Assembly: GCA_021463505.1 (NCBI GenBank)
Contig: JAJTYR010000019.1
Coordinates: forward strand, 1 to 62,927
Length of the DNA: 62,927 nt
From: Burkholderiaceae bacterium
GTDB lineage: Bacteria; Pseudomonadota; Gammaproteobacteria; Burkholderiales; Burkholderiaceae_E
Direction: 5' to 3'
Position numbers and translations under genes: made by a program. Each line of letters starts with the position of its first letter. Within the stretch, counting starts at the first letter, position 1. Positions 1 through 62,927 of the stretch are shown piece by piece. The notes below the pieces were generated by a model. It saw only the letters and a program-made list of their open reading frames with translations, ran no database searches and was not told where the DNA came from.

Positions 1-663
1 GAGGATGTGGCCGAGGTCACCAACCAGACCGTCGGACAGGTCGATCGCGGCGCGCGCGACGTGGCGCAGCGCGAGTCCCAGCGCGACGCGCGGCTCGGGC
101 AGCTCGAGCCGCAGGCGCGCGCGATCGCCGGGCGCACGCGGCCTGCCTTCGGCGAACGCGCCCACCGCCAGCGCCGCCGCGCCGAGTGTGCCGGACACCC
201 ACAGGTCGTCGTCGGGCTGCGCAGCGTCGCGGCGCAGCGCAGCCTCGGGCGGCACCTCGCCGAACACCGTGATGCAGATCGTGATCGGGCCGCGCGTGGT
301 GTCGCCGCCGACCAGTTCGCAGCCGTATCGGTCGGCGATCGCGAACAGGCCGGTGCAAAAGCCCCCGAGCCAGGTTTCGTCGACCTGCGGCACGGCCAGT
401 GCAAGCGTGAACGCACGGGGTTGTGCCCCCATCGCCGCGAGGTCGGACAGGTTCACCGCCAGCGCTTTGTGTCCGACCGTCACCGGGTCGTCACCGACCA
501 GGAAATGCCGGCCGGCCAGCAGCATGTCGGTGGATACCGCCGTCACGCAGTGCGGCCACGCCGGCGCGAGCAGCGCGCAATCGTCCCCGACACCGAGGAG
601 CGCCTGGCGCGCAGGGCCGCGGTCGAAGAACCGCGCGATCAGTTCGAATTCGCCGAGCGGCAT
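1..663 (-). CDS. thiL: Thiamine-monophosphate kinase, partial (C-terminus beyond window)
   Basis: Phosphorylates thiamine monophosphate to thiamine diphosphate with ATP in the cytoplasm, the last step of thiamine cofactor synthesis. The first 221 residues are visible and the frame is open to the window edge; the family is usually about 320 residues. Seen: start MPLGEFELI, the acidic metal/ATP motif GVGDDCAL around residues 24-31, GGDTTRGP in the middle, and SDGLVGD at about 210-216. The ATG at 663 lies 25 bp after the nusB stop, so it is probably translated from the ribH-nusB transcript, the common nusB-thiL order in Proteobacteria. Family assignment is firm; the C-terminus cannot be judged. 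Confidence 0.93.
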   Translation of the reverse strand, partial: MPLGEFELIARFFDRGPARQALLGVGDDCALLAPAWPHCVTAVSTDMLLAGRHFLVGDDPVTVGHKALAVNLSDLAAMGAQPRAFTLALAVPQVDETWLGGFCTGLFAIADRYGCELVGGDTTRGPITICITVFGEVPPEAALRRDAAQPDDDLWVSGTLGAAALAVGAFAEGRPRAPGDRARLRLELPEPRVALGLALRHVARAAIDLSDGLVGDLGHIL

Positions 664-688
664 GGCGCGGAGCCGGTGGCGCTGCGGC

Positions 689-1153
689 TCAGCCGCGGGA
701 GACCGCTTCGTGCGGGCGCAGGCGCGCGGCGACCCGGTCGAGTACGCCGTTGACGTACTTGTAGCCATCGGTGCCGCCGAAGGTCTTGGCCAGTTCGACC
801 GCTTCGTTGATGACGACCCGATACGGGATCTCGGGCATGCGCGACAGTTCGAACGCCGCGAGCATCAGCACGCCATGCTCGACCGGACTGAGCTCGCCGA
901 CCTTGCGGTCCAGATTCGGGGCGATCAGCGCGTCGAGTTCGCCGGCCGCACCGATCGCACCGTGCAGCAGGGTCTCGAAGTGACCCGAATCGGCCTTCCC
1001 GAAGCCCGGCGTTTCGGTGAGGTGCGCCTGGATCGCGCCGGAGTCTTCACGCGACATCAGCCACTGATACAAGCCCTGCAGCGCGAGTTCGCGCGCACGG
1101 CGCCGTGCACTCCTGGCCGGCGTGCCCCGCGCCTTGCCGGTCGCCGGCATCAA
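689..1153 (-). CDS. nusB: Transcription antitermination factor NusB
   Basis: All-helical RNA-binding protein that with NusE (S10) binds boxA in rRNA leaders and supports antitermination. The 154 residues match the family length. Recognisable segments are [14 protein letters not shown] near the N-terminus, [16 protein letters not shown], and the C-terminal helix with [19 protein letters not shown] and [10 protein letters not shown]. Its ATG overlaps the ribH stop by four bases (ATGA, 1150-1153), so it is translationally coupled to ribH. thiL follows 25 bp later. Nothing unusual in the protein itself. Confidence 0.96.
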
Positions 1154-1785
1154 TGGCGCGCCCTGCGTCGGTGGCGCCCGGGCGCGCGGCGCTCCGGCGC
1201 CGGTTCGCCGCCGCCTTCTTCCTCCTCGTCTTCCTCCTCGCCCTCCTCATCGTCTTCGTCGTCTTCGTCGTCTTCGTCTTCGTCGTCTTCGTCTTCGTCG
1301 TCGTACTCGTCGTCGTCACCGGCGAGGCCCGACAGTGATGATGCGAGGTTGGCCATCTCGACCGCAACGCGCGCCGCTTCGGCACCTTTCTCGGCCGCAC
1401 GCGCCGACGCCTGCTCGTCGGTCCCGGTGGTGAGCACCGCATTGGCCACCGGCACATTGAAGTCGAGCGCGACGCGCGCGATGCCGGCGGCACTTTCGTT
1501 GGAGACGACCTCGAAGTGGTACGTCTCGCCCCGCACCACCGCACCCAGCGCGATCAGCGCATCGAACTCCCCCGACGCGGCGAGTTGTTGCAGCGCCAGC
1601 GCGATCTCGAGCGACCCGGGGACGGTGCAGACGAACACATCTTCGGCCTCGACACCCAGCTCGACCAGTTCGGCCAGGCAGGCGTCGCGCAGCGCCTCGC
1701 AAATCACCTGGTTGAAGCGCGCCTGCACGACGCCGATGCGCAGGCCGGCGCCGTCCAGGTCGGACTGGAACACTTCGATCTCCAT
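1150..1785 (-). CDS. ribH: 6,7-dimethyl-8-ribityllumazine synthase with an acidic C-terminal tail
   Basis: Condenses 5-amino-6-ribitylaminouracil with 3,4-dihydroxy-2-butanone 4-phosphate, the penultimate riboflavin step; the family forms pentamers or 60-mer capsids. Core residues 1-156 contain PGSLEIALA at 56-64 and [14 protein letters not shown] at 87-100, with H90 as the expected catalytic histidine. The protein has 211 residues against about 155-160 usually. The excess is a tail: an almost pure Asp/Glu run at about 157-190, then a Gly/Pro linker, then a basic Arg/His end. The DNA for the acidic run is a degenerate GAC/GAA repeat. The start is supported by GGAGTGACAC before ATG. It lies 3 bp after ribBX and overlaps nusB. 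Confidence 0.95.
1216..1317 (-). repeat. Degenerate Asp/Glu-codon microsatellite in ribH
   Basis: On the coding strand about 34 consecutive codons are almost all GAC, GAT, GAG or GAA, in clusters such as GAC-GAC-GAA. This gives a polypurine-rich trinucleotide tract at the 3' end of ribH. The order is irregular, as expected after repeated slippage. Such tracts change in units of three bases, so tail length may vary among strains without breaking the frame. Seen directly; the slippage history is inferred. Confidence 0.85.
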
Positions 1786-1788
1786 GTG

Positions 1789-2907
1789 TCACTCCTGATG
1801 GCCCGGCTCGAAGCCGGCGACTTCGAGTTCGAAGCCGGTCATGCTGGGCATCTTGCGCGGTTGCGAGAGCAACCGCATGCGTCCGACGCCCAGGTCCTTC
1901 AGAATCTGCGCACCGATGCCGTAAGTGCGCAGGTCGAGCTTGCCGGTACGTCGGCGGGCACTCGCGCGGGCTTCGCCGTCGCCGGACACCTGAAGATGCG
2001 CGAACAGCGCCTCGGCCGGCTGCGCGCAGTTCAGCAACACCGCCACGCCGCACGGTTCGGCTGCGATCGCGGACAGTGCGCGCTCGAGCGGCCACGAGTG
2101 CGTGGATGCGTCGACCTCCAGCAGATCGAGGACCGACAGCGGTTCGTGCACCCGCACCAGCGTCTCGCGCCGTGGATCGATCTCTCCGTGCACCAGCGCC
2201 AGGTGGGGAGACCCGGCAGCGGTGTCGCGATAGGCCACCAGCCGGAACCCGCCCCAGCGGGTAAGGATCGGGCGCTCGGAGACCCGCTCGATCAGGCTCT
2301 CGTGGGCGCTGCGATACTGGATCAGATCGGCGATCGCGCCGATCTTCAGGTCGTGCTTCGCCGCGAAATCGACCAGATCCGGCAGGCGCGCCATCGTGCC
2401 GTCGTCTTTCAGGATCTCGCAGATCACCGACGCGGGCGTCAGACCCGCCAGCCGCGCCAGGTCGCAGCCGGCCTCGGTGTGCCCGGCACGCATCAGCACG
2501 CCGCCACGCTGGGCCATCAGCGGGAAGATGTGGCCCGGCTGGACCAGGTCATCGGGCCTGGCCTGGCGCGCGACCGCCGCCTGCACCGTGCGCGCCCGGT
2601 CGGCCGCGGAGATCCCGGTCGAGACGCCTTCGGCGGCTTCGATCGACACGGTGAAATTGGTGCCGTGGCGCGTGCCGTTGCTGACCACCATCAGCGGCAA
2701 CCCGAGCTGGCTGCAGCGCTCTTCGGTGAGCGTGAGGCAGATCAGGCCACGGCCGTAGCGCGCCATGAAGTTGATCGCCTCCGGGCTGACGAAATCGGCG
2801 GCGAGGACCAGATCGCCCTCGTTCTCGCGGTCTTCTTCGTCGACCAGGATGACCATCCTGCCGGCGGCAAGCTCAGCGATGATTTCGGGGGTGCTCGACA
2901 GTGTCAT
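1789..2907 (-). CDS. ribBX: 3,4-dihydroxy-2-butanone 4-phosphate synthase with degenerate GTP cyclohydrolase II domain (RibBX type)
   Basis: The N-terminal half (about 1-200) is DHBP synthase, which makes the four-carbon unit of riboflavin from ribulose 5-phosphate. DEEDRENEGDL at 23-33 and AGHTEAGCDLARLAG at 141-155 are the metal and active-site motifs. The C-terminal half resembles GTP cyclohydrolase II and keeps RTYGIGAQILKDLGV at 327-341. It lacks the zinc motif: residues 250-275, where active RibA has three cysteines, contain none (HEPLSVLDLL follows the start of the motif). It is therefore probably not a GTP cyclohydrolase, and a separate ribA should exist elsewhere. Proteobacterial proteins of this layout have been called RibBX. 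The stop is 3 bp from the ribH start. Confidence 0.92.
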   Translation of the reverse strand: MTLSSTPEIIAELAAGRMVILVDEEDRENEGDLVLAADFVSPEAINFMARYGRGLICLTLTEERCSQLGLPLMVVSNGTRHGTNFTVSIEAAEGVSTGISAADRARTVQAAVARQARPDDLVQPGHIFPLMAQRGGVLMRAGHTEAGCDLARLAGLTPASVICEILKDDGTMARLPDLVDFAAKHDLKIGAIADLIQYRSAHESLIERVSERPILTRWGGFRLVAYRDTAAGSPHLALVHGEIDPRRETLVRVHEPLSVLDLLEVDASTHSWPLERALSAIAAEPCGVAVLLNCAQPAEALFAHLQVSGDGEARASARRRTGKLDLRTYGIGAQILKDLGVGRMRLLSQPRKMPSMTGFELEVAGFEPGHQE

Positions 2908-2990
2908 CCGGGCATTTTACGCCGGGCGGGCGGCCATCGCCGCCAGGCGGCGGTCGTGAGGCGCACGCCCGGCCGGATACTTCCGGGGTG

Positions 2991-3482
2991 ATGAATCCGC
3001 AGGATCTGCAAAGCTACCGCCGCATCGGGTCGCGCAGCGAAGCGCGTATTGCGTTCGACGACATCGTGTCGCGCACGCAGCGCGCGCTGCGCATCGCCGA
3101 CGATCGTGGCGAGTTCTACGGTTTCGATCGCAAGCGCTTCGCCGACGCGCTCGAAGCGCTGCTCGGTCGCGGCCGCGACACGACGGTCGAGATCGTCCTG
3201 CACGACCCCGGGTTCGTCGAGCGCTCGTGCCCGCGCGTGGTCGCGCTGCTGCGCCGCCACTGGCCGCGGTTGCGCGTGCTGCGCAGCGAAGAATCGGCGC
3301 GTAACTACCCGCGCGGCTTCGTGCTGGCGGACGACCTCGTGGTGTTGCGCCGCCCCCACCACGACAACGCGCTCACGCTGGTCGACTTCGACGACGAAGC
3401 CGTCGCCCAGGCACGCGCGCTGCTCGACGAACTGGCTGCCGGCGCGACGGTGGCCATCCCTCCCGACACGACCGGCCTGTAG
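2991..3482 (+). CDS. Conserved hypothetical protein, possibly PLD-like/DUF7931 type
   Basis: A 163-residue cytoplasmic protein of unknown function. It reads MNPQDLQSY..., with the segments IADDRGEFYGFDRKRFADAL, VEIVLHDPGFVERSCPRV and YPRGFVLADDLVVLRRP. This pattern resembles small betaproteobacterial proteins with a phospholipase-D-like fold (DUF7931), but no HKD catalytic motif is visible, so activity is doubtful. ATG 2991 was chosen over upstream in-frame starts because similarity starts there; TTCCGGGGTG upstream is only a weak ribosome-binding site. It is transcribed against the riboflavin genes, diverging from ribBX (84 bp) and converging on ribE (40 bp). No membrane segment or signal peptide is seen. 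Confidence 0.7.
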   Translation: MNPQDLQSYRRIGSRSEARIAFDDIVSRTQRALRIADDRGEFYGFDRKRFADALEALLGRGRDTTVEIVLHDPGFVERSCPRVVALLRRHWPRLRVLRSEESARNYPRGFVLADDLVVLRRPHHDNALTLVDFDDEAVAQARALLDELAAGATVAIPPDTTGL

Positions 3483-3522
3483 CGACCCACGCGGTGTCCG
3501 CCCCGGCGCCGGGCACCCGCCG

Positions 3523-4158
3523 CTACGAACGCACGGGGGGCTCCACGGCACCGCCCGCCGCGCCGAGCATCCGCTCGACGTAGCGCGCGATCAGATCGAC
3601 TTCGAGATTGACCCGATCACCCACCTTCAGCGTCCTCAGCGTGGTGACTGCGATCGTGTGCGGGATCAGGTTGATCTCGAACTCGGCCCCGCCGGCCACG
3701 TCCACCACCCGATTCACCGTGAGACTCGTTCCGTTGACCGTGACCGAGCCCTTGTAGGCGAAGAACTTCGCCAGCTCCGCGGGTGCCTGCAGCACCAGCC
3801 GCCACGATTCGCCCGCCGGTTCGAACGCGATCACCCGCCCGAGGCCGTCGACGTGTCCCGAAACCAGGTGCCCGCCGATGCGATCGTCCAGCCGCATCGC
3901 CTTTTCGAGGTTGACCTCGCCGAGCCGGTCCAGGCCGCAGGTCTTCGACAGGCTTTCCCTGGAGACCTCGACCACGAAGCGCCCGCCGTCGATGCCGATG
4001 ACCGTCATGCAGGCACCCTGGATCGCGATCGAATCGCCGGACGCCACGTCCGACAGGTCCAGCGCCCCCGCATCGATGGTCAGGCGCAGACCGGCATCGG
4101 CACCCAGCGGCTCGACGCGCTCGATGCGGCCCACGGCCGCGACGATTCCGGTGAACAT
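3523..4158 (-). CDS. ribE: Riboflavin synthase alpha subunit
   Basis: Dismutates two 6,7-dimethyl-8-ribityllumazine molecules to riboflavin and the pyrimidine precursor. The 211 residues match the family. The hallmark N-terminus MFTGIV is present and two lumazine-binding beta-barrels are seen: the first with GDSIAIQGACMTV, the second with GHLVSGHVDG, KGSVTVNGTSLTV and INLIPHT. The ATG at 4158 lies 5 bp after the ribD stop, so it belongs to the ribD transcript. The next riboflavin gene on this strand, ribBX, is separated by the opposing gene at 2991-3482. The symbol ribC is used in some species. Confidence 0.97.
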   Translation of the reverse strand: MFTGIVAAVGRIERVEPLGADAGLRLTIDAGALDLSDVASGDSIAIQGACMTVIGIDGGRFVVEVSRESLSKTCGLDRLGEVNLEKAMRLDDRIGGHLVSGHVDGLGRVIAFEPAGESWRLVLQAPAELAKFFAYKGSVTVNGTSLTVNRVVDVAGGAEFEINLIPHTIAVTTLRTLKVGDRVNLEVDLIARYVERMLGAAGGAVEPPVRS

Positions 4159-4163
4159 CTGCT

Positions 4164-5264
4164 TCAGATCCTTTCCGGAAACCGCGCCAGCAGCCGCAGA
4201 TCGTCGCCGACGCGATCGACCGACTGCCATCGAAGGACGAGGCGCGCGCCGAGCGACCCGGGAGGTGCGAGATCGGCCATCCCGATCGCGTTGCCCAGCA
4301 GTGTCGGCGCCAGGTAGATCAGCAGTTCGTCGACGCAGTCTTCGCGCAGCAGCGAACCGTTGAGCCGGTGACCCGCCTCGACGTGCAACTCGTTGACGCC
4401 ACGGCATGCCAGTTCGCGCAGGAGCGCCGGCAGGTCGACCTTGCCGCGCGCACCGGCCAGCGTGATCACCTCGCAGCCCTGCTCCTCGAGTCGCGCGGTC
4501 CTGCGCACGCGTTGCGCCTCGTCGATCGCGCACGCCACCAGCGTGCTGCCGCCCTCGAGAATGCGCGCGGCCGGGTCGACTTCGAAGCGCGAATCGACCA
4601 GCACCCGCAACGGCTGCCGCGACGTCTGCACGTGGCGCACGGTGAGCTGCGGATCGTCGTCGCGCACCGTGCCGATGCCGGTGAGGACCGCGCAGGCGCG
4701 GGCGCGCCAGGCATGGCCGTCGGCGCGCGCCGCCTCGCCGGTGATCCACTGGCTGCGCCCGTCGGGCAGCGCAGTGCGTCCGTCCAGGCTTGCGGCGACC
4801 TTCATCCGCACCCAGGGCCGGTTGCGTACCATCCGCGAGACGAAACCGATGTTCAGTTCGCGCGCTTCCTGCCGCAGCAGCCCGCAGCGCACGTCGATAC
4901 CGGCGGCCCGCAGCCGCTCGAGTCCTTCGCCGCCGACCGACGGGTTCGGGTCTTCCATGGCGGCGACCACCCGCGCGACCCGCGCCTCGATCAGCGCATC
5001 GACGCACGGCGGCGTGCGGCCGTGGTGGTTGCACGGCTCGAGCGTGACATAGGCGGTGGCGCCGCGCGCACGTTCGCCGGCCTGCGCCAGCGCCAGCACC
5101 TCGGCGTGCGGCTCGCCGGCACGCCGGTGCCAGCCTTCGCCGACGATCGTGCCGTCGTGCACCACCACGCACCCCACGCGCGGGTTGGGCGTGGCCGTGG
5201 CAAGCCCGAGCGCAGCGAGTCGCAGCGCCCGCTGCATGAAATCGTGGTCGTCCGGCGTGAACAT
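4164..5264 (-). CDS. ribD: Bifunctional pyrimidine deaminase/reductase RibD
   Basis: Catalyses the deamination and the side-chain reduction that convert the GTP-derived pyrimidine into 5-amino-6-ribitylamino precursors of riboflavin. The N-terminal zinc deaminase domain shows H53-A-E55 and LEPCNHHGRTPPC (C78 and C87 as the other zinc ligands). The C-terminal reductase domain starts near residue 145 with PWVRMKVAASLDGR and includes ILEGGSTLVAC and VNELHVEAGHRLNGSLL. At 366 residues it has normal length. First gene of the minus-strand block. No FMN riboswitch fits the 102 bp upstream, although a GATAAT hexamer just before the start could be a -10 element. Confidence 0.97.
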   Translation of the reverse strand: MFTPDDHDFMQRALRLAALGLATATPNPRVGCVVVHDGTIVGEGWHRRAGEPHAEVLALAQAGERARGATAYVTLEPCNHHGRTPPCVDALIEARVARVVAAMEDPNPSVGGEGLERLRAAGIDVRCGLLRQEARELNIGFVSRMVRNRPWVRMKVAASLDGRTALPDGRSQWITGEAARADGHAWRARACAVLTGIGTVRDDDPQLTVRHVQTSRQPLRVLVDSRFEVDPAARILEGGSTLVACAIDEAQRVRRTARLEEQGCEVITLAGARGKVDLPALLRELACRGVNELHVEAGHRLNGSLLREDCVDELLIYLAPTLLGNAIGMADLAPPGSLGARLVLRWQSVDRVGDDLRLLARFPERI

Positions 5265-5366
5265 CGGGCGCCATTATCGCGCCGAATCGCCGCCCGTCCG
5301 CGCTACGATCGTCCGGACATCGAACAGGCCCGCCAGCATCCACGGACTCGCCGCAGGGAGACCGAT

Positions 5367-7082
5367 TTGACCCATTCGACGACCACCACGCCCGGAGCGC
5401 GCTCCGGCGGCCGGATCCTCGCCGATACGCTGGCGCTACAGGGCGTCGACACGGTATTCGGCGTGCCCGGCGAGAGCTACCTCGCCGTGCTCGACGGGTT
5501 GTACGGGCACCGTGAACAGATCCGCTTCGTCACCTGCCGCCAGGAGGGCGGCGCCGCGTTCATGGCCGACGCCTGGGCCAAACTCACGGGCAAGCCCGGT
5601 GTGGTGATGGTCACGCGCGGGCCGGGGGCGAGCAACGCCGCGGTCGGCGTGCACGCCGCCTTCCAGGACTCGGTGCCGATGGTCGTCTTCGTCGGCCAGG
5701 TGGGCACCGACTTCATCGACCGCGAGGCATTCCAGGAGATCGACTACCGGCGCATGTTCGGTCAGATGGCCAAGTGGGTCGCGCAAATCGACCGCGTCGA
5801 GCGCCTGCCCGAGTACGTGGCGCGCGCCTTCCAGGTGGCCACGAGCGGGCGCATGGGGCCGGTCGTGCTCGCGCTGCCCGAGGACATGCTGATGCGCCAG
5901 GCCACGGTCGCTGACGCGGCCTGCCATCGGCCGGTGCGCGCCAGTCCGGGCGCCGTGCAGATCGACGCGCTCGCAGGGATGCTTGCGCGCGCGCACCGAC
6001 CCTTCGTGCTGCTCGGCGGCACCGGCTGGACGCCCCAGGCCTGTGACGATCTGCGCGTCTTCGCCGAAGCCAACCGGCTGCCGGTGGCCTGCGCGTTCCG
6101 CTTCCAGGATCTCTTCGACAACCGCCATCCGAACTACGTCGGCGACGTGGGGATCGGCGTGAACCCGAAGCTCGCGGCGCGCCTGCAGCAGGCCGACCTG
6201 GCCCTGGCCATCGGCCCGCGCCTGGGCGAGATCACCACCTCGGGCTACACGCTGCTGGAGGTGCCCCGTCCGAGGCAATCGCTGGTGCACGTGCACGCCG
6301 GCATCGAGGAGCTCGGCCGCGTCTACCAGGCAGACCTGATGATCGCCTCGGGCATGCCCGAGTTCGCTGCGGCGCTGCGGGCCGTGAAGGTCGACGCCTC
6401 GGCCTGGACCGGCTCGGTTGCCGCGGCGCGTGCCGAATACGAAGCCTGGCAGGGCCGGCCCGCGGTCTACCTGAGCGGCGCCCCGCCGACGCTCGACCTC
6501 TGGGAGGTGGTGCAGACGCTGAAGCGGCTGCTGCCGGCCGATGCAATCCTCGCCAACGGCGCGGGCAACTTCGCCACCTGGGCCAATCGCTTCTGGCCTT
6601 ATGCGGGCCTGCGCACGTTGCTGTCGACCACCTCGGGCTCGATGGGCTACGGGGTGCCGGCCGCGGTGGCTGCCGCCATCGCGCAGCCGCAGCGCACCGT
6701 GGTGTGCTTCGCCGGTGACGGCGATTTTCTGATGAACGGGCAGGAGCTTGCGACCGCAGCACAATACGGCGCGGCCCCGGTCGTGATCGTCTTCGACAAT
6801 GGCATGTACGGCACGATCCGCATGCACCAGGAGCGCGAGTACCCGTCGCGGGTGCTGGGCACCGAGCTGGCGAACCCCGACTTCGCGAAGTATGGCGAGG
6901 CCTTCGGCGGTTTCGGCGTGTGCGTCGAACGCACCGCCGGGTTCGAACCGGCGATGCGCGCGGCGCTCGCGTACACGCGCACCAGGCGCCTGCCCGCACT
7001 GGTGCACCTGAAAGTCGATCCGCAGGCGATCACGCCCAACGCGACCCTCGATGCGATCCGCGCGTCCGGGGCGAAGCGGTAG
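5367..7082 (+). CDS. Thiamine-diphosphate-dependent enzyme, acetolactate synthase-like
   Basis: Cytoplasmic ThDP enzyme of the acetolactate synthase/benzoylformate decarboxylase superfamily; the exact substrate is unclear. It has the full three-domain length (571 residues). The N-terminal PYR domain carries RQEGGAAFMAD with the expected ThDP-activating Glu at 60. A middle nucleotide-binding-like domain follows. The C-terminal PP domain has the ThDP/Mg motif from GDGDF (about 449) to FDN about 25 residues later. No regulatory small subunit is adjacent, so it is probably not the biosynthetic IlvB. The start is TTG 5367: AGGGAG lies seven bases upstream and the first in-frame ATG would delete the catalytic Glu. 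It diverges from ribD. Confidence 0.85.
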   Translation: MTHSTTTTPGARSGGRILADTLALQGVDTVFGVPGESYLAVLDGLYGHREQIRFVTCRQEGGAAFMADAWAKLTGKPGVVMVTRGPGASNAAVGVHAAFQDSVPMVVFVGQVGTDFIDREAFQEIDYRRMFGQMAKWVAQIDRVERLPEYVARAFQVATSGRMGPVVLALPEDMLMRQATVADAACHRPVRASPGAVQIDALAGMLARAHRPFVLLGGTGWTPQACDDLRVFAEANRLPVACAFRFQDLFDNRHPNYVGDVGIGVNPKLAARLQQADLALAIGPRLGEITTSGYTLLEVPRPRQSLVHVHAGIEELGRVYQADLMIASGMPEFAAALRAVKVDASAWTGSVAAARAEYEAWQGRPAVYLSGAPPTLDLWEVVQTLKRLLPADAILANGAGNFATWANRFWPYAGLRTLLSTTSGSMGYGVPAAVAAAIAQPQRTVVCFAGDGDFLMNGQELATAAQYGAAPVVIVFDNGMYGTIRMHQEREYPSRVLGTELANPDFAKYGEAFGGFGVCVERTAGFEPAMRAALAYTRTRRLPALVHLKVDPQAITPNATLDAIRASGAKR

Positions 7083-7157
7083 GTCGGCAGATCGCTTCGT
7101 TGGATCGTTCGGATGTCCGAGAACCCCGGTTCCGGACAGCCGAAGGCGATCGGCCGA

Positions 7158-7186
7158 TTGACGACCCTGGTTCCGAACCGTATATT
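7158..7186 (+). promoter_or_regulatory. Sigma-70-type promoter of the toxin-antitoxin operon
   Basis: TTGACG at 7158-7163 and TATATT at 7181-7186 are separated by 17 bp; each hexamer matches the consensus at five of six positions. The predicted start near 7193 leaves a leader of about 23 nt before the GTG at 7216 and would exclude the alternative TTG start at 7195. The promoter overlaps the palindrome at 7184-7203. Confidence 0.65.
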
Positions 7187-7203
7187 AGCCAGACTTGGCT
7201 AAT
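7184..7203. promoter_or_regulatory. Palindromic operator of the toxin-antitoxin operon
   Basis: ATTAGCCA-GACT-TGGCTAAT is a perfect inverted repeat with 8-bp arms. It covers the end of the -10 hexamer and the predicted transcription start. Phd/YefM-family antitoxins repress their own promoters through such palindromes, so this is the likely binding site of the antitoxin or the antitoxin-toxin complex. Seen directly; function inferred. Confidence 0.7.
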
Positions 7204-7215
7204 CAGGGTAACGCA

Positions 7216-7455
7216 GTGCTCACCGTCAACATGCTCGAAGCGAAATCGACCCTCTCGCGCCTGGTCGAGGCACTCGAATCTGGCCGGGAGCGCGAGATCG
7301 TCATCGCACGCAACGGAAAGCCCGCGGCGCGGCTCGTGCCGCTCGCGGGTACACCTGCGGCCCGCCGACTCGGCATCGCGCGAGGTCGCTTCACCGTCCC
7401 CGATTCGATCGATCGCCACGCCACCGAAATCGCCGAAACGTTCGAACGCCACTGA
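7216..7455 (+). CDS. Type II antitoxin, Phd/YefM family
   Basis: Small DNA-binding antitoxin expected to neutralise the PIN-domain nuclease encoded 35 bp downstream and to repress its own operon. From GTG 7216 the protein has 79 residues and begins with the family signature VNMLEAKSTLSRLVEAL, followed by REREIVIARNGKPAARLVPL, the dimerising core. The C-terminal part (RGRFTVPDSIDRHATEIAETFERH) would wrap the toxin. GTG 7216 was chosen over TTG 7195 because the latter lies inside the operator at the predicted transcript start; CAGGG lies about seven bases before GTG. The first gene of a two-gene unit that looks laterally acquired. Confidence 0.88.
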   Translation: MLTVNMLEAKSTLSRLVEALESGREREIVIARNGKPAARLVPLAGTPAARRLGIARGRFTVPDSIDRHATEIAETFERH

Positions 7456-7490
7456 CCGATCCAGCGCGGCACCAGGCCTTCGGCATCCGT

Positions 7491-7877
7491 ATGCGCCTGC
7501 TTCTCGACACGCATGTGGCGCTGTGGGCGATCACCGACGATCGGCGTCTGCCGCGGGCGGCCCGCGCCCTCATCGCATCGAGCGAGAATTCGATCCACGT
7601 CAGTGCAGTGACTGTCTGGGAGATCGCCATCGAACATGCGCGCTATCCGGCCGACATGCCGGTCAGCGGCACCGATGCGCTGCGCTGGTTTCGCGAGTCG
7701 GGCTACTCGATGCTCGACGTCACGCCCGACCACGCCGCGCAACTCGAGTCGCTACCGCTGCTCCACGCGGATCCGTTCGACCGGATGCTGGTAGCGCAGG
7801 CACTGGCCGAGCCGTTGCGCCTGATGACCCGGGATGCCGATGTCGCACGCTACGGCAACACGATCATGCTGATCTGA
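7491..7877 (+). CDS. Type II toxin, PIN-domain ribonuclease (VapC-like)
   Basis: Predicted Mg-dependent ribonuclease toxin of 128 residues, the usual PIN length. The acidic active-site set is visible: D6 in RLLLDTHVALW, E44 in VTVWEIAIE, D94/D97 in LHADPFDRML, and D115/D117 in LMTRDADVARY. It belongs to the PIN subgroup commonly paired with Phd/YefM antitoxins rather than classical VapB. It follows the antitoxin by 35 bp on the same strand and converges on glyA with a 37-bp gap. No frameshift or missing catalytic residue, so it appears functional. The RNA target cannot be predicted. Confidence 0.9.
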   Translation: MRLLLDTHVALWAITDDRRLPRAARALIASSENSIHVSAVTVWEIAIEHARYPADMPVSGTDALRWFRESGYSMLDVTPDHAAQLESLPLLHADPFDRMLVAQALAEPLRLMTRDADVARYGNTIMLI

Positions 7878-7914
7878 CCGGTCAGGCGCCCCGGCGACTG
7901 CAGTCCCCGGACAA

Positions 7915-9159
7915 TCAGCCGTAGACCGGGAACTTCGCGGTCAGCTGCCCGACTTTCTCGCGCACCATCGCCAGCTTCGCTGCGTCGTCCGGATGGTCGA
8001 GGATGTCGGCGATCAGGTGGCCGACCAGCCGCGCCTCGTCGTTGCCGAAACCGCGGGTGGTCATCGCGGGCGTGCCCAGCCGGATGCCGCTGGTGATCAT
8101 CGGCTTTTCCGGGTCGTTGGGAATCGAGTTCTTGTTGCAGGTGATGTGCGCTTCGCCGAGCAGGCGCTCGGCCTCCTTGCCGGTGATTTTCTTGGCGCGC
8201 AGGTCGACCAGCATCAGGTGCGACTCGGTGCGGCCCGAGACGATGCGCAGCCCGCGCTCGATCAGCGTCTGCGCGAGCACCTGTGCGTTGGCGGCCACCT
8301 GCTGCTGATAGGCACGGAACGCGGGCTGCAGTGCCTCGTGGAACGCCACCGCCTTGGCAGCGATCACGTGCATCAGCGGCCCGCCCTGCAGGCCGGGGAA
8401 GATCGCCGAGTTGATCGCCTTCTCGTGGCGCTCGGGCATCAGGATGAAGCCGCCACGCGGTCCGCGCATGCTCTTGTGCGTGGTGGAGGTGACGACGTCG
8501 GCGTGCGGCACCGGGTTCGGATAAACGCCGCCGGCGATGAGGCCCGCATAATGCGCCATGTCGACCAACAGGAGCGCGCCGACGTCCTTCGCCACTTTCG
8601 CAAAGCGCTCCCAGTCGATGCGCAGGCTGTACGCCGAGGCGCCGGCGATGATCAGTTTCGGCTTGTGCTCGTGGGCCTTGCGCTCCATCGCTTCGTAGTC
8701 GATCGCCTCGGATTCGTCCAGGCCGTACGAGACGGCGTTGAACCACTTGCCCGACATGTTCAGCGCCATGCCGTGGGTGAGGTGCCCGCCTTCTGCAAGG
8801 CTCATTCCCAGGATGGTGTCGCCGGGCTTCAGGAACGCGAGGAATACCGCCTCGTTGGCCTGCGCACCCGAGTGCGGCTGCACGTTCGCGCACTCGGCGC
8901 CGAACAGACGTCTGATGCGTTCGATCGCCAGCGACTCGGCAACGTCGACGTGCTCGCAGCCGCCGTAATAGCGCTTGCCCGGATAACCCTCGGCGTACTT
9001 GTTGGTCAGCTGGCTGCCCTGCGCGGCCATGACCGCCGGGCTGGCGTAGTTCTCGGAGGCGATCAGTTCGATGTGGGCTTCCTGGCGCTGGTTCTCCAGC
9101 CGGATCGCGTTCCAGAGTTCGGGGTCGGTCAGGGAAATGCCGTGGTTGCGGTCGAACAT
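7915..9159 (-). CDS. glyA: Serine hydroxymethyltransferase
   Basis: PLP enzyme interconverting serine plus tetrahydrofolate with glycine plus methylene-tetrahydrofolate, the main one-carbon source. At 414 residues it is normal. Seen: [14 protein letters not shown] near the N-terminus, [15 protein letters not shown], and the PLP-lysine segment [19 protein letters not shown] 9159 is preferred because AGGTGA lies five bases upstream; an in-frame GTG at 9168 would overlap the phosphatase stop. It is the third gene of a minus-strand unit (PEBP, phosphatase, glyA). nrdR, which often follows glyA in related genomes, is not here; the toxin gene lies downstream on the opposite strand. Confidence 0.97.
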
Positions 9160-9164
9160 GGGGA

Positions 9165-9938
9165 TCACCTGGTGGCGCCGGTGTCACGCGGCACCGGCGA
9201 TTCTAAAGGATCACGTCGAGGGCGCGCCTCGACGTCGTCGTGCGCTGGTTCCCGCGAAGTCGCGAGGTGTGCAATGTCTGCCCAGGCCAGCAGGCTGAAC
9301 CCGCAACCGTCCCAGCGCACCCGGTTCAGGCTGGCGTTGAGCAGGTCGTGGCCGCGCGGGGCCTCCAGCGCCATGCCGGTGGCAATCCGGTACGCGATGT
9401 CGAGTACGCCGCCGTGAGTGACCGCGACCACCGTCTGCCCGGGATGCACCCGCGCCAGGTCGCCCAGCGCCGCAGCCACCCGTGCGTGGAACACGCGCAG
9501 CGATTCGCCGCCACCCGGCAGCGCGAAATCAGGTTCGCGCCGCCGCCAGCGCCTCCAGGCCTCGGTCTGCAGTCGCTCGAGTTCTTCGTGGGTACGGCCC
9601 TCGAAGCTGCCGTAGTGGCGTTCGCGCAGTCGCGGCTCGATGCGCACGGCGAGGCCGCGCTCCGCAGCGATCGGTTCCGCCGTCTGGCGGGCACGCGACA
9701 GGTCGCTGGCATAAATGGCGTCGATGTGCCACACGGCCAGTCGCCGGCCGGTGAGCACCGCCTGCGCACGCCCTTCGTCGTCGAGCCCGATGTCGATCTG
9801 CCCCTGGAAGCGCCGCTCGCGGTTCCAGGCCGTGACGCCGTGGCGCACGAGGATCAACTCGGTGTGCCGGCCACCCGATTCCGGTGCGATCGGCCCCCGC
9901 GCGTTCGACCCTGGCGCGTTCGGCTCGGACGCGCTCAA
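9165..9938 (-). CDS. Histidine phosphatase family protein (phosphoglycerate mutase-like)
   Basis: Cytoplasmic phosphohydrolase of the RHG superfamily; the substrate is unknown. The catalytic motif [13 protein letters not shown] appears about 26 residues from the start, followed by the second-domain residues [12 protein letters not shown] and the second catalytic histidine in [15 protein letters not shown]. These features fit cofactor-independent phosphatases of the GpmB/CobC group rather than glycolytic GpmA. The start is probably TTG 9938, overlapping the upstream PEBP stop (CTTGAGC); the first 25 residues are low-complexity, so a later start is possible. The C-terminal 25 residues are charged and probably disordered. 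glyA starts 5 bp after its stop. Confidence 0.85.
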
Positions 9939-10573
9939 GCCTGTCCCGGTGCGAGCCGCGGATTCAGCGTGCAGGTCCCGGTGATCGACGCCTCGCCGAG
10001 TCGATGATGCGTGATCACCTTGCGCGCATCGGCTCCGCTGAAACGACCCATCAGCGGCACCCGCTCGACGTCGAGCGCGTAGACGGTGAAGACGTAGCGA
10101 TGCACGATCGAGTCGTTCCAGGGCGGGCACGGGCCGTCGTAGCCGAAATAGTCGCCGGCCATGTCGTGATCGCCGGCGAACCAGCCGGTGTAGTCGTTGA
10201 TGCCCTGGCGAGCGCCGTGCCGTGCAGCCGGCCCCGCCTTGCCCTTCGGCGTGACCTTGTCCGAATACTCGCCGGCGGCAATCGCATCGAAGCTCGCGGG
10301 CAGGTCGACCAGCACCCAGTGGAAGAAATCGACGCGCTTCAGGGAAGCGGGAATTTCGCGCCCCTCCTGGTTCACGTCGTCGGGGCGGCTCGGCACGTCG
10401 GGGTCGTGGCAGACGATCGCGAACGAGCGTGTGCCCACCGGCGCACCCGACCACGAAAGCTGCGGGTTGCGGTTGTCCGACAGTGCCACGTGCACCTTCG
10501 GGTCGATGCGGCAGAACGCAAATTCGGCCGGGATCGGCTGCCCGTCGGCGAAGGATTCACTGAATACTCTCAT
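9935..10573 (-). CDS. YbhB/YbcL-type Raf-kinase-inhibitor-like (PEBP) protein
   Basis: Single-domain phosphatidylethanolamine-binding-protein homologue of 212 residues; no biochemical role is established for the bacterial members. The ligand-pocket motifs are present: FAIVCHDPDVPS, FFHWVLVDLP, YFGYDGPCPPWND and HRYVFTVYALDVE. There is no signal peptide, so it is cytoplasmic. ATG 10573 is preceded by GGGAGAA at a suitable distance. Its TGA stop overlaps the TTG start proposed for the phosphatase, and glyA follows, so the three genes probably share one transcript. A functional link to glyA is not evident. Confidence 0.92.
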   Translation of the reverse strand: MRVFSESFADGQPIPAEFAFCRIDPKVHVALSDNRNPQLSWSGAPVGTRSFAIVCHDPDVPSRPDDVNQEGREIPASLKRVDFFHWVLVDLPASFDAIAAGEYSDKVTPKGKAGPAARHGARQGINDYTGWFAGDHDMAGDYFGYDGPCPPWNDSIVHRYVFTVYALDVERVPLMGRFSGADARKVITHHRLGEASITGTCTLNPRLAPGQA

Positions 10574-10722
10574 CGGTACGTTCTCCCTGGCCGCCCGGTT
10601 TCGCGGCTTCAACCCGAACCATACCCCGTGCCGGCGATTCGGGGCATCCCGGAACGCGAAAACGCGTCGTTGGTCGAAGGCCCCGCCCCCTGCGGGCGTG
10701 CCCCGCCCGGCGCGCCCGTTGC

Positions 10723-12027
10723 TCAGGCCACCGCGAGCCTGACCCGCACGATTCGGCGCTTGCCTACCTGCACGACATAAGTGCCCGCCGGCAGCCTCAG
10801 TACCCTGTCCGCGACCCGTGCGCCGTCGATGCGCACGCCGCCCTGGTCGATGTTGCGGTAGGCCTCGGAGGTCGAGGGCACCAGTTGCGCCTGCTTGAGC
10901 AGTTGCGCGATCGGCATCGGCGCGCCGCTCAGCACCATCTCCGGCAGGTCTTCGGGGAGCGCACCATGGCGAAAGCGCGCCTCGAATCCGGCCCGCGCCG
11001 CTTCGGCATCCGCGCGCGAGTGGAACCGCTCGACGATCTCCAGCGCGAGCGCCACCTTGGCATCGCGCGGATTGCGCCCGGCCGCGCACTGTTCGCGCAA
11101 CTGCGCGATGTGCGCCAGCGGGCGAAACGACAGCAGCTCGTAGTAGCGCCACATCAGCGCGTCGGAGATCGACATCAATTTGCCGAACATCTGCGCCGGC
11201 TCCTCGCTGATGCCGACGTAGTTGTTCTTCGACTTCGACATCTTCTCGACGCCGTCGAGCCCCTCGAGCAACGGCATCGTCAGGATGCACTGCGGCTCCT
11301 GCCCGTACTCGCGCTGCAGCTCGCGCCCCACCAGCAGGTTGAACTTCTGGTCCGTGCCGCCCAGCTCGATGTCGGACTTCAGTGCCACCGAGTCGTAACC
11401 CTGCATCAGCGGATAGAGCAACTCGTGCACCGAGATCGGCTGGCCGGCGCGAAATCGCCGGCTGAAGTCATCACGCTCCATCATCCGCGCGAGCGTGTAG
11501 CGCGCAGCAAGCTGGATCATGCCGCGCGCGCCCAGCGGATCCGACCACTCGGAGTTGTAGCGGATCTCGGTGCGCTCGCGATCGAGCACCAGGCTGGCCT
11601 GCTCGAAGTAAGTGGTGGCGTTCTCCTCGATCTGCTCGCGCGTGAGCGCAGGGCGCGTGGTGTTGCGCCCGGACGGGTCGCCGATCATCGCGGTGAAGTC
11701 GCCGATCAGGAAGATCACCCGGTGGCCGAGGTCCTGCAACTGACGCATCTTGTTGAGCACCACCGTGTGGCCCAGGTGCAGGTCGGGGGCCGTCGGGTCC
11801 AGGCCCAGCTTGATGCGCAGCGGGCTGCCGGTGGCCTCGCTGCGTGCCAGCTTGGCCAGCCATTCCGACTCGATCAGCAGTTCTTCGCAGCCGCGCAGGC
11901 TGATCGCCAGCGCCTCGCGGGTGCGCGCGGTCACCGGCCACGCCGGGCGCCCGGATCCGGTCGTCGCCGGGTTCGCCGCGCCGGCCGGATCCGGGCCCGT
12001 CGGGGTCTTTGCGCCGTTCATCGTCAT
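10723..12027 (-). CDS. tyrS: Tyrosyl-tRNA synthetase (HLGH/KMSKS type)
   Basis: Charges tRNA-Tyr with tyrosine in the cytoplasm. The class I signatures are [10 protein letters not shown] (HIGH motif) and [10 protein letters not shown] (KMSKS), the TyrZ-like bacterial variant rather than the E. coli TyrS form. The S4-like anticodon domain at the C-terminus ([31 protein letters not shown]) is complete. The 434 residues include a low-complexity N-terminal stretch of about 30 residues before the conserved part, so the true start could be later; ATG 12027 and ATG 12021 are adjacent candidates. Divergent from the M23 peptidase across 187 bp. Confidence 0.96.
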
Positions 12028-12214
12028 TTCTTGACCGGTTTCCTCGAATCATCCGGTAGAATCGGCCGCTGTCCCCGGACCGCCCCCCGGACCATCCGGA
12101 CGGCGCCGTCGGCGCCACCGCATCCGCCGGGTCGAAGGGTCAGATTCTAGCCGAGGGTTCGTACGGCCCCGGCGACGCAGCCGTACCCGAGAAGCGCACG
12201 AACCCGTCAGCCCG

Positions 12215-13555
12215 ATGAGCCCGCCTGCCCTTCCCAGCTTCCCCAAGGTGGCGACCGCAGTCGCCGTCACGCTCACTCTGGCGGCAGTCACCGCCTTCGG
12301 CACCGCACCGCTGCGCGAAGTCGACCTGCCGCCAGTGCAGACCATCATCGAAAGAGTGGCCATTGCGCCGTCGGCCCAGGGCGTCGAGGCAACGCCCGCG
12401 CCGCTGCAGCACTACACGCGTTCCGAGCGCCTGCGACGCGGCGAGACACTCGTGTCGCTGCTCGATCGACTGGGCGCCACCGATGTCGACTTCCAGAAGT
12501 TCGTCGCGGCCGATCGGCAGGCGCGCAAACTGATGCAATTGCAGGCCGGCCGCACCGTCAACGCGCTGATCGACGAGGCCGGGCGCATGCAGGCGCTGCA
12601 CTATCGCTACGCCAACCTCGACAGCGAGTCGGACGAACCCTCGCAGCCCACCGGTCGCGTGACCATCCGCCGCAGCGACGACGGCTTCGTCGCGAGCGAC
12701 GAGCCGATCGTGCTCGAGCGCGAGGTCGCGACGGCGGTCGCCGAAATCCGCACGTCGCTGTTCGCGGCGATCGATGCCGCCGGCATCCCCGAGGCGGTAG
12801 CCACCCGGATCGCCGACATTCTGGATGGCGAGGTCGATTTCAATCGCGACCTGCGTCGCGGCGACCTGCTGCGCGTGGTCTACGAAGCGATCCGCGAAGC
12901 CGACAGCCTCGATCCGCCGACCATCGGGCGCATTCTCGCGCTGGAATTCACCATCGACGGAACCCGCCACGAAGCCGTCTGGTTCGACCGCGAGGATTCC
13001 GGGCACGGCGAATACTTCTCCTTCGACGGTCGCAGCCTGCGCAAGGCCTTCCTCCAGCACCCGGTCGAGTTCAGCCGCATTTCGTCGGGCTTCAGCAGCG
13101 CGCGCATGCACCCGATCCTGAAGTACACCCGCGAGCACAAGGGCGTCGATTTCGCAGCCCCGATCGGCACCAAGGTGCGCAGTTCCGGCGACGGCGTGGT
13201 CGAATTCATCGGCCAGCAACGCGGCTACGGCAACCTCGTCGAGGTCCGCCATCGCAACGGCATCTCCACGCTCTACGCGCACCTGAAGGCATTCGCGTCG
13301 GGGCTGTCGAAGGGTGCGAAGGTGGTCCAGGGCGCGGTGATCGGCTACGTCGGCACCACGGGCTGGTCCACCGGGCCGCATCTGCACTACGAGTTCAAGG
13401 TGAACGGCGAGCACGTCAACCCGCTGCTGGTGGCGCTGCCCCCGGCTGCGCCGCTGGACGCAGCGGAGCGCGGGGAGTTCATCGCACGCACCGCGGGCCT
13501 GCGCACCCGTCTCGCCCAGGCCGGCAGCGTCGTTCGCCTCGCCCGCTTCGAGTAA
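12215..13555 (+). CDS. M23 family peptidoglycan endopeptidase
   Basis: Periplasmic zinc endopeptidase expected to cleave peptide cross-links in peptidoglycan (MepM-like). An N-terminal hydrophobic segment at about residues 12-30 acts as signal or anchor. It is followed by a LysM/OapA-like region (RSERLRRGETLVSLLDRLGA). The C-terminal lysostaphin-type domain has the zinc motif REHKGVDFAAP near residue 308 and GPHLHYEF, giving the HxxxD and HxH ligands. The length of 446 residues fits. anmK starts 28 bp downstream, joining wall cutting with muropeptide recycling in one operon. The conserved tyrS-M23-anmK arrangement of Burkholderiales supports the assignment. Confidence 0.93.
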   Translation: MSPPALPSFPKVATAVAVTLTLAAVTAFGTAPLREVDLPPVQTIIERVAIAPSAQGVEATPAPLQHYTRSERLRRGETLVSLLDRLGATDVDFQKFVAADRQARKLMQLQAGRTVNALIDEAGRMQALHYRYANLDSESDEPSQPTGRVTIRRSDDGFVASDEPIVLEREVATAVAEIRTSLFAAIDAAGIPEAVATRIADILDGEVDFNRDLRRGDLLRVVYEAIREADSLDPPTIGRILALEFTIDGTRHEAVWFDREDSGHGEYFSFDGRSLRKAFLQHPVEFSRISSGFSSARMHPILKYTREHKGVDFAAPIGTKVRSSGDGVVEFIGQQRGYGNLVEVRHRNGISTLYAHLKAFASGLSKGAKVVQGAVIGYVGTTGWSTGPHLHYEFKVNGEHVNPLLVALPPAAPLDAAERGEFIARTAGLRTRLAQAGSVVRLARFE

Positions 13556-13583
13556 ACCCACCCGGCCCAGCGCGCCCGACACC

Positions 13584-14702
13584 GTGCGCCGCTTCATCGG
13601 CCTGATGTCGGGCACCAGTATCGACGCGGTCGATGGTGCATTGCTCGAGATCGGCGACGGCCACCCCGATGCGCTGCGCACCGCCGCTTTGGCCAGCCGG
13701 CCGATTCCCGCAGGCCTGCGCCGCGAACTGGAAGCGCTGCAGTCACCCGGCCCTGACGAGCTGGCGCGCGCAGCGCTGGCGGCCAGTGCACTGGCCGACG
13801 TCTACGCCGGCGTCGTCGCCGACCTGCTGGCCACAGCGGGCTGTCCGGCCTCCTCGATCACCGCGATTGGCGCGCACGGCCAGACGGTACGTCACTGCCC
13901 GGAGCTCGGCTACACGATCCAGCTGCTGCAGCCGGCGCGCCTGGCCGAGGCCTGCGGCATCGCCGTGGTCTGTGACCTTCGGGCCGCCGACATCGCGGCG
14001 GGAGGCCAGGGAGCGCCGCTGGCTCCGGCCTTCCACGCCGAGGTGTTCCGCGATGCGGCCGAGCGCAGGGCCATCGTCAACCTCGGCGGTATCGCCAACA
14101 TCAGCGTACTGCCACCGTTCGATGCGTCCGAACCGGTCATCGGCTTCGACACTGGCCCGGCCAACACGCTGCTCGACGCCTGGTGCCGTCGCCACACCGG
14201 CGCGGACTTCGACCGCGGCGGCGACTGGGCACGCGGCGGAACGGCCAGCCCGGGATTGCTGATGAAGTGGCTCGCCGAACCCTACTTCGCGCTGGCGCCC
14301 CCCAAGAGCACCGGGCGCGATCTGTTCGATGCCGGCTGGCTCGAGCGCACGCTGGCCGCCGGCGAACGGCACGATCCGCGCAACGTGCAGGCAACACTGG
14401 TCGAACTGACCGCGACCACGGCAGGCCGGGCCTGCCGCGAATCGGGCGCCGAGCGGGTATTCGTCTGTGGCGGCGGTGTGCGCAACCGGTTCCTGATGGA
14501 GCGACTCGCCGCGCATGCGGCGCCAGCGAAGCTCTCCACGACCGAGGCACTCGGCGTCGATCCGCAGGCGGTGGAAGCGGCCGCCTTCGCCTGGCTGGCG
14601 GCGCGGCGCATCGACGGAAAGGCCGGCAACCTGACGTCGGTCACCGGCGCGCACGGACCGCGGGTGCTCGGCCTGCTGGCCGAGCCGCAGCCACGCGATT
14701 GA
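13584..14702 (+). CDS. anmK: 1,6-anhydro-N-acetylmuramate kinase
   Basis: Phosphorylates and opens 1,6-anhydro-MurNAc released by lytic transglycosylases, giving MurNAc-6-P for peptidoglycan recycling. The ATP-binding N-terminus GLMSGTSIDAVDGALL starts at residue 6. Also seen are IGAHGQTVRH, RAIVNLGGIANISVLP, VIGFDTGPANTLLDAW and FVCGGGVRNRFLM. The 372 residues match. The start is GTG 13584, 28 bp after the M23 stop. Its stop (14702) abuts the erpA stop on the other strand (14703), leaving no room for a separate bidirectional terminator. Clear family member. Confidence 0.96.
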   Translation: MRRFIGLMSGTSIDAVDGALLEIGDGHPDALRTAALASRPIPAGLRRELEALQSPGPDELARAALAASALADVYAGVVADLLATAGCPASSITAIGAHGQTVRHCPELGYTIQLLQPARLAEACGIAVVCDLRAADIAAGGQGAPLAPAFHAEVFRDAAERRAIVNLGGIANISVLPPFDASEPVIGFDTGPANTLLDAWCRRHTGADFDRGGDWARGGTASPGLLMKWLAEPYFALAPPKSTGRDLFDAGWLERTLAAGERHDPRNVQATLVELTATTAGRACRESGAERVFVCGGGVRNRFLMERLAAHAAPAKLSTTEALGVDPQAVEAAAFAWLAARRIDGKAGNLTSVTGAHGPRVLGLLAEPQPRD

Positions 14703-15050
14703 TCAGGAAAACGAAGAACCGCAGCCGCAGGTGCTGCTGGCGTTCGGGTTCTTGATGACGAACTGCGCACCCTGCAGGTCTTCCTTGTAGTCGATTTCGG
14801 CGCCCACCAGGTACTGGAAGCTCATGGCGTCGATCAGCAGGGTAACCCCGCCCCTTTCCATGACGGTGTCGTCCTCGTTGGTTTCTTCGTCGAAAGTGAA
14901 ACCGTACTGGAAGCCGGAACAGCCCCCGCCTTGCACGAACACGCGCAGCTTCAGGGCCGGGTTGCCCTCTTCGTCGATCAGTTGCTTGACCTTGGCCGCC
15001 GCGCTCTCCGTGAACAGCAGCGGCGCGGGCATTTCAGCGACAGCGCTCAT
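14703..15050 (-). CDS. erpA: Iron-sulfur cluster insertion protein ErpA
   Basis: A-type carrier that delivers Fe-S clusters to apoproteins, including IspG/IspH in related bacteria. The 115 residues contain the three conserved cysteines: one in [15 protein letters not shown] and two in the C-terminal [13 protein letters not shown] 15050 gives the usual short N-terminus ([17 protein letters not shown]); upstream in-frame starts would add an unconserved extension. The gene faces anmK tail to tail with no gap and lies 66 bp downstream of the bactofilin gene on the same strand. Confidence 0.96.
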
Positions 15051-15116
15051 CGATAAAACCTCCGGTTGGCCGGCCATTGTAGGGTGCGGCCGGAAACCTC
15101 GCCAGCGTCGGGGCAA

Positions 15117-15560
15117 TCAGGCACCGACACCCGCATCGGCATCGGCACCGGTTGCCGCAGCAGCGTGTTCGTTGCCGAGCGCCACGTCGAGACGCGGGCG
15201 CTCGGACCCGAGGTGCGCGAGCGCGCCGTCGAGAACCGCCCCGTGGTGCATCTCGATCGCCCGGTAACGGATCTCGCCGCTGACCTGTGCCTTGGGCTGC
15301 AATTCGAGCAACTCGTCGGCCTGGACCGGGCCCACGATCGTGCCGTTCACGACCAGGTGAGAGGCGCGCACCTGCCCTTCGATGCGCGCGTTCTCCGACA
15401 GCACCAGCATGCTCGGCTCGCCGTCCTCGGCGATTACGTTGCCGCACACTTCGCCGTCGATGCGCAATCCGCCCTTGAAACGAACGTCGCCGCGGATCGC
15501 GGTGCCGGCGCCGATCAGGCAATCGATCGTGCCGGCATTCACCTTCCTGTTGCCGAACAT
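15117..15560 (-). CDS. Bactofilin (polymer-forming cytoskeletal protein)
   Basis: A 147-residue protein of the bactofilin/CcmA family, which polymerises into beta-helical filaments near the inner membrane and influences cell shape or wall synthesis. The core shows regular hydrophobic-glycine repeats: GLRIDGEVCGNVIAEDG, NARIEGQVRASHLVVNGTIVGPVQ, and VSGEIRYRAIEMHHGAVLDG. A low-complexity Ala/Gly/Asp tail (about 130-147) follows. No signal peptide. It follows the membrane coiled-coil gene by 13 bp and precedes erpA, as in other Burkholderiales. Confidence 0.93.
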   Translation of the reverse strand: MFGNRKVNAGTIDCLIGAGTAIRGDVRFKGGLRIDGEVCGNVIAEDGEPSMLVLSENARIEGQVRASHLVVNGTIVGPVQADELLELQPKAQVSGEIRYRAIEMHHGAVLDGALAHLGSERPRLDVALGNEHAAAATGADADAGVGA

Positions 15561-15573
15561 CGCGACTCCTCGC

Positions 15574-16314
15574 TCAGAGGGAGGCCCGCTGCTCGGCGCG
15601 CAGTACGCCCCGTTCGAGCACGCGCATCTGCACCGACTTCAGCACCGCGCCCTCCGGCACCATGAAGTGGCCTTCGACGCGCAGCAGACGCCGGAAAGAA
15701 AGCTTCATCCGCTCGCGCGCGTCAGCGGGACCATCGTCGGGCAGGGTCATGGTCGCGCTGCGTCCCTGATTCATCGTGGTCACCAGCAACTGCAGCGACC
15801 CCGAGAACAGTCGTTCTGCGCGGCCCGCCTGCATCAGGAGAGCACGATAGCGCACGCGGTTGGGCTCGCCGGCATCGGGCTCGACCTCGAACCGACGAAT
15901 GGCCACCGGGCCCTGCGCATCGGCGGCCGGAAGCAGGCTCTCGAGATAAGCGAGGTCGGCCTTCAACTCGGCATTCTCGGCTTCCAGCGCCCGCAACTGC
16001 TGCTCGCGACGTTGCGCGGCGACCTGGTCGATGCGCAGTCCGCTGTCGGCGGACACGAGAACGTCGGTCAGGCGTACCCGCTGCGTGCGCTCGTCGTCGA
16101 GCCGATCACGCAGGTCAGCCATCTCGGCGCCGATTCGATCACGGTCGAGCGCAGCCTCGTCGAACGCGGCACGCCACAGCCACATTCCGCCCACCGCGCC
16201 GACCGCTGCGGCAAACGCGAACGAGGCGAGTCGCAACGGCCACGGCACGTGCCGTCGAACGGTCATCCTGGCGGCGCTTAGCGAACGGCGCCGCGCGAGC
16301 AGTCTCTTCTTCAC
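15574..16314 (-). CDS. Membrane-anchored coiled-coil protein (DUF6776-like)
   Basis: Inner-membrane protein of 246 residues, function unknown. A basic N-terminus is followed by one transmembrane segment (about 28-48, LRLASFAFAAAVGAVGGMWL), a periplasmic coiled coil at about 55-125 (RIGAEMADLRDRLDDERTQR, REQQLRALEAENAELKADL), and a C-terminal beta-rich domain. The layout matches a proteobacterial family annotated DUF6776, often found beside bactofilin and erpA. GTG 16314 was chosen because it lies 6 bp after argC; ATG 16266 is an alternative that still keeps the membrane segment. It may work with the bactofilin, but that is inference from adjacency. Confidence 0.8.
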   Translation of the reverse strand: MKKRLLARRRSLSAARMTVRRHVPWPLRLASFAFAAAVGAVGGMWLWRAAFDEAALDRDRIGAEMADLRDRLDDERTQRVRLTDVLVSADSGLRIDQVAAQRREQQLRALEAENAELKADLAYLESLLPAADAQGPVAIRRFEVEPDAGEPNRVRYRALLMQAGRAERLFSGSLQLLVTTMNQGRSATMTLPDDGPADARERMKLSFRRLLRVEGHFMVPEGAVLKSVQMRVLERGVLRAEQRASL

Positions 16315-16320
16315 GCCAGG

Positions 16321-17385
16321 TCATGGTAGCACCGGCACCTGGTCGAGTCCGGTGCCTTCCGGCAGCCCGAACATGAGGTTCATCGCCTGCACGCCCTGTC
16401 CGGAGGCACCCTTGACCAGGTTGTCTTCGACCACCAGCACCATCAGCAGTTCGCTGCCCGGCGGGCGGTGCACCGCGATGCGCGCGATGTTCGAGGCGCG
16501 CACCGAGCGCGTCTCCGGCATCGAACCGGCGGGCATCACGTCGACAAAGGGTTCGCCGGCAAAGCGCTTCTCGTACAGTGCCTGCAGGTCGATGCCGCGC
16601 CCGGCCGGGGTCAGCCGCGCATACAGGGTCGAGAAGATGCCGCGCACCATCGGCACCAGATGCGGTGTGAACACGAGACTCACCGGCTTGCCGGCGATCG
16701 CCTCCAGACCCTGGCGGATCTCGGGGAGGTGGCGGTGCCCGCTCACCGAGTAGGCCTTGAAGTTGTCGCCCGCCTCGGCCAGCAGCGTGTGCACTTCGGC
16801 CTTGCGGCCCGCGCCCGATGCGCCCGACTTGCAGTCCGCGATCAGGCTGTCGCGCTCGACCAGCTCGGCGCCGACGGCGGTCACCATCGCCGCATCGAGC
16901 ACCGGCAGAAAGCCCAGCTGCACCGAGGTCGGATAGCAGCCCGGCAAACCGATCACCCGCGCCTGGCGAATCGCGTCGCGGTTGACTTCGGGCAGCCCGT
17001 AGACCGCTTCGGCGAGGACGTCCGGGCACGCGTGCGGCATCCTGTACCAGCGCTCGAACTCGGTGGCGTCCTTCAGCCGGAAGTCGGCAGCAAGGTCGAT
17101 CACCCTGACGCCGGCGGCGAGCAACTCGCGGGCCTGCGACATCGCCACGCCGTGCGGGGTGGCGAAGAACACCACGTCGCAGCGGCTGAGCGGCGCCTCG
17201 GCCGGATCCGAGAACGCCAGCGACACGCGCCCGCGCAGCGACGGGAACATTTCTGCCACCGGTATCCCGGTTTCCCTGCGCGAGGTGATCGCGACCAGTT
17301 CGGCCTGCGGATGTTGCGCCAGCAGGCGCAGCAGTTCGACGCCGGTGTAACCGGTCCCCCCTACGATTCCGACCTTGATCATCAT
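16321..17385 (-). CDS. argC: N-acetyl-gamma-glutamyl-phosphate reductase
   Basis: NADPH-dependent third step of arginine biosynthesis, reducing N-acetylglutamyl phosphate to the semialdehyde. The Rossmann motif [19 protein letters not shown] is at residues 4-22, the catalytic cysteine in [15 protein letters not shown], and the C-terminal histidine segment in [13 protein letters not shown]. The 354 residues fit the long ArgC type. Two adjacent ATG codons (17385, 17382) give equivalent starts. It lies downstream of the rpsI terminator, so it probably has its own promoter, which I could not identify. Confidence 0.97.
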
Positions 17386-17460
17386 CGACTCCGTGAATGC
17401 CTGCAGGCGCTCTGGATGAGGTCACCCACCGAGGCAATCCGGCGAGAAGGCCTCCGGATG

Positions 17461-17491
17461 AAAAAAGGCCGCCAGCAAAGCATGGCGGCCT
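17461..17491 (-). terminator. Rho-independent terminator of the rplM-rpsI transcript
   Basis: On the minus strand an AGGCCGCCA stem, an 8-nt loop and TGGCGGCCT are followed by a run of six T (17466-17461). It lies 44 bp after the rpsI stop and upstream of argC. The perfect 9-bp GC-rich stem with a U tract makes this a strong intrinsic terminator. Confidence 0.85.
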
Positions 17492-17534
17492 GTTCCCGAA
17501 GCGCCTGCCGGCGCCCGCGCGGTTTGCCCGCGGA

Positions 17535-17927
17535 TCAGCGCTTCGAGAACTGCTTGCGACGTCGTGCCTTGTGGAAACCGACCTTCTTGCGCTCGACCTC
17601 GCGCGCGTCGCGCGTGACCAGCCCGGCATCGGACAACGACGGCTTGAGCGTCGCGTCGTAGTCGATCAGCGCGCGGGTGACGCCGTGGCGCACCGCGCCC
17701 GCCTGCCCCGACTCGCCGCCGCCGGCGACGTTGACCATGATGTCGAAACTGCGAATGTTGTCGGTGAGTTCGAGCGGCTGACGCACCACCATGCGGCCGG
17801 TTTCGCGCGCGAAGTAGTCGTCGAGCGGCTTGCCGTTGACGACGAACCTGCCGGTGCCACGCTTGAGGAACACCCGCGCAACCGAGGTCTTGCGTCGGCC
17901 GGTGCCGTAATAATAGTCGCCGATCAT
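17535..17927 (-). CDS. rpsI: 30S ribosomal protein S9
   Basis: Small-subunit protein at the P site. The 130 residues start [20 protein letters not shown] and end in the invariant basic tail [11 protein letters not shown], whose last residues touch P-site tRNA. The signature [19 protein letters not shown] is present. ATG 17927 gives the standard N-terminus; the longer in-frame extension upstream overlaps rplM and is not conserved. It follows rplM by 4 bp in the universal rplM-rpsI operon and is followed by an intrinsic terminator. Confidence 0.98.
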
Positions 17928-17931
17928 TGCG

Positions 17932-18360
17932 TCAGACCTCCAGGACTTTCGGCTGCTGCGCCGCATGCGGGTGTGTGCCCTCGGCATACACCTTCAGTTT
18001 CTTGATCATCGCGTAGCCGAGCGGCCCCTTGGGCAGCATGCCCTTGACCGCCTTCTCGAGCGCGCGACCGGGAAAGCGCGACTGCATCTTGTCGAAAGTG
18101 GTTTCGGTGATGCCGCCCGGGTAGCCACTGAAGCGGTAGTACTTCTTCCCTTCGCCCTTGCTGCCGGTGACCCGCAGCTTCGCGGCGTTGACCACGACGA
18201 TGAAATCACCGGTGTCGACGTGCGGCGTGAATTCGGGCTTGTGCTTGCCTCGCAGTCGATGGGCGATCTCGGCGGCGAGTCGACCGAGCACCTTGTCGCT
18301 GGCGTCGACGACGAGCCAGTCGCGCTTCACCTCGTGCGGCTTGGCGGAAAACGTCTTCAT
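17932..18360 (-). CDS. rplM: 50S ribosomal protein L13
   Basis: Early-assembling large-subunit protein. The 142 residues show [20 protein letters not shown] at the start, [21 protein letters not shown], the loop [16 protein letters not shown], and [16 protein letters not shown], all typical of L13. Length is exactly that of many proteobacterial homologues. First gene of the rplM-rpsI operon, with a strong promoter about 50 nt upstream. Autogenous control by L13 is known for E. coli; I did not identify a leader structure here. Confidence 0.98.
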
Positions 18361-18415
18361 GACTCTCTCTCGAGGGACAAGCGCATGGGAGGAGCAGGCG
18401 CATGGAAAGCTTTTG

Positions 18416-18445
18416 ATTCTAGCGGATCTGTCGGTCGATCGTCAA
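18416..18445 (-). promoter_or_regulatory. Sigma-70-type promoter for rplM-rpsI
   Basis: Reading the minus strand, TTGACG (18445-18440), an 18-bp spacer and TAGAAT (18421-18416); both hexamers match the consensus at five of six positions. The predicted start near 18409 gives a leader of about 50 nt before the rplM ATG at 18360. This agrees with the expected high expression of a ribosomal protein operon. Confidence 0.7.
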
Positions 18446-18508
18446 AATCCGCATCGCCGCTTTCGACTGCCTCACACCCTGATGATCCCCGCAGCGGTCT
18501 GGAGAACC

Positions 18509-18539
18509 AAAAAAAAGCCCGGACGTCGAGGTCCGGGCT
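18509..18539 (-). terminator. Rho-independent terminator of the candidate small RNA
   Basis: Reading the minus strand, AGCCCGGAC, a 6-nt loop, GTCCGGGCT, then eight T (18516-18509). The 9-bp perfect stem and T8 tract form a textbook intrinsic terminator. No minus-strand gene lies upstream of it, which is why a non-coding transcript is proposed. Confidence 0.85.
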
Positions 18540-18572
18540 GAATCCACCAAAGGAGGAAGGTGGAGGAGACAG
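18509..18572 (-). ncRNA. Candidate small RNA with anti-Shine-Dalgarno loop
   Basis: A promoter and an intrinsic terminator on the minus strand frame a transcript of about 60-65 nt with no convincing open reading frame. Its 5' part is pyrimidine-rich and reads CUGUCUCCUCCACC. A hairpin follows with stem CCACC (18563-18559) and GGUGG (18548-18544), holding the 10-nt loop UUCCUCCUUU. CCUCCUUU equals the anti-Shine-Dalgarno end of 16S rRNA, so the loop could pair with ribosome-binding sites. The terminator hairpin ends the RNA. It is independent of rplM, which has its own promoter downstream. Related anti-SD small RNAs are known in Proteobacteria; which family this belongs to needs a covariance-model search. 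Confidence 0.6.
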
Positions 18573-18577
18573 TTCGA

Positions 18578-18606
18578 ATATTAGCGGACTTCTTTGTGCA
18601 TTGCAA
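18578..18606 (-). promoter_or_regulatory. Promoter of the candidate small RNA
   Basis: Reading the minus strand, TTGCAA (18606-18601), a 17-bp spacer and TAATAT (18583-18578). Each hexamer matches the sigma-70 consensus at four of six positions and the spacing is optimal. Predicted transcription starts near 18571, about 60 nt before the terminator T run. Confidence 0.5.
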
Positions 18607-18877
18607 GATCGGCGATCGGGCAGATGCGGAAAGAGGTGGCGGACGCGCTCCAAAGCTCGACGTCCTAAGATCCTAAGTCGTTGAAATATCACAATTTTAT
18701 TTGTACTCTGCGGGAGTGGTTCGCACCGTTTCAGGTTGCGAAAAGACCCCCGGAATCGATCTGCCGACGGGCATGTCGTTGCGGCGGCGCCGCAAAACTG
18801 GCTGCCGGCAAGGACATCGTGCCCGGCACTACAATCGCCCGGCAGCATCGGCGGGGCGGTAACGAACGGGGGCAGTG
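18607..18877. other. Non-coding interval upstream of the OsmC-like gene
   Basis: This stretch holds no credible gene. An AT-rich patch at 18681-18709, unusual here, reads TTGAAA, 17 bp, then TACTCT, a weak plus-strand promoter candidate. A TACAAT hexamer at 18830-18835 is a second possible -10 closer to the gene, but with no good -35. A tandem TCCTAAGA/TCCTAAG repeat lies at 18663-18677. Confidence 0.4.
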
Positions 18878-19300
18878 ATGGAGTGCTTGGTGAAGTGGAC
18901 CGGCCCGGGCGGCATGAGTTTCATCGCCGAGACCGGCAGCGGGCACGCCGTGGTGATGGACGGCGCGCCCGACGTCGGCGGACGCAACCTCGGCCCCCGC
19001 CCGATGGAAATGGTCCTGCTGGGCACGGGCGGCTGCACGGCGTCCGACGTGGTCGTGATCCTCGCCCGCAGCGGACAGGATGTGCGCGGCTGCGACGTGC
19101 AGTTGCGCGCCGAACGCGCCGAAACCGATCCGAAGGTGTTCACGCGCGTCCATTTCCACTTCACGGTGCGCGGGCGCGCACTCAAGCCGAACGTGGTCGA
19201 GCGGGCGATCAGGCTGTCGCACGACAAGTACTGCTCGGCCTCGATCATGCTCGGCAAGACTGCCGAGTTGACACACGACTGGGAAATCGTCGAAGCCTGA
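18878..19300 (+). CDS. OsmC/Ohr family protein (OsmC-like, YhfA type)
   Basis: Cytoplasmic thiol-dependent protein of 140 residues in the OsmC superfamily, whose characterised members reduce organic hydroperoxides. The two redox cysteines are present: C53 in LGTGGCTASDVVV and C119 in SHDKYCSASIML. The short length and PMEMVLLGTGGC pattern fit the YhfA-like subgroup, for which peroxidase activity is less certain than for Ohr. ATG 18878 is preferred over GTG 18875, with GGGGG upstream. It converges on coq7, the stops being 2 bp apart. No OhrR-like regulator is adjacent. Confidence 0.88.
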   Translation: MECLVKWTGPGGMSFIAETGSGHAVVMDGAPDVGGRNLGPRPMEMVLLGTGGCTASDVVVILARSGQDVRGCDVQLRAERAETDPKVFTRVHFHFTVRGRALKPNVVERAIRLSHDKYCSASIMLGKTAELTHDWEIVEA

Positions 19301-19302
19301 GC

Positions 19303-19953
19303 TCAGATGTGATGCGCGGTCGCGGTCATCACGCGGGCCACGGCACGCATCGCCGTGCGCACCGGAGCCGGCAGTTCGGCGCCGCCCAGCCGCAGCGCGT
19401 TCTGCGCGTGCCGGATCTCGTCGTCCTTCATCGCCACCACGATCGCGCGCGAGCGCAGGTCCGAGGCGGGCAGCCGCTCCAGGTGACCGGCCAGATGCGC
19501 CTCGACCTGGCGCTCGGTTTCGGCCATGAAACCGAGGCTGAGCCGGTCGCCGGCACGGCCTGCGGCCAGTCCCAGCAGCAGCGCCCCGCCGTACCAGAGT
19601 GGATTGAGCAGCGACGGCCGTGCGTCGAGTTCGCGCAGCCGCTCGCGGGTCCAGGCCAGATGGTCGCCCTCGTCGCGTGCCGCCTGGCGGAATTCCCCGG
19701 CCAGGCGCGGATCGGGTGTGGCAGCCGCCTGCCCCTCGTACAGCGCCTGGGCACAGATCTCGCCGACGTGGTTGACCCGCATCAGTGCGCCTGACAGCCG
19801 GCGCTGAACGGGATCGGCCGGCTCGGCCGGGTCGCCACCGGCCACGGGCATGGCCCGGGCCGCAGGCACTGCGCCGCTGAGCGTGGCCAGCGCCCGACTG
19901 GCGCCGGACAGCAGCCGATCGAACGCGCTTTCGCGTCGGAACCCGCTCGACAT
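19303..19953 (-). CDS. coq7: 3-demethoxyubiquinol 3-hydroxylase
   Basis: Membrane-associated di-iron monooxygenase for the late ring hydroxylation in ubiquinone synthesis, replacing UbiF in many betaproteobacteria. From ATG 19953 the protein has 216 residues. The ferritin-like ligand motifs are present: MRVNHVGEICAQALYEGQ, DEGDHLAWT, ETERQVEAHL and KDDEIRHAQNA. A hydrophobic helix (NPLWYGGALLLGLAAG) suits interfacial binding. ATG 19953 has GAGG upstream; a longer in-frame start at 19983 is possible but unconserved. Presence of Coq7 indicates aerobic ubiquinone synthesis. Confidence 0.94.
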   Translation of the reverse strand: MSSGFRRESAFDRLLSGASRALATLSGAVPAARAMPVAGGDPAEPADPVQRRLSGALMRVNHVGEICAQALYEGQAAATPDPRLAGEFRQAARDEGDHLAWTRERLRELDARPSLLNPLWYGGALLLGLAAGRAGDRLSLGFMAETERQVEAHLAGHLERLPASDLRSRAIVVAMKDDEIRHAQNALRLGGAELPAPVRTAMRAVARVMTATAHHI

Positions 19954-20217
19954 ACTACGGTCCTCGTGTCCGGAGGCGGACATCGGTCACGTGACATCCG
20001 GCGTTGCGGTCGGCACCGTCGATGGAAGGCGGCCGACTGTTGCTGGAGAGCGACAGGATACCCAAAAAAACAACGACGGGAAGGCGGTCCGCTATGCCCT
20101 CTCCCGGAATTTGGCGAGAATACGCAGGACTTCTGACCGGGGAAGGCCCACCAGCCGCTTCGGGGAGTTGCGGCGGCGCGGAGGCCGTCGATTGATTTCA
20201 ACCCAGGAGAACCTTCA

Positions 20218-21246
20218 ATGAAGAAATCGCTTCTTGCAGTAGCTGTCGCGGCAGCGCTGCCGGCGGCCGCGTTCGCGCAGTCGAACGTGACGCTGTACGG
20301 CATCGCCGATGCAGGCGTGGGCATGCTCGACAACGACGCCCCCGGCGGCGACAAGACCATGTTCGTCGAATCGGGCGTGCAGTCGACCAGCCGCTTTGGC
20401 GTCCGCGGCGCCGAAGATCTGGGTGGCGGCCTGAAAGCCACCTTCAACTTCGAAATGGGCATGCAGTACGACGACGGCACCACCGATGCCGCGGGCCTCT
20501 GGCAGCGCCGTGCGGTCGTCGGCCTGGCCGGCGGCTGGGGTGAAGTCCGCTTCGGTCGCGACTACACCTCCGGGTTTAGCGCAGCGGGCGTGTCCGACGT
20601 CATGGGCTACGGCCTGTACGGCAACTGGCTGACCTTCACGGCCGGCTCCGGCGGCATCACGACCCGCGCCAGCAACGGCATCCACTACACCAGCCCCTCG
20701 ATGGGCGGCCTGTCGGTGCGCGGCTTCTATTCGTTCGGGCACAGCGCCGCGGAAATGCCGGACAACAAGGCCGATGGATACGGCTTGGCCGCGGTCTACA
20801 TGGGTGGTCCCGCTTCCGCGCAGATCTACTACCAGGAGCTGAACACCGCATTGGGCGACGCCAAGAAAGAGCTCGGTCTCGGCGGCGGCTGGAACTTCGG
20901 TGGCTTCCGCGTCACCGCGGCGTACGGCCAGAGCGAGGCGCCCGTCACCGGCGTGAAACTGAAGGGCTTTGGCCTCGGTGGTGGCGTGAAGGTCGGCGCC
21001 GGCGAATTCCTCGCCCAGGTCATGCAGCTCAAGCTCGACGTCGCCGGCGACCCGAAAGGCACGGCGTGGGGTCTGGCCTACGTGCACCCGCTGTCCAAGC
21101 GCACCAACCTGTATGCGACCTACGGCACGACCCGCAACAACGCGGCGGGCGCGTTCCCGGTCATGGGGTCGGATCAGATGATCGCTGCGGGCGGCGCGGG
21201 CGCCGATCCGTCGGCCTTCGCGGTGGGCATCCGCCACCTGTTCTGA
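20218..21246 (+). CDS. General porin, Gram-negative type
   Basis: Outer-membrane trimeric beta-barrel porin of 342 residues. A Sec signal peptide ends at A20 (MKKSLLAVAVAAALPAAAFA), and the mature protein begins with the typical betaproteobacterial QSNVTLYGIADAGV. A signature EVRFGRDYTSGF lies after the first strands, and a string of amphipathic strands ends in the aromatic C-terminus GIRHLF, required for barrel assembly. AGGAGAA precedes ATG 20218. Monocistronic: coq7 is divergent and a strong terminator follows. I found no confident promoter in the 264 bp upstream. Substrate preference cannot be read from the sequence. Confidence 0.95.
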   Translation: MKKSLLAVAVAAALPAAAFAQSNVTLYGIADAGVGMLDNDAPGGDKTMFVESGVQSTSRFGVRGAEDLGGGLKATFNFEMGMQYDDGTTDAAGLWQRRAVVGLAGGWGEVRFGRDYTSGFSAAGVSDVMGYGLYGNWLTFTAGSGGITTRASNGIHYTSPSMGGLSVRGFYSFGHSAAEMPDNKADGYGLAAVYMGGPASAQIYYQELNTALGDAKKELGLGGGWNFGGFRVTAAYGQSEAPVTGVKLKGFGLGGGVKVGAGEFLAQVMQLKLDVAGDPKGTAWGLAYVHPLSKRTNLYATYGTTRNNAAGAFPVMGSDQMIAAGGAGADPSAFAVGIRHLF

Positions 21247-21286
21247 TCGATCGCCGGCTCGGGCCGGTCATCGAAGCAGGTTCGAC

Positions 21287-21313
21287 AGCGCCGGGGAAAC
21301 CCGGCGCTTTTTT
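21287..21313 (+). terminator. Rho-independent terminator of the porin gene
   Basis: AGCGCCGGG, GAAA tetraloop and CCCGGCGCT form a perfect 9-bp stem followed by TTTTTT, 40 bp after the porin stop. A GNRA-type loop with a GC-rich stem and a T run is a strong intrinsic terminator. Confidence 0.9.
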
Positions 21314-21418
21314 GTCTTCGCATCGCCAACGATCGGCCGGTGCGGGCACGGCCCTGTCGAAAACCGCAGCCGAACGATACGATCACCACCGGGAACAGGT
21401 CGGGACCAGGAGACTGCC

Positions 21419-23032
21419 ATGCATCCGTCCGCGCACATCGACACCTTCGCCCGCGACAACCTGCCGCCACCCGACCTGTGGCCCGATCTGCCGCAGCCAG
21501 CGGACACGCAGTACCCCGAACGACTGAACGCCGCCGTCGAGTTGCTCGATCGCATGGTCGAGCGCGGCTTCGGCGACGCGATCGCGCTGCGCACCGACAC
21601 GGCGGCCTGCACCTATTACCAGTTGTACGTGCGCGTGAACCAGATCGCGCACGTGCTGCGCAGCCGGATGAGCCTGGTGCCCGGTAACCGGGTGCTGCTG
21701 CGCGGCTCGAACAACCCGATGATGGCGGCCTGCCTGCTGGCGACGATCAAGGCCGGGCTGGTCGCCGTGCCGACGATGCCGCTGCTGCGCGCGAAAGACC
21801 TCGTACCGGTGGTCGTCAGGGCGAAGGTGTCGGCTGCGCTGTGCGACAGCGCACTGCGCGACGAACTCGACGCGCTGATGCGCGAGACGCCGTCGCTGAA
21901 GCAGGCGATGTTCTTCAACGATGACGGTGGTACGCCCGAGGCCCTCGAGACGCACCTGGCGGCCATGCCGACGCGCTTCGCTGCCTGCGACACCTCGCAG
22001 GATGACGTCGCGCTGATCGCGTTCACGTCGGGCACCACCGGCACGCCCAAGGGCACGATGCACTTTCATCGTGACGTCGTCGCAATGTGCGACCTGTTCC
22101 CGCGCCACGTGCTGCGCCCGCAGCCCGACGACGTCTTCTGCGGCACGCCGCCGCTCGCGTTCACGTTCGGGCTGGGCGGAATGCTGTGCTTTCCGCTGCG
22201 CGTGGGCGCATCGGTAGTGCTGCTCGATCGCGGCACGCCGGAGACGCTGCTCGCGGCGATCCAGCGCCACCGGGCCAGCGTGCTGTTCACCGCGCCAACG
22301 ATGTACCGGCAGATGGCGGGGCTTGCCGGCCAGTTCGACCTCGCGTCGCTGAAGAAATGCGTGTCGGCGGGCGAGGCGCTGCCCGACGCGACGCGACAGT
22401 TGTGGAAGGAAGCCACCGGCATCGAGATCATCGACGGAATCGGCTCGACCGAGATGATCCACATCTTCGTCTCGTCGCCACCCGAGGCAGTGCGTCGCGG
22501 CGCGATCGGCACGGCAGTCCCCGGCTACCGGGCACGCATCGTCGACGACGAAATGAACGAAGTGCCGCCCGGCACGGTGGGCAAGCTCGCGGTGCAGGGC
22601 CCGACCGGCTGCCGCTACCTCGCCGACGAACGCCAGCGCGACTACGTGAAGAAAGGCTGGAACCTGCCCGGTGACACCTTCACGATGGACGCCGACGGCT
22701 ACTTCTACTACCAGGCACGGTCGGACGACATGATCGTCTCGAGCGGCTACAACATTGCCGGACCCGAGGTGGAGGCGGCGCTGATGCTGCACGAAGCCGT
22801 GGCCGAGTGCGGAGTCATCGGCGTGCCCGACGAAGCGCGCGGGCAGATCGTCAAGGCCTTCGTGGTGCTCCAGCCCGGCCATCGCGACGACGCCGCGATG
22901 GCCGCCGCGCTTCAGGAGTTCGTCAAGCAGACGATCGCGCCGTACAAGTATCCGCGCGCGGTGGAGTTCCGCGATTCGCTGCCGCGCACCGAGACCGGCA
23001 AGCTGCAGCGGTTCCGGTTGCGCACGCTCTGA
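21419..23032 (+). CDS. Benzoate-/2-aminobenzoate-CoA ligase-like acyl-CoA synthetase
   Basis: ATP-dependent CoA ligase of the ANL superfamily, 537 residues. AMP-binding motifs: FTSGTTGTPKGTMH (P-loop), VSAGEALP, DGIGSTEMIHIF, and the hinge/C-terminal domain with YQARSDDMIVSSGYNIAG and the catalytic lysine in PRTETGKLQRFRL. The GIGSTEMIHIF pattern is typical of benzoate and 2-aminobenzoate CoA ligases, so an aromatic acid is the likely substrate. No ring-cleavage genes for benzoyl-CoA are adjacent. It converges on fadD with 7 bp between stops. Substrate is inferred from motif resemblance only. Confidence 0.8.
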   Translation: MHPSAHIDTFARDNLPPPDLWPDLPQPADTQYPERLNAAVELLDRMVERGFGDAIALRTDTAACTYYQLYVRVNQIAHVLRSRMSLVPGNRVLLRGSNNPMMAACLLATIKAGLVAVPTMPLLRAKDLVPVVVRAKVSAALCDSALRDELDALMRETPSLKQAMFFNDDGGTPEALETHLAAMPTRFAACDTSQDDVALIAFTSGTTGTPKGTMHFHRDVVAMCDLFPRHVLRPQPDDVFCGTPPLAFTFGLGGMLCFPLRVGASVVLLDRGTPETLLAAIQRHRASVLFTAPTMYRQMAGLAGQFDLASLKKCVSAGEALPDATRQLWKEATGIEIIDGIGSTEMIHIFVSSPPEAVRRGAIGTAVPGYRARIVDDEMNEVPPGTVGKLAVQGPTGCRYLADERQRDYVKKGWNLPGDTFTMDADGYFYYQARSDDMIVSSGYNIAGPEVEAALMLHEAVAECGVIGVPDEARGQIVKAFVVLQPGHRDDAAMAAALQEFVKQTIAPYKYPRAVEFRDSLPRTETGKLQRFRLRTL

Positions 23033-23039
23033 TCGCCCG

Positions 23040-24737
23040 TCAGGCCGCCTTCCTGAGAGCCTCGTCGCGCAGTTCCCGGCGCAGGATCTTGCCGACGTTG
23101 GTCTTGGGCAATTCGACGCGGAACTCGATGTACTTTGGTTTCTTGTAGCCGGTGAGGTTCTCGGCGCAGTACTGCATCAGGTCGCGCTCGGTGAGCCCCG
23201 GATCCTTCTTCACGATGAAGAGCTTCACGGCTTCGCCCGAGTTCGGGTCGGGCACGCCGACGGCCGCCACTTCGAGCACGCCCGGGTGGCTGGCGACCAC
23301 GCCCTCGATCTCGTTGGGGTAGACGTTGAAGCCCGACACCAGGATCATGTCCTTCTTGCGGTCGACGATGCGGGTGTAGCCGCGTTCGTCCATGATGCCG
23401 ACGTCGCCCGTCTTGAAGAACCCGTCGGGCGTCATGACCTTGGCGGTCTCCCCGGGCTGGTTCCAGTAGCCGGCCATCACCTGCGGACCGCGGATCGCGA
23501 TCTCGCCGCGCTCGCCCACCGGCACCGGCCTGCCGTCGTCATCGAGGATCGCCACGTCGGTGGACGGGAACGGCAGGCCGATCGTGCCGCTGAACGCGTC
23601 GGTGTCGGTGGGGTTGCCGGTGGCCGCCGGCGAAGTCTCGGACAGCCCGTAGGCCTCGCAGATCGGGCAGCCGGTGACCGCGAGCCACTTCTTCGCGACC
23701 GCTTCCTGCACCGCCATGCCGCCGCCCAGCGACACCCGTAGTTGCGAGAAATCGAGCTTCGCGAATTCGGCGTTGTTGGCCAGCGCGTTGAACAGCGTAT
23801 TGACCGCCGGGAACAGGTTGAACCTGTACGGCCGGATCTCCTTGATCAGCGCCGGCAGATCGCGCGGATTGGGGATGAGGACGTTCAGGCCCCCCAACCG
23901 CATGCCGATCAGCAGGCAGGCCGTGAGTGCGAAGATGTGATAGAGCGGCAGCGCGCAGACCCAGATCAGTTGCTCGGGCGGCGGTCCCTTCTTCGGGTTG
24001 TTCAACGCCGGCTGGATCCAGGCTTCGGCCTGCAGCACGTTGGCGACGATGTTGCGATGAACCAGCGTCGCGCCCTTGGCCAGCCCGGTGGTGCCGCCCG
24101 TGTACTGCAGGAAGGCGACGTCCTCGTGGGCCAGCACCGCCGGCGTGAACGGCAGGCGGCCGCCCTCGGCGAGCACCGTGTTGAAGCGCGTGGTGTTCGA
24201 AAGCTCGAAGGCCGGCACCAGCTTCTTCACGTGGCGCACGACGAAGTTGACCAGCGTGCCCTTGGCGAACCCGAGCACATCGCCCATCGACGCGAGCACC
24301 ACGTGCTCGATCCTGGTGCGCGCGATCACCTGCTGCAGCGTTGCAGCGAAGTTCTCGAGAATGAAGATCGCGCGGGCGCCCGAGTCTTTCAGCTGGTGCT
24401 CGAGTTCGCGTGGCGTGTACAGCGGGTTGACGTTGACCACCACGAAGCCAGCGCGCAGCACCGCGGCAACGGCTACCGGGTACTGCAGCACGTTGGGCAT
24501 CATCACCGCGACGCGGTCGCCCTTCTTCAGGCCGCGCGACTGCAGCCAGGCAGCGGCGCACTTCGAAAGCTCGTCGAGCTCGCCGAAGCTCAGCGGCTTG
24601 CCGAAGCCGACGAACGCCTTGCGGTCGCGATACTTCGTGAACGCCTCGTCGAAGATCTGCACCACCGATTCGTAGCGATGATGGTCGATCTCGTGCGGGA
24701 CGCCCGCAGGGTAACTTTTCAACCAGAAGCGGTCCAT
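23040..24737 (-). CDS. fadD: Long-chain fatty acid-CoA ligase
   Basis: Activates fatty acids to acyl-CoA at the inner membrane for beta-oxidation. The 565 residues start MDRFWLKSYPAGVPHEI, typical of betaproteobacterial FadD. ANL motifs: LQYTGGTTGLAKGATL, CEAYGLSETSPAA, DRKKDMILVSGFNVYPNE and the FadD linker, ending with the catalytic lysine in PKTNVGKILRREL. No neighbouring beta-oxidation genes, as is common for fadD. No FadR-type site recognised upstream. Confidence 0.93.
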   Translation of the reverse strand: MDRFWLKSYPAGVPHEIDHHRYESVVQIFDEAFTKYRDRKAFVGFGKPLSFGELDELSKCAAAWLQSRGLKKGDRVAVMMPNVLQYPVAVAAVLRAGFVVVNVNPLYTPRELEHQLKDSGARAIFILENFAATLQQVIARTRIEHVVLASMGDVLGFAKGTLVNFVVRHVKKLVPAFELSNTTRFNTVLAEGGRLPFTPAVLAHEDVAFLQYTGGTTGLAKGATLVHRNIVANVLQAEAWIQPALNNPKKGPPPEQLIWVCALPLYHIFALTACLLIGMRLGGLNVLIPNPRDLPALIKEIRPYRFNLFPAVNTLFNALANNAEFAKLDFSQLRVSLGGGMAVQEAVAKKWLAVTGCPICEAYGLSETSPAATGNPTDTDAFSGTIGLPFPSTDVAILDDDGRPVPVGERGEIAIRGPQVMAGYWNQPGETAKVMTPDGFFKTGDVGIMDERGYTRIVDRKKDMILVSGFNVYPNEIEGVVASHPGVLEVAAVGVPDPNSGEAVKLFIVKKDPGLTERDLMQYCAENLTGYKKPKYIEFRVELPKTNVGKILRRELRDEALRKAA

Positions 24738-24810
24738 GGTCGACTCTCGATGATGTGTGGAGCGGAGGACGGCCCGCCGCCGGATCCTGCACTCGGGGGC
24801 GATTATGCCG

Positions 24811-26010
24811 TCAATCGGAGGTGCCCGGGCTGAGCGCGATCAAACGCCGTGCAGGCAGGCCGGGGCCATGCAGCCCGGCCGGGACCAGCCGGGCGCGACG
24901 CGGCTCGACCGCGGGCGCCCCGGCACGAGGTGGCTCGGTCGCGGGGAGCGCGAGGGCCGCCAGTGCCCGTTCGCGCTCGGCCTTCGACAGTTCCGCCAGG
25001 CGACGCGCGGCGGCATAGAAGCGCGGCAGGTCGCCGGATTCGCGCGCAAGCAGCGCGCGAAATGCCGGCACCTGCGCGGCATAAGTGGCGACCGAGGCAA
25101 GGTGCGCGTTGGTCAGTGGTTGCGCGAACCAGCGGTCGTAGCCGGCGTAACCGCCCCATTGCCGCTTCAGCCCGTCGTAGTCGCTGCGCAGCGCTGCGAA
25201 CATCCGGGCCTTCAGCGTCCGCTTTTCGTGATCGGTTCGGTCCGACGCATAGACCGCCTCGAGCGCGATGCGGTGGCGCGCGAGCAGCGCCAGGAACTGC
25301 TCGCGCCGCGCGGCGAAGCGCTGCCACTCCACGCGCAGCACCGGGTCGGCACCGGCGGCCTCGCGCGCGGCCAGCCAGCGCTCGAGACCAGTCTGCTCGA
25401 CCGTGGTGGCGAACGACTCGTTGAAAGTGGTGTCGCCCTTCAGATAGAGCGCCTGGTGGGCAAGTTCGTGAAAGACCAGGCGCGCCAGCTCGCCATCCGG
25501 GTAGCGCACGAAGGTGTTGAGCACCGGATCGTCGAACCAGCCCAGTGTCGAATAGGCGGGTACCCCGCGCACGAAGGCTTCGTGGCCCCCGGCGCGAAGC
25601 CGGGCGGCGAAGTCCTCGGCGTCGCGCGCATCGTAATAGCCACGGTAGCCGACACAACCGGCGACCGGGAAGCACCACTCTTTCAGCTTCAGCGACAGCT
25701 CGGGGGTCGCGAACACGTTCCAGACGACGTACGGACGCTTCAGGTCGGCGTAGCCGGTGTAGCTGCCGTTTTCCGGCAGCGCAAGCCGCGCCGATGCGAA
25801 ACGGCGGATCGCCTGCACCTCTTCGAGTTTGCGCCGAAGTTCGGGGTCGAGCGACGACCCGGCCAGCCATTCGTCGATCGGGCGCGTCTCGCGGATCACC
25901 GCCAGGTGGCCGGCCATCGATTGCCAGTAATAGCCGGGACCGTCGCCCCAGGACGAACAGCCGCAGAGCAGGATCGGCAACGCGAGCGCCGCCGCCAGGC
26001 TGCGCAGCAT
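24811..26010 (-). CDS. Predicted zinc aminopeptidase, lipoprotein (COG4324-like)
   Basis: Putative lipid-anchored zinc metallopeptidase. From ATG 26010 the N-terminus is a lipoprotein signal (MLRSLAAALALPILLCGC), then the conserved YYWQSMAGHL region. The zinc motif is the HExxH in RLVFHELAHQALYLKG, with a downstream Glu in FNESFATTVEQ as likely third ligand. A long helical C-terminal half and a Pro/Arg-rich end follow. This matches the family annotated as predicted aminopeptidase, whose substrate is unknown. An in-frame ATG at 26094 would add 28 basic residues before the signal; neither start has a good ribosome-binding site. Divergent from the M20 gene. Confidence 0.85.
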   Translation of the reverse strand: MLRSLAAALALPILLCGCSSWGDGPGYYWQSMAGHLAVIRETRPIDEWLAGSSLDPELRRKLEEVQAIRRFASARLALPENGSYTGYADLKRPYVVWNVFATPELSLKLKEWCFPVAGCVGYRGYYDARDAEDFAARLRAGGHEAFVRGVPAYSTLGWFDDPVLNTFVRYPDGELARLVFHELAHQALYLKGDTTFNESFATTVEQTGLERWLAAREAAGADPVLRVEWQRFAARREQFLALLARHRIALEAVYASDRTDHEKRTLKARMFAALRSDYDGLKRQWGGYAGYDRWFAQPLTNAHLASVATYAAQVPAFRALLARESGDLPRFYAAARRLAELSKAERERALAALALPATEPPRAGAPAVEPRRARLVPAGLHGPGLPARRLIALSPGTSD

Positions 26011-26141
26011 CGCGGCCCGGCCGCGCGCGCCGGGGCCGACAGGCGCCCGGCGCGGCGTTGCGCATCTGCTGGCAGAAAGGCCCGTGACACTCATGTGCGA
26101 ATGCTAATCTACCGTCATCGCGTGCGCCTTCGAGCTGCCCC

Positions 26142-27332
26142 ATGAAACTGGTCGAACAGATCGTCGATTTCCACGCGGAGCTCCGTGATTTCCGCCGCGA
26201 CCTGCACGCGCATCCCGAGCTGAAGTTCGAGGAATTCCGCACCGCCGACCGGATCGCCGAGCGCCTGGGCGCCTGGGGTATTCCGGTCGACCGCGGGCTG
26301 GGCGGCACCGGCGTGGTGGGCATCGTGAAGGCCGGCACCTCGCGCCGCGCGATCGGCCTGCGTGCCGACATGGACGCGCTGCCGATGACCGAGTTCAACC
26401 GCTTCGCGCACGCCTCGAAGCACGCCGGGCGCATGCACGCCTGCGGCCACGACGGCCACGTGGCGATGCTGCTGGCCGCGGCGAAGCACTTCGCCACGCA
26501 GCGCCACTTCGACGGCACTGTCTACCTGGTCTTCCAGCCCGCCGAGGAAGGCGGCGGCGGCGCGCGCGAGATGATCCGCGACGGCCTGTTCGAGAAATTC
26601 CCGATGGAGGCGATCTTCGGCATGCACAACTGGCCGGAGCTCGCCGCCGGACAGTTCGCGCTGAAGGCGGGCCCGGTCATGGGCTCGTCCACCGAGTTCA
26701 AGGTCACGATCCGCGGGCGCGGCTCGCATGCGGCGTTGCCGCACAACGGCGTCGACCCGGTGCCGGTGGCCTGCCAGATGGTGCAGGCGTTCCAGACCAT
26801 CATCACGCGCAACAAACGGCCGATCGAGGCGGCGGTGCTGTCGGTGACGATGATCCACGCGGGAGAAGCGACCAACGTCGTGCCCGACACGGCCGAGATC
26901 CAGGGCACGCTGCGCACGTTCACCGTCGAGACGATCGACCTGGTCGAGCAGCGGATGCGCGCATTGGTCGAGCACACCGCGGCGGCCTTCGGCTGCACCG
27001 CCGAGCTCGCGTTCGTGCGCAACTACCCGCCGACGATCAACCACGCGAAGGAGACCGACTTCTGCCGCGAAGTGATGAAGGACATCGTCGGCGATGCGAA
27101 CGTGTTCGAGTTCGAACCCACGCTGGGCTCGGAAGACTTCGCCTACTTCCTGCTCGACAAGCCCGGCTGCTACGTGGTCATCGGCAATGGCGAAGGCGCG
27201 CACCGCGAGGCCGGCCACGGGATGGGCCCGTGCACGTTGCACAACCCGAACTACGACTTCAACGACGAGCTCATCCCGATCGGGGCCTCGTACTGGGTCC
27301 ACCTGGCCGAGCGCTGGCTGGCGCCGCGCTGA
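26142..27332 (+). CDS. M20 family amidohydrolase (hippurate hydrolase-like)
   Basis: Metal-dependent amidohydrolase/carboxypeptidase of 396 residues. Metal ligands and catalytic Glu are visible in LRADMDALPMTE, MHACGHDGHVAML and FQPAEEGGGGARE; the dimerisation domain follows with GRGSHAALPHNGVDPV. The C-terminal ligand lies in LGSEDFAYFLLDKPG. The pattern fits the HipO/AbgB-like subgroup that hydrolyses N-acyl or N-benzoyl amino acids. No signal peptide, so cytoplasmic. The following permease remnant suggests it was once next to a peptide ABC transporter, which would supply acylated peptides; that is inference. Confidence 0.9.
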   Translation: MKLVEQIVDFHAELRDFRRDLHAHPELKFEEFRTADRIAERLGAWGIPVDRGLGGTGVVGIVKAGTSRRAIGLRADMDALPMTEFNRFAHASKHAGRMHACGHDGHVAMLLAAAKHFATQRHFDGTVYLVFQPAEEGGGGAREMIRDGLFEKFPMEAIFGMHNWPELAAGQFALKAGPVMGSSTEFKVTIRGRGSHAALPHNGVDPVPVACQMVQAFQTIITRNKRPIEAAVLSVTMIHAGEATNVVPDTAEIQGTLRTFTVETIDLVEQRMRALVEHTAAAFGCTAELAFVRNYPPTINHAKETDFCREVMKDIVGDANVFEFEPTLGSEDFAYFLLDKPGCYVVIGNGEGAHREAGHGMGPCTLHNPNYDFNDELIPIGASYWVHLAERWLAPR

Positions 27333-27383
27333 ATGGCGCGCCCCGGCATCCGCCCGCCCCGGCCGTAGCGCGCCCCGCCCGCG

Positions 27384-27644
27384 ATGCTCGCCTTCGTCGT
27401 CCGCCGCATCGTGCAGGCTGCGATGGTGATGCTGGCGGTGGCGTTCGGACTCCGCCACGACCGCAGCCTGGACGATCCGTTGCACCTGCAGTTCGCCGAC
27501 ATTCCGATCATGGCTGCGTACCTGTGCCTGATTGCACTGGTGTTCGTGACGTTCGGCCTGGCGGTCAACGTACCGTACTTCGCGTTCGACCCGCGGTTGT
27601 GCGCCGATCGCGGCGCGGCCGCACAATGCGAACGCTCCCGATGA
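27384..27644 (+). pseudogene. Internally deleted remnant of a DppB-type ABC permease
   Basis: An 86-codon frame whose two ends resemble different parts of one protein family. The start MLAFVVRRIVQAAMVMLAVA is the first helix of DppB/OppB-type peptide permeases. DIPIMAAYLCLIALVFVTFG followed by LAVNVPYFAFDPRL is the last helix and the invariant C-terminal DPR. About 230 residues between, including the EAA loop that contacts the ATPase, are absent. It cannot be a working permease, though a two-helix membrane peptide could still be made. No other transporter subunit is nearby. It follows the M20 gene by 51 bp. Confidence 0.65.
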
Positions 27645-27672
27645 GCGGCGTCGCTCCGCCCCCGGGGCGCGA

Positions 27673-28620
27673 TCACAGCGGTTCGAGGCGCGTGACGGGC
27701 GATTCGCCTGGGCGGAATCCGGCCGTCAGCGCAAGGCGATAGCGCAAGCCAACGCCGATCACGGCCTTGCGCGCCACGTGCCCGAACGGCAGCCCGGTGA
27801 CGATCGGCACGGGCAGCCGTGCGCGAAAATACGCGATGACCGACGCCAGGCCGTAGCCGTTGTCGTGTGGCGCTGCCGTCCAGTCGGTGAACGCGCCGAG
27901 CAGGATCGCACGCTGGCGTGCCAGCACGCCTGCATGCAGCAACTGGTGCAGCATCCGCTCGATGCGGTACGGGTGTTCGGAGACGTCTTCGAGAAAGAGC
28001 AGCCCGTCCTCGATCGCCGGCAGGTACGGCGTGCCCACCGCGCCCGCGACCAGCGACAGATTGCCACCCCAGAGCGTCCCTTCGATCGGTGCAGCGAGCG
28101 CCGGTGCGATGCCCGGATACTCTTCGACCCACTGCAGCGGCAGCAGCCGTCCCGCCATCAGCGCGTCGAAGTGTTCGAGCATGAACGCATCGGGCTGCGC
28201 GACGCCGAAGTCGCCACTCACGCCGGGACCGGCGAAGCTCGGTGCGCCGGTGCGCGCCAGCAGCGCGAGCTGGAAGGCGGTGAAGTCGCTGTAGCCGACC
28301 CAGCGCACGCCGCGCGTGGCCGAGGCGGCGACCAGCCCCCAGTCGATGCGATCGAGCAGCCGCGACAGCCCATAGCCCCCGCGCACGATCATCACCGCAT
28401 CGATGTCGGTGGCGCGGGCCGCGCGATGGATCTGCGCGAGCCGCGCGTCGTCGGTGTCGGAAAAGCGCTGCCAGGGCTCGCGCGGGACGGCGCAATGCAC
28501 CGAGCAGCCGCGCGCGCGCAGCGCAGCCATCCCCGCATCGAAGGCGTCGAGCGACAGGTGCGCGCCCGATGGCGCGATCACCTCGATGCGCGCAGCCCGA
28601 TGCGCATCGGCCGTCGTCAT
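27673..28620 (-). CDS. ldcA: LD-carboxypeptidase (S66 family)
   Basis: Cytoplasmic serine peptidase removing the terminal D-alanine from murein tetrapeptides during cell-wall recycling. The 315 residues show the nucleophile region [11 protein letters not shown], the Glu of the triad in [15 protein letters not shown] and the His in [17 protein letters not shown] 28620 overlaps the Lrp-type regulator stop by four bases (28617-28620), so the two are co-transcribed. Coupling to dadA through that regulator is sensible: D-Ala released here is a substrate of the DadA family. The MccF branch of S66 is an alternative but less likely. Confidence 0.88.
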
Positions 28621-29099
28621 GCGCGCGCCTGCGTTTCGGGCAGATCGAGCACCAGGCTTTCCTTGATCTCTTCCATCACCATGTAGCTGCGCGACTCGCG
28701 CGCGCCGGGCAGCGCGAGCAGCATGTCGCCGAGCAGTTTACGGTAGGCGCCCATCTCGGGGATGCGCGCCTTGATCAGGTAGTCGAATTCGCCCGACACG
28801 AGGTGGCATTCGAGCACGTTGGGCAGCTTCAGCACCTCGCGCCGGAAGTCGTCGAAGATCGCACCCGACTTGGCCACGAGCTTGATCTCGACGAACACCA
28901 GCAGGTGCTGGCCGAGTCGATGCGGATCGAGCCGCGCGTGATAGCCGAGGATGAAGCCGTCGCGCTCCAGGCGCTTGACGCGCTCGCTGCACGGCGTCAC
29001 CGACAGCCCGACACGGTCGGCGAGTTCGGTCATCGACATTCGCCCTTGCGCCTGCAGCAGCCGCAGGATGTTGCGGTCGATGCGGTCGAGGTCCGTCAC
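28617..29099 (-). CDS. Lrp/AsnC family transcriptional regulator
   Basis: Leucine-responsive-type regulator, about 160 residues. The N-terminal helix-turn-helix is [20 protein letters not shown] preceded by [14 protein letters not shown]; the C-terminal RAM domain includes [10 protein letters not shown] and [18 protein letters not shown]. It is divergent from dadA and so probably its regulator (DadR/BkdR-like). GTG 29099 gives the canonical N-terminus; the TTG at 29120 adds seven residues without a ribosome-binding site. Two palindromes overlap its promoter, suggesting autorepression. Its stop overlaps the ldcA start. Confidence 0.9.
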
Positions 29100-29125
29100 C
29101 TGCTGGGCGCGGTTTCTCAAGGCTT

Positions 29126-29157
29126 TTTCACCAGAAACTTTGAGTTTTCACGAGAAA
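29126..29157. promoter_or_regulatory. Tandem palindromic operators between the Lrp-type gene and dadA
   Basis: TTTCACCAGAAA (29126-29137) and TTTCACGAGAAA (29146-29157) are both TTTC-N4-GAAA palindromes, exactly 20 bp apart, about two helical turns. The second covers the -10 box of the regulator promoter, the first its early transcribed region. Evenly phased repeats suit the multimeric binding of Lrp/AsnC proteins. Seen directly; the ligand protein is inferred. Confidence 0.65.
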
Positions 29158-29184
29158 TTCTAGCGCTTCGAGAAAATACGTCAA
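29157..29184 (-). promoter_or_regulatory. Promoter of the Lrp-type regulator gene
   Basis: Reading the minus strand, TTGACG (29184-29179), a 16-bp spacer and TAGAAT (29162-29157), each five of six to consensus. The predicted start near 29150 falls inside the operator pair. No equally good promoter was found for dadA on the plus strand, so dadA may need activation. Confidence 0.6.
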
Positions 29185-29258
29185 AACTTTTCCCTCCCGC
29201 CGCGGGACAATCCGCTCATCGGGCGCGATGCGCCCGCAACCCCGGCGGAGTGCGAGCG

Positions 29259-30602
29259 ATGCGTGTCCTGGTTCTCGGCAGCGGCGTCATCGGCGTGACC
29301 AGCGCCTGGTACCTGGCGCGTGCCGGCATGCAGGTGACGGTACTCGACCGGCAGCCGGCCGCCGCCATGGAAACCAGCTTCGCCAACGCCGGCCAGGTCT
29401 CGCCCGGCTATTCGACGCCATGGGCCGCCCCCGGCATTCCGCTGAAGGCGCTGAAGTGGCTGTTCCAGCGGCATGCGCCGCTGGCGATCCGCCCCGACGG
29501 AACGCTGTTCCAGCTGCAATGGATGGCGCGGATGCTCGCCAACTGCACCGCTTCGCGCTACGCCGTCAACAAGGAGCGGATGCTGCGGCTGGCCGAGTAC
29601 AGCCGCGACTGCCTGGCCGCGCTGCGCGCCGAGACCGGGATCGAGTACGAGGGTCGCCAGCTCGGCACGCTGCAGGTGTTCCGCACGGAGGCCCAGCTCG
29701 AGGCGGCCCGGCGCGACATCGAGGTGCTGCGCGAAGTCGGCGTGCGCTTCGAACTGCTCGGGCGCGGGGATCTCGCTCAGGTCGAGCCGGCGCTCGTGCG
29801 CGTGGCCGATACGCTGGTCGGCGCGCTGCGGCTGCCCGGCGACGAAACCGGCGACTGCCAGTTGTTCACCGCGAAGCTGGCTGATCGCTGCCGCGCGCTC
29901 GGCGTGCGCTTCGAGTTCGGCCGCTCGATCGAGGGCATTGTCGCCGGCGACGGCCGCGTCGACGGCGTGGCGATCGACGGCACGTTGCACAGCGCCGATC
30001 ACTACGTGATCGCGCTCGGCAGCTATTCGCGCGAACTGGCGAGATCGGCCCGACTGTCGCTGCCGGTCTATCCGCTGAAAGGCTATTCGCTGACGATTCC
30101 GGTCGTCGACGCGTCGCGCGCGCCGGTGTCGACGGTGATGGACGAGACCTACAAGATCGCGATCACCCGCTTCGACGACAGGATCCGCGTCGGCGGCATG
30201 GCCGAGGTCGCGGGCTTCGACCTGTCGCTGAACCCGCGCCGCCGCGAGACGCTCGAGATGGTGGTCGAGAGCCTGTTTCCGGGCGCCGGCGACCTGCGCG
30301 CCGCCACGTTCTGGACCGGCCTGCGCCCGATGACCCCCGACGGCACGCCGATCGTCGGACGAGCGCGGCAGCGCAACCTGTGGCTGAACACCGGCCACGG
30401 CACGCTCGGCTGGACGATGGCCTGCGGCTCCGGGCAGCTGCTGGCCGACCGGATCGCCGGGCGCCAGCCTGCGATCAGCGCGGACGGCCTGGGGCCCGAG
30501 CGCTACGCGCGCCCGCGCATCGCACCGTCGGCCCGTGCGCCACGACCCAGCACCGTGACCTCGCCGTCGGGCTGGACGAACCAGGCGCGTACCGACGGAT
30601 AG
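29259..30602 (+). CDS. dadA: D-amino acid dehydrogenase
   Basis: FAD enzyme oxidising D-amino acids to 2-oxo acids and passing electrons to the quinone pool at the inner membrane. The Rossmann motif [21 protein letters not shown] starts at residue 4; later motifs include [31 protein letters not shown] and [18 protein letters not shown]. Of 447 residues the last 30 or so are low-complexity and lie antisense to the end of apbE; E. coli DadA is about 432 residues, so the gene reads about 100 bp into its convergent neighbour. It is divergent from the Lrp-type regulator. Confidence 0.94.
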
Positions 30603-31537
30603 TCGGCGAGCAGCCTGGCGGCGCGCTCGGGGGGCATGACCGACAACGCGGTGGACAGGCCGTCGGCCATGGCGGCGCGCGGTGCCGCGACCGAGACCGA
30701 CAGCCAGCGGTTCGCGCTGCGACCCGTGCCCGGGTCGAACAGGTGATGGATGCGCGGATCGGTTCCGAAGGTGGTGCCGTATCCGGCCGACGTGGCCAGT
30801 GCGGGCAACGCGCCGGCGTCCTCGCCCAGCGGCAGTTCGAGCAGCGTGCGCTGCGGCTGGCGCGGATCGGCGATCGCCGCGCGCCACGAATCGCCTCGGG
30901 CGCTGCGGCCGTGCGCGCGCGCCTCGCCGAGGTCGATCATCAGGTTCGCGAGGCCCGCGCCACGCAGCAGGTCGGCCACCCGGTCGGTCACGAAGCCCTG
31001 CGCGATACCGTTGAGCGTGATGCCCATGCCGGGGCGCCGCAACCGGATGTGGTCGGCGCGAAGCTCGACGCCGGCAAACCCCACGTTGCGCAGCGTGGCT
31101 GAAATCGCTGCCGCCGACGGGCCGGTGGCGGACGCGTCGGGCGGCGCGAAGTGCGCAGCGTAGAGCCGATAGAGTGGCTGCACCGTCGGATCGAAGGCGC
31201 CTCCGCTCGATCGCGCCAGGTCGAGGCTTTGCGACATCAGCTCGACCAGTTCGACCGGCGGGTCGCGCAATTCGCCCGCGGCGTTCAACCGCGACAGCGA
31301 CGAATCGGGGCGGTACAGGCTGAACACCGACTCGAGCCGGCGGATCTCGTCGATGCAGCGCTGCACGAGCGCCTGCGCCTTCTCGCGGTCGGAGTGGACC
31401 AGCGTCATCGACGCCAGCGCACCCATTGCCGTGCCCCTCCATTGGACGGCCTCGGCGGTCCCGGCACGCGCGCCGGCAAACGGCGCCGTGGCCGCACAGG
31501 CGGCAACGATCGACAGGAAGCGTCGGCGATCGGCCAT
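30503..31537 (-). CDS. nosX: FAD:protein FMN transferase (ApbE/NosX)
   Basis: Attaches FMN covalently to threonine of partner proteins; in nos clusters the partner is NosR. The 344 residues begin with a Tat-type signal ([20 protein letters not shown]), so it acts in the periplasm. ApbE motifs: [41 protein letters not shown] and the Mg/FAD region [15 protein letters not shown] 31537 has AGGAGAG upstream. Last gene of the nos operon, 11 bp after nosL. NosR in this cluster keeps an FMN-site-like SGATVT sequence, consistent with being its substrate. The 3' end overlaps dadA by 100 bp. Confidence 0.92.
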
Positions 31538-31548
31538 GACTGCTCTCC

Positions 31549-32115
31549 TCAATGGGTTACAGGGGCCGGCGCCCCGGCCTGCTGCTCGGGCAGGCCGAAC
31601 AGGTAGGCGTCCGGGATCTCGTCGAGGCGGACCACGCGGCCGCCGTGCGAAACACGGAACGCCTCGGCCGCGGCCTGCTCGGAGAACGGCACCGCTTCGG
31701 GCGCGCCCATTCCGCCGCGCGCCTGGCTCTCGATCACGAACCAGGCCGTCCTGGCATCGACCCAGGCGCCGCGATCGGGCTGCTGCCAGCTCGCCGAACG
31801 GCCCATGTCGTTGACATAGACCGCGACGATGTCGCGCGGCTCCTCGGGGGCCCGCAGGAATGCGATCGTGTCGCGCACCGACGAGAACCAGATCGGATCG
31901 CTCCGACTCGCCAGGTACACCTGGCCCTTGGGCCCCTCGTGCTCGGCAAGCCGCATGCCGCAGTAGTAGCCGGTGGCCTCGGCGAGCACGTCGGAGGGCG
32001 ACGGACGGGAGTGCTCCGCCGAACGCCGGTCGCAACCGGCCACGGCTGCCACGGCGAGCACCACGACGACTGCCACGACAGAATTCGCGACGCGAAACGC
32101 GCGCGACGCGTTCAC
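31549..32115 (-). CDS. nosL: Nitrous oxide reductase copper chaperone NosL
   Basis: Outer-membrane-facing lipoprotein that delivers Cu(I) for NosZ maturation. The 188 residues start at GTG 32115, preceded by AGGAGGAGG, with a lipobox AVAAVAGC (C28). The copper motif YYCGMRLAEHEGPKG places ligands at C52 and M54. A second conserved region, VAVYVNDMGRSASW, lies downstream. Its start overlaps the nosY stop by four bases. Copper delivery by NosL to the NosDFY complex is established in Pseudomonas stutzeri. Confidence 0.94.
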   Translation of the reverse strand: MNASRAFRVANSVVAVVVVLAVAAVAGCDRRSAEHSRPSPSDVLAEATGYYCGMRLAEHEGPKGQVYLASRSDPIWFSSVRDTIAFLRAPEEPRDIVAVYVNDMGRSASWQQPDRGAWVDARTAWFVIESQARGGMGAPEAVPFSEQAAAEAFRVSHGGRVVRLDEIPDAYLFGLPEQQAGAPAPVTH

Positions 32116-32936
32116 AGCGGCCTCCTCCTGAAAGCGACGATCGCCATCGCCAGCGGGACGGCGATCCAGGCGGCGAGCACCGCCAGGAACACCGGGGCCG
32201 GCAGTGCCGCCGGATCGCCGGGGCCGGCCATCCCGCTGTAGACCGACACCGCGTGGCTGGAAGTCATGTTGAACAGCCGGTAGACGTCGGCGGGGTTGAG
32301 CAGCAACAGCGCGTCGAGCATCGTCTTGTCGACGATGCGGCCCTGGTCGGCAACGAGCACGCCGAGCAGCGCGGTGTCGTAGATCAGCACGAAGAACAGC
32401 CAGAGGCCGACCGCGAGCCCGGCGGCGGTCGCACGTTCCTGCACCAGCGTGCTCGCCAGGCACCCCAGCGACACGAACGCGGCGCCGAGCATGATCGAGG
32501 TGAGCACCATGGCCGCATACGCCGACCAGGCCTGCGGCCCGATTCCGGCCTTCAGGGCGAGGGCGGCAGCGGCAGCGCCATAGCCGATCACCGTCGCCAC
32601 GGCGAGGATCGCGACCTGCCCGAGGCACTTGCCGACGACCACTTGCCAGCGTGCGACCGGGTACGACAACAGCAGCATCAGCGTGCCGCGCTCGTGCTCG
32701 CCGACGATCGCGTCGAACGACAGCAGCAGCGCGATCAGCGGAACCAGGAAGATGGTGAGGCTCGCGAGGCTCACGACCGTGACCGCGAGCGGATCGGCCT
32801 TCACCGTGCCGGTGGGCGCGCTGCCGAGCAGCGCCAGCGACAATGCGAGCGCTGCCATCAGCACGGTGGTCGCGAGCACCCAGCGGTTGCGCATGCCGAC
32901 CCGGACCTCCTGTGCGGCGATCACCAGCGCGTTCAT
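32112..32936 (-). CDS. nosY: ABC transporter permease NosY
   Basis: Inner-membrane permease of the NosDFY complex required for CuZ assembly in NosZ. The 274 residues have about six hydrophobic helices, the first at about 19-38 (WVLATTVLMAALALSLALLG). Typical signatures are FDAIVGEHERGTLMLLLSYP and LNPADVYRLFNM. ATG 32936 overlaps the nosF stop (ATGA), and its stop overlaps the nosL start, so F, Y and L are tightly coupled. Confidence 0.95.
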   Translation of the reverse strand: MNALVIAAQEVRVGMRNRWVLATTVLMAALALSLALLGSAPTGTVKADPLAVTVVSLASLTIFLVPLIALLLSFDAIVGEHERGTLMLLLSYPVARWQVVVGKCLGQVAILAVATVIGYGAAAAALALKAGIGPQAWSAYAAMVLTSIMLGAAFVSLGCLASTLVQERATAAGLAVGLWLFFVLIYDTALLGVLVADQGRIVDKTMLDALLLLNPADVYRLFNMTSSHAVSVYSGMAGPGDPAALPAPVFLAVLAAWIAVPLAMAIVAFRRRPL

Positions 32937-33856
32937 GCCGGCTCTCCCGTGGCGCCGACGAGCCCGTCGAAGATCTCCTGCAGCCCTGGCGCGCTGGTCT
33001 CGACGTCTTCGACCAGTTCGCCCGCCTGCGCGAGCGCACGCAGCACCGGCATCTTCGCGCCCGCCGCGACCTCCAGCGCCAGCGACGCGTCGTCGCGTTC
33101 GGCGCAGCGCACCCCGAGGGGAAGACCGGCGAGCACCTGCTCGGCCGCGGACGGCCGCACGCGCACGCGGATGCGCGCCTCGGCGGCCGTGCCCCGGCGC
33201 AGGTCGGTGAGCGTGCCGGCGGCCAGCAGATGTCCACGGTGCATGATCGCGGCCCGGTCGACCCGATCCTGCACCTCGGCCAGCGCATGCGTGCAGACGA
33301 GCACGGTGGCGCCACCGATCCGCAGCGCGTCGATCATCCGGTAGACGTCGCTGCGCGAAGCCGGATCGAGCCCGCTGGTTGGCTCGTCGAACAGCAACAT
33401 CCGGGGCGCGCCGATCAGCGCCTGCGCGATGCCCAGGCGCTGCCGCATGCCCTTCGAGTAAGTCGCCACGCGCCGGTTCGCCGCGTGCGCGATGCCGACC
33501 CGCTCGAGCAGCGCGGCGTTGCCGCGGCAGGATTCGCCCTTGAGCCGCGCGTGAAAGGCCATCAGTTCGCTGCCGGTCATCGCGCCGTGAAACGCGACGC
33601 TCTCGGGAAGGAATCCGATTGCGCGGCGCGCCTCGGCACCGCGGTTGCCCGCCGGATCGATGCCGGAGATGCGCACGCTGCCCCCGGTCGGCCGGATCAG
33701 CCCGAGCAACAGCTTGATCAGCGTGGTCTTGCCCGCGCCGTTGTGGCCCACCAGCGCGGTCACCTGCCCCGCCTCGAGTCCGAGCGAGACGCCCTCGACC
33801 GCGGTCACGCCGCGATAACGCTTCGTGACCGAACTCCATTGCGCGACGATCGTCAT
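32933..33856 (-). CDS. nosF: ABC transporter ATPase NosF
   Basis: Cytoplasmic ATPase of NosDFY. The 307 residues show Walker A GHNGAGKTT (37-45), the ABC signature YSKGMRQRLGIAQAL and Walker B RMLLFDEPTSGLDP followed by the H-loop CTHALAE. The C-terminal third is a variable domain. ATG 33856 overlaps the nosD stop by four bases (33853-33856). Energises transfer of copper (or sulfur) species for NosZ maturation together with NosD and NosY. Confidence 0.95.
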   Translation of the reverse strand: MTIVAQWSSVTKRYRGVTAVEGVSLGLEAGQVTALVGHNGAGKTTLIKLLLGLIRPTGGSVRISGIDPAGNRGAEARRAIGFLPESVAFHGAMTGSELMAFHARLKGESCRGNAALLERVGIAHAANRRVATYSKGMRQRLGIAQALIGAPRMLLFDEPTSGLDPASRSDVYRMIDALRIGGATVLVCTHALAEVQDRVDRAAIMHRGHLLAAGTLTDLRRGTAAEARIRVRVRPSAAEQVLAGLPLGVRCAERDDASLALEVAAGAKMPVLRALAQAGELVEDVETSAPGLQEIFDGLVGATGEPA

Positions 33857-35175
33857 GGCGATGCAGGTGGTGGCACCGCAGCCGGGCGCATCAGCGGCGC
33901 GCTGTCGACGACCCCGCCCGGATAGAGCGCCGGAAAGCGCGCCTGCGCCCAGCGCACCATCTGGACGGCCGGGCTGTTGACCAGCGCCTTGGCCGCCGGG
34001 AGCGTCCAGAGGATCGCATCCATCACGTCGTTGGGCCGGTACGGGCGGTCGGCGACGCCGTCGCCGTCGAGGTCGAACGCCGGGTTGTCGCTCCAGTAGT
34101 TGCCGCGCCCCTCGTGCGCCCAGTCGAGGTAGCGCGTGCCGACGTACTTCACCTGCGTGCGGTTGCCGACGAAGGCGTTGCCGGTGATCGTGTTGCCTTC
34201 GGAGCCCGCGGTGAAGTGGATGCCGATCGGGCATCCTTCGAACCAGTTGTCCTTCAGCAGGTTGCCGTTGGCGGCGTAGACGAACGCACACTTCTCGCGG
34301 CCGCGGCGCACGACGTTTCCGATCACCTGCGAGCGGTTGGTCGAATTGAGCATCAGCCCATGATCGCGGTCGTCGTCGGAGACGTTGCCGCGAATCTCGA
34401 GCCGGTCGGAATACATGATCGCCCAGCCGACGTGGTTGCTCCGCGAGCGGTTGCCGACGATGCGACTGTCGTTCGTGTACATGTAGTGGATCGCGAAGCG
34501 CAACTGCTCGAAGCTGTTGTTCGCGAACAGGTTGTGCGAGCTGGTCTTCACGAAAATGCCGTCGCGCCCGTACCGGATCGCGTTGCCGACCACCTGCGCA
34601 CCGGGCGCGTTCCAGATCGACACGCCGTTGCCGGCCTCCGGGAGCCGCAGGTCGCGCCGTCCCTCGATCAGGTTGTTCTCGACGATCGACGCCGCTGCAC
34701 CGTGCACGTAGACGCCGAACAGGTTGTCGACCAGCCGGTTCGAGCGGATACGCGCGCGCTCGGCGCTCTGCGCGAGCCGGATCGCCGAGTCCATCGCCGG
34801 CGCGTCCAGCCCCGAGCCGGTAATCTCCAGGCCCTCGATGCGCACGTCGGGCGCGGTCACGACGACCACACTGCCAGTGCCCGGGCCGACGAGCACCGAG
34901 CCAGCCTCGCCCAGCAAGGTGAGCGACCGGTCGATGTGCAGCGGACCGGCGTGACGCCCCGCCGCCAGCCGCACGGTGGCGCCGGGCGGCAGCGCATCGA
35001 GCAACGACTGGATCGGCTCACCGGCCGCCACGAGGCGCTCGCCCGGTCCCACCACGCGGTCGCCGGGCGCCACGACCGGCTCGCGGGCCTCAGGCGCCGC
35101 CACGACAGCGGGCGCCGGCGGAAGCGCGAGCGCGGCCGCGAGCGCGGCGCGCGCTGCGACACCACGCAGTGCCAT
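33853..35175 (-). CDS. nosD: Periplasmic copper-binding maturation protein NosD
   Basis: Periplasmic right-handed beta-helix protein that passes copper from NosL to NosZ. The N-terminus (ALRGVAARAALAAALALPPA) is a Sec signal. The body shows CASH/parallel-beta-helix repeats: RIRSNRLVDNLFGVYVHGA, NLFANNSFEQLRFAIHYMY, IVGNRSRSNHVGWAIMYS and NTITGNAFVGNRTQVKYVG, ending with GRGNYWSDNPAFDLDGDGVAD. The 440 residues fit. It follows nosZ by 3 bp. Confidence 0.96.
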   Translation of the reverse strand: MALRGVAARAALAAALALPPAPAVVAAPEAREPVVAPGDRVVGPGERLVAAGEPIQSLLDALPPGATVRLAAGRHAGPLHIDRSLTLLGEAGSVLVGPGTGSVVVVTAPDVRIEGLEITGSGLDAPAMDSAIRLAQSAERARIRSNRLVDNLFGVYVHGAAASIVENNLIEGRRDLRLPEAGNGVSIWNAPGAQVVGNAIRYGRDGIFVKTSSHNLFANNSFEQLRFAIHYMYTNDSRIVGNRSRSNHVGWAIMYSDRLEIRGNVSDDDRDHGLMLNSTNRSQVIGNVVRRGREKCAFVYAANGNLLKDNWFEGCPIGIHFTAGSEGNTITGNAFVGNRTQVKYVGTRYLDWAHEGRGNYWSDNPAFDLDGDGVADRPYRPNDVMDAILWTLPAAKALVNSPAVQMVRWAQARFPALYPGGVVDSAPLMRPAAVPPPASP

Positions 35176-35178
35176 GCG

Positions 35179-37185
35179 TCAGCGCCGGCGCGGTTCGACC
35201 AGCATGCGCCCCTTCATTTCCATGTGCAGCGCGTGGCAGAACCACTGGCAGTAGTACCAGAACACGCCAGGCCGGTCGGCCTTGAAGGTGACCGACGCAG
35301 TGGCCTGCGGACCGATTTCGAACGCGATCCCGTAGTTCACCATCGTGAACCCGTGCGTGAGATCCTGGACCTGGTCACGATTGGTGACGTAGACGGTCAC
35401 CTCGTCGCCCTCCTTCACGGTGAAGTCGGTCATGCTGAAGGTGGGCGCGACCGAGAACATGTAGACGCGCACCCTGTTGCCGTCGCGCACGACCTTCGAG
35501 TCGGTGTCGAGGTCGACGCCATCGGCCCTGGCCTGGCGGCGCGCATCCTCCCACATCGGGTCGTCGCGCTTCCAGATGTCGATCGGGTTGATCTTCGAGC
35601 GGTGCACGATGGTGGCGTCGTGCGGCTCGGCGAAGCTCGGCGAGTCGTGCACGAGCACCATGCGATCGCCCGAGATGTCGATCAGCTGGTCGCATTCGGC
35701 CTTCAGCGGCCCGACGTTCAGGAACCGGTCCTTGGAGAACTTGTTCAGCGAGATCAGCCACTTGCCGTCGGCCTCCTTCGTCTGCCCCATCGACGTGTGG
35801 TTGTGGCCCGGCTGGTAATGGACGTCGAGCTTCTCGATGATCGGGTCGACGTCCTTGCCGTTGAACTTCTCGATCGCCCTGGCGATCGACCACTTGCAGA
35901 CCTGGCTGTCGATGAACAGCGTCGTATAGGCGTTGCCGCGCCCGTCGAATGCCGTGTGCAGCGGGCCCAGGCCGAGTTCGGGCTCGGCGACGACGGTGTC
36001 GCGCGGCTTGATCCTGTCGTCGAACAGGTCGTCGAAGCGCCGCACGTCGAACACGGTGACCGTGGGCGACAGCTTGCCATTGGCCACCACGTGGATGCCG
36101 TCGGGTGCGGTGTTGATGCCGTGCGGGCTGTTCGGCACCGGGATGTAGCGGGTGAACGGTGATCCCTTTCTGCCGTCGAGGACCGGCACGCCGCCGATTC
36201 GCTTGAACTCGCCCCTGGCCACCGCCTCTTCGATGCGCTTCAGGTTGAACACCGTGACCCAGTCCTGCTCGGCCGCCGTGCTCTCGGCCAGCGTCACGCC
36301 CTCCTCGGAGTTGTAGCTGGTGGCGAACGCGTACTTGCCCTGGTAGTCGCAATCGACGTTGTCGAGGTTGCCGTTCACGATGACCTGCCAGGCCACCTTC
36401 ATCGTCTCGCCGTCGACCGCGGTGAACACGTAGCGGTATTCCTTCGGGTCGGCGACGTGGCGGCCGTCGTTGGGGATCGGCACGCCGTCCTCGCCGTTGC
36501 AGAACACGTAGCCGGTCTTCGGATACTTCTGAACGCGCAGCCCGTGCACCGTGTGCTGGTTCGGCAGTTCGATGATCCTGTCGCACTTCATCACGTCGCA
36601 GCGCACCCGCGCCACGCGCGTGTTCGCCTTGTCGTTCATGAAGATGTAGCGTCCGTCGTAGGTGCCGTCGGTGAACGACATGTGCGGGTGGTGCAGGTCA
36701 CCGTTGAGGTAGGTGCCGCCGCGCGACGCGAGGTACTTGCGCGTCTCGGGCGTCAGGCCCTCGGTGAGGATCTTCAGGCTCTCGTTGGTCTGGCCCCAGC
36801 CGGTGGCGCTGCAGCGATTGAACACCGGCACGCGCATCAGCTCGCGCATCGACGGCAACCCGACGATGCGCAACTCGCCGCACTGGCCGCTGGAGAAGAA
36901 GACGTAGTACTCGTCGAGTTCGCCCGGCCCGACGTGGGTCTTCGCGATGGCCGCGGCGGCCGCGGACGACGCCGAAGGCGCGGACGCGGGCGCGGCAGCC
37001 GGCGCACCGGCGACCGGTGCGGATGCCGGTGCGGAAGCGGATTGCGGCTTCGGCGTCTGCGCGTTCTCGCCGCAGGCCGTCAACCACCCGGCACCTGCCG
37101 CCAGCGCAACCGCTTTCGCGCTGCCGCCGAGCACCGCGCGGCGATCCGGGTCGGGCAATCCGTTGCGGTTCTTCTCTTCAGCCAT
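35179..37185 (-). CDS. nosZ: Nitrous oxide reductase (Tat-dependent, clade I type)
   Basis: Terminal oxidoreductase converting N2O to N2 in the periplasm. The 668 residues begin with a Tat signal (twin Arg 15-16), ending in WLTAC at C38, a lipobox-like site. An Ala/Ser/Pro-rich linker follows (about 43-82), then the seven-bladed propeller with CuZ histidines in [47 protein letters not shown] and AEPHDATIV. The C-terminal cupredoxin has the CuA ligands C646, C650, H654 and M657 in [14 protein letters not shown]. All expected ligands are present. GAGG lies upstream of ATG 37185. Second gene of the nos operon. Confidence 0.97.
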
Positions 37186-37255
37186 TTCTCGACCTCCCCT
37201 GTAGTCTGGAGCGCGCACAGCACGCACGGGACGTGGACGACACGCCGATCTCCGT

Positions 37256-39505
37256 TCAAACCGCCGGACCCGCGGCTGCGGGTCCGCTTTCGGCGCGGGG
37301 CGCCGGCGTCGCCGCCAGCGCCGCCCGCTTCTCGCGCCTGAGCCGACGCTGCACCCGCACCGGACACTTGTAATCGTCCCGGTACAGCACCTGGCAGTGC
37401 AGGCACGAGATGCATTCGTTCGGGTTGATGTGCCCTTCCGGGTGGATCGCCTCGACCGGACACTCGTTGAAGCAGCGCATGCACGGGTTGCCGCACTCGC
37501 GATAGCGCTTGAGCCAGTCGAACATGCGCATGCGCCCGGGAATGGCGAGCGCGGCACCGAGCGGACACAGGTAACGGCAGAAGAAGCGCTCGACGAACAA
37601 CCCGGCGACGAGCAACGCCAGCGCGAACGCCACGAACCCCCACTGCCGCGCGAAGTGCAGCACGATCGCCGTCTTGAACGGCTCGATCTCGGCGAGCCGC
37701 TCGGCCCAGGCCAGTGAACCGAGCGAGACGCCGAACAGACCCAGGAATACGATGTATTTCACCGGCCACAGGCGCTCGTGGACTGCCCAGGGGATCTTCA
37801 ATTGCGGCACCTCGAGCAGTCGGGCCGCGCGATTCGAGAGTTCCTGCAGGGCGCCAAACGGACACAGCCAGCCGCAGAAGGGGCCGCGCCCCCAGAACAG
37901 CAGTGCCGCGGCCACCGAGCACCACAGCACGAAGATCAACGGGTCGATCAGGAACTGCGACCAGTCGAAGCCCGAGCGCAGCGCGTTGGCGAAGGTGAGC
38001 ACGTTCACCACCGACAACTGCGCCTGGGCGACCCAGCCCAGCCAGAACAGCGTCACGGCCAGGCAGGCGAAGCGCACGCCGTCGAACAGTCGTTCGCGGA
38101 CGACCAACACGTCCTGGAAGAAAAAGACCAGCGTGAGCACGCCCAGCATCACACCCAGCATCGCCAGCGCCGCGAGCCTGCTGCGCCAGATGCGCATCCA
38201 CAACGGCTCATACGGCTCGTGCAACCCCGCCGCCTCCGGGGATGCGGCTGTCGCCGTCGCGCCTTCGGCGGTGACGCCGACGCCTGCAGGCGCCGCGGGT
38301 GACGCCATCGTCTTCGTGTAGCGCCCGGGGAGACGGTAATCGAGCCCGAACGACACGAACGCCTTGTCGAGCGCGCCCACAGAGCGCTGCACGAGCAATC
38401 GAAGGCGCCACGACGCTGCCGGATCGAATTCGGCTCCCGGCGGAACAACGAAGACACCGATCTCCCTCGGCGTCGGCGCACCTGCGGCACGCAGCTCGCC
38501 GACACGCCGATGCAGGTAGTCGCGAAAACGGATCGTCTCGGCACCCTGCAGCAACTCGATACGATCGAAGATGCCGCCGCGCACGTAGCCCGAGCCCTTG
38601 AACGAATACAGGCCGTCGCCTGCGACCAGGATCGCCTGCTGTCCCGGCGCAAGCATGCGCGCGACAGTCGCGTACTCGTCGTCGCCGAGCAGACTGCGTC
38701 CAATGGCCGGCTGTGAGACGAGTGCCGCGTAGAGATCGATGAACGTCTCGTCGCCGGCGCCGGGCTCGGGCCGCGCGGCGGCCGCCTTGTTCCCGGAATC
38801 GGCGAAGGCCCGGTTCACTTCACCGATCGTGAGGCGCAGGCGGCGAACCGCGCCCTCGCGCACCAACGTCGGCCAGTCGGCCATCGTGCCGGCCTGCGGA
38901 TCGATCACGCGCGCGGTTGCCTGCGCGCCAGCCGCGGCAGTGCCGAGATGCAGCGCCCGCGCAATCCGCACCGCCGAACGCACGACGCTCTCTCCCATGA
39001 CCAGCACGGTGACGGTGGCGCCGCTGACGATGTCGGCCTGCGGCGGCCCGCGATTGTCCACGGCCGCGCGCAGCGGGTTGTAGCCGACGAAATGCGCCAG
39101 ATAGGCGACGATGCGCTTCTCGGGAATGCCGATCAGCACGATCGGCTCGCTGTGCGCAACCAGTTTCACGCCGACGATCGTGCCTTCGAGATCGAGTCCC
39201 ACGAGGATGTGGATCGGTTTCCCCGAATAGCCGATCGCGTCGACCTGCTGCGAATTGAGGTACGCATAGCCCACCGGCATCTCGCCGCGATACGCCAGGG
39301 CCACGCCGGGGTCGGACTGCACCGGGCCGAACCGCTCGGCACCGGGCACGACCTCGGACGCAGCGACTTCGGCGAGGTACTGCCCCAAAGCTGCCGCGCC
39401 GGACTGCGCCGACACACCGCTGGCTCCAAGTGCGACGACGAGCACGATGGCGTGCACGACGAATGTCGACAGCGCCGCCCGGGCGCTGGAGAAAGACAGG
39501 TTCAA
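37256..39505 (-). CDS. nosR: NosR, membrane flavo-iron-sulfur protein of N2O reduction
   Basis: Polytopic protein that supplies electrons to NosZ and supports its expression. About 749 residues. An N-terminal signal helix is followed by a periplasmic FMN-binding domain with [18 protein letters not shown], where the Thr is the expected FMN site. Then about five membrane helices carry [13 protein letters not shown] and [15 protein letters not shown]-terminal double 4Fe-4S region ([14 protein letters not shown] and [18 protein letters not shown]) follows. TTG 39505 is my preferred start because the frame's upstream TTG (39580) lies inside the FNR-like box ahead of the predicted transcript start; GGGGGAG is immediately upstream. 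Start uncertain, identity firm. Confidence 0.93.
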
Positions 39506-39539
39506 CTCCCCCGATCCGATCGCGATGAGTATTTGTGCG

Positions 39540-39580
39540 ATTATTCCAGCCGGCGGCACCCGCTGCTTGCTCTCGGTCAA
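39540..39580 (-). promoter_or_regulatory. Candidate FNR/DNR-type promoter of nosRZDFYLX
   Basis: TTGACCGAGAGCAA (39580-39567, minus strand) matches the FNR/DNR pattern TTGAT-N4-ATCAA at eight of ten half-site positions. AATAAT at 39545-39540 is a -10 match at five of six, with its centre 31 bp from the box centre. That is close to the spacing of class II FNR promoters (box at -41.5), with the transcript starting near 39532. Low-oxygen or NO control is expected for nos genes. Seen by eye; the regulator is inferred. Confidence 0.55.
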
Positions 39581-39608
39581 GATGCATCAACGTCAGGGAG
39601 GCCGGACG

Positions 39609-40532
39609 ATGCGCGCATCGCTGTTAATGCGCGATCCAGAGATCCAGTCGGTGAGCATGCGGTTGCTGGTCGGCATTGCGAGCTCGATCGAGCGTGAATC
39701 GGCGAAGCGCTACGCAGCGCTCGCCGAGATCATGGAGCGTCGCGGCGAAGCGGCCACGGCCGCGGCATTCCGGGTCATGCTGGAAGAAGAACGCCACCAT
39801 GTCGACGACGTCGCCCGATGGGCGGCCGGCCTGGGCGAGCAGGTTCCCGGGCCGGGCAGGTGCGACTGGCAGTTGCCCGCCGACCTCTCGAGTTCGTGGG
39901 ACGAGATCTCCGGCAGTGCGCTGCTCACGCCTTATCGTGCGTTCGCAATCGCAGTCGCCAACGAGCAGCGCGCGTTCGCGCTCTACAGCTATCTGGCGGC
40001 GCGCGCCACCGATCCGCGCGTCAGGGCGCAGGCCGAACGGCTGGGCATCGAGGAACTGCGTCACGCTGCAGTGATGCGTCGCTGGCGTCGCGAAGCCTGG
40101 CGTCGCGAGCGACGCGCCACACGCGAGACGCCGCTGCCCGCTGCGGAGGCAGTCGCCTCGGCCGAGGCGTTGCAGACGCTGCTCGCGAAGCACGAGGCGA
40201 CGATTGCGCAGGCTCACCGGACGCTGGCCGCCCGCCTGCGCGAGATCGGCGACGACGAGAGCGCGAATCTGCTCGAAACGCTGCTGGCGGCCCCGTCGCA
40301 TCCGGCCGCAGGCACCAGCGGTCTGTCCTCGACGATACCCGAAACCGGCGACCCGGCCCAACTGCTGGTGGCCGCACAGAAGCCGCTCGAAGCCCTGAGC
40401 GAAGCGCTCGAAGTCGTGATGAGCACGGCCGCAGGAGCGCTGTTCGAGCGCGCCGAGGCGGCACTCGTCAACGTGGTCACACGCCTGGCACGGATCGCGC
40501 TGCGCGCGGCGCGCGCCATGCAGGCGCGCTAG
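39609..40532 (+). CDS. Ferritin-like (rubrerythrin-type) di-iron domain protein
   Basis: A 307-residue soluble protein, function unknown. The first half is a four-helix bundle with two ExxH-type metal motifs: MLEEERHHVDDV near residue 61 and GIEELRHAAVM near 150, with partner Glu in SSIERESAKRYAAL and VANEQRAFALYSYL. This fits the ferritin-like/rubrerythrin superfamily, but no rubredoxin-type cysteines are present. A charged linker and an Ala-rich helical tail make up the rest. ATG 39609 has AGGGAGG upstream. It is divergent from nosR and shares its regulatory region, so an iron, peroxide or NO-related role under low oxygen is a reasonable guess. Confidence 0.75.
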   Translation: MRASLLMRDPEIQSVSMRLLVGIASSIERESAKRYAALAEIMERRGEAATAAAFRVMLEEERHHVDDVARWAAGLGEQVPGPGRCDWQLPADLSSSWDEISGSALLTPYRAFAIAVANEQRAFALYSYLAARATDPRVRAQAERLGIEELRHAAVMRRWRREAWRRERRATRETPLPAAEAVASAEALQTLLAKHEATIAQAHRTLAARLREIGDDESANLLETLLAAPSHPAAGTSGLSSTIPETGDPAQLLVAAQKPLEALSEALEVVMSTAAGALFERAEAALVNVVTRLARIALRAARAMQAR

Positions 40533-40596
40533 GGTCTGTTCACACTACGATCGTCCCCGCGCGTGCGCGCGATGCGGCGCACCGCGACCGGAGACC

Positions 40597-42681
40597 TCAC
40601 GCAGCCCGCGCCGCCGCGAACGCGACAAACCAGCCGATCGACGCCGGGTTGGCCATCGAATCGCGATTCACCGATTGCTCCACAGGCCGGCCGAGCAGGA
40701 TCTTCCTCACCGGCACTTCCAGCTTCTTGCCGGACATCGTGCGCGGCACTTCCGGAATTGCGTAGACCTCGTCGGGCACGTGGCGCGCCGACAGCCGCGT
40801 GCGCAGCGCCCCGAGGATGCGCTGACGCAGCGCGGGGTCGACGCCGGTCTGCCCGCGTGCGGCCGACGCGCCATCGGCCGCCGGCCCCTTCGTGCCGCTG
40901 CCGGCAAACGCCGATCCCGCTTCGCGCAACACCACGAACAATGCGAGAAACGAGTCGCGCCCCAGATACTCCAGGTCGACCACCAGCGAATCGGCCACCT
41001 CGTCGAATTCCTCGACGACGCGGTACAACTCGCTGGTGCCCATGCGGATTCCGTACCGATTGATGGTGGAGTCCGAGCGGCCGTAGATGGTCGCGGTGAC
41101 CGACTCGGCGCGCGGCGTGAGTTTCAGCCAGTCACCGTGACGCCAGACGTTCGGCGGACCCGGAAAGACGTCGAAGTAGCTTTCGAAATAGCGTCGACCG
41201 TCCGCGTCGCCCCAGAAGTACAGCGGCATCGAAGGCATCGGTGCCGTGCACACCAGTTCGCCCACTTCGCCAAGACGCGGCGTGCCGTCGTCCCCATACG
41301 CGTAAATCGCCCCGCCAAGCGTGCGGCACTGCATCTCGCCCGAGTACACCGGCAGGATCGCACACGATGTGAGAAAGGCCGCCCCCGGATCGGTGCCGCC
41401 CGAGATCGACGCAAGCATCACGTCGGGGTGCACCGACGAGTAGATCCAGCGATACGCTGCCGCGGTAAGCGGCGAGCCGGTCGACCCGATGGTGCGCAGC
41501 GCCGACAGATCGAACTGCTCGCGCGGCGTCATGCCTGCCTTCATGCAAAGCGAGACGAACGCCGGGCTGATGCCGAGGAAGGTGAGCCGCTCGCGCTCGG
41601 CAAGCCGCCACAACCGGCCCAGGTCGGGAAAGCCGGGGTTGCCGTCGAACTGCAGCAGCGTCGCACCGGTCATCAGCGTGGACACCCACAGGTTCCACAT
41701 GATCCAGCCGGTCGAGGAGAACCAGAAGAAGCGGTCGTCCTCGCCGACGTCGAGATGCAGCAGGTTGGTCTTCAGCGTCTCGAGCACGAAGCCGCCATGG
41801 CCATGCACGATCGGCTTGGGCATGCCGGTGGTGCCCGACGAATAGACGATCCACAGCGGATGGTCGAACGGCACTGGCGTGAACGCGCAGTCGGCCGCGC
41901 GGGCGAGCGCATCGGACCAGTTCACCACTTCGACCGCTGCGTCCGCGTCGCCCACCGCGCCCAGGCTCGCCCCAGCGTCGAGGCAGGGCACGAAGACGAC
42001 CGCGCGCACGCCCGGCAGTTGCCGCACGAGCTCGCGAACCACGTCGCGCCGGTCGAAATCCTTGCCGCCATACCGATAGCCGTCGACCGCGAACAGCACC
42101 TTCGGCTCGATCTGCCGGAAGCGGTCGAGCACGCTCACCGGCCCCATGTCGGGCGACGAGCTCGACCAGATCGCGCCCAGGCTCGTCGTCGCCAGCAGCG
42201 CGACGACGGCTTGCGGGATGTTCGGCATGTACGAGACGCAGCGATCGCCGGGAGCGACCCCGAGCCGCTTCAGCGTCGCGGTGAGCGCGCCGGTTTCCGC
42301 GCGCAGGCGATCCCAGCCGATCTCGGTGCGCGGCTGCAGTTCCGACTCGAACACCAGCGCCGGGCGATCGGCGCGGGCGTGCGCCCGTGAAGGCGCGAGC
42401 AGGTGCTCGGCGTAATTGAGCGTTGCGCCTTCGAACCAGCGCGCACCGGGCATTTCGCGCGTCGACAGCACTCTCGAGTGCGGCGTGTGCGTGATCACCC
42501 CGGACCATTGATGGAACGACTCCCAGAAATCCTCGAGATGCTCGACCGACCAGGTCCACAACGCCTCGTAGTCGGCAAAGTCGAGCCCACGCGTCTGCCG
42601 CAACCAGTCGCGGTACCGGGTGACGCCTGCACGTGCGATGCGCTCGCGGCTGGGCCGCCAAAGGACTTCCGGGGTGGACAT
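40597..42681 (-). CDS. Acetoacetyl-CoA synthetase
   Basis: ATP-dependent ligation of acetoacetate (or a related 3-oxo acid) to CoA, cytoplasmic. The 694 residues have the long AacS N-terminus with FHQWSGVI and GARWFEGATLNYAEHLL. ANL motifs: VYSSGTTGMPKPIVHGHGG, GSTGSPLT, SGGTDPGAAF (AacS-type A5) and YGRSDSTINRYGIRMGTSE, with the catalytic lysine in PRTMSGKKLEVPVRK. A short Ala/Gly/Lys-rich insert lies at about 600-615. A TATAGT hexamer at 42720-42725 could be its -10. It is divergent from the GntR gene and may feed the same pathway as the downstream thiolase, since acetoacetyl-CoA is a thiolase substrate. Confidence 0.9.
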   Translation of the reverse strand: MSTPEVLWRPSRERIARAGVTRYRDWLRQTRGLDFADYEALWTWSVEHLEDFWESFHQWSGVITHTPHSRVLSTREMPGARWFEGATLNYAEHLLAPSRAHARADRPALVFESELQPRTEIGWDRLRAETGALTATLKRLGVAPGDRCVSYMPNIPQAVVALLATTSLGAIWSSSSPDMGPVSVLDRFRQIEPKVLFAVDGYRYGGKDFDRRDVVRELVRQLPGVRAVVFVPCLDAGASLGAVGDADAAVEVVNWSDALARAADCAFTPVPFDHPLWIVYSSGTTGMPKPIVHGHGGFVLETLKTNLLHLDVGEDDRFFWFSSTGWIMWNLWVSTLMTGATLLQFDGNPGFPDLGRLWRLAERERLTFLGISPAFVSLCMKAGMTPREQFDLSALRTIGSTGSPLTAAAYRWIYSSVHPDVMLASISGGTDPGAAFLTSCAILPVYSGEMQCRTLGGAIYAYGDDGTPRLGEVGELVCTAPMPSMPLYFWGDADGRRYFESYFDVFPGPPNVWRHGDWLKLTPRAESVTATIYGRSDSTINRYGIRMGTSELYRVVEEFDEVADSLVVDLEYLGRDSFLALFVVLREAGSAFAGSGTKGPAADGASAARGQTGVDPALRQRILGALRTRLSARHVPDEVYAIPEVPRTMSGKKLEVPVRKILLGRPVEQSVNRDSMANPASIGWFVAFAAARAA

Positions 42682-42809
42682 GGGCCTCGCGCCTCCTCGC
42701 TTGCGCCGCCGTGATCGAGACTATAGCGATCGCGGCAGCGGCGCCGGCAGCGCCGGCCACGGTGACGCCGGCGCGGAACAGGCGGCAATCCCGCGGCCGA
42801 AAAACCCGC

Positions 42810-42847
42810 TTTACATCGCCTCGGTTCCGGAATACGATTTGTATACA
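42810..42847 (+). promoter_or_regulatory. Promoter and operator of the GntR-type regulator gene
   Basis: TTTACA (42810-42815), 17 bp, TACGAT (42833-42838), five and four of six to consensus. The palindrome TGTATACA (42840-42847) lies on the predicted transcription start, and a looser inverted repeat GGAATAC/GTATCC surrounds it. FCD-type GntR regulators often bind short TGTATACA-like palindromes, so autorepression is likely. This patch is markedly AT-richer than its surroundings. Confidence 0.6.
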
Positions 42848-42918
42848 GTATCCAGAACACATTCGATCTTCGCATTCGGTCTTCGATTCCAGCCGCCACA
42901 GGCGGCGGAGGTGCCCCC

Positions 42919-43599
42919 TTGGTTGCGTCGCTCGAGCCTGTCGATCGCCCTGTCGCCCTCGGCGAGCAGGTCTACGACACGCTGCGCACGCACCTGCGCG
43001 ACGGGGCGATCCGGGCAGGCGAGCCGCTGCAGGAGGTGCAGCTCGCCACGCAGCTCGGTGTCTCGCGCACGCCGGTGCGCGAGGCGCTCGCGCGGCTGGC
43101 CAGCGAGGGCCTGCTGGTCTCGGGCGGACGCAGCTACATGGTGCCCGAGCTCACGCTCGCCGACGTCGACGACATCTACGAGGTGCGCTTCCTGATCGAA
43201 CCGCCGGCGACCCGCCGCGTGGCCGAGCGTACCGCCGATCCCGAAGTGCGCGCGCCGATCGAGGCGGCACTCGCGGAAGCACGTGCGGCGCATCGCGCCG
43301 GCAACGCCGCCGCCTTCCGAGCGAGCCACGTTCACTTCCGCAGTGCCTGGCTCGCACTGGTACCGAACCGGCGGCTGGTGAAAGTGATCGAGCAATACGC
43401 CGACCACATGCAGCGCATCCGCGCGCTGACGCTGGACGATCCCGACATCCGCGCCATCGTGCTCGCAGGCTTCGAGCGCCTGATCGAGGCGCTGCGGGCC
43501 GGCGACGCGGACGCGGCCGCCACCGCGATGCACGCGCACCTGGTCGAGGCCAGGCGCGCGTTCGTGACCGCCGTCGGCCTCGACAAGGCCACTACCTGA
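42919..43599 (+). CDS. GntR family transcriptional regulator, FCD domain
   Basis: DNA-binding regulator of 226 residues. N-terminal winged helix about 15-75 (LGEQVYDTLRTHLRDGAIRA, VSRTPVREALARLASEGLL) and a C-terminal all-helical FCD domain with metal/ligand residues in DIYEVRFLIEP, FRASHVHFRSAWL and AMHAHLVEARRAF. FCD regulators sense small organic acids and normally repress catabolic genes. The start is TTG 42919 with GGAGGTG six bases upstream; no better start exists. It precedes the thiolase by 19 bp on the same strand, so it is the likely regulator, and first gene, of the catabolic operon. Confidence 0.92.
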   Translation: MVASLEPVDRPVALGEQVYDTLRTHLRDGAIRAGEPLQEVQLATQLGVSRTPVREALARLASEGLLVSGGRSYMVPELTLADVDDIYEVRFLIEPPATRRVAERTADPEVRAPIEAALAEARAAHRAGNAAAFRASHVHFRSAWLALVPNRRLVKVIEQYADHMQRIRALTLDDPDIRAIVLAGFERLIEALRAGDADAAATAMHAHLVEARRAFVTAVGLDKATT

Positions 43600-43618
43600 C
43601 ACTCACCGGGAGGCCCCC

Positions 43619-44824
43619 ATGCCCTACAAGGCCCAGATCCCGTACGGCGCCTACTGGAGCACCCCGTTCGCGCGCTGGCAGGGCAGCTTCGCGAACCTGA
43701 ACAGCATCGAGTTCGCCGCGCACGTCGCGCGCGCCGAGCTTGCGAAGCGTCGCATCGACCCGAAGGTGCTCGACTACGGCGCGCTCGGCTTCTCGGTGCC
43801 GCAGAAGCACTCGTTCTACGGGCTGCCGTGGCTCACCGGCCTGATCGGCGCCGGGCACGTCGGCGGCCCCACGCTGATGCAGGCGTGCGCCACCGGCGTG
43901 CGCACGCTGCTGGCGGCCGCCCAGGAGATCGAGGTCGGCATGGCCAGCGTCGCGCTGGCGATCAATTGCGACCGCACCTCCAACGGCCCGCACCTGTACT
44001 ACCCCAATCCGCGCGGACCCGGTGGCACCGGCGTCGCCGAAGACTGGGTCATGGACAACTTCAACTGCGACCCGCTCGGCCCGCACGCGATGCTGGTCAC
44101 CGCCGAAAACGTCGCGAAGAAGCACGGCATCGCCACCGCTGCACAGCACGAAGTCGTGCTGCGCCGCGAGGAGCAGTACCGCGACGCGCTGGCCGACGGC
44201 GCGGCGTTCCTCGAGCGCTTCATGACCCTGCCCTTCGACGTGCCCGCGCCCGGCTATCGCAAGAGCGCCGGCACGCTCGAGGCCGACGAAGGCGTCTCGC
44301 GTTCCACGCCCGAAGGGCTGGCGCGGCTCGAGCCGGTGGCCAAGGGGGGCACGATCACCTTCGGCGGCCAGACCCACCCGGCCGACGGCAACGCGGCCAT
44401 CATCGTCACCAGCGCCGGGCGCGCGCGCGAACTCTCCAGCGACCCGAAGATCGCGGTGCGACTGCACGGCTTCGGGCTGGCGCGCGCGGCGCTCGCGCAC
44501 ATGCCCGAGGCAACGGTGCCGGCGGCGCAACGCGCGCTCGCGCAGGCCGGTCGGTCGATCTCGCAGATGGCGGCGATCAAGACGCACAACCCGTTCGCGG
44601 TCAACGACCTCTATTTCGCGAAGGAAACCGGCGCCGACCTGCGATCGATGAACAACTATGGCTGCTCGCTCGTCTGGGGCCATCCGCAGGCGCCGATGGG
44701 CACGCGCGCGATCATCGAGCTGATCGAGGAGCTCGCGATCCGCGGCGGCGGCTTCGGGCTGTTCACCGGCTGCGCCGCCGGCGACACCGCGATGGCGGTG
44801 GTGCTCGAGGTCGGCGACGCCTAG
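43619..44824 (+). CDS. Thiolase family protein (acyl-CoA acetyltransferase)
   Basis: Expected to cleave a 3-oxoacyl-CoA with CoA to a shortened acyl-CoA and acetyl-CoA (or propionyl-CoA). Of 401 residues, the nucleophile is C90 in LMQACATGVRTL, the base His is H355 in WGHPQAPMG, and the second cysteine C385 in FTGCAAGDTAM. Substrate-loop sequences differ from classical AtoB/FadA; for example, an insertion YYPNPRGPGGTG follows the nucleophile region, so a non-standard acyl group is possible. First enzyme gene of the operon, 19 bp after the regulator, 30 bp before the ligase. Confidence 0.88.
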   Translation: MPYKAQIPYGAYWSTPFARWQGSFANLNSIEFAAHVARAELAKRRIDPKVLDYGALGFSVPQKHSFYGLPWLTGLIGAGHVGGPTLMQACATGVRTLLAAAQEIEVGMASVALAINCDRTSNGPHLYYPNPRGPGGTGVAEDWVMDNFNCDPLGPHAMLVTAENVAKKHGIATAAQHEVVLRREEQYRDALADGAAFLERFMTLPFDVPAPGYRKSAGTLEADEGVSRSTPEGLARLEPVAKGGTITFGGQTHPADGNAAIIVTSAGRARELSSDPKIAVRLHGFGLARAALAHMPEATVPAAQRALAQAGRSISQMAAIKTHNPFAVNDLYFAKETGADLRSMNNYGCSLVWGHPQAPMGTRAIIELIEELAIRGGGFGLFTGCAAGDTAMAVVLEVGDA

Positions 44825-44854
44825 CGACGCGGCGAAGCGGCGGGGAGCGCGACG

Positions 44855-46408
44855 ATGCCGATGCACGCATGGATCCATCATCACGCCCGGCGCAGCCCCG
44901 GGCGGCTGGCGATCCGCTTTCCCGGCCGCGACTTCAGCTACGCGGCACTCGCGCAGCTGGTGGACCGCTACGCAGCGGCGATGACCGCCGCGGGCGTCCG
45001 GCGCGGCAGCTGCGTCGCGTACCTGGGCCTGAACAGTCCCGAAGAGATCGCGCTGCTGTTCGCCTGCGCGCGGCTGGGTGCGATGTTGCTGCCGCTGAAC
45101 TGGCGGCTGGCTGCGCCCGAGCACCGGCAGATCCTCGCCGATTGCCCGCCGTCGCTGCTGTTCGTCGAGCCGCAGTTCGTCGAACACGCCGGGGCGCTGC
45201 GCGCGTCAGTGGGTCCCGATTCGGCGATCACCTGGGGCCAGGCCGCGCCGGGCTGGATCGATTGCGACGCGTTCCTGTCGCGCGGCGGCGAGCCGCCCGC
45301 CGCGCTGGCCGCCCGCGCGGGCGCGATGCGCGAAGGCGACGCCGATGCCGGCACCCCGCTGCTCGTCTGCTACACCTCGGGCTCCACCGGCAAGCCCAAG
45401 GGCGTCGTGCTCACGCAGGAGGCCATCGCCTGGAACGCGCTGAACAGCGCGGCGATGCACGAGTTCACCGAAGACGACCGTGTCCTCACGACGCTGCCGT
45501 TGTTTCACGTCGGAGGGCTGAACAACCAGACCACGCCGGCGCTGCGTGCCGGCTGCACCGTGGTGCTGCATCCGAAGTTCGACGTCGAGGCCACCTTCGA
45601 CGCGATCGGGCGCGAGCGCATCACGCTCACCGTGCTCGTGCCCGCGCAACTCGAGGCGATGATCGCGCATCCGCGCTGGAACGGCGCCGACTTCTCCAGC
45701 CTGCGGATGATCACCACCGGCTCGATGATCGTGCCCGAGCGCCTGATCCGCGCCGTGCACGCGCGAAGCGTGCCGCTGGTGCAGGTCTACGGGGCCACCG
45801 AAACCTGCCCGATCGCGGCCTGTCAGCAGGCGCAGGACGCATTCCGAAAGGTCGGGTCGGCCGGCCGGGCCGCGGCGCACTGCGAGCTGCGCATCGTCGG
45901 CGACGACGGCCGCGATGTCGCGCAGGGCGCCACCGGCGAGATCCTGGTGCGCGGCCCTAACCTGATGAGCGGCTACTGGAACGCGCCGCAGGCCACCGCG
46001 GCGGTGCTGACGGACGGCTGGTTCCACACCGGCGACATGGGGCACCTCGACGTGGAGGGCTTCCTGTACGTCGACGGACGGCGCAAGGAGATGATCATCT
46101 CGGGCGGCGAGAACATCTATCCGGCCGAGATCGAGAACGTGCTCACCGAGTCGCCCGACATCGCCGAGGCGTCGGTGGTCGGCTGGCCCGACCGCCGCTG
46201 GGGCGAGATCGCGGTCGCAGTCGTGGCCCCGTGTCCTGGTCGGCGCCTCGACGAGACCACGGTGCTCGGCCTGCTCGAAGGCCGAATCGCCCGCTTCAAG
46301 CATCCGAAGCGGGTGCTCTTCGTCGATGCGCTGCCCAGGACGGCGCTCGGCAAGGTCCGTCGCGAGGAAGTGCGGCGCCTGGTCGCCGGCACTCCCGCCA
46401 TCGGCTGA
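44855..46408 (+). CDS. AMP-dependent acyl-CoA ligase
   Basis: ATP-dependent CoA ligase activating a carboxylic acid for the operon pathway; the substrate is unknown. ANL motifs: CYTSGSTGKPKGVVLTQ, TLPLFHVGGLNNQ, YGATETCPIAA and DGRRKEMIISGGENIYPAE, with the catalytic lysine in PRTALGKVRREE. The 517 residues match short- and medium-chain ligases. GGGGAG lies upstream of ATG 44855. It clusters by motif with FadD3/MenE-like ligases rather than acetate ligases. Co-transcribed with the thiolase and HyuA-like genes. Confidence 0.9.
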   Translation: MPMHAWIHHHARRSPGRLAIRFPGRDFSYAALAQLVDRYAAAMTAAGVRRGSCVAYLGLNSPEEIALLFACARLGAMLLPLNWRLAAPEHRQILADCPPSLLFVEPQFVEHAGALRASVGPDSAITWGQAAPGWIDCDAFLSRGGEPPAALAARAGAMREGDADAGTPLLVCYTSGSTGKPKGVVLTQEAIAWNALNSAAMHEFTEDDRVLTTLPLFHVGGLNNQTTPALRAGCTVVLHPKFDVEATFDAIGRERITLTVLVPAQLEAMIAHPRWNGADFSSLRMITTGSMIVPERLIRAVHARSVPLVQVYGATETCPIAACQQAQDAFRKVGSAGRAAAHCELRIVGDDGRDVAQGATGEILVRGPNLMSGYWNAPQATAAVLTDGWFHTGDMGHLDVEGFLYVDGRRKEMIISGGENIYPAEIENVLTESPDIAEASVVGWPDRRWGEIAVAVVAPCPGRRLDETTVLGLLEGRIARFKHPKRVLFVDALPRTALGKVRREEVRRLVAGTPAIG

Positions 46409-46425
46409 CAAAGGAGGAATTCCCC

Positions 46426-48567
46426 ATGGCCCTCGAGATCGGCATCGACGTCGGCGGCACCTTCACCGACTTCGTCGTCACCCGCGACGGCGCCGAGCCG
46501 GCGATCTTCAAGTCGCTGTCGACGCCGGCCGACCCGTCGATCGCGGTGGTCAACGGGCTGGCGGACATCGCGGCGAGCATGAATCCGCCGATGACGCTCG
46601 AGGCCTTCGCCCCGACGATCGACTCGATCGTGCACGGCACCACGGTGACCACCAACGCCACGCTCACGCACACCGGCGCGAAGTGCGGCCTGCTCACGAC
46701 GCAGGGCGTGCGCGACGCGCTCGAGATGCGCCGCGGCATCCGCGAGGAGCAATACAACAACCGCTACGCGAACGTGAAGCCGCTGGTGCCGCGCTACCTG
46801 CGCGCCGGCGTCCGGGGGCGCCTCGACCGGGTGGGCGCCGAGAGCGCGCCGCTCGACGTCGATGGCGTGCGCGAGGCGATCGAGCTGTTCCGGCGAGAGA
46901 ACGTGCAGGCGGTGGCGATCTGCTTCATGAACTCGTTCGCCAACCCGGTGCACGAGCGCGCGGCCGCCGGGATCGTCCGGCGCGCGTTGCCCGACGCCTG
47001 GCTGTCGGTCTCCACCGACCTGCTGCCGTCGATCCGCTTCTACGAGCGGGTGAGCACCACGGTGCTCAACGCATACGTCGGCCCGAAGCTGAACCACTAT
47101 CTCGACCAGCTGGTCGGGCGCCTGAAGGGAATCGGCTTCGGCGGGCTGCTGCTGATCATGCAGTCCAACGGCGGCGTGATCTCGCCCCAGCTGGCACGCG
47201 AGAAGGCGGCGCTCACGCTGCTGTCGGGACCGGCCGGCGGTCCGGGCGCAGGCCTCTTTTACGCACGCGCGCACGGCTTCGACAAGTGCATCACCACCGA
47301 TATGGGCGGCACCAGCTTCGAGGCGTCGGTCTCGGTGGGCGCGCCGATGATCAAGAACGACGGCGAGATCGCGCGCCACAAACTCGCGCTGCCGATGCTC
47401 GACATCCACACGATCGGCGCGGGCGGCGGCTCGATCGGCTGGCTCGACGAAGGCGGGCTGCTGCGCATGGGCCCGCAGAGCGCCGGCGCCGACCCGGGCC
47501 CGGCCTGCTACGGAAAGGGCGGCACGCTGCCCACCACCACCGACGCCAACGTCGTGCTGGGCTATCTCGACCCGGCCTTCTTCGCCGGCGGCAGGATGAA
47601 GCTCGACGCGGCCGCCGCGCGGGCTGCGATCGACGAGCACGTCGCGCGGCCGATGGGGCTGTCGGTCGAGGAGGCCGCGGCCGGCATGTACCGGGTCGCC
47701 TGCAACAACATGGCGCAGGGCGTGCGCGAAGTCACGATCAAGCGCGGCTTCGATCCGCGCGAGTTCCCGATCGTGCCGGCCGGGGGCGCCGGCCCGATCC
47801 ACTCCTGCCTGATCTGCCACGAACTCGGGATCCCGCTTCAGGTCGTGCCTCGCGAATCCTCGGTGCTGTGCGCGTTCGGCATGCTGATGAGCGAACTGAA
47901 GCACGACTTCGTGCGCACCTTCGTCGCGCGCCTCGAATCGCTCGACTGGACGAAGCTCGTCGGCATCGTCGATGCGATGGCGCGCGACGGCGCGACGCAA
48001 CTGGCCGAGGAGCGCATCCCCGAGGCGCGTCGCCGCTACGAAGTCAGGTTCGACTGCCGCTATATCCGCCAGTACCACGAGGTGTCGTTCCTCGTGCCGC
48101 GCGCGCTGATCGACGCGCGCGACGCATCCGGCATCGCACGCGCCTTCCACGCCGAGCACAACCGGCTCTACGGCTACTCGCTCGAGCAGGAGAACACGCC
48201 GATCGAGATCATCAACGTGCGCGTGCAGGCGATCGGCGCGGTCGACATGCCGGCCTACCGCAAGGACGAATGGTCCGGCGACGACGCCTCGCACGCACTG
48301 AAGGGCCGCCGCAGCGTCTACCTTCCCGAGACACGCGCCTTCGCCGAGGTGCCGATCTACGACGGGCACCGGATGCGCTTCGGCAACCGGATCGACGGCC
48401 CTGCGATGATCGAGCAGGCCACCACCGCGATCTTCGTGAGCGCCTCGTACGACTGCGTGGTCGACGCGCTGGGCTCGTTCGCCGTCTACCGCAAGGGGCG
48501 CGAGGACCTCTGCCGCGCGGCCTTCGGCCCCTCGACGCAGGCCGAGCCGGCCACGGTCGCCGCCTGA
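46426..48567 (+). CDS. Hydantoinase/oxoprolinase family subunit A (HyuA-like)
   Basis: ATP-binding subunit of a two-component ATP-dependent amidohydrolase or carboxylase. The 713 residues have the actin-like ATPase motifs IGIDVGGTFTDFVV (5-18), HGTTVTTNATL, TTDMGGTSFEASVS, and the conserved IGAGGGSIGWLD and GADPGPACYGKGGTLPTTTD. Relatives include 5-oxoprolinase, N-methylhydantoinase, caprolactamase and acetone/acetophenone carboxylases. No third small subunit such as acetone carboxylase gamma is present. AAAGGAGG lies eight bases before ATG 46426. It forms a pair with the next gene, 21 bp downstream. Reaction type cannot be decided from sequence. Confidence 0.88.
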   Translation: MALEIGIDVGGTFTDFVVTRDGAEPAIFKSLSTPADPSIAVVNGLADIAASMNPPMTLEAFAPTIDSIVHGTTVTTNATLTHTGAKCGLLTTQGVRDALEMRRGIREEQYNNRYANVKPLVPRYLRAGVRGRLDRVGAESAPLDVDGVREAIELFRRENVQAVAICFMNSFANPVHERAAAGIVRRALPDAWLSVSTDLLPSIRFYERVSTTVLNAYVGPKLNHYLDQLVGRLKGIGFGGLLLIMQSNGGVISPQLAREKAALTLLSGPAGGPGAGLFYARAHGFDKCITTDMGGTSFEASVSVGAPMIKNDGEIARHKLALPMLDIHTIGAGGGSIGWLDEGGLLRMGPQSAGADPGPACYGKGGTLPTTTDANVVLGYLDPAFFAGGRMKLDAAAARAAIDEHVARPMGLSVEEAAAGMYRVACNNMAQGVREVTIKRGFDPREFPIVPAGGAGPIHSCLICHELGIPLQVVPRESSVLCAFGMLMSELKHDFVRTFVARLESLDWTKLVGIVDAMARDGATQLAEERIPEARRRYEVRFDCRYIRQYHEVSFLVPRALIDARDASGIARAFHAEHNRLYGYSLEQENTPIEIINVRVQAIGAVDMPAYRKDEWSGDDASHALKGRRSVYLPETRAFAEVPIYDGHRMRFGNRIDGPAMIEQATTAIFVSASYDCVVDALGSFAVYRKGREDLCRAAFGPSTQAEPATVAA

Positions 48568-48588
48568 ACCCGACACGGAGCCATTGCC

Positions 48589-50277
48589 ATGAGCACCGCC
48601 GAATCCCGGAAGGTCGACCCGATCCTGCTGTCGGTCTACGCGCGCACCTTCCGCTCGATCACCGACGAGATGAGCATCTCGATGGAGCAGACGACCCGGT
48701 CGCCGATCCTCTGCGAGGCCAAGGACTACGTCACCGGCCTGTACGACGGCGACGGCAACATGCTCGAACAGACCGAGAACCTGCCGATCCTCGCCTTCTC
48801 GCTGGCGCCGGTGTGCAAGTACATCAAGGAGTACTTCGGCGACGAGATCTACCCGGGCGACGTGATCTTCCACAACGACGTGTTCAGCCTCGGCAACCAG
48901 AACAACGACGTCGCGGTGTTCAAGCCGGTCTTCCTCGGTGACAAGCTGGTCGCCTGGACCGCGGTGAAGGGTCACCAGGCCGACATCGGCGGCAACGTCG
49001 CGGGCGGCTACAACCCGAACGCGGTCGAGGTATGGCAGGAGGCGCTGCGCATTCCGCCGGTGAAAGTGGTCGAGCGCGGCAAGCTGCGTCGCGACGTCTG
49101 GAACCTGATCTTCGCCAACGTGCGGCTCGACATCGTGCAGCACGACATGAAGGCCGAGATGGGCGCGTGCACGATCGGCGAGCGGCGCATGCTCGAGCTG
49201 CTGGCCAAGTACGGGGTCGAGAGCTACGAGGCGCACAAGCAGGCACTGTTCGACGCCACGCGCCGCATGATGGAGGCCGAGATCGCGAAGATCCCGAACG
49301 GCCGCTATTCGGGCGAAGGCTACGTCTACTACGACGGCCGGCACGAGGGATCGAAGTTCACGATCCGCGTCGACATCGAAGTCGAAGACCGCAGGATCCG
49401 CTTCGACTACTCGCGCACCGACGCGCAGACCAACGGCTTCGTCAACGGCACCTTCACCTCGAGCGCGTCGGCCACGATCCTCACGCTGCTGCAGATGGTG
49501 AACCCCGACATCCCGCACAACGAGGGGATGGTGCAGCCGATCGAGATCGTGATCCCGGAAGGCACGATCCTGAACGCCGCCTACCCGAAGGCCACCACCT
49601 TCGGCAACCACCTGTGCCCGCCCAACGCCGACGCGATCCAGCGCGCGCTCGCGCCGGTGCTGCCCGACCGCGTCACCGCCGGCTGGAACAACCTGCTCGC
49701 CTCGCTGACCACCGGCATCGATCCGCGCACCGGGGAGAAATACGTCGACATCGGCTTCATGGGCCTGAAGGGCGGCTCGGGCGCGATGCTCGGCGCAGAC
49801 GGCTACGACCACATCGGCATGATCGACGCCTCCGGCGGCGTGCTCGACCAGGACTACGAAATGTTCGAGCAGCAGACGCCGCACACGCTGGTGCGCCACG
49901 AACTGCTCACCGACTCGGCCGGAGCGGGCCAGTGGCGCGGCGGGCTGGGCGTGGAGACGATCTTCGAGATCGGCTCGGACGACACGCAGCTGGTCACCTT
50001 CGGCGACGGCGACTTCGAGCCCGCCTTCGGCCTGTTCGGCGGCCGCGACGCGGGGCTGAACTTCATCCGCCTGCACTACCCGGACGGGCGCACCGTGGTG
50101 CCGAGAAACAAGGACCTGATCACCGGCGTTCCGAAAGGCACGGTCTACCACCAGGTGGCCAGCGGCGGCGGCGGCTACGGCGACCCGAAGAAGCGCGACC
50201 GCAAGGTGCTCGCCGAGGAGGTGCGCAACGGCGTGATCTCGGCCGGGGCGGCCCGCGAGCTGTACGGGCTGGACTGA
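48589..50277 (+). CDS. Hydantoinase/oxoprolinase family subunit B (HyuB-like)
   Basis: Catalytic partner of the HyuA-like protein; 562 residues. Family segments: VFHNDVFSLGNQNNDVAVF, AVKGHQADIGGNVAGGYNP, GACTIGERRMLELLAKYG, YVYYDGRHEGSKFTI and the C-terminal RGGLGVETIFEIGS and VASGGGGYGDPKKRD. In most HyuB proteins the first segment reads close to NDPYxGGTHxxD; here GGTH becomes LGNQ, so a metal-site or substrate residue may differ. ATG 48589 starts 21 bp after HyuA. The acyl-CoA dehydrogenase gene follows by 12 bp. Confidence 0.88.
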   Translation: MSTAESRKVDPILLSVYARTFRSITDEMSISMEQTTRSPILCEAKDYVTGLYDGDGNMLEQTENLPILAFSLAPVCKYIKEYFGDEIYPGDVIFHNDVFSLGNQNNDVAVFKPVFLGDKLVAWTAVKGHQADIGGNVAGGYNPNAVEVWQEALRIPPVKVVERGKLRRDVWNLIFANVRLDIVQHDMKAEMGACTIGERRMLELLAKYGVESYEAHKQALFDATRRMMEAEIAKIPNGRYSGEGYVYYDGRHEGSKFTIRVDIEVEDRRIRFDYSRTDAQTNGFVNGTFTSSASATILTLLQMVNPDIPHNEGMVQPIEIVIPEGTILNAAYPKATTFGNHLCPPNADAIQRALAPVLPDRVTAGWNNLLASLTTGIDPRTGEKYVDIGFMGLKGGSGAMLGADGYDHIGMIDASGGVLDQDYEMFEQQTPHTLVRHELLTDSAGAGQWRGGLGVETIFEIGSDDTQLVTFGDGDFEPAFGLFGGRDAGLNFIRLHYPDGRTVVPRNKDLITGVPKGTVYHQVASGGGGYGDPKKRDRKVLAEEVRNGVISAGAARELYGLD

Positions 50278-50289
50278 GGAGTTGCGTCG

Positions 50290-51423
50290 ATGGACTTCGA
50301 ACCGAGCGTCGAGCAGAAGGCGGTGCGCGACGCGTTCGCGCGCTTCGCCGACCAGCGGATCGCCCCGCAGGCCGCGGCGCTGGACGAAGCGCGCGCATTC
50401 CCGCGCGCGCTGTTCGGCGAACTGGCGGCGCTCGGCCTGTTCGGGATGCGCTATCCGGAGGAGGTCGGCGGCAGCGGCATGGCGCTCACCGAGTTCTGCC
50501 TGGCGCTCGAGGAAATCGCGCGCGGCTCGATGTCGCTGGCCGGCGCCGCGGCGATGCAGTCGCTGATGGGCACCAAGTTCCTGCACATGCTGGGTAACGC
50601 CGACATCGTCGAGCGGCTGTTCAAGCCGGCGCTCGCCGGCGAGAAAATCGGCGCGATCTGCATGACCGAGCCCGACGCGGGCTCCGACCTCGGCTCGATC
50701 GCCACCGTCGCGAAGAAGGTCGACGGCGGCTACCTGCTCGACGGGCAGAAGACCTGGATCACCTCGGCGCCGGTGGCCGACTTCTTCACCGTCTTCGCGC
50801 GCGCAGGCGAGGAGAAGAAACTCACGATCTTCCTTGTCGAGAAGCATTTCGCGGGCATCACGGTCGGGCGCGAGATCCACAAGATGGGAGTCTGGGCGCT
50901 GCCGACCTCGGAAGTCGCGTTCTCGGGCTGCTTCGTTCCCGACAGCCACCGGCTGTCGAAGGAAGAAGGCGACGGCGAGGCCCACCTGCGCAAGACGCTG
51001 GCCGAGATCCGCATCATCACGGGTGCGATGGCGCTGGGCGTGGCGCGTGCCGCGCTGGCCGAGGCGGTGCGCTACGCGGGCGAGCGCAAGCAGTTCGGCA
51101 AGCCGATCGACCGCTTCCAGGCGATCCAGATGAAGCTCGCCGGGATGGCCACGGGGCTGGAAGCCGCGACGCACCTGGTGCGCTACGCCGCCTGGCTGCG
51201 CGACTCCGGGCGCCCGCATCACAAGGAAGCGGCGATGTGCAAGCTCTTCGCCACCGAGACCGCCGCCGGCATCTGCGACCAGGCCGCGCGCGTGCTGGCC
51301 TCGTACGGCTACGCGATGGAATACCCGGTGCAGCGCTACCTGCGCGACGTGCGCTTCACGCTGATCGGCGGGGGCACCAGCGAAATCCTGAAACTGATCA
51401 TCGCCAAGGAGGTCACCTCATGA
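50290..51423 (+). CDS. Acyl-CoA dehydrogenase, isovaleryl-type active site
   Basis: FAD enzyme introducing a 2,3-double bond into an acyl-CoA and passing electrons to ETF. The 377 residues have the flavin/substrate motifs CMTEPDAGSDLGSIAT and GQKTWITSAP, and the C-terminal RDVRFTLIGGGTSEI. The canonical base Glu of short/medium-chain enzymes (YEGTS) is Gly (G361). E239 in LAEIRIITGA sits where isovaleryl-CoA and long-chain dehydrogenases place their base. This arrangement suggests a branched or bulky acyl group. ATGA overlap (51420-51423) with the B12 subunit gene. Confidence 0.9.
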   Translation: MDFEPSVEQKAVRDAFARFADQRIAPQAAALDEARAFPRALFGELAALGLFGMRYPEEVGGSGMALTEFCLALEEIARGSMSLAGAAAMQSLMGTKFLHMLGNADIVERLFKPALAGEKIGAICMTEPDAGSDLGSIATVAKKVDGGYLLDGQKTWITSAPVADFFTVFARAGEEKKLTIFLVEKHFAGITVGREIHKMGVWALPTSEVAFSGCFVPDSHRLSKEEGDGEAHLRKTLAEIRIITGAMALGVARAALAEAVRYAGERKQFGKPIDRFQAIQMKLAGMATGLEAATHLVRYAAWLRDSGRPHHKEAAMCKLFATETAAGICDQAARVLASYGYAMEYPVQRYLRDVRFTLIGGGTSEILKLIIAKEVTS

Positions 51424-51848
51424 GCGTCGTTGCAGGCCTCGCGCCACGACATCCGCAGCAGCGCCGGATCAAGGTCCTGCTCGCCAAGCCCGGCCTCGAC
51501 GGCCACGACCAGGGGGCGAAGGTGGTCGCGCGCGCGATGATGGATGCCGGCTTCGAAGTCATCTACACCGGGCTGCGGCAAACGCCCGAGGCGGTCGCAC
51601 GCATGTCGCTGGAGGAGGACGTCGACGTGATCGCGCTCTCGAGCCTGGCGGGTTCGCACCTGCCGTTCTGCCGCAAGCTGAGGACGCTCCTCGAAGCCAA
51701 CGGGCTCACCGACAAGCTCTGGCTGATCGGCGGCAACCTGCCTGCGCAGGACCACGACGAACTGCGCTCGCTGGGCTTTCGCGGCGTGTTTCCCACCGGC
51801 TCGAAGCTCGATGCGATCGTCGACTGCATCCGTGCGGAGGTGAAATGA
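51420..51848 (+). CDS. Cobalamin-binding small subunit of an acyl-CoA mutase
   Basis: A 142-residue Rossmann-like B12 domain. The cobalamin-ligand motif DxHxxG is in AKPGLDGHDQGAKV, so the cofactor binds base-off/His-on. The dimethylbenzimidazole pocket residues are in ALSSLAGSHLPF and WLIGGNLPAQD. It corresponds to the C-terminal domain of single-chain methylmalonyl-CoA mutase and to HcmB of 2-hydroxyisobutyryl-CoA mutase. It is translationally coupled at both ends: ATGA with the dehydrogenase and ATGA (51845-51848) with the large subunit. Confidence 0.93.
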   Translation: MSVVAGLAPRHPQQRRIKVLLAKPGLDGHDQGAKVVARAMMDAGFEVIYTGLRQTPEAVARMSLEEDVDVIALSSLAGSHLPFCRKLRTLLEANGLTDKLWLIGGNLPAQDHDELRSLGFRGVFPTGSKLDAIVDCIRAEVK

Positions 51849-53458
51849 ACGACCGCCTGCCTCCCGAACTGCGGCCGGTGCTCAACGAATCCGGCATCGA
51901 GGTCCAGCCGCTGTACACCGCCGCCGACGTCGACGAAAGCGGCGGGCTGGCGATGCTGGGCGCGCCCGGCGAGTACCCGTTCACCCGCGGCATCCACCGG
52001 CTGATGTACCGCAAGCAGCCGTGGACGATGCGCCAATACGCGGGCTTCGGCAACCCGGCCGAAACCAACCAGCGCTTCAAGTACCTGATCGCCAACGGCC
52101 AGACCGGGCTGAACGTCGCCTTCGACCTGCCCACGCAGATCGGGCTGGATTCCGACGACCCGCTCGCCGAGGGCGAGATCGGTCGCGTGGGCATGTCGGT
52201 GGACACGCTGCGCGACTTCGAGGTCGCCTTCGACGGCATCGACCTGGCCAGGATCACCGTGTCGCTCACGATCAACGGCGCAGCGGCGATCCTGATCGCG
52301 ATGTACCTGGCGATGGCCGAGAAGCGCGGCTACGACGTCAGGCAGTTGCGCGGCACGGCGCAGAACGACATCCTCAAGGAGTTCATCGGGCGCGGCACCT
52401 GGATCTTCCCGGTGGAGCCGTCGATCCGGCTGGTGGGCGACACGATCGAGTATTGCGCCGAGCACGCACCGAAGTACAGCCCGGTGTCGGTGTGCGGCTA
52501 CCACATCCGCGAGTCGGGCGCGACGCCCGCGCAGGAGATGGCCTACGCGTTCTGCATCGCGCGCGCCTACGCCGACGAGGTGATCCGGCGCGGCCTGCAC
52601 GTCGACGAGTTCGCGGGCCGGCTGTCGTACAACTTCAACATCTTCGGAAACCTCTTCGAGCAGGTCTGCAAGTTCCGCGCGGGGCGCAGCCTGTGGGCGA
52701 AGATCATGAAGGAGCAGTACAAGGCCGGGAAGCCCGGATCGATGTGGCTGCGGATGATCGCCGGCGGCGGCGGCGGCGGCCTCACTTTCGAGCAGCCCGA
52801 GATGAACATCGTGCGCGGCGCCTACTACGCGCTGATCAGCGCGCTGTCGGGCGCGCAGACGATGGCGCTGTGCTCGTACGACGAGGCCTACACGATCCCC
52901 ACCGAGTACTCGGCGCGCATTTCGCTGCGCACGATGCAGATCCTGATCGAGGAGATGGGGTTGACCGAGACGGTCGACCCGCTGGGCGGCTCGTACTACG
53001 TCGAGACGATGACCAACCGGATGCGCCAGAAAATGGAAGAGATCATCGCCGAGACCGATGCGCAGGGCGGCATCGTGCGGCTGGTCTCCGAGGGGATCAT
53101 CCAGGCGAAAGTGTCGGCTCAGGCCTACCAGATGCAGCGCGACATCGAGTCGGGCAAGTTCCCGAAAGTCGGCGTGAACCGCTATCGCAACGAGAAGGAA
53201 GACGAGCATCCGGTGGAATTCCACCCGTACAAGGAGGAAGACGCCCGGGTGCAGATCGGAGGCCTGAACCGGGTGCGAGCCGAGCGCGACCAGGCAGCCG
53301 TCGCGCGCGCGCTCGACCGCGTCGCGCGCGACGCGCAAGCCGGCGCCAACCTGATGCCGGCGATCGTCGAAGCGGTGAAGGCCTACGCGAGCGTGGGAGA
53401 GATCACCAGGAAGATGGTCGAGGTGTTCGGTCGCTACCGCGAACCGATAAGATTCTGA
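51845..53458 (+). CDS. Acyl-CoA mutase large subunit, divergent active site
   Basis: TIM-barrel subunit (537 residues) of an adenosylcobalamin-dependent acyl-CoA mutase. Alignment by eye with P. shermanii methylmalonyl-CoA mutase keeps Y89 (here Y65 in MRQYAGFG), Q197 (Q173), R207 (R183 in FIGRGTW), Y243-H244 (Y219-H220), R283/S285 (R259/S261) and E370 (E347). The conserved HSQTSGWSLT loop is replaced by IAGGGGGGLT at 305-314, so H328 becomes Ile and Q330 Gly, and N366 becomes C343. Arg at 207 favours a carboxylated acyl group; isobutyryl- and 2-hydroxyisobutyryl-CoA mutases have Gln there. No MeaB-type chaperone gene is in the window. Precise substrate unknown. Confidence 0.88.
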   Translation: MNDRLPPELRPVLNESGIEVQPLYTAADVDESGGLAMLGAPGEYPFTRGIHRLMYRKQPWTMRQYAGFGNPAETNQRFKYLIANGQTGLNVAFDLPTQIGLDSDDPLAEGEIGRVGMSVDTLRDFEVAFDGIDLARITVSLTINGAAAILIAMYLAMAEKRGYDVRQLRGTAQNDILKEFIGRGTWIFPVEPSIRLVGDTIEYCAEHAPKYSPVSVCGYHIRESGATPAQEMAYAFCIARAYADEVIRRGLHVDEFAGRLSYNFNIFGNLFEQVCKFRAGRSLWAKIMKEQYKAGKPGSMWLRMIAGGGGGGLTFEQPEMNIVRGAYYALISALSGAQTMALCSYDEAYTIPTEYSARISLRTMQILIEEMGLTETVDPLGGSYYVETMTNRMRQKMEEIIAETDAQGGIVRLVSEGIIQAKVSAQAYQMQRDIESGKFPKVGVNRYRNEKEDEHPVEFHPYKEEDARVQIGGLNRVRAERDQAAVARALDRVARDAQAGANLMPAIVEAVKAYASVGEITRKMVEVFGRYREPIRF

Positions 53459-53507
53459 AAGACATGAAACATTGCGACTTGAACCATTTCGCAGTCGGGA
53501 GCGATTC

Positions 53508-54374
53508 ATGCAAGAGGTAAGCGCCTACCTGGCTCCGCACCGCCTGGACGACGCGCTGCGGGCCATGGCCGACGGCGATGCCACGGTGTTGTGCGGAGGC
53601 ACGGACCTCACGCCGCAGACCGATTCGGGCGTGCGCCAGTACAAGGCGACGCTGCTGAACATTCGCCGCATCGAGGGCCTGGGCGGCATCGACGCCAGCG
53701 GCGACGAGGTCCGCATCGGCGCCACGACGACCGTCAGCGAGATCCGCCGCAACGCGACACTCGCTGAGATCGCGCCGGGGCTGGTCCAGGCGGGCGAGCA
53801 TTTCGCCAGCGAACAGCTGCGCAACGCGGCATCGATCGGTGGCAACCTGTGCAACGCCTCACCCGCGAGCGACCTGAGCCCGCCGCTGCTGGTGCTGGAT
53901 GCTTCGGTGGAGCTCGCCAGCTGGCGCGGCGGCTCGGTGCAGACGCGCCGGGTGCCGCTGGAACAGTTCTTCCTCGCTCCTCGCAGGACCGTCATGCGGG
54001 CCGAAGAGCTGCTCACCGCGGTCGTGTTCGCCCGGCCTGCGACCGACTTCGTCAGCCGGTTCCGCAAGGCCGGACCGCGCCCGGCGCTCGAGATCTCCAC
54101 CGTGTCGGTGGCGCTGGGCGCGCGGCTCGCCGGCGGCAGGCTCAACGCGGTACGCGTGGCCATGGGGTCGGTCGCAGCCACGCCCTTGCGCGCCCGGCAC
54201 GTGGAAGCCGCGCTCGAGGGCAAGCCGCTGGACGCCGCGACGATCGCCGCCGCGGTCGCCGCCACCGGCGAGGACGCCAGGCCGATCGACGACGTGCGCG
54301 CCAGCGCCTGGTACCGCAGCCATCTTGTCCGGGTATTCGTCGAAGAGGTGCTCAATGATGTCGGTCGAGACTGA
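53508..54374 (+). CDS. Molybdenum hydroxylase FAD-binding (medium) subunit
   Basis: Electron-transfer subunit of a xanthine-oxidase-family enzyme, 288 residues (CutM/CoxM type). Flavin motifs: TVLCGGTDLTPQTDSG near residue 26, IGATTTVSEIRRN, and NAASIGGNLCNASPASDLSPP, followed by the CO-dehydrogenase-flavoprotein C-terminal domain. It lacks the extra 4Fe-4S insert of 4-hydroxybenzoyl-CoA reductase, so a standard hydroxylase is more likely than a reductase. ATG 53508 has GGGAG six bases upstream. Overlaps the 2Fe-2S gene by 20 bp. Confidence 0.92.
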   Translation: MQEVSAYLAPHRLDDALRAMADGDATVLCGGTDLTPQTDSGVRQYKATLLNIRRIEGLGGIDASGDEVRIGATTTVSEIRRNATLAEIAPGLVQAGEHFASEQLRNAASIGGNLCNASPASDLSPPLLVLDASVELASWRGGSVQTRRVPLEQFFLAPRRTVMRAEELLTAVVFARPATDFVSRFRKAGPRPALEISTVSVALGARLAGGRLNAVRVAMGSVAATPLRARHVEAALEGKPLDAATIAAAVAATGEDARPIDDVRASAWYRSHLVRVFVEEVLNDVGRD

Positions 54375-54843
54375 AATCGGCTTCAAGCTCAATGGGCGCG
54401 AGGTTCGCCTGAAGGTGCCGGTGGTGATGAAGACCCTGGCCATGCTGCGCGACAGGTTCGGCCTGACCGGGACCAAGTACGCCTGCGGCGAAGGCGAGTG
54501 CGGCGCCTGCACGGTCAGCATCGACGGCAAGACCGTCAACAGCTGCCTGATGTACGCGGTCGATTGCGACGGGCGCGAGGTCGTGACCATCGAGGGCCTG
54601 CGCACGCCGCAGGGCATGCACCCGGTGCAGCAGGCCTTCGTCGACTGCGGCGCCGTGCAGTGCGGCTTCTGCATGCCCGGCATGATCATGCAGGCGCACT
54701 ATCTGCTCGAGAACAACCCCGGGCTGACGCGCGAGCAAGCGCAGCGGGGCCTCGAAGGCAACCTCTGCCGCTGCACCGGCTACACCAAGGTGCTCGATGC
54801 AGTGCAGGCGGTGGCCGGCAACACCAGCGGAGCACAGCGATGA
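54355..54843 (+). CDS. Molybdenum hydroxylase 2Fe-2S (small) subunit
   Basis: A 162-residue double 2Fe-2S protein. The plant-ferredoxin-like cluster is bound by cysteines in YACGEGECGACTVSIDG and the following NSC; the second, helical cluster by QCGFCMPGMIM and NLCRCTGYTKVLDAV. These are the CutS/CoxS/HcrC signatures, and all eight cysteines are present. Two adjacent ATG codons (54355, 54358) are possible starts. The stop overlaps the large-subunit start (ATGA). No Tat signal on any subunit, so the enzyme is cytoplasmic. Confidence 0.95.
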   Translation: MMSVETEIGFKLNGREVRLKVPVVMKTLAMLRDRFGLTGTKYACGEGECGACTVSIDGKTVNSCLMYAVDCDGREVVTIEGLRTPQGMHPVQQAFVDCGAVQCGFCMPGMIMQAHYLLENNPGLTREQAQRGLEGNLCRCTGYTKVLDAVQAVAGNTSGAQR

Positions 54844-57200
54844 ACAGGCGCGCCACCCCTTCCCCCATCGTGAAGCAGTCCCTGATCGGCCAGCGGGTGA
54901 GGAAACCCGACGCACCCGACAAGGCAACCGGCAAGACGCGCTACATCAACGACATGGTGTTGCCGCAGATGCTGATCGGCAAGGTGCTGTTCGCCGGCCG
55001 CCCGCACGCGCGGATCGTGCGCATCGACACCGAGGCAGCGCGCAGGCTGCCCGGCGTGCACGCGGTGCTCACCGGCAAGGACGCCGCCGGCCTGAAGTTC
55101 GGTTTCGTGCGCGACAACGTCGCGCTCAAGGACAAGGCGCGCTGCGCGCACGACGAGATCGCCGCGGTCGCGGCCGAAACCGAAGAGATCGCCGCCCGCG
55201 CGCTCACGCTGATCGAAGTCGACTACGAGGACCTGCCCGGTGTGTTCACGCCGGAGGCCGGCGCCCGGGAAGGTGCCCCGCAGATCCACGAGGACTTCCC
55301 CGGCAACCGGAGCCTGCGCTTCGAGTTCGAGCACGGCGATCTCGCGGCTGCCGAAGCCGCCTCGGACTTCGTCGTCGACAGCGTGTTCCGGCCGCACCAC
55401 GTGACGCACTGCTGCATGGGCACGTCGTGCGCGATCGCCGACTTCGACCACAACGGCAAGCTGACGATCTGGACGCAGACCCAGTACCCGTACAACTACA
55501 AGATGGACCTGGCGCCGGCGCTGGGGATCGATCCGGGCGACATCCGGGTCATCCAGCCGCCCGTCGGCGGCGCCTTCGGCTCCAAGCTCGACGTCTACCC
55601 CTACGAACCGATCGCCGCGCTGCTGGCAAGGAAGACCGGCCGCCCGGTCAAGGTCACCTACACGCGCGAGGAGGAATTCACGGCCTCGCCCACGCGCCAG
55701 GCCGCGATCATCCACATGCGCACCGGCTGCACCCGCGACGGCGTGCTCACCTTCCGCAGCGCCGACGTGCTGCTGGACAACGGCGCCTGCACCTCGTGGG
55801 GACCGACGATCCCGGTCATCATGATGCGCACCACCTCCGGTCACTATCGCGTGCCGGTGGTCCGGTTCGAGGCGCAGGCGATCTACACCAACAACCCCTA
55901 TGCCGGATCGTTCCGCGGATACGGCAACGTCCAGACCACCTGGGCCACCGCGCAGCAGATGGACATGCTCGCTGAAATGGTCGACACGGATCCACTGGCG
56001 TTCCACCTGAAAAACGCCCAGGTATCGGGCGAGACCACGCCGCAGAAATCGTTCCTGCGCGAATGCGCCTTCGTCGAATGCCTGGAAACCGCCGCCAGGG
56101 CGAGTGACTACAGCCACAAACGCGAGACGTACGCGGCGCTGCGCGACGCACCGGGACGCTACAGGAAGGGCATCGGCCTCGCCTCGTCGATCCACAACGC
56201 CGGCGGCGCCAAGATCCACAAGTCGGACGGGATCGGCACGATCCTGAAGGTGGACGACTACGCGCGGGTCACGGTCATCACCGGTGCCTCCGAGATCGGC
56301 CAGGGCATCGACGCGGTGATCACGCTGATCGTGGCCGAGGAACTGGGCGTGCCGCTCGAGCACGTGACCCTCGTCAACAACGATTCCGACATCGCGCCGT
56401 GGGACGTGGGCGTGCATGCCTCGCGCACCACCTTCATCGCGGGCAACGGCGCGCGTCGTGCCGCGTGCAAGGCGAAGTCGCAGATCCTGAACGGCGCCGC
56501 GAAATTCGTCGAGGAATCTGCCTCGAACCTGGACCTGCGTGGCGGCTGGGTCGTACGCGCCAGCGACGGCACGCCGCTGATCAAGCTCGAGCGCCTGCTG
56601 CGCCAGATGCATTTCCAGGCCGAACCGGAACTCGTGATGGTCACCGACTATTACGAACCAAACAGCGAACCCGAAGGCGCCAGGCACGTCTCCGACCACT
56701 CGGCCGCCTACGCCCACGCCGTGCACGTCGCCGAAATCACCGTGGACACGCTCACCGGCGAAATCAAGGTGGACAAGGTGACGGTTGTGCAGGACGTCGG
56801 CCGCGTCATCAACCGGATGGGCCTGGAGGGCCAGATCGAAGGCGGCATTGCGATCGGGCTCGGCTACGCGATCAGCGAGGACATGCGCATCGAGAACGGC
56901 ATGCTGAAAAACCCGTCGTTCCGCGATTACAGGCTGATCACGGCGCCCGAGATGCCGGAGCTCGAGATGCACTTCATCGAGAGCGACTGCGCCGAGGGCC
57001 CCTATGGCGCCAAGGGCGTTTCCGAGCTGCCGACGATCGTGATCGCGCCGGCCATTGCCAACGCGCTGTACAACGCCACGGGCGTGCGCATCTTCGATCC
57101 ACCGATGTCGCCCGAGAAGGTCGCGCGGGCCATTCACGAGAAGCGGGCAGCCGCAGCGGCCGGCGGGGCCACCGCCCGGCGCGAGAGCGTGACGGTCTGA
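54840..57200 (+). CDS. Molybdenum hydroxylase large (molybdopterin-binding) subunit
   Basis: Catalytic subunit (786 residues) of a cytoplasmic xanthine-oxidase-family hydroxylase, using water to hydroxylate an electron-poor carbon. N-terminal 'hammerhead' domain GKTRYINDMVLPQMLIGKVL; Mo-cofactor motifs VGGAFGSKLDVYP, SFRGYGNVQ, TGASEIGQGID and the base Glu in GPYGAKGVSELPTI. In the first substrate-channel segment the usual MEP-like sequence is THCCMGTSCAIA, without the Glu, so specificity is unusual. Reductive 4-hydroxybenzoyl-CoA reductase is an alternative, made less likely by the FAD subunit. The MoaD-like gene follows by 6 bp. Confidence 0.93.
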   Translation: MNRRATPSPIVKQSLIGQRVRKPDAPDKATGKTRYINDMVLPQMLIGKVLFAGRPHARIVRIDTEAARRLPGVHAVLTGKDAAGLKFGFVRDNVALKDKARCAHDEIAAVAAETEEIAARALTLIEVDYEDLPGVFTPEAGAREGAPQIHEDFPGNRSLRFEFEHGDLAAAEAASDFVVDSVFRPHHVTHCCMGTSCAIADFDHNGKLTIWTQTQYPYNYKMDLAPALGIDPGDIRVIQPPVGGAFGSKLDVYPYEPIAALLARKTGRPVKVTYTREEEFTASPTRQAAIIHMRTGCTRDGVLTFRSADVLLDNGACTSWGPTIPVIMMRTTSGHYRVPVVRFEAQAIYTNNPYAGSFRGYGNVQTTWATAQQMDMLAEMVDTDPLAFHLKNAQVSGETTPQKSFLRECAFVECLETAARASDYSHKRETYAALRDAPGRYRKGIGLASSIHNAGGAKIHKSDGIGTILKVDDYARVTVITGASEIGQGIDAVITLIVAEELGVPLEHVTLVNNDSDIAPWDVGVHASRTTFIAGNGARRAACKAKSQILNGAAKFVEESASNLDLRGGWVVRASDGTPLIKLERLLRQMHFQAEPELVMVTDYYEPNSEPEGARHVSDHSAAYAHAVHVAEITVDTLTGEIKVDKVTVVQDVGRVINRMGLEGQIEGGIAIGLGYAISEDMRIENGMLKNPSFRDYRLITAPEMPELEMHFIESDCAEGPYGAKGVSELPTIVIAPAIANALYNATGVRIFDPPMSPEKVARAIHEKRAAAAAGGATARRESVTV

Positions 57201-57206
57201 GCGGGA

Positions 57207-57458
57207 ATGAAGCTGAAGTACTTCGCCTGGCTGCGCCACAGCATGGGATGCGAATCGGAGAGCATCGCCCTGCCCGGCGAGATCAGGAACGTGGGCATGC
57301 TGCTCGACTGGCTTGCGACCCGCGACGAGCGCTTCAGGCATGCCTTCGACTACATCGACGTCGTGCTGGTCTCGGTAAACGACGTATATGCGAATCGCGA
57401 CCACCCGGTGCGCGACGACGACGAAGTCGTTCTGGCCCCGCCGATCGCGGGCGGCTGA
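57207..57458 (+). CDS. MoaD/ThiS-family sulfur carrier protein
   Basis: Beta-grasp ubiquitin-like protein of 83 residues: KLKYFAWLRHSMGCES at the start and the C-terminal LAPPIAGG, whose Gly-Gly end is adenylated and thiocarboxylated by MoeB/ThiF-type enzymes. This is the pattern of molybdopterin synthase small subunit (MoaD). Lying directly after the molybdenum hydroxylase subunits, it probably supports cofactor synthesis for that enzyme, as a specialised extra copy; no MoaE is present nearby. A ThiS role is less likely in this context. Confidence 0.88.
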   Translation: MKLKYFAWLRHSMGCESESIALPGEIRNVGMLLDWLATRDERFRHAFDYIDVVLVSVNDVYANRDHPVRDDDEVVLAPPIAGG

Positions 57459-57503
57459 GGAGAGCGTCTTGAGTTCCCACCGTATCGACGAGGGCCTGTC
57501 CGC

Positions 57504-58694
57504 ATGAGACGCCGCACGGTTCTCTCGATGGAGCAGGCGCTGTCGCTGCCTTCGGCGACGCTGCGCTTCGCGCAGCTCGGCTGGCGCGTGATCCGCATCG
57601 AGTCCACGCCCACCGGCGCCGGGCTGCCCGGCGACCCGAACCGCTACATCGGCGCGCGCGTGGTCGACGACGACCGGCGCAGCTATTTCGTGGCGCCCAA
57701 CGTCGGCAAGGAAGCCATCGCGCTGAATCTGAAGGACGAGCGCGGCCGGCGGGTATTGCAGCGGCTGATCCGCGGACTGGACGTCGACGTGTTCTGCTGC
57801 AACACGGTGCCCTCGCGCTACCGCGCGCTGGGCATCGACTACGAGACGCTCTCGGCGGTCAAGCCCGACCTGATCTGGGCCGGCGTCTCGGCGATGGGCC
57901 CCGCGTATCCGGATGCGCCCGGCTACGACCCGGTGATGCAGGCGATGGTCGGCTACATGGAGGTCACCGGCGACCCCGGCGGGCCGCCAATGCTCGCCGG
58001 CATCCCGGTGATCGACCTGAAGGCGGGCGACGAGGTCTACGCCAACGTGATGGCGGCGCTGCTCGAGCGCCACGAGACGGGCCGCGGCACGCGCATCGAT
58101 GTCTCGATGCTGCAGGCGGCGGCATCCTGGCTGACCACGGTGCTGCCGCTGGTCGACTTCGGCTGCCAGCCCAACGAGATCACCCGCGCCGGCAACGAAC
58201 ACCGCAAGTTCGTCCCGACCAACGTCTACCCGACCCGCGACGGCTACGTGTTCCTCGCGATCGGCAGCGACGTGCAGTGGCGCCGGCTCACGAGCATTCC
58301 CAGGTTCGCGTCGGTCGCCAACGAGGCACGCGCAACCAATGAGGGACGCCACCGCGAACGTGAGGCCATCCACCGCGGGATGGCAGCGGTCACGCGCCAG
58401 CACAGCGCCGACGAGATCCTCGCCGACCTGCGTGCCGCCACGATCCCGGCCACGCGCATCCTCGACATCCGGCAGGTACGGGAATTGCCCCAATTGCGCG
58501 ACAAGCTCACGCGCACCACGATGCCCGACGGCCGGGTGGTGCACATGCAGCCGATGGCGGTCGACGTCGCCGGCGCGCGCGCCGACCTGTCGTTTGCGCC
58601 GCGCTACGGTGCCGACACCTTCCGCATTCTGGGCGAGGCCGGCTATCCCGGCGACGAGCTTCAGGCACTGCGCGGCGCGGGGGTGATTGCCTGA
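57504..58694 (+). CDS. Class III CoA-transferase (CaiB/BaiF family)
   Basis: Transfers CoA between acyl-CoA and a free acid without ATP; 396 residues. Family regions: [20 protein letters not shown] (N-terminal Rossmann part), [46 protein letters not shown] (expected catalytic Asp) and [20 protein letters not shown]. The N-terminus is a few residues shorter than relatives, which usually read like PLEGVTVLS. ATG 57504 overlaps the stop of a 12-codon TTG frame (57469-57507) with GAGGAGA upstream, so translation may be coupled, or the frame may be a displaced N-terminus. Confidence 0.9.
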
Positions 58695-58755
58695 GCCGCT
58701 GCGCGCGTTCCAGCCGTCGTACCACCCCCGAACCGGCCCGCTCCCGGAGGAATCC

Positions 58756-60771
58756 GTGACCACGACCTTCTCCAATCCGCTGCTGCAAGCCCCTGCACAC
58801 CCGCTGCCGAAACACGTGGCGATCATCGGTGCCGGCTCGATCGGCCCGGACATCGGCTACTACCTGAAGAGCGCGCTGCCGTCGCTGTCGCTCACGCTGG
58901 TCGACCTGCAGCAGCCGGCGCTCGATGCGGCGATCGCGCGACTGCGCGGCTACGCGGAGAAGGCGGTCGCGCGCGGCAAGATGCAGTCCGCCGACAAGGA
59001 CGCCGTGCTGGCCCGCATCACCGGCACGACCGACTACGACGCGATCGCCGGATGCGACTGGGTGCTCGAGGCGGCCACCGAGAACCTCGCGCTCAAACGC
59101 CGGATCTTCGCCGAGGTCGAAGCGCGCGTGGCACCCGGCGCGATCATCACGTCGAACACGAGCTCGCTGCCGGCTGCACGTATCTTCTCCGGGTTGCGCG
59201 AGAGGCGGCGCGCCACGGTCACGCACTTTTTCGCGCCTGCCTGGCGCAACCCGGCGGTCGAGGTGATCGACTGGCCGGGCGCCGATCCCGCGCTCGTTGC
59301 CCACCTGAGGCGCCTGTTCTGCGAGACCGGCAAGCTGCCGCTGGTCACGGCGGATGCGCCCTGCTTCATGCTCGACCGGATCTTCGACAACTGGTGCAAC
59401 GAGTCGGCGCTGCTGCTCGACCGGGCGACCGCCGCCGAGATCGACAGCGTCGCGGCCGACTACGTGCACGCCGGGCCGTTCTTCGTGCTGAACCTGGCGC
59501 GCGGCAACCCGATCATCGTCGAGACCAACACGCTGCAGGCCGACGAAGAGGGCGAGCACTACCGGCCGGCGTCGATCTTCCGCTCGGTGGACAACTGGAT
59601 CACGGTCAAGCCGAACCAGCGGCTCGAGGTCGCGCCCGACACGGCGGCGGCGGTGCGCGACCGCCTGCTCGGCGTGCTGTTTTCGCAATCGGTGGACATC
59701 CTCGATCGCGGGATCGGCGAGGCGGCCGACCTCGACCTGGGCTGCCGCGTGGCGCTCGGCTTCCGGCGCGGCCCGCTCGAGCTGATGCGCGCGCTCGGCG
59801 AGCAGGAGGGCGCGCGCGTGCTCGGGCGCTTCGCGCGCGAGCGGCCCGGCATGCCGATGCCGAAGCGCCCGCTCGCCGACTACCAGCGCTTCGAGCGCCA
59901 CGTGCTGGTGGACGACCTCGACGGGGTCAAGGTGATCACGCTGCGGCGCCCCGAGGCGCTGAACGCGCTGCACGACGAGATGACCGACGAGATTCTCGGC
60001 GTGATCCGCCGCCACGAGGGCGACGATGACGTCGCGGGCTTCGTCATCACCGGTTACGGCACGCGGGCGTTCTGCGCGGGCGCCGACATCGGGCGGTTTC
60101 CATCGATGCTCGGCGACGCCGACGCGTCGGCGCAATACGCGCGTGATTGCTCGCGCCTGCTCGTGCACCTCGACGCGATGGCCAAGCCCGTGGTCGCCGC
60201 GCTCAACGGCATGGCGCTGGGCGGTGGCTTCGAACTCGCGATGCGCTGCCACGCGCTGGTGGCGACGCGCGATGCGTGGATGCAGCTGCCCGAGGTGACG
60301 CTGGGCATCCTTCCCGGCATCGGCGCGATGGTGGTGCCCTACCGGCGCTGGCCCGCGGCCGCCACGGTGTTCCACGACATGCTGCGCCGTGGCGAGCGAC
60401 TGGCAGCAGCGCGTGCGCACGAACTCGGCGTCGTCGATCTGCTGGCCGACGACCCGCGATCACTGGTGCTCGAGGCAGCGCAGCGGGTGCGAAAGCTCGC
60501 CGGCCGGCGCACGCCGATTCCCGATCGCCCGGTCGCGATCCCGCCGTTCCCGGGAGACGCGCCGTCCGCTGCCGGTGGCATGGCGCTCAGCCGCAACACC
60601 GTGGCGCTGATCGAGCGCGCGGTGCGCGAGGCGGCCGCGGCGCCCACGCTCGCGGCAGCGCTCGAGATCGGCTACCGCGCATTCGGCGCGAGCGCCTGCA
60701 CCGCGGCAGCGCGCGAAGGGATTGCCGCCTTTCACGAGCGGCGTGCGCCCGATTTCACGACGACCGGCTGA
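58756..60771 (+). CDS. Fused 3-hydroxyacyl-CoA dehydrogenase/enoyl-CoA hydratase
   Basis: A 671-residue bifunctional protein with the dehydrogenase at the N-terminus and hydratase at the C-terminus, the reverse of FadB. NAD motif HVAIIGAGSIGPDIGYYL; catalytic His in THFFAPAWRNPAVEV (usual FFNP replaced by FFAP); SNTSSLP for substrate. The crotonase domain from about residue 400 has RRPEALNALHDEMT, FCAGADIGRF, the first Glu in ALGGGFELAMR and the second in QLPEVTLGILPGIG, so the hydratase appears active. This order is known in archaeal hydroxypropionate-hydroxybutyrate-cycle enzymes and some bacterial catabolic clusters. GTG 58756 with GGAGGA five bases upstream. Confidence 0.92.
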   Translation: MTTTFSNPLLQAPAHPLPKHVAIIGAGSIGPDIGYYLKSALPSLSLTLVDLQQPALDAAIARLRGYAEKAVARGKMQSADKDAVLARITGTTDYDAIAGCDWVLEAATENLALKRRIFAEVEARVAPGAIITSNTSSLPAARIFSGLRERRRATVTHFFAPAWRNPAVEVIDWPGADPALVAHLRRLFCETGKLPLVTADAPCFMLDRIFDNWCNESALLLDRATAAEIDSVAADYVHAGPFFVLNLARGNPIIVETNTLQADEEGEHYRPASIFRSVDNWITVKPNQRLEVAPDTAAAVRDRLLGVLFSQSVDILDRGIGEAADLDLGCRVALGFRRGPLELMRALGEQEGARVLGRFARERPGMPMPKRPLADYQRFERHVLVDDLDGVKVITLRRPEALNALHDEMTDEILGVIRRHEGDDDVAGFVITGYGTRAFCAGADIGRFPSMLGDADASAQYARDCSRLLVHLDAMAKPVVAALNGMALGGGFELAMRCHALVATRDAWMQLPEVTLGILPGIGAMVVPYRRWPAAATVFHDMLRRGERLAAARAHELGVVDLLADDPRSLVLEAAQRVRKLAGRRTPIPDRPVAIPPFPGDAPSAAGGMALSRNTVALIERAVREAAAAPTLAAALEIGYRAFGASACTAAAREGIAAFHERRAPDFTTTG

Positions 60772-60846
60772 GAGATCGCCTGGCACGACTACCACCGCGC
60801 CCCGCACCGCCGTGTCCGTGACCGCTCGCCACCCGGGAGCAGACCG

Positions 60847-60900
60847 ATGAAGTTCCGCCTCGCGATCCGCAGCCCTCGCACGCACCGAAGACCCGCATGA
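60847..60900 (+). CDS. Short leader ORF coupled to the LivH-type permease gene
   Basis: A 17-codon frame, [17 protein letters not shown], preceded by GGGAG eight bases upstream of its ATG. Its TGA overlaps the permease ATG (ATGA, 60897-60900), so ribosomes finishing it could re-initiate on the permease. Five of 17 residues are arginine. It may be a coupling leader, or simply the relic of a deleted gene start. No function is claimed. Confidence 0.4.
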
Positions 60901-61934
60901 ACCTGCAGATCACCATGCTGCTGGCCCAGGACGGCATCACCAATGGTGCAATCTACGCGCTGCTCGCGCTGGCACTGGTGCTGGTGTTCGCGGTCACACG
61001 GGTGATCTTCATCCCGCAGGGAGAATACGTCGCACTGGGTGCGCTCACGCTGGCGAGCCTGCAGGCGGGCCGCATGCCCGGCACCGTCTGGCTGCTGCTG
61101 GGGGCCGGAGCGCTGATCACCGCCATCGAGGTGACCATCGCTGCACGCAGCGGCAGGCGCCGCGGCCTCGCCTCCGTGGCCGGCTGGAACCTCGCGTACC
61201 CGGCCGCCGCGGCGCTCGCGGTCACAGTGCTCGACGTGCGCAGCCTGCCACTGACGGCGCAGATCGGTCTCGCGCTGATCCTGGTCGTGCCGCTGGGGCC
61301 GATGGTCTATCGACTCGCCTTCCAGCCGCTGGCGCATGCCTCGGTGCTGGTACTGCTGATCGTAGCGGTGGCGGTGCACTTCGCGCTGGTCGGACTGGCG
61401 CTGCTCATCTTCGGCGCCGAAGGTTCGCGCACGCAGCCGTTCACCGATGCGCGCTTCGATCTCGGCATCGTGTCCGTCAACGGGCAGGCGCTGTGGGTGG
61501 TGGGCGCCTCGATCGCGCTGATCGTGCTGCTGTACCTGTTCTTCGAGCGCACGATCTACGGCAAGGCGTTGCGTGCCACCGCGATGCACCGCACCGGAGC
61601 CCGGCTGATGGGCATCCCCACGGTGCTGGCGGGCAAGCTGTCGTTCCTGCTGGTGGCGCTGATCGGCGCGCTGTCGGGAATCCTGGTCGCGCCGCTCACC
61701 ACGATCTACTACGACACGGGCTTCCTCATCGGCCTGAAGGGATTCGTCGGAGCGATCGTCGGCGGCCTCGCGAGCTATCCCGCCGCGGCAGCCGGGGCCC
61801 TGCTGGTGGGCCTGCTCGAATCGTTCTCGTCGTTCTGGGCCTCGGCGTTCAAGGAGGTGATCGTCTTCACGCTGATCATCCCGGTCCTGCTGTGGCGTTC
61901 GCTCGCCACACGCCGCCTCGACGAGGAGGAATGA
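60897..61934 (+). CDS. Branched-chain-type ABC transporter permease (LivH-like)
   Basis: Inner-membrane permease of the hydrophobic amino-acid/organic-acid uptake family, 345 residues. About nine hydrophobic helices. The N-terminus [21 protein letters not shown] with [14 protein letters not shown] is typical LivH, as are [19 protein letters not shown] (EAA-like loop) and [20 protein letters not shown] longer loop near residues 75-105 is unusual. In catabolic clusters such transporters often carry aromatic or other carboxylic acids instead of leucine. Start overlaps the leader ORF stop. Confidence 0.9.
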
Positions 61935-62927
61935 TGCCGCGCGCGCCGCTGCTCGCCTTCGTCGCCGTGCTCGCGCTCGGTCCGTTCGTGCTTCCCGAAT
62001 TCCACGTCACGCTGCTCAATTACATCGGACTGTATGCGCTGGTGGCGCTGGGCCTGGTGCTGCTCACCGGGGTGGCCGGGTTGACCTCGTTCGGCCAGGC
62101 GGCTTTCGTGGGCCTGGGCGCCTACGCGAGCGCGTGGCTGAGCACCACGTCGGCGCTGCCCGGCTGGCTCGCATGGGCCGGCGGCTCGCCGTGGATCGGC
62201 CTGGCGCTGGGGCTGGCGCTGACCACGATCGTGGCGTGGGTGCTGGGTGCGCTGACCCTGAAGCTGTCGGGCCACTATCTGCCACTGGGCACGATCGCCT
62301 GGGGCATCAGCATCTACTTCCTGTTCGGCAACCTCGGCTTCCTGGGCGGCCACACCGGCATCACCGGAATTCCGGCACTGCGGCTGGCCGGCCTCGACAT
62401 CCGCGAGTCGCGCGACTTCTACTTCCTGATCTGGCTGGTCCTGCTCGCGGCGATGTGGTTCACGCGCAACCTGCTCGATTCACGCGAGGGGCGTGCCATC
62501 CGCGCGCTCCGGGGCGGCGCCCTGATGGCCGAAGCCATGGGCGTGGATACGGCGCGTGCGAAGATGATCGCCTTCCTCGTCGCCGCGCTCCTGGCCGCCG
62601 TCTCGGGCTGGCTGTATGCACACATGCAGCGCTTCATCAATCCCAATCCGTTCAGCCTGAACCTGGGCATCGAGTACCTGTTCATGGCGGTGGTCGGCGG
62701 CGCAGTCAGCGTCTGGGGCGCGCTCCTGGGCGCCGGCCTGATCACGCTGCTGAAGCAGTGGCTGCAGGAACTGCTTCCGGCGATCTTCGGCGCCTCGGGA
62801 AACTTCGAAGTGATCGTGTTCGGCGTCATGATGGTGCTGTTGCTGCAGCGCGCGCCCGAAGGCCTGTGGCCGATCATCGCGCGCCGGGTGCCGGCGGCCC
62901 GCAATCGCGCACGCCCCCGCCCGGCGG
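61934..62927 (+). CDS. Branched-chain-type ABC transporter permease (LivM-like), partial
   Basis: Second permease of the uptake system; about 331 residues are visible and the frame is open at the window end. Several membrane helices are seen. LivM-type segments: NYIGLYALVALGLVLLTGVA, GLTSFGQAAFVGLGAYASAW, the EAA loop SREGRAIRALRGGALMAEAM with GVDTARAKMIAFLVAA, and YLFMAVVGGAVSVWGALLGA. ATG 61934 overlaps the LivH stop by one base (TGATG) and has GAGGAGG upstream; ATG 61931 is adjacent. The tail after RAPEGLWPII is Arg-rich, so a fused ATPase domain may follow outside the window. Confidence 0.9.
   Translation, partial: MPRAPLLAFVAVLALGPFVLPEFHVTLLNYIGLYALVALGLVLLTGVAGLTSFGQAAFVGLGAYASAWLSTTSALPGWLAWAGGSPWIGLALGLALTTIVAWVLGALTLKLSGHYLPLGTIAWGISIYFLFGNLGFLGGHTGITGIPALRLAGLDIRESRDFYFLIWLVLLAAMWFTRNLLDSREGRAIRALRGGALMAEAMGVDTARAKMIAFLVAALLAAVSGWLYAHMQRFINPNPFSLNLGIEYLFMAVVGGAVSVWGALLGAGLITLLKQWLQELLPAIFGASGNFEVIVFGVMMVLLLQRAPEGLWPIIARRVPAARNRARPRPA

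Follow-up and report, generated by a model that had tools for sequence, protein, structure and literature searches.

What does the long plus-strand gene run at the right end of this Burkholderiaceae contig encode, and is the pathway new? The window, meaning the whole stretch of 62,927 nucleotides analysed, is an entire contig (C32) of a host genome assembled in 120 contigs. The run occupies positions 42919-62927, and the right end of the contig falls within its second permease gene. A preliminary description had proposed an undescribed CoA-dependent degradation pathway. We find instead that the pathway is already known, and that the variant part is its first enzyme, the Mo hydroxylase.

Gene content and order

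All of the families named in the preliminary description lie in this run, and profile matches confirm their placement on the plus strand with short gaps or overlaps (Table 1). With the starts used, intergenic distances range from -20 to +125 bases. A GntR regulator had been placed at the head of the run, and a GntR/FCD gene indeed lies directly before the start proposed at 43619. Genes of this very cluster served to train the codon-usage gene caller, whose calls thus provide no independent proof of them.

Table 1. Genes of the run, with percentages giving protein identity to the EbN1 counterpart
Feature	Position	Strand	Basis
GntR/FCD family regulator	42919..43599	+	TTG start; Pfam GntR and FCD over cut-off; 65% to same-position EbN1 gene
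Thiolase (presumably IaaA, by position)	43619..44824	+	Pfam thiolase domains; 79%
CoA ligase, IaaB-like (indoleacetate-CoA ligase)	44855..46408	+	Pfam AMP-binding; 68%
HyuA-type subunit, IaaC-like (lactam opening)	46426..48567	+	Pfam hydantoinase A; 83% to 707-aa protein
HyuB-type subunit, IaaE-like	48589..50277	+	Pfam hydantoinase B; 92% to 564-aa protein
Acyl-CoA dehydrogenase IaaF (decarboxylating benzylmalonyl-CoA dehydrogenase)	50290..51423	+	86% to IaaF; GGG motif
Small mutase subunit, B12-binding (IaaG or IaaH)	51420..51848	+	TIGR00640 over cut-off; 86%
Large mutase subunit (other of IaaGH)	51845..53458	+	TIGR00641 over cut-off; 88%; Gly-rich loop
Mo hydroxylase FAD subunit, type 1	53508..54374	+	Xanthine-dehydrogenase FAD-subunit models, under equivalog cut-offs; 48%
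Mo hydroxylase FeS subunit, type 1	54355..54843	+	2Fe-2S subunit models, under cut-offs; 58%
Mo hydroxylase large subunit, type 1	54840..57200	+	Pfam MoCoBD_1/2 and Ald_Xan_dh_C; 54%
MoaD/ThiS-family sulfur carrier	57207..57458	+	Pfam ThiS; GG at C-terminus
Class III CoA-transferase, IaaL-like	57504..58694	+	Pfam CoA_transf_3; 71%
3-Hydroxyacyl-CoA dehydrogenase/enoyl-CoA hydratase fusion	58756..60771	+	Pfam 3HCDH and ECH; GTG start set from relatives
LivH-type permease	60897..61934	+	Pfam BPD_transp_2
LivM-type permease half of permease-ATPase gene	61931..62927	+	Pfam BPD_transp_2; gene cut by contig end

The preliminary description had named internal terminators and conserved synteny as the points to check. 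No plus-strand terminator-like site was found within 42600-62500, where all five detected sites are on the minus strand and 7.0 are expected by chance. Synteny was assessed at loci picked by mutase similarity alone, and the counts cover near relatives only because the best 80 among 351 relatives were used. Among these, the neighbours are retained where room allows, as seen for HyuA (55/55), the acyl-CoA dehydrogenase (67/67), the Mo large subunit (64/64), thiolase (53/54), and CoA-transferase (59/60), but the dehydrogenase/hydratase fusion is near the mutase in only 18 of 57 loci. This grouping is far beyond chance, and the conserved gene order bears out the earlier view of one CoA-dependent catabolic pathway. 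A plasmid search with the mutase returned 324 records, every one below 60% identity.

The iaa pathway of indoleacetate degradation has been described (PMC8360864, PMC9613470), and the anaerobic indole-3-acetate degradation locus iaa is known in the denitrifiers Aromatoleum aromaticum EbN1 and A. evansii KB740. The genome used for comparison was reached via the published iaaF primer and is almost certainly that of EbN1. The forward primer matches two of 17 genomes of KB740's genus (G450 and G448, the latter A. buckelii) and none of 399 genomes drawn from the order. The EbN1 locus has the same order as the window, namely GntR, thiolase, ligase, HyuA, HyuB, acyl-CoA dehydrogenase, small and large mutase subunits, Mo hydroxylase, and CoA-transferase, and, the Mo hydroxylase aside, the proteins are 65-92% identical. 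Judged by this likeness, the run is very probably an iaa operon through which indole-3-acetate (auxin) is broken down without oxygen. The substrate, which the preliminary description had left open, is settled by homology as a predicted one, indoleacetate.

A new pathway uniting these families is scarcely credible. Every family is present, as that reading would have it, but the described iaa locus holds them all in an identical order, and the reading is refuted by the EbN1 comparison together with the published iaa papers. The statement that no known pathway combines all of these families falls with it. The outline proposed earlier fared better, since an N-heterocyclic acid that undergoes CoA activation, Mo hydroxylation, opening by HyuAB, B12-dependent rearrangement, and thiolase cleavage comes close to the published pathway. 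Thus, the supposed undescribed pathway is removed, and an anaerobic-type auxin degradation is placed in Lautropia-like Burkholderiaceae, for which the nearest named record is Lautropia sp. SCN 69-89.

Proposed reactions of the encoded enzymes

The GGG motif in place of YEG marks the benzylmalonyl-CoA dehydrogenase IaaF. The acyl-CoA dehydrogenase of the window carries GGG, as do all 75 sequences with at least 90% coverage, and two other acyl-CoA dehydrogenases compared have YEG and YGG at this site.

HyuAB had been proposed either to open or to carboxylate its substrate, and only opening has held. The two proteins are best read as a putative lactam-opening pair rather than a carboxylase because they are 83% and 92% identical to their EbN1 orthologues IaaC and IaaE. 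The lengths of the EbN1 proteins (707 and 564 aa) agree with PMC8453981, and PMC8453981 and PMC5214803 describe the EbN1 pair as the hydrolase of the 2-oxoindoleacetate ring.

Caprolactamase CapAB and the ATP-dependent ketone carboxylases (Apc, Acx) belong to the same hydantoinase/ketone carboxylase family and were rejected as identities. CapA and CapB score 683 and 389 bits against NCBIfam equivalog cut-offs of 1000, and the Apc models are far under cut-off. Acetophenone and acetone carboxylases have further subunits besides alpha and beta, according to PMC5214803; in the window, only hyuA and hyuB are present, with the acyl-CoA dehydrogenase gene directly next.

The two-subunit mutase is orthologous to IaaGH (86% and 88% identity). 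The best solved relative of its large subunit is 2-hydroxyisobutyryl-CoA mutase (4r3u_A), which also has a separate small subunit and in which the Ile of RQIAGF and the Asp of DFDMPT govern substrate choice. The window protein has RQYAGF, AFDLPT, and a Gly-rich loop, compared to RQIAGF, DFDMPT, and HCQTAAA in the solved enzyme. Both the Ile and the Asp are missing, and this identity was rejected. We claim RQYAGF for the window mutase only, because the pattern is matched in 65 of the 82 mutases compared.

If the window orthologues catalyse the same reactions as the EbN1 enzymes, as their likeness suggests, then indole-3-acetate would be taken up by the putative ABC importer and converted by the CoA ligase to indoleacetyl-CoA. 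The Mo hydroxylase, presumably also in its type 1 form, would place water-derived oxygen onto C2 of the indole ring, and HyuAB with ATP would open the resulting lactam to (2-aminophenyl)succinyl-CoA. After the CoA-transferase shifts CoA onto the other carboxylate, the B12 mutase would yield (2-aminobenzyl)malonyl-CoA, which IaaF would oxidize and decarboxylate to 2-aminocinnamoyl-CoA. The hydratase/dehydrogenase fusion and the thiolase would then probably release acetyl-CoA and 2-aminobenzoyl-CoA, the latter entering the benzoyl-CoA pathway, whose genes lie on other parts of the host genome. For EbN1, the IaaF reaction was demonstrated in print with benzylmalonyl-CoA as a stand-in for the true substrate, and oxygen was the sole electron acceptor used among those tried (PMC8360864), a point against the oxygen-independent reading. 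In the published account, the IaaB and IaaL activities are quoted from earlier work, and the mutase step is part of the proposed pathway.

In favour of the iaa assignment, the host genome encodes benzoyl-CoA reductase (BcrCBAD), Oah, and Had, all over their own cut-offs. Nitrate reductase and N2O reductase are encoded as well. The iaa cluster seems to continue from C32 onto host contig C102, whose end matches the ATPase half of the cut permease-ATPase gene and on which an indolepyruvate:ferredoxin oxidoreductase adjoins the importer genes, likewise in favour of the assignment. A MeaB-XdhC fusion protein is encoded adjoining the cluster, and EbN1 also has a gene for such a fusion. A second apparent fusion of this kind (genome G010) is actually MeaB with a thioesterase domain. 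No paper naming both MeaB and XdhC was found in a search that covered few subscription papers and has little bearing on novelty.

Two types of Mo hydroxylase

The Mo hydroxylase stands apart from the rest of the run and counts against the iaa assignment, with only 48% (FAD), 58% (FeS), and 54% (large subunit) identity to EbN1. The best solved relative of its Mo subunit is 4-hydroxybenzoyl-CoA reductase (1rm6_A), which likewise has three subunits. That identity was rejected, given scores of 566 against an NCBIfam equivalog cut-off of 994.55 bits (large) and 98.8 against 404.55 (FAD).

The enzymes at these loci form two separate clades (support 100). Types 1 and 2 are 51-59% identical and are each other's nearest relatives among the six genomes searched, where the next matches reach at most 37%. 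Their large subunits differ at 79 positions fixed differently between the types and share 299 fixed positions. A MoaD gene is present in 18 of 25 type 1 loci and in none of 49 type 2 loci. On the tree of neighbouring genes, the type changes at least 11-13 times, counts that cannot separate gain from loss. For example, A. buckelii carries type 1 and EbN1 type 2, although their HyuB, acyl-CoA dehydrogenase, mutase, and CoA-transferase are 97-99% identical. This pattern suggests that the Mo hydroxylase seems to have been exchanged among bacteria as a unit. No description of the two types was recognised in titles and abstract openings, a search that covered few subscription papers and says little about novelty.

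One alternative is that the types derive from an old side-by-side duplication followed by differential loss in each lineage. The change counts fit gain or loss alike, and the types are well separated. However, none of the six genomes searched has both types, and near pairs keep near-identical neighbouring genes while the hydroxylase differs, such that we consider duplication and loss improbable. It is also rather doubtful that a related acid, indolic or N-heteroaromatic (e.g., a ring-substituted auxin), is the cluster's substrate, with type 1 setting the substrate range and ordinary Iaa enzymes acting later. The hydroxylase block alone departs from EbN1, and both the differently fixed positions and the MoaD gene beside type 1 only would fit such a role. 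Against this stand the closeness of the two types relative to their next matches, their shared fixed positions, and the near identity of the later enzymes in EbN1 and A. buckelii.

We tentatively raise the possibility that the entry reaction of iaa is a module. The Mo hydroxylase would come in two old cassettes that can replace one another, one of them equipped with a MoaD sulfur carrier of its own, and recombination in conserved flanks might swap them. The host might thereby gain another range of substrates, form of cofactor, or electron acceptor for compounds resembling auxin, and the MeaB-XdhC fusion might serve two enzymes of the pathway jointly, its B12 mutase and its Mo hydroxylase. Such a fusion would link B12-mutase care to Mo-enzyme maturation. 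With an entry enzyme in two exchangeable forms, results obtained with the EbN1 form are not simply transferable.

Comparison with the characterized loci

The pathway was found in two strains. In one of them, A. evansii KB740, the gene order of the window recurs in both clusters. The window differs from EbN1 in its type 1 hydroxylase with MoaD, and in the position of the fusion gene, which lies inside the run in the window and divergently upstream in EbN1. The window fusion is 69-73% identical to the compared part of that divergent gene and would correspond to IaaP. EbN1 also carries a truncated iaaD gene (PMC8360864) in a gap of about 200 bases, whereas the 21 bases in the window leave no room for one. 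Finally, Liv-type permease genes adjoin the iaa run in the window, unlike at the EbN1 and KB740 loci.

Identity of the gene run

The plus-strand run that reaches the end of the window encodes, in order, a GntR/FCD regulator, thiolase, CoA ligase, HyuA, HyuB and an acyl-CoA dehydrogenase (ACAD), followed by the small and large subunits of a B12 mutase and the FAD, FeS and Mo subunits of a hydroxylase of the xanthine oxidase family. Genes for a MoaD/ThiS protein, a class III CoA-transferase, a 3HCDH/ECH fusion and two Liv-type permeases lie 3′ of the hydroxylase. As the preliminary description had proposed, all the families it named are encoded on one strand with short intergenic gaps, and internal terminators that might split the operon were looked for along the plus strand without one being found. 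A single promoter-like site was found on this strand compared to 1.2 expected, which is chance level.

That description regarded the pathway as undescribed. Although the chemistry it proposed, from CoA activation to thiolytic cleavage, is judged good, the same genes in the same order form the iaa locus of Aromatoleum aromaticum EbN1 and A. evansii KB740, the strains that a passage of PMC9613470 names for identification of this locus and of the anaerobic pathway to 2-aminobenzoyl-CoA. We are highly confident that the run is an iaa operon for oxygen-independent breakdown of indole-3-acetate. The pathway is already known, and the window is a member with a variant first-enzyme module.

The genome taken as EbN1 (G450) was recognized among 17 genomes of the genus of KB740. 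The core of the published iaaF forward primer matches in two of these, including G450, where both primer sites coincide with the ends of a 377-aa gene; a passage of PMC8360864 describes IaaF as the benzylmalonyl-CoA dehydrogenase of EbN1. The HyuA and HyuB proteins of G450 have 707 and 564 aa, the lengths listed for IaaC and IaaE in part of PMC8453981. Identities between window and EbN1 proteins are 65% (GntR), 79% (thiolase), 68% (ligase), 83% (HyuA), 92% (HyuB), 86% (ACAD), 86 and 88% (mutase subunits) and 71% (CoA-transferase), with the hydroxylase FAD, FeS and Mo subunits at 48, 58 and 54%.

Coordinates of the features discussed (L127 and L128, loci in the host and in an EbN1-like genome)
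Feature	Location	Strand	Remarks
Gene run	window 42919 to end	+	
Promoter-like site	window 42810-42838	+	
nos-type block (nitrous oxide reduction)	window 30503-39388	-	NosZ, NosD over cut-off; NosR-like, ApbE-like under; ABC ATPase between
Benzoate-CoA ligase family gene	window 21419-23032	+	384.6 bits, cut-off 375.25
Indolepyruvate ferredoxin oxidoreductase family gene	L127:4175-7750 (host contig C102)		adjoins importer genes
MeaB GTPase + XdhC_CoxI fusion, then XdhC_C protein	L127:2313-4117 (host contig C102)		near iaa cluster
MeaB GTPase + XdhC_CoxI fusion, then XdhC_C protein	L128:693-2536 (EbN1-like genome)		near iaa cluster
Operon-like block	L130:3717-11781 (KB740)		adjoins one iaa cluster
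Additional genes	L113:5793-14224 (G014, Lautropia SCN 69-89)		between CoA-transferase and fusion gene

Conservation of the locus and probable exchange of the hydroxylase

A single search of species genomes, with the mutase as query, yielded 351 relatives. Among the best 80 of these, counting only loci with long enough flanks, the neighbors are nearly always present, and the synteny by which the preliminary description proposed to check its pathway is conserved: GntR 51/54, thiolase 53/54, ligase 51/54, HyuA 55/55, HyuB 59/60, ACAD 67/67, small mutase subunit 78/78, hydroxylase FAD 73/73, FeS 72/72 and Mo 64/64, and CoA-transferase 59/60, with the fusion gene in just 18 of 57. A mutase with at least 77% identity occurs in 12 of 101 genomes (the host and 100 relatives), the host being one of the 12.

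The hydroxylase exists in two forms, defined by Mo subunits with at least 68% (type 1) or at most 60% (type 2) identity to that of the window. Among 85 sequences (the same 80 loci, the window, EbN1 and three short loci), 25 are type 1, 49 are type 2, including EbN1 and both KB740 copies, one is unclassed and 10 lack a Mo-subunit match. MoaD follows the hydroxylase in 18 of 25 type 1 loci versus none of 49 type 2 loci. Among the seven type 1 exceptions, L049, L053 and L069 are truncated or atypical, and MoaD is genuinely missing from this place in four loci of alphaproteobacterial records (L086, L091, L097, L101).

Quick trees of near relatives were built without bootstrap. On the neighbor-gene tree (HyuB, ACAD and mutase subunits; 20 type 1 and 37 type 2 rows, two from KB740, with 17 of 74 typed loci left out for short genes), at least 13 changes of type are needed, and well-supported branches force 11 of these. 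Shuffled labels give 16.6-16.7 changes on average and values as low in 9 of 500 (type 2 row) or 17 of 500 (type 1 row) shuffles. The Mo-subunit tree has one change (support 100). Between EbN1, which carries type 2, and A. buckelii, which carries type 1, HyuA, HyuB, ACAD, mutase and CoA-transferase are 97-99% identical, but the three hydroxylase subunits are 52-57% identical. At the DNA level, the blocks on either side are 88-95% identical and the Mo gene 69%, with the left block extending into the hydroxylase so that its border is not pinned.

An old duplication with repeated loss would also yield two types, but we consider this improbable. None of six genomes searched with a type 2 query carries both, the next matches being at most 37% identical. 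Given this result, the type changes among neighbors and the near-identical flanks around differing hydroxylases, the block seems to have been swapped whole, with recombination in the flanking regions as the simplest route.

Neighboring genes and host metabolism

The window comprises the complete host contig C32 and stops within the second permease gene. In genome G009, the last gene encodes a 600-aa permease-ATPase fusion whose second half matches the end of host contig C102 at 90%. The next C102 genes match G009 as well, encoding LivF (89%), a binding protein (94%) and a 1191-aa protein (90%) of the indolepyruvate ferredoxin oxidoreductase family (1699 bits, cut-off 952). Such enzymes convert indolepyruvate into indoleacetyl-CoA, an activity that fits an iaa cluster. 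At least part of the oxidoreductase gene occurs in 21 of the best 80 of 351 loci, and 31 of these 80 have at least 4.8 kb of flank beyond the CoA-transferase; the gene was not found in 30 kb around the EbN1 cluster.

On the opposite strand of C102 lie genes for a 372-aa MeaB-XdhC_CoxI fusion and an XdhC_C protein. The EbN1 fusion (376 aa, 73% identity) is encoded about 11 kb beyond the CoA-transferase gene. At the search's E-value limit, both parts occur at one place in 9 of 12 mutase genomes (interrupted in G005; not so in G015, G029 and G069) and in 1 of 89 genomes without the mutase. This one, G002 (best mutase match 45%), has importer, oxidoreductase and fusion genes (L133) without the iaa core beside them. 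It is possible that the fusion is a joint helper of B12 mutase and Mo hydroxylase. The four-contig G005 assembly also has interrupted ligase and ACAD frames (L132, L135), which may be sequencing errors.

Host contig C26 encodes BcrC, B, A, D, Oah and Had above cut-offs, and C60 two subunits of a second reductase-like set below them. NarH, NarI, NosZ and NosD are above cut-offs, with NosR and ApbE below. These sets make it most likely that the host denitrifies and can use aromatic acids without oxygen. According to PMC8360864, A. aromaticum grows almost equally on indoleacetate in the presence and absence of oxygen, and thus the pathway need not be purely anaerobic in the host.

Some 3 kb past the CoA-transferase gene of an iaa cluster in KB740 lies a ligase gene whose product shares 61% identity with the benzoate-CoA ligase family protein of the window. 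The window protein is possibly a 2-aminobenzoate-CoA ligase. The block adjoining one KB740 cluster encodes a ligase, ACAD, hydratase, SDR and a 773-aa monooxygenase/reductase-like fusion, and would suit aerobic use of 2-aminobenzoyl-CoA. Host contig C99 encodes a 791-aa salicylyl-CoA 5-hydroxylase-like fusion, just above cut-off (1088 versus 1078), that is 48% identical to the 773-aa protein, whose gene lies at most 14 kb downstream of the KB740 cluster. The additional Lautropia genes (octopine-dehydrogenase-like, 3HCDH, second Liv importer, second CoA ligase) perhaps widen the substrate range.

Comparison with known systems

The window ACAD carries GGGTSE, which includes the GGG motif that distinguishes IaaF, and this motif is present in all 75 ACADs with at least 90% coverage among the best 80 of 351 loci, EbN1 and the window. 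Two other ACADs met in the analysis have YEG and YGG there. The C-terminal end reads IAKEVTS in the window and IAKEVSS in EbN1. At the position of HCQTAAA in solved 2-hydroxyisobutyryl-CoA mutase and of HSQTSGW in solved methylmalonyl-CoA mutase, the large mutase subunit of the window carries a Gly-rich loop. This pattern recurs in 77 of 82 large subunits, the other five deviating only ahead of the glycines, and we infer that the loop makes room for an aryl substrate.

KB740 carries two iaa clusters (L040, L045), both of which agree with the arrangement of EbN1 and the window. The fusion gene is placed differently: the window protein matches, at 69-73%, the product of an EbN1 gene located upstream on the other strand (and cut by the stretch compared), and the KB740 fusion gene (L129) is likewise divergent.
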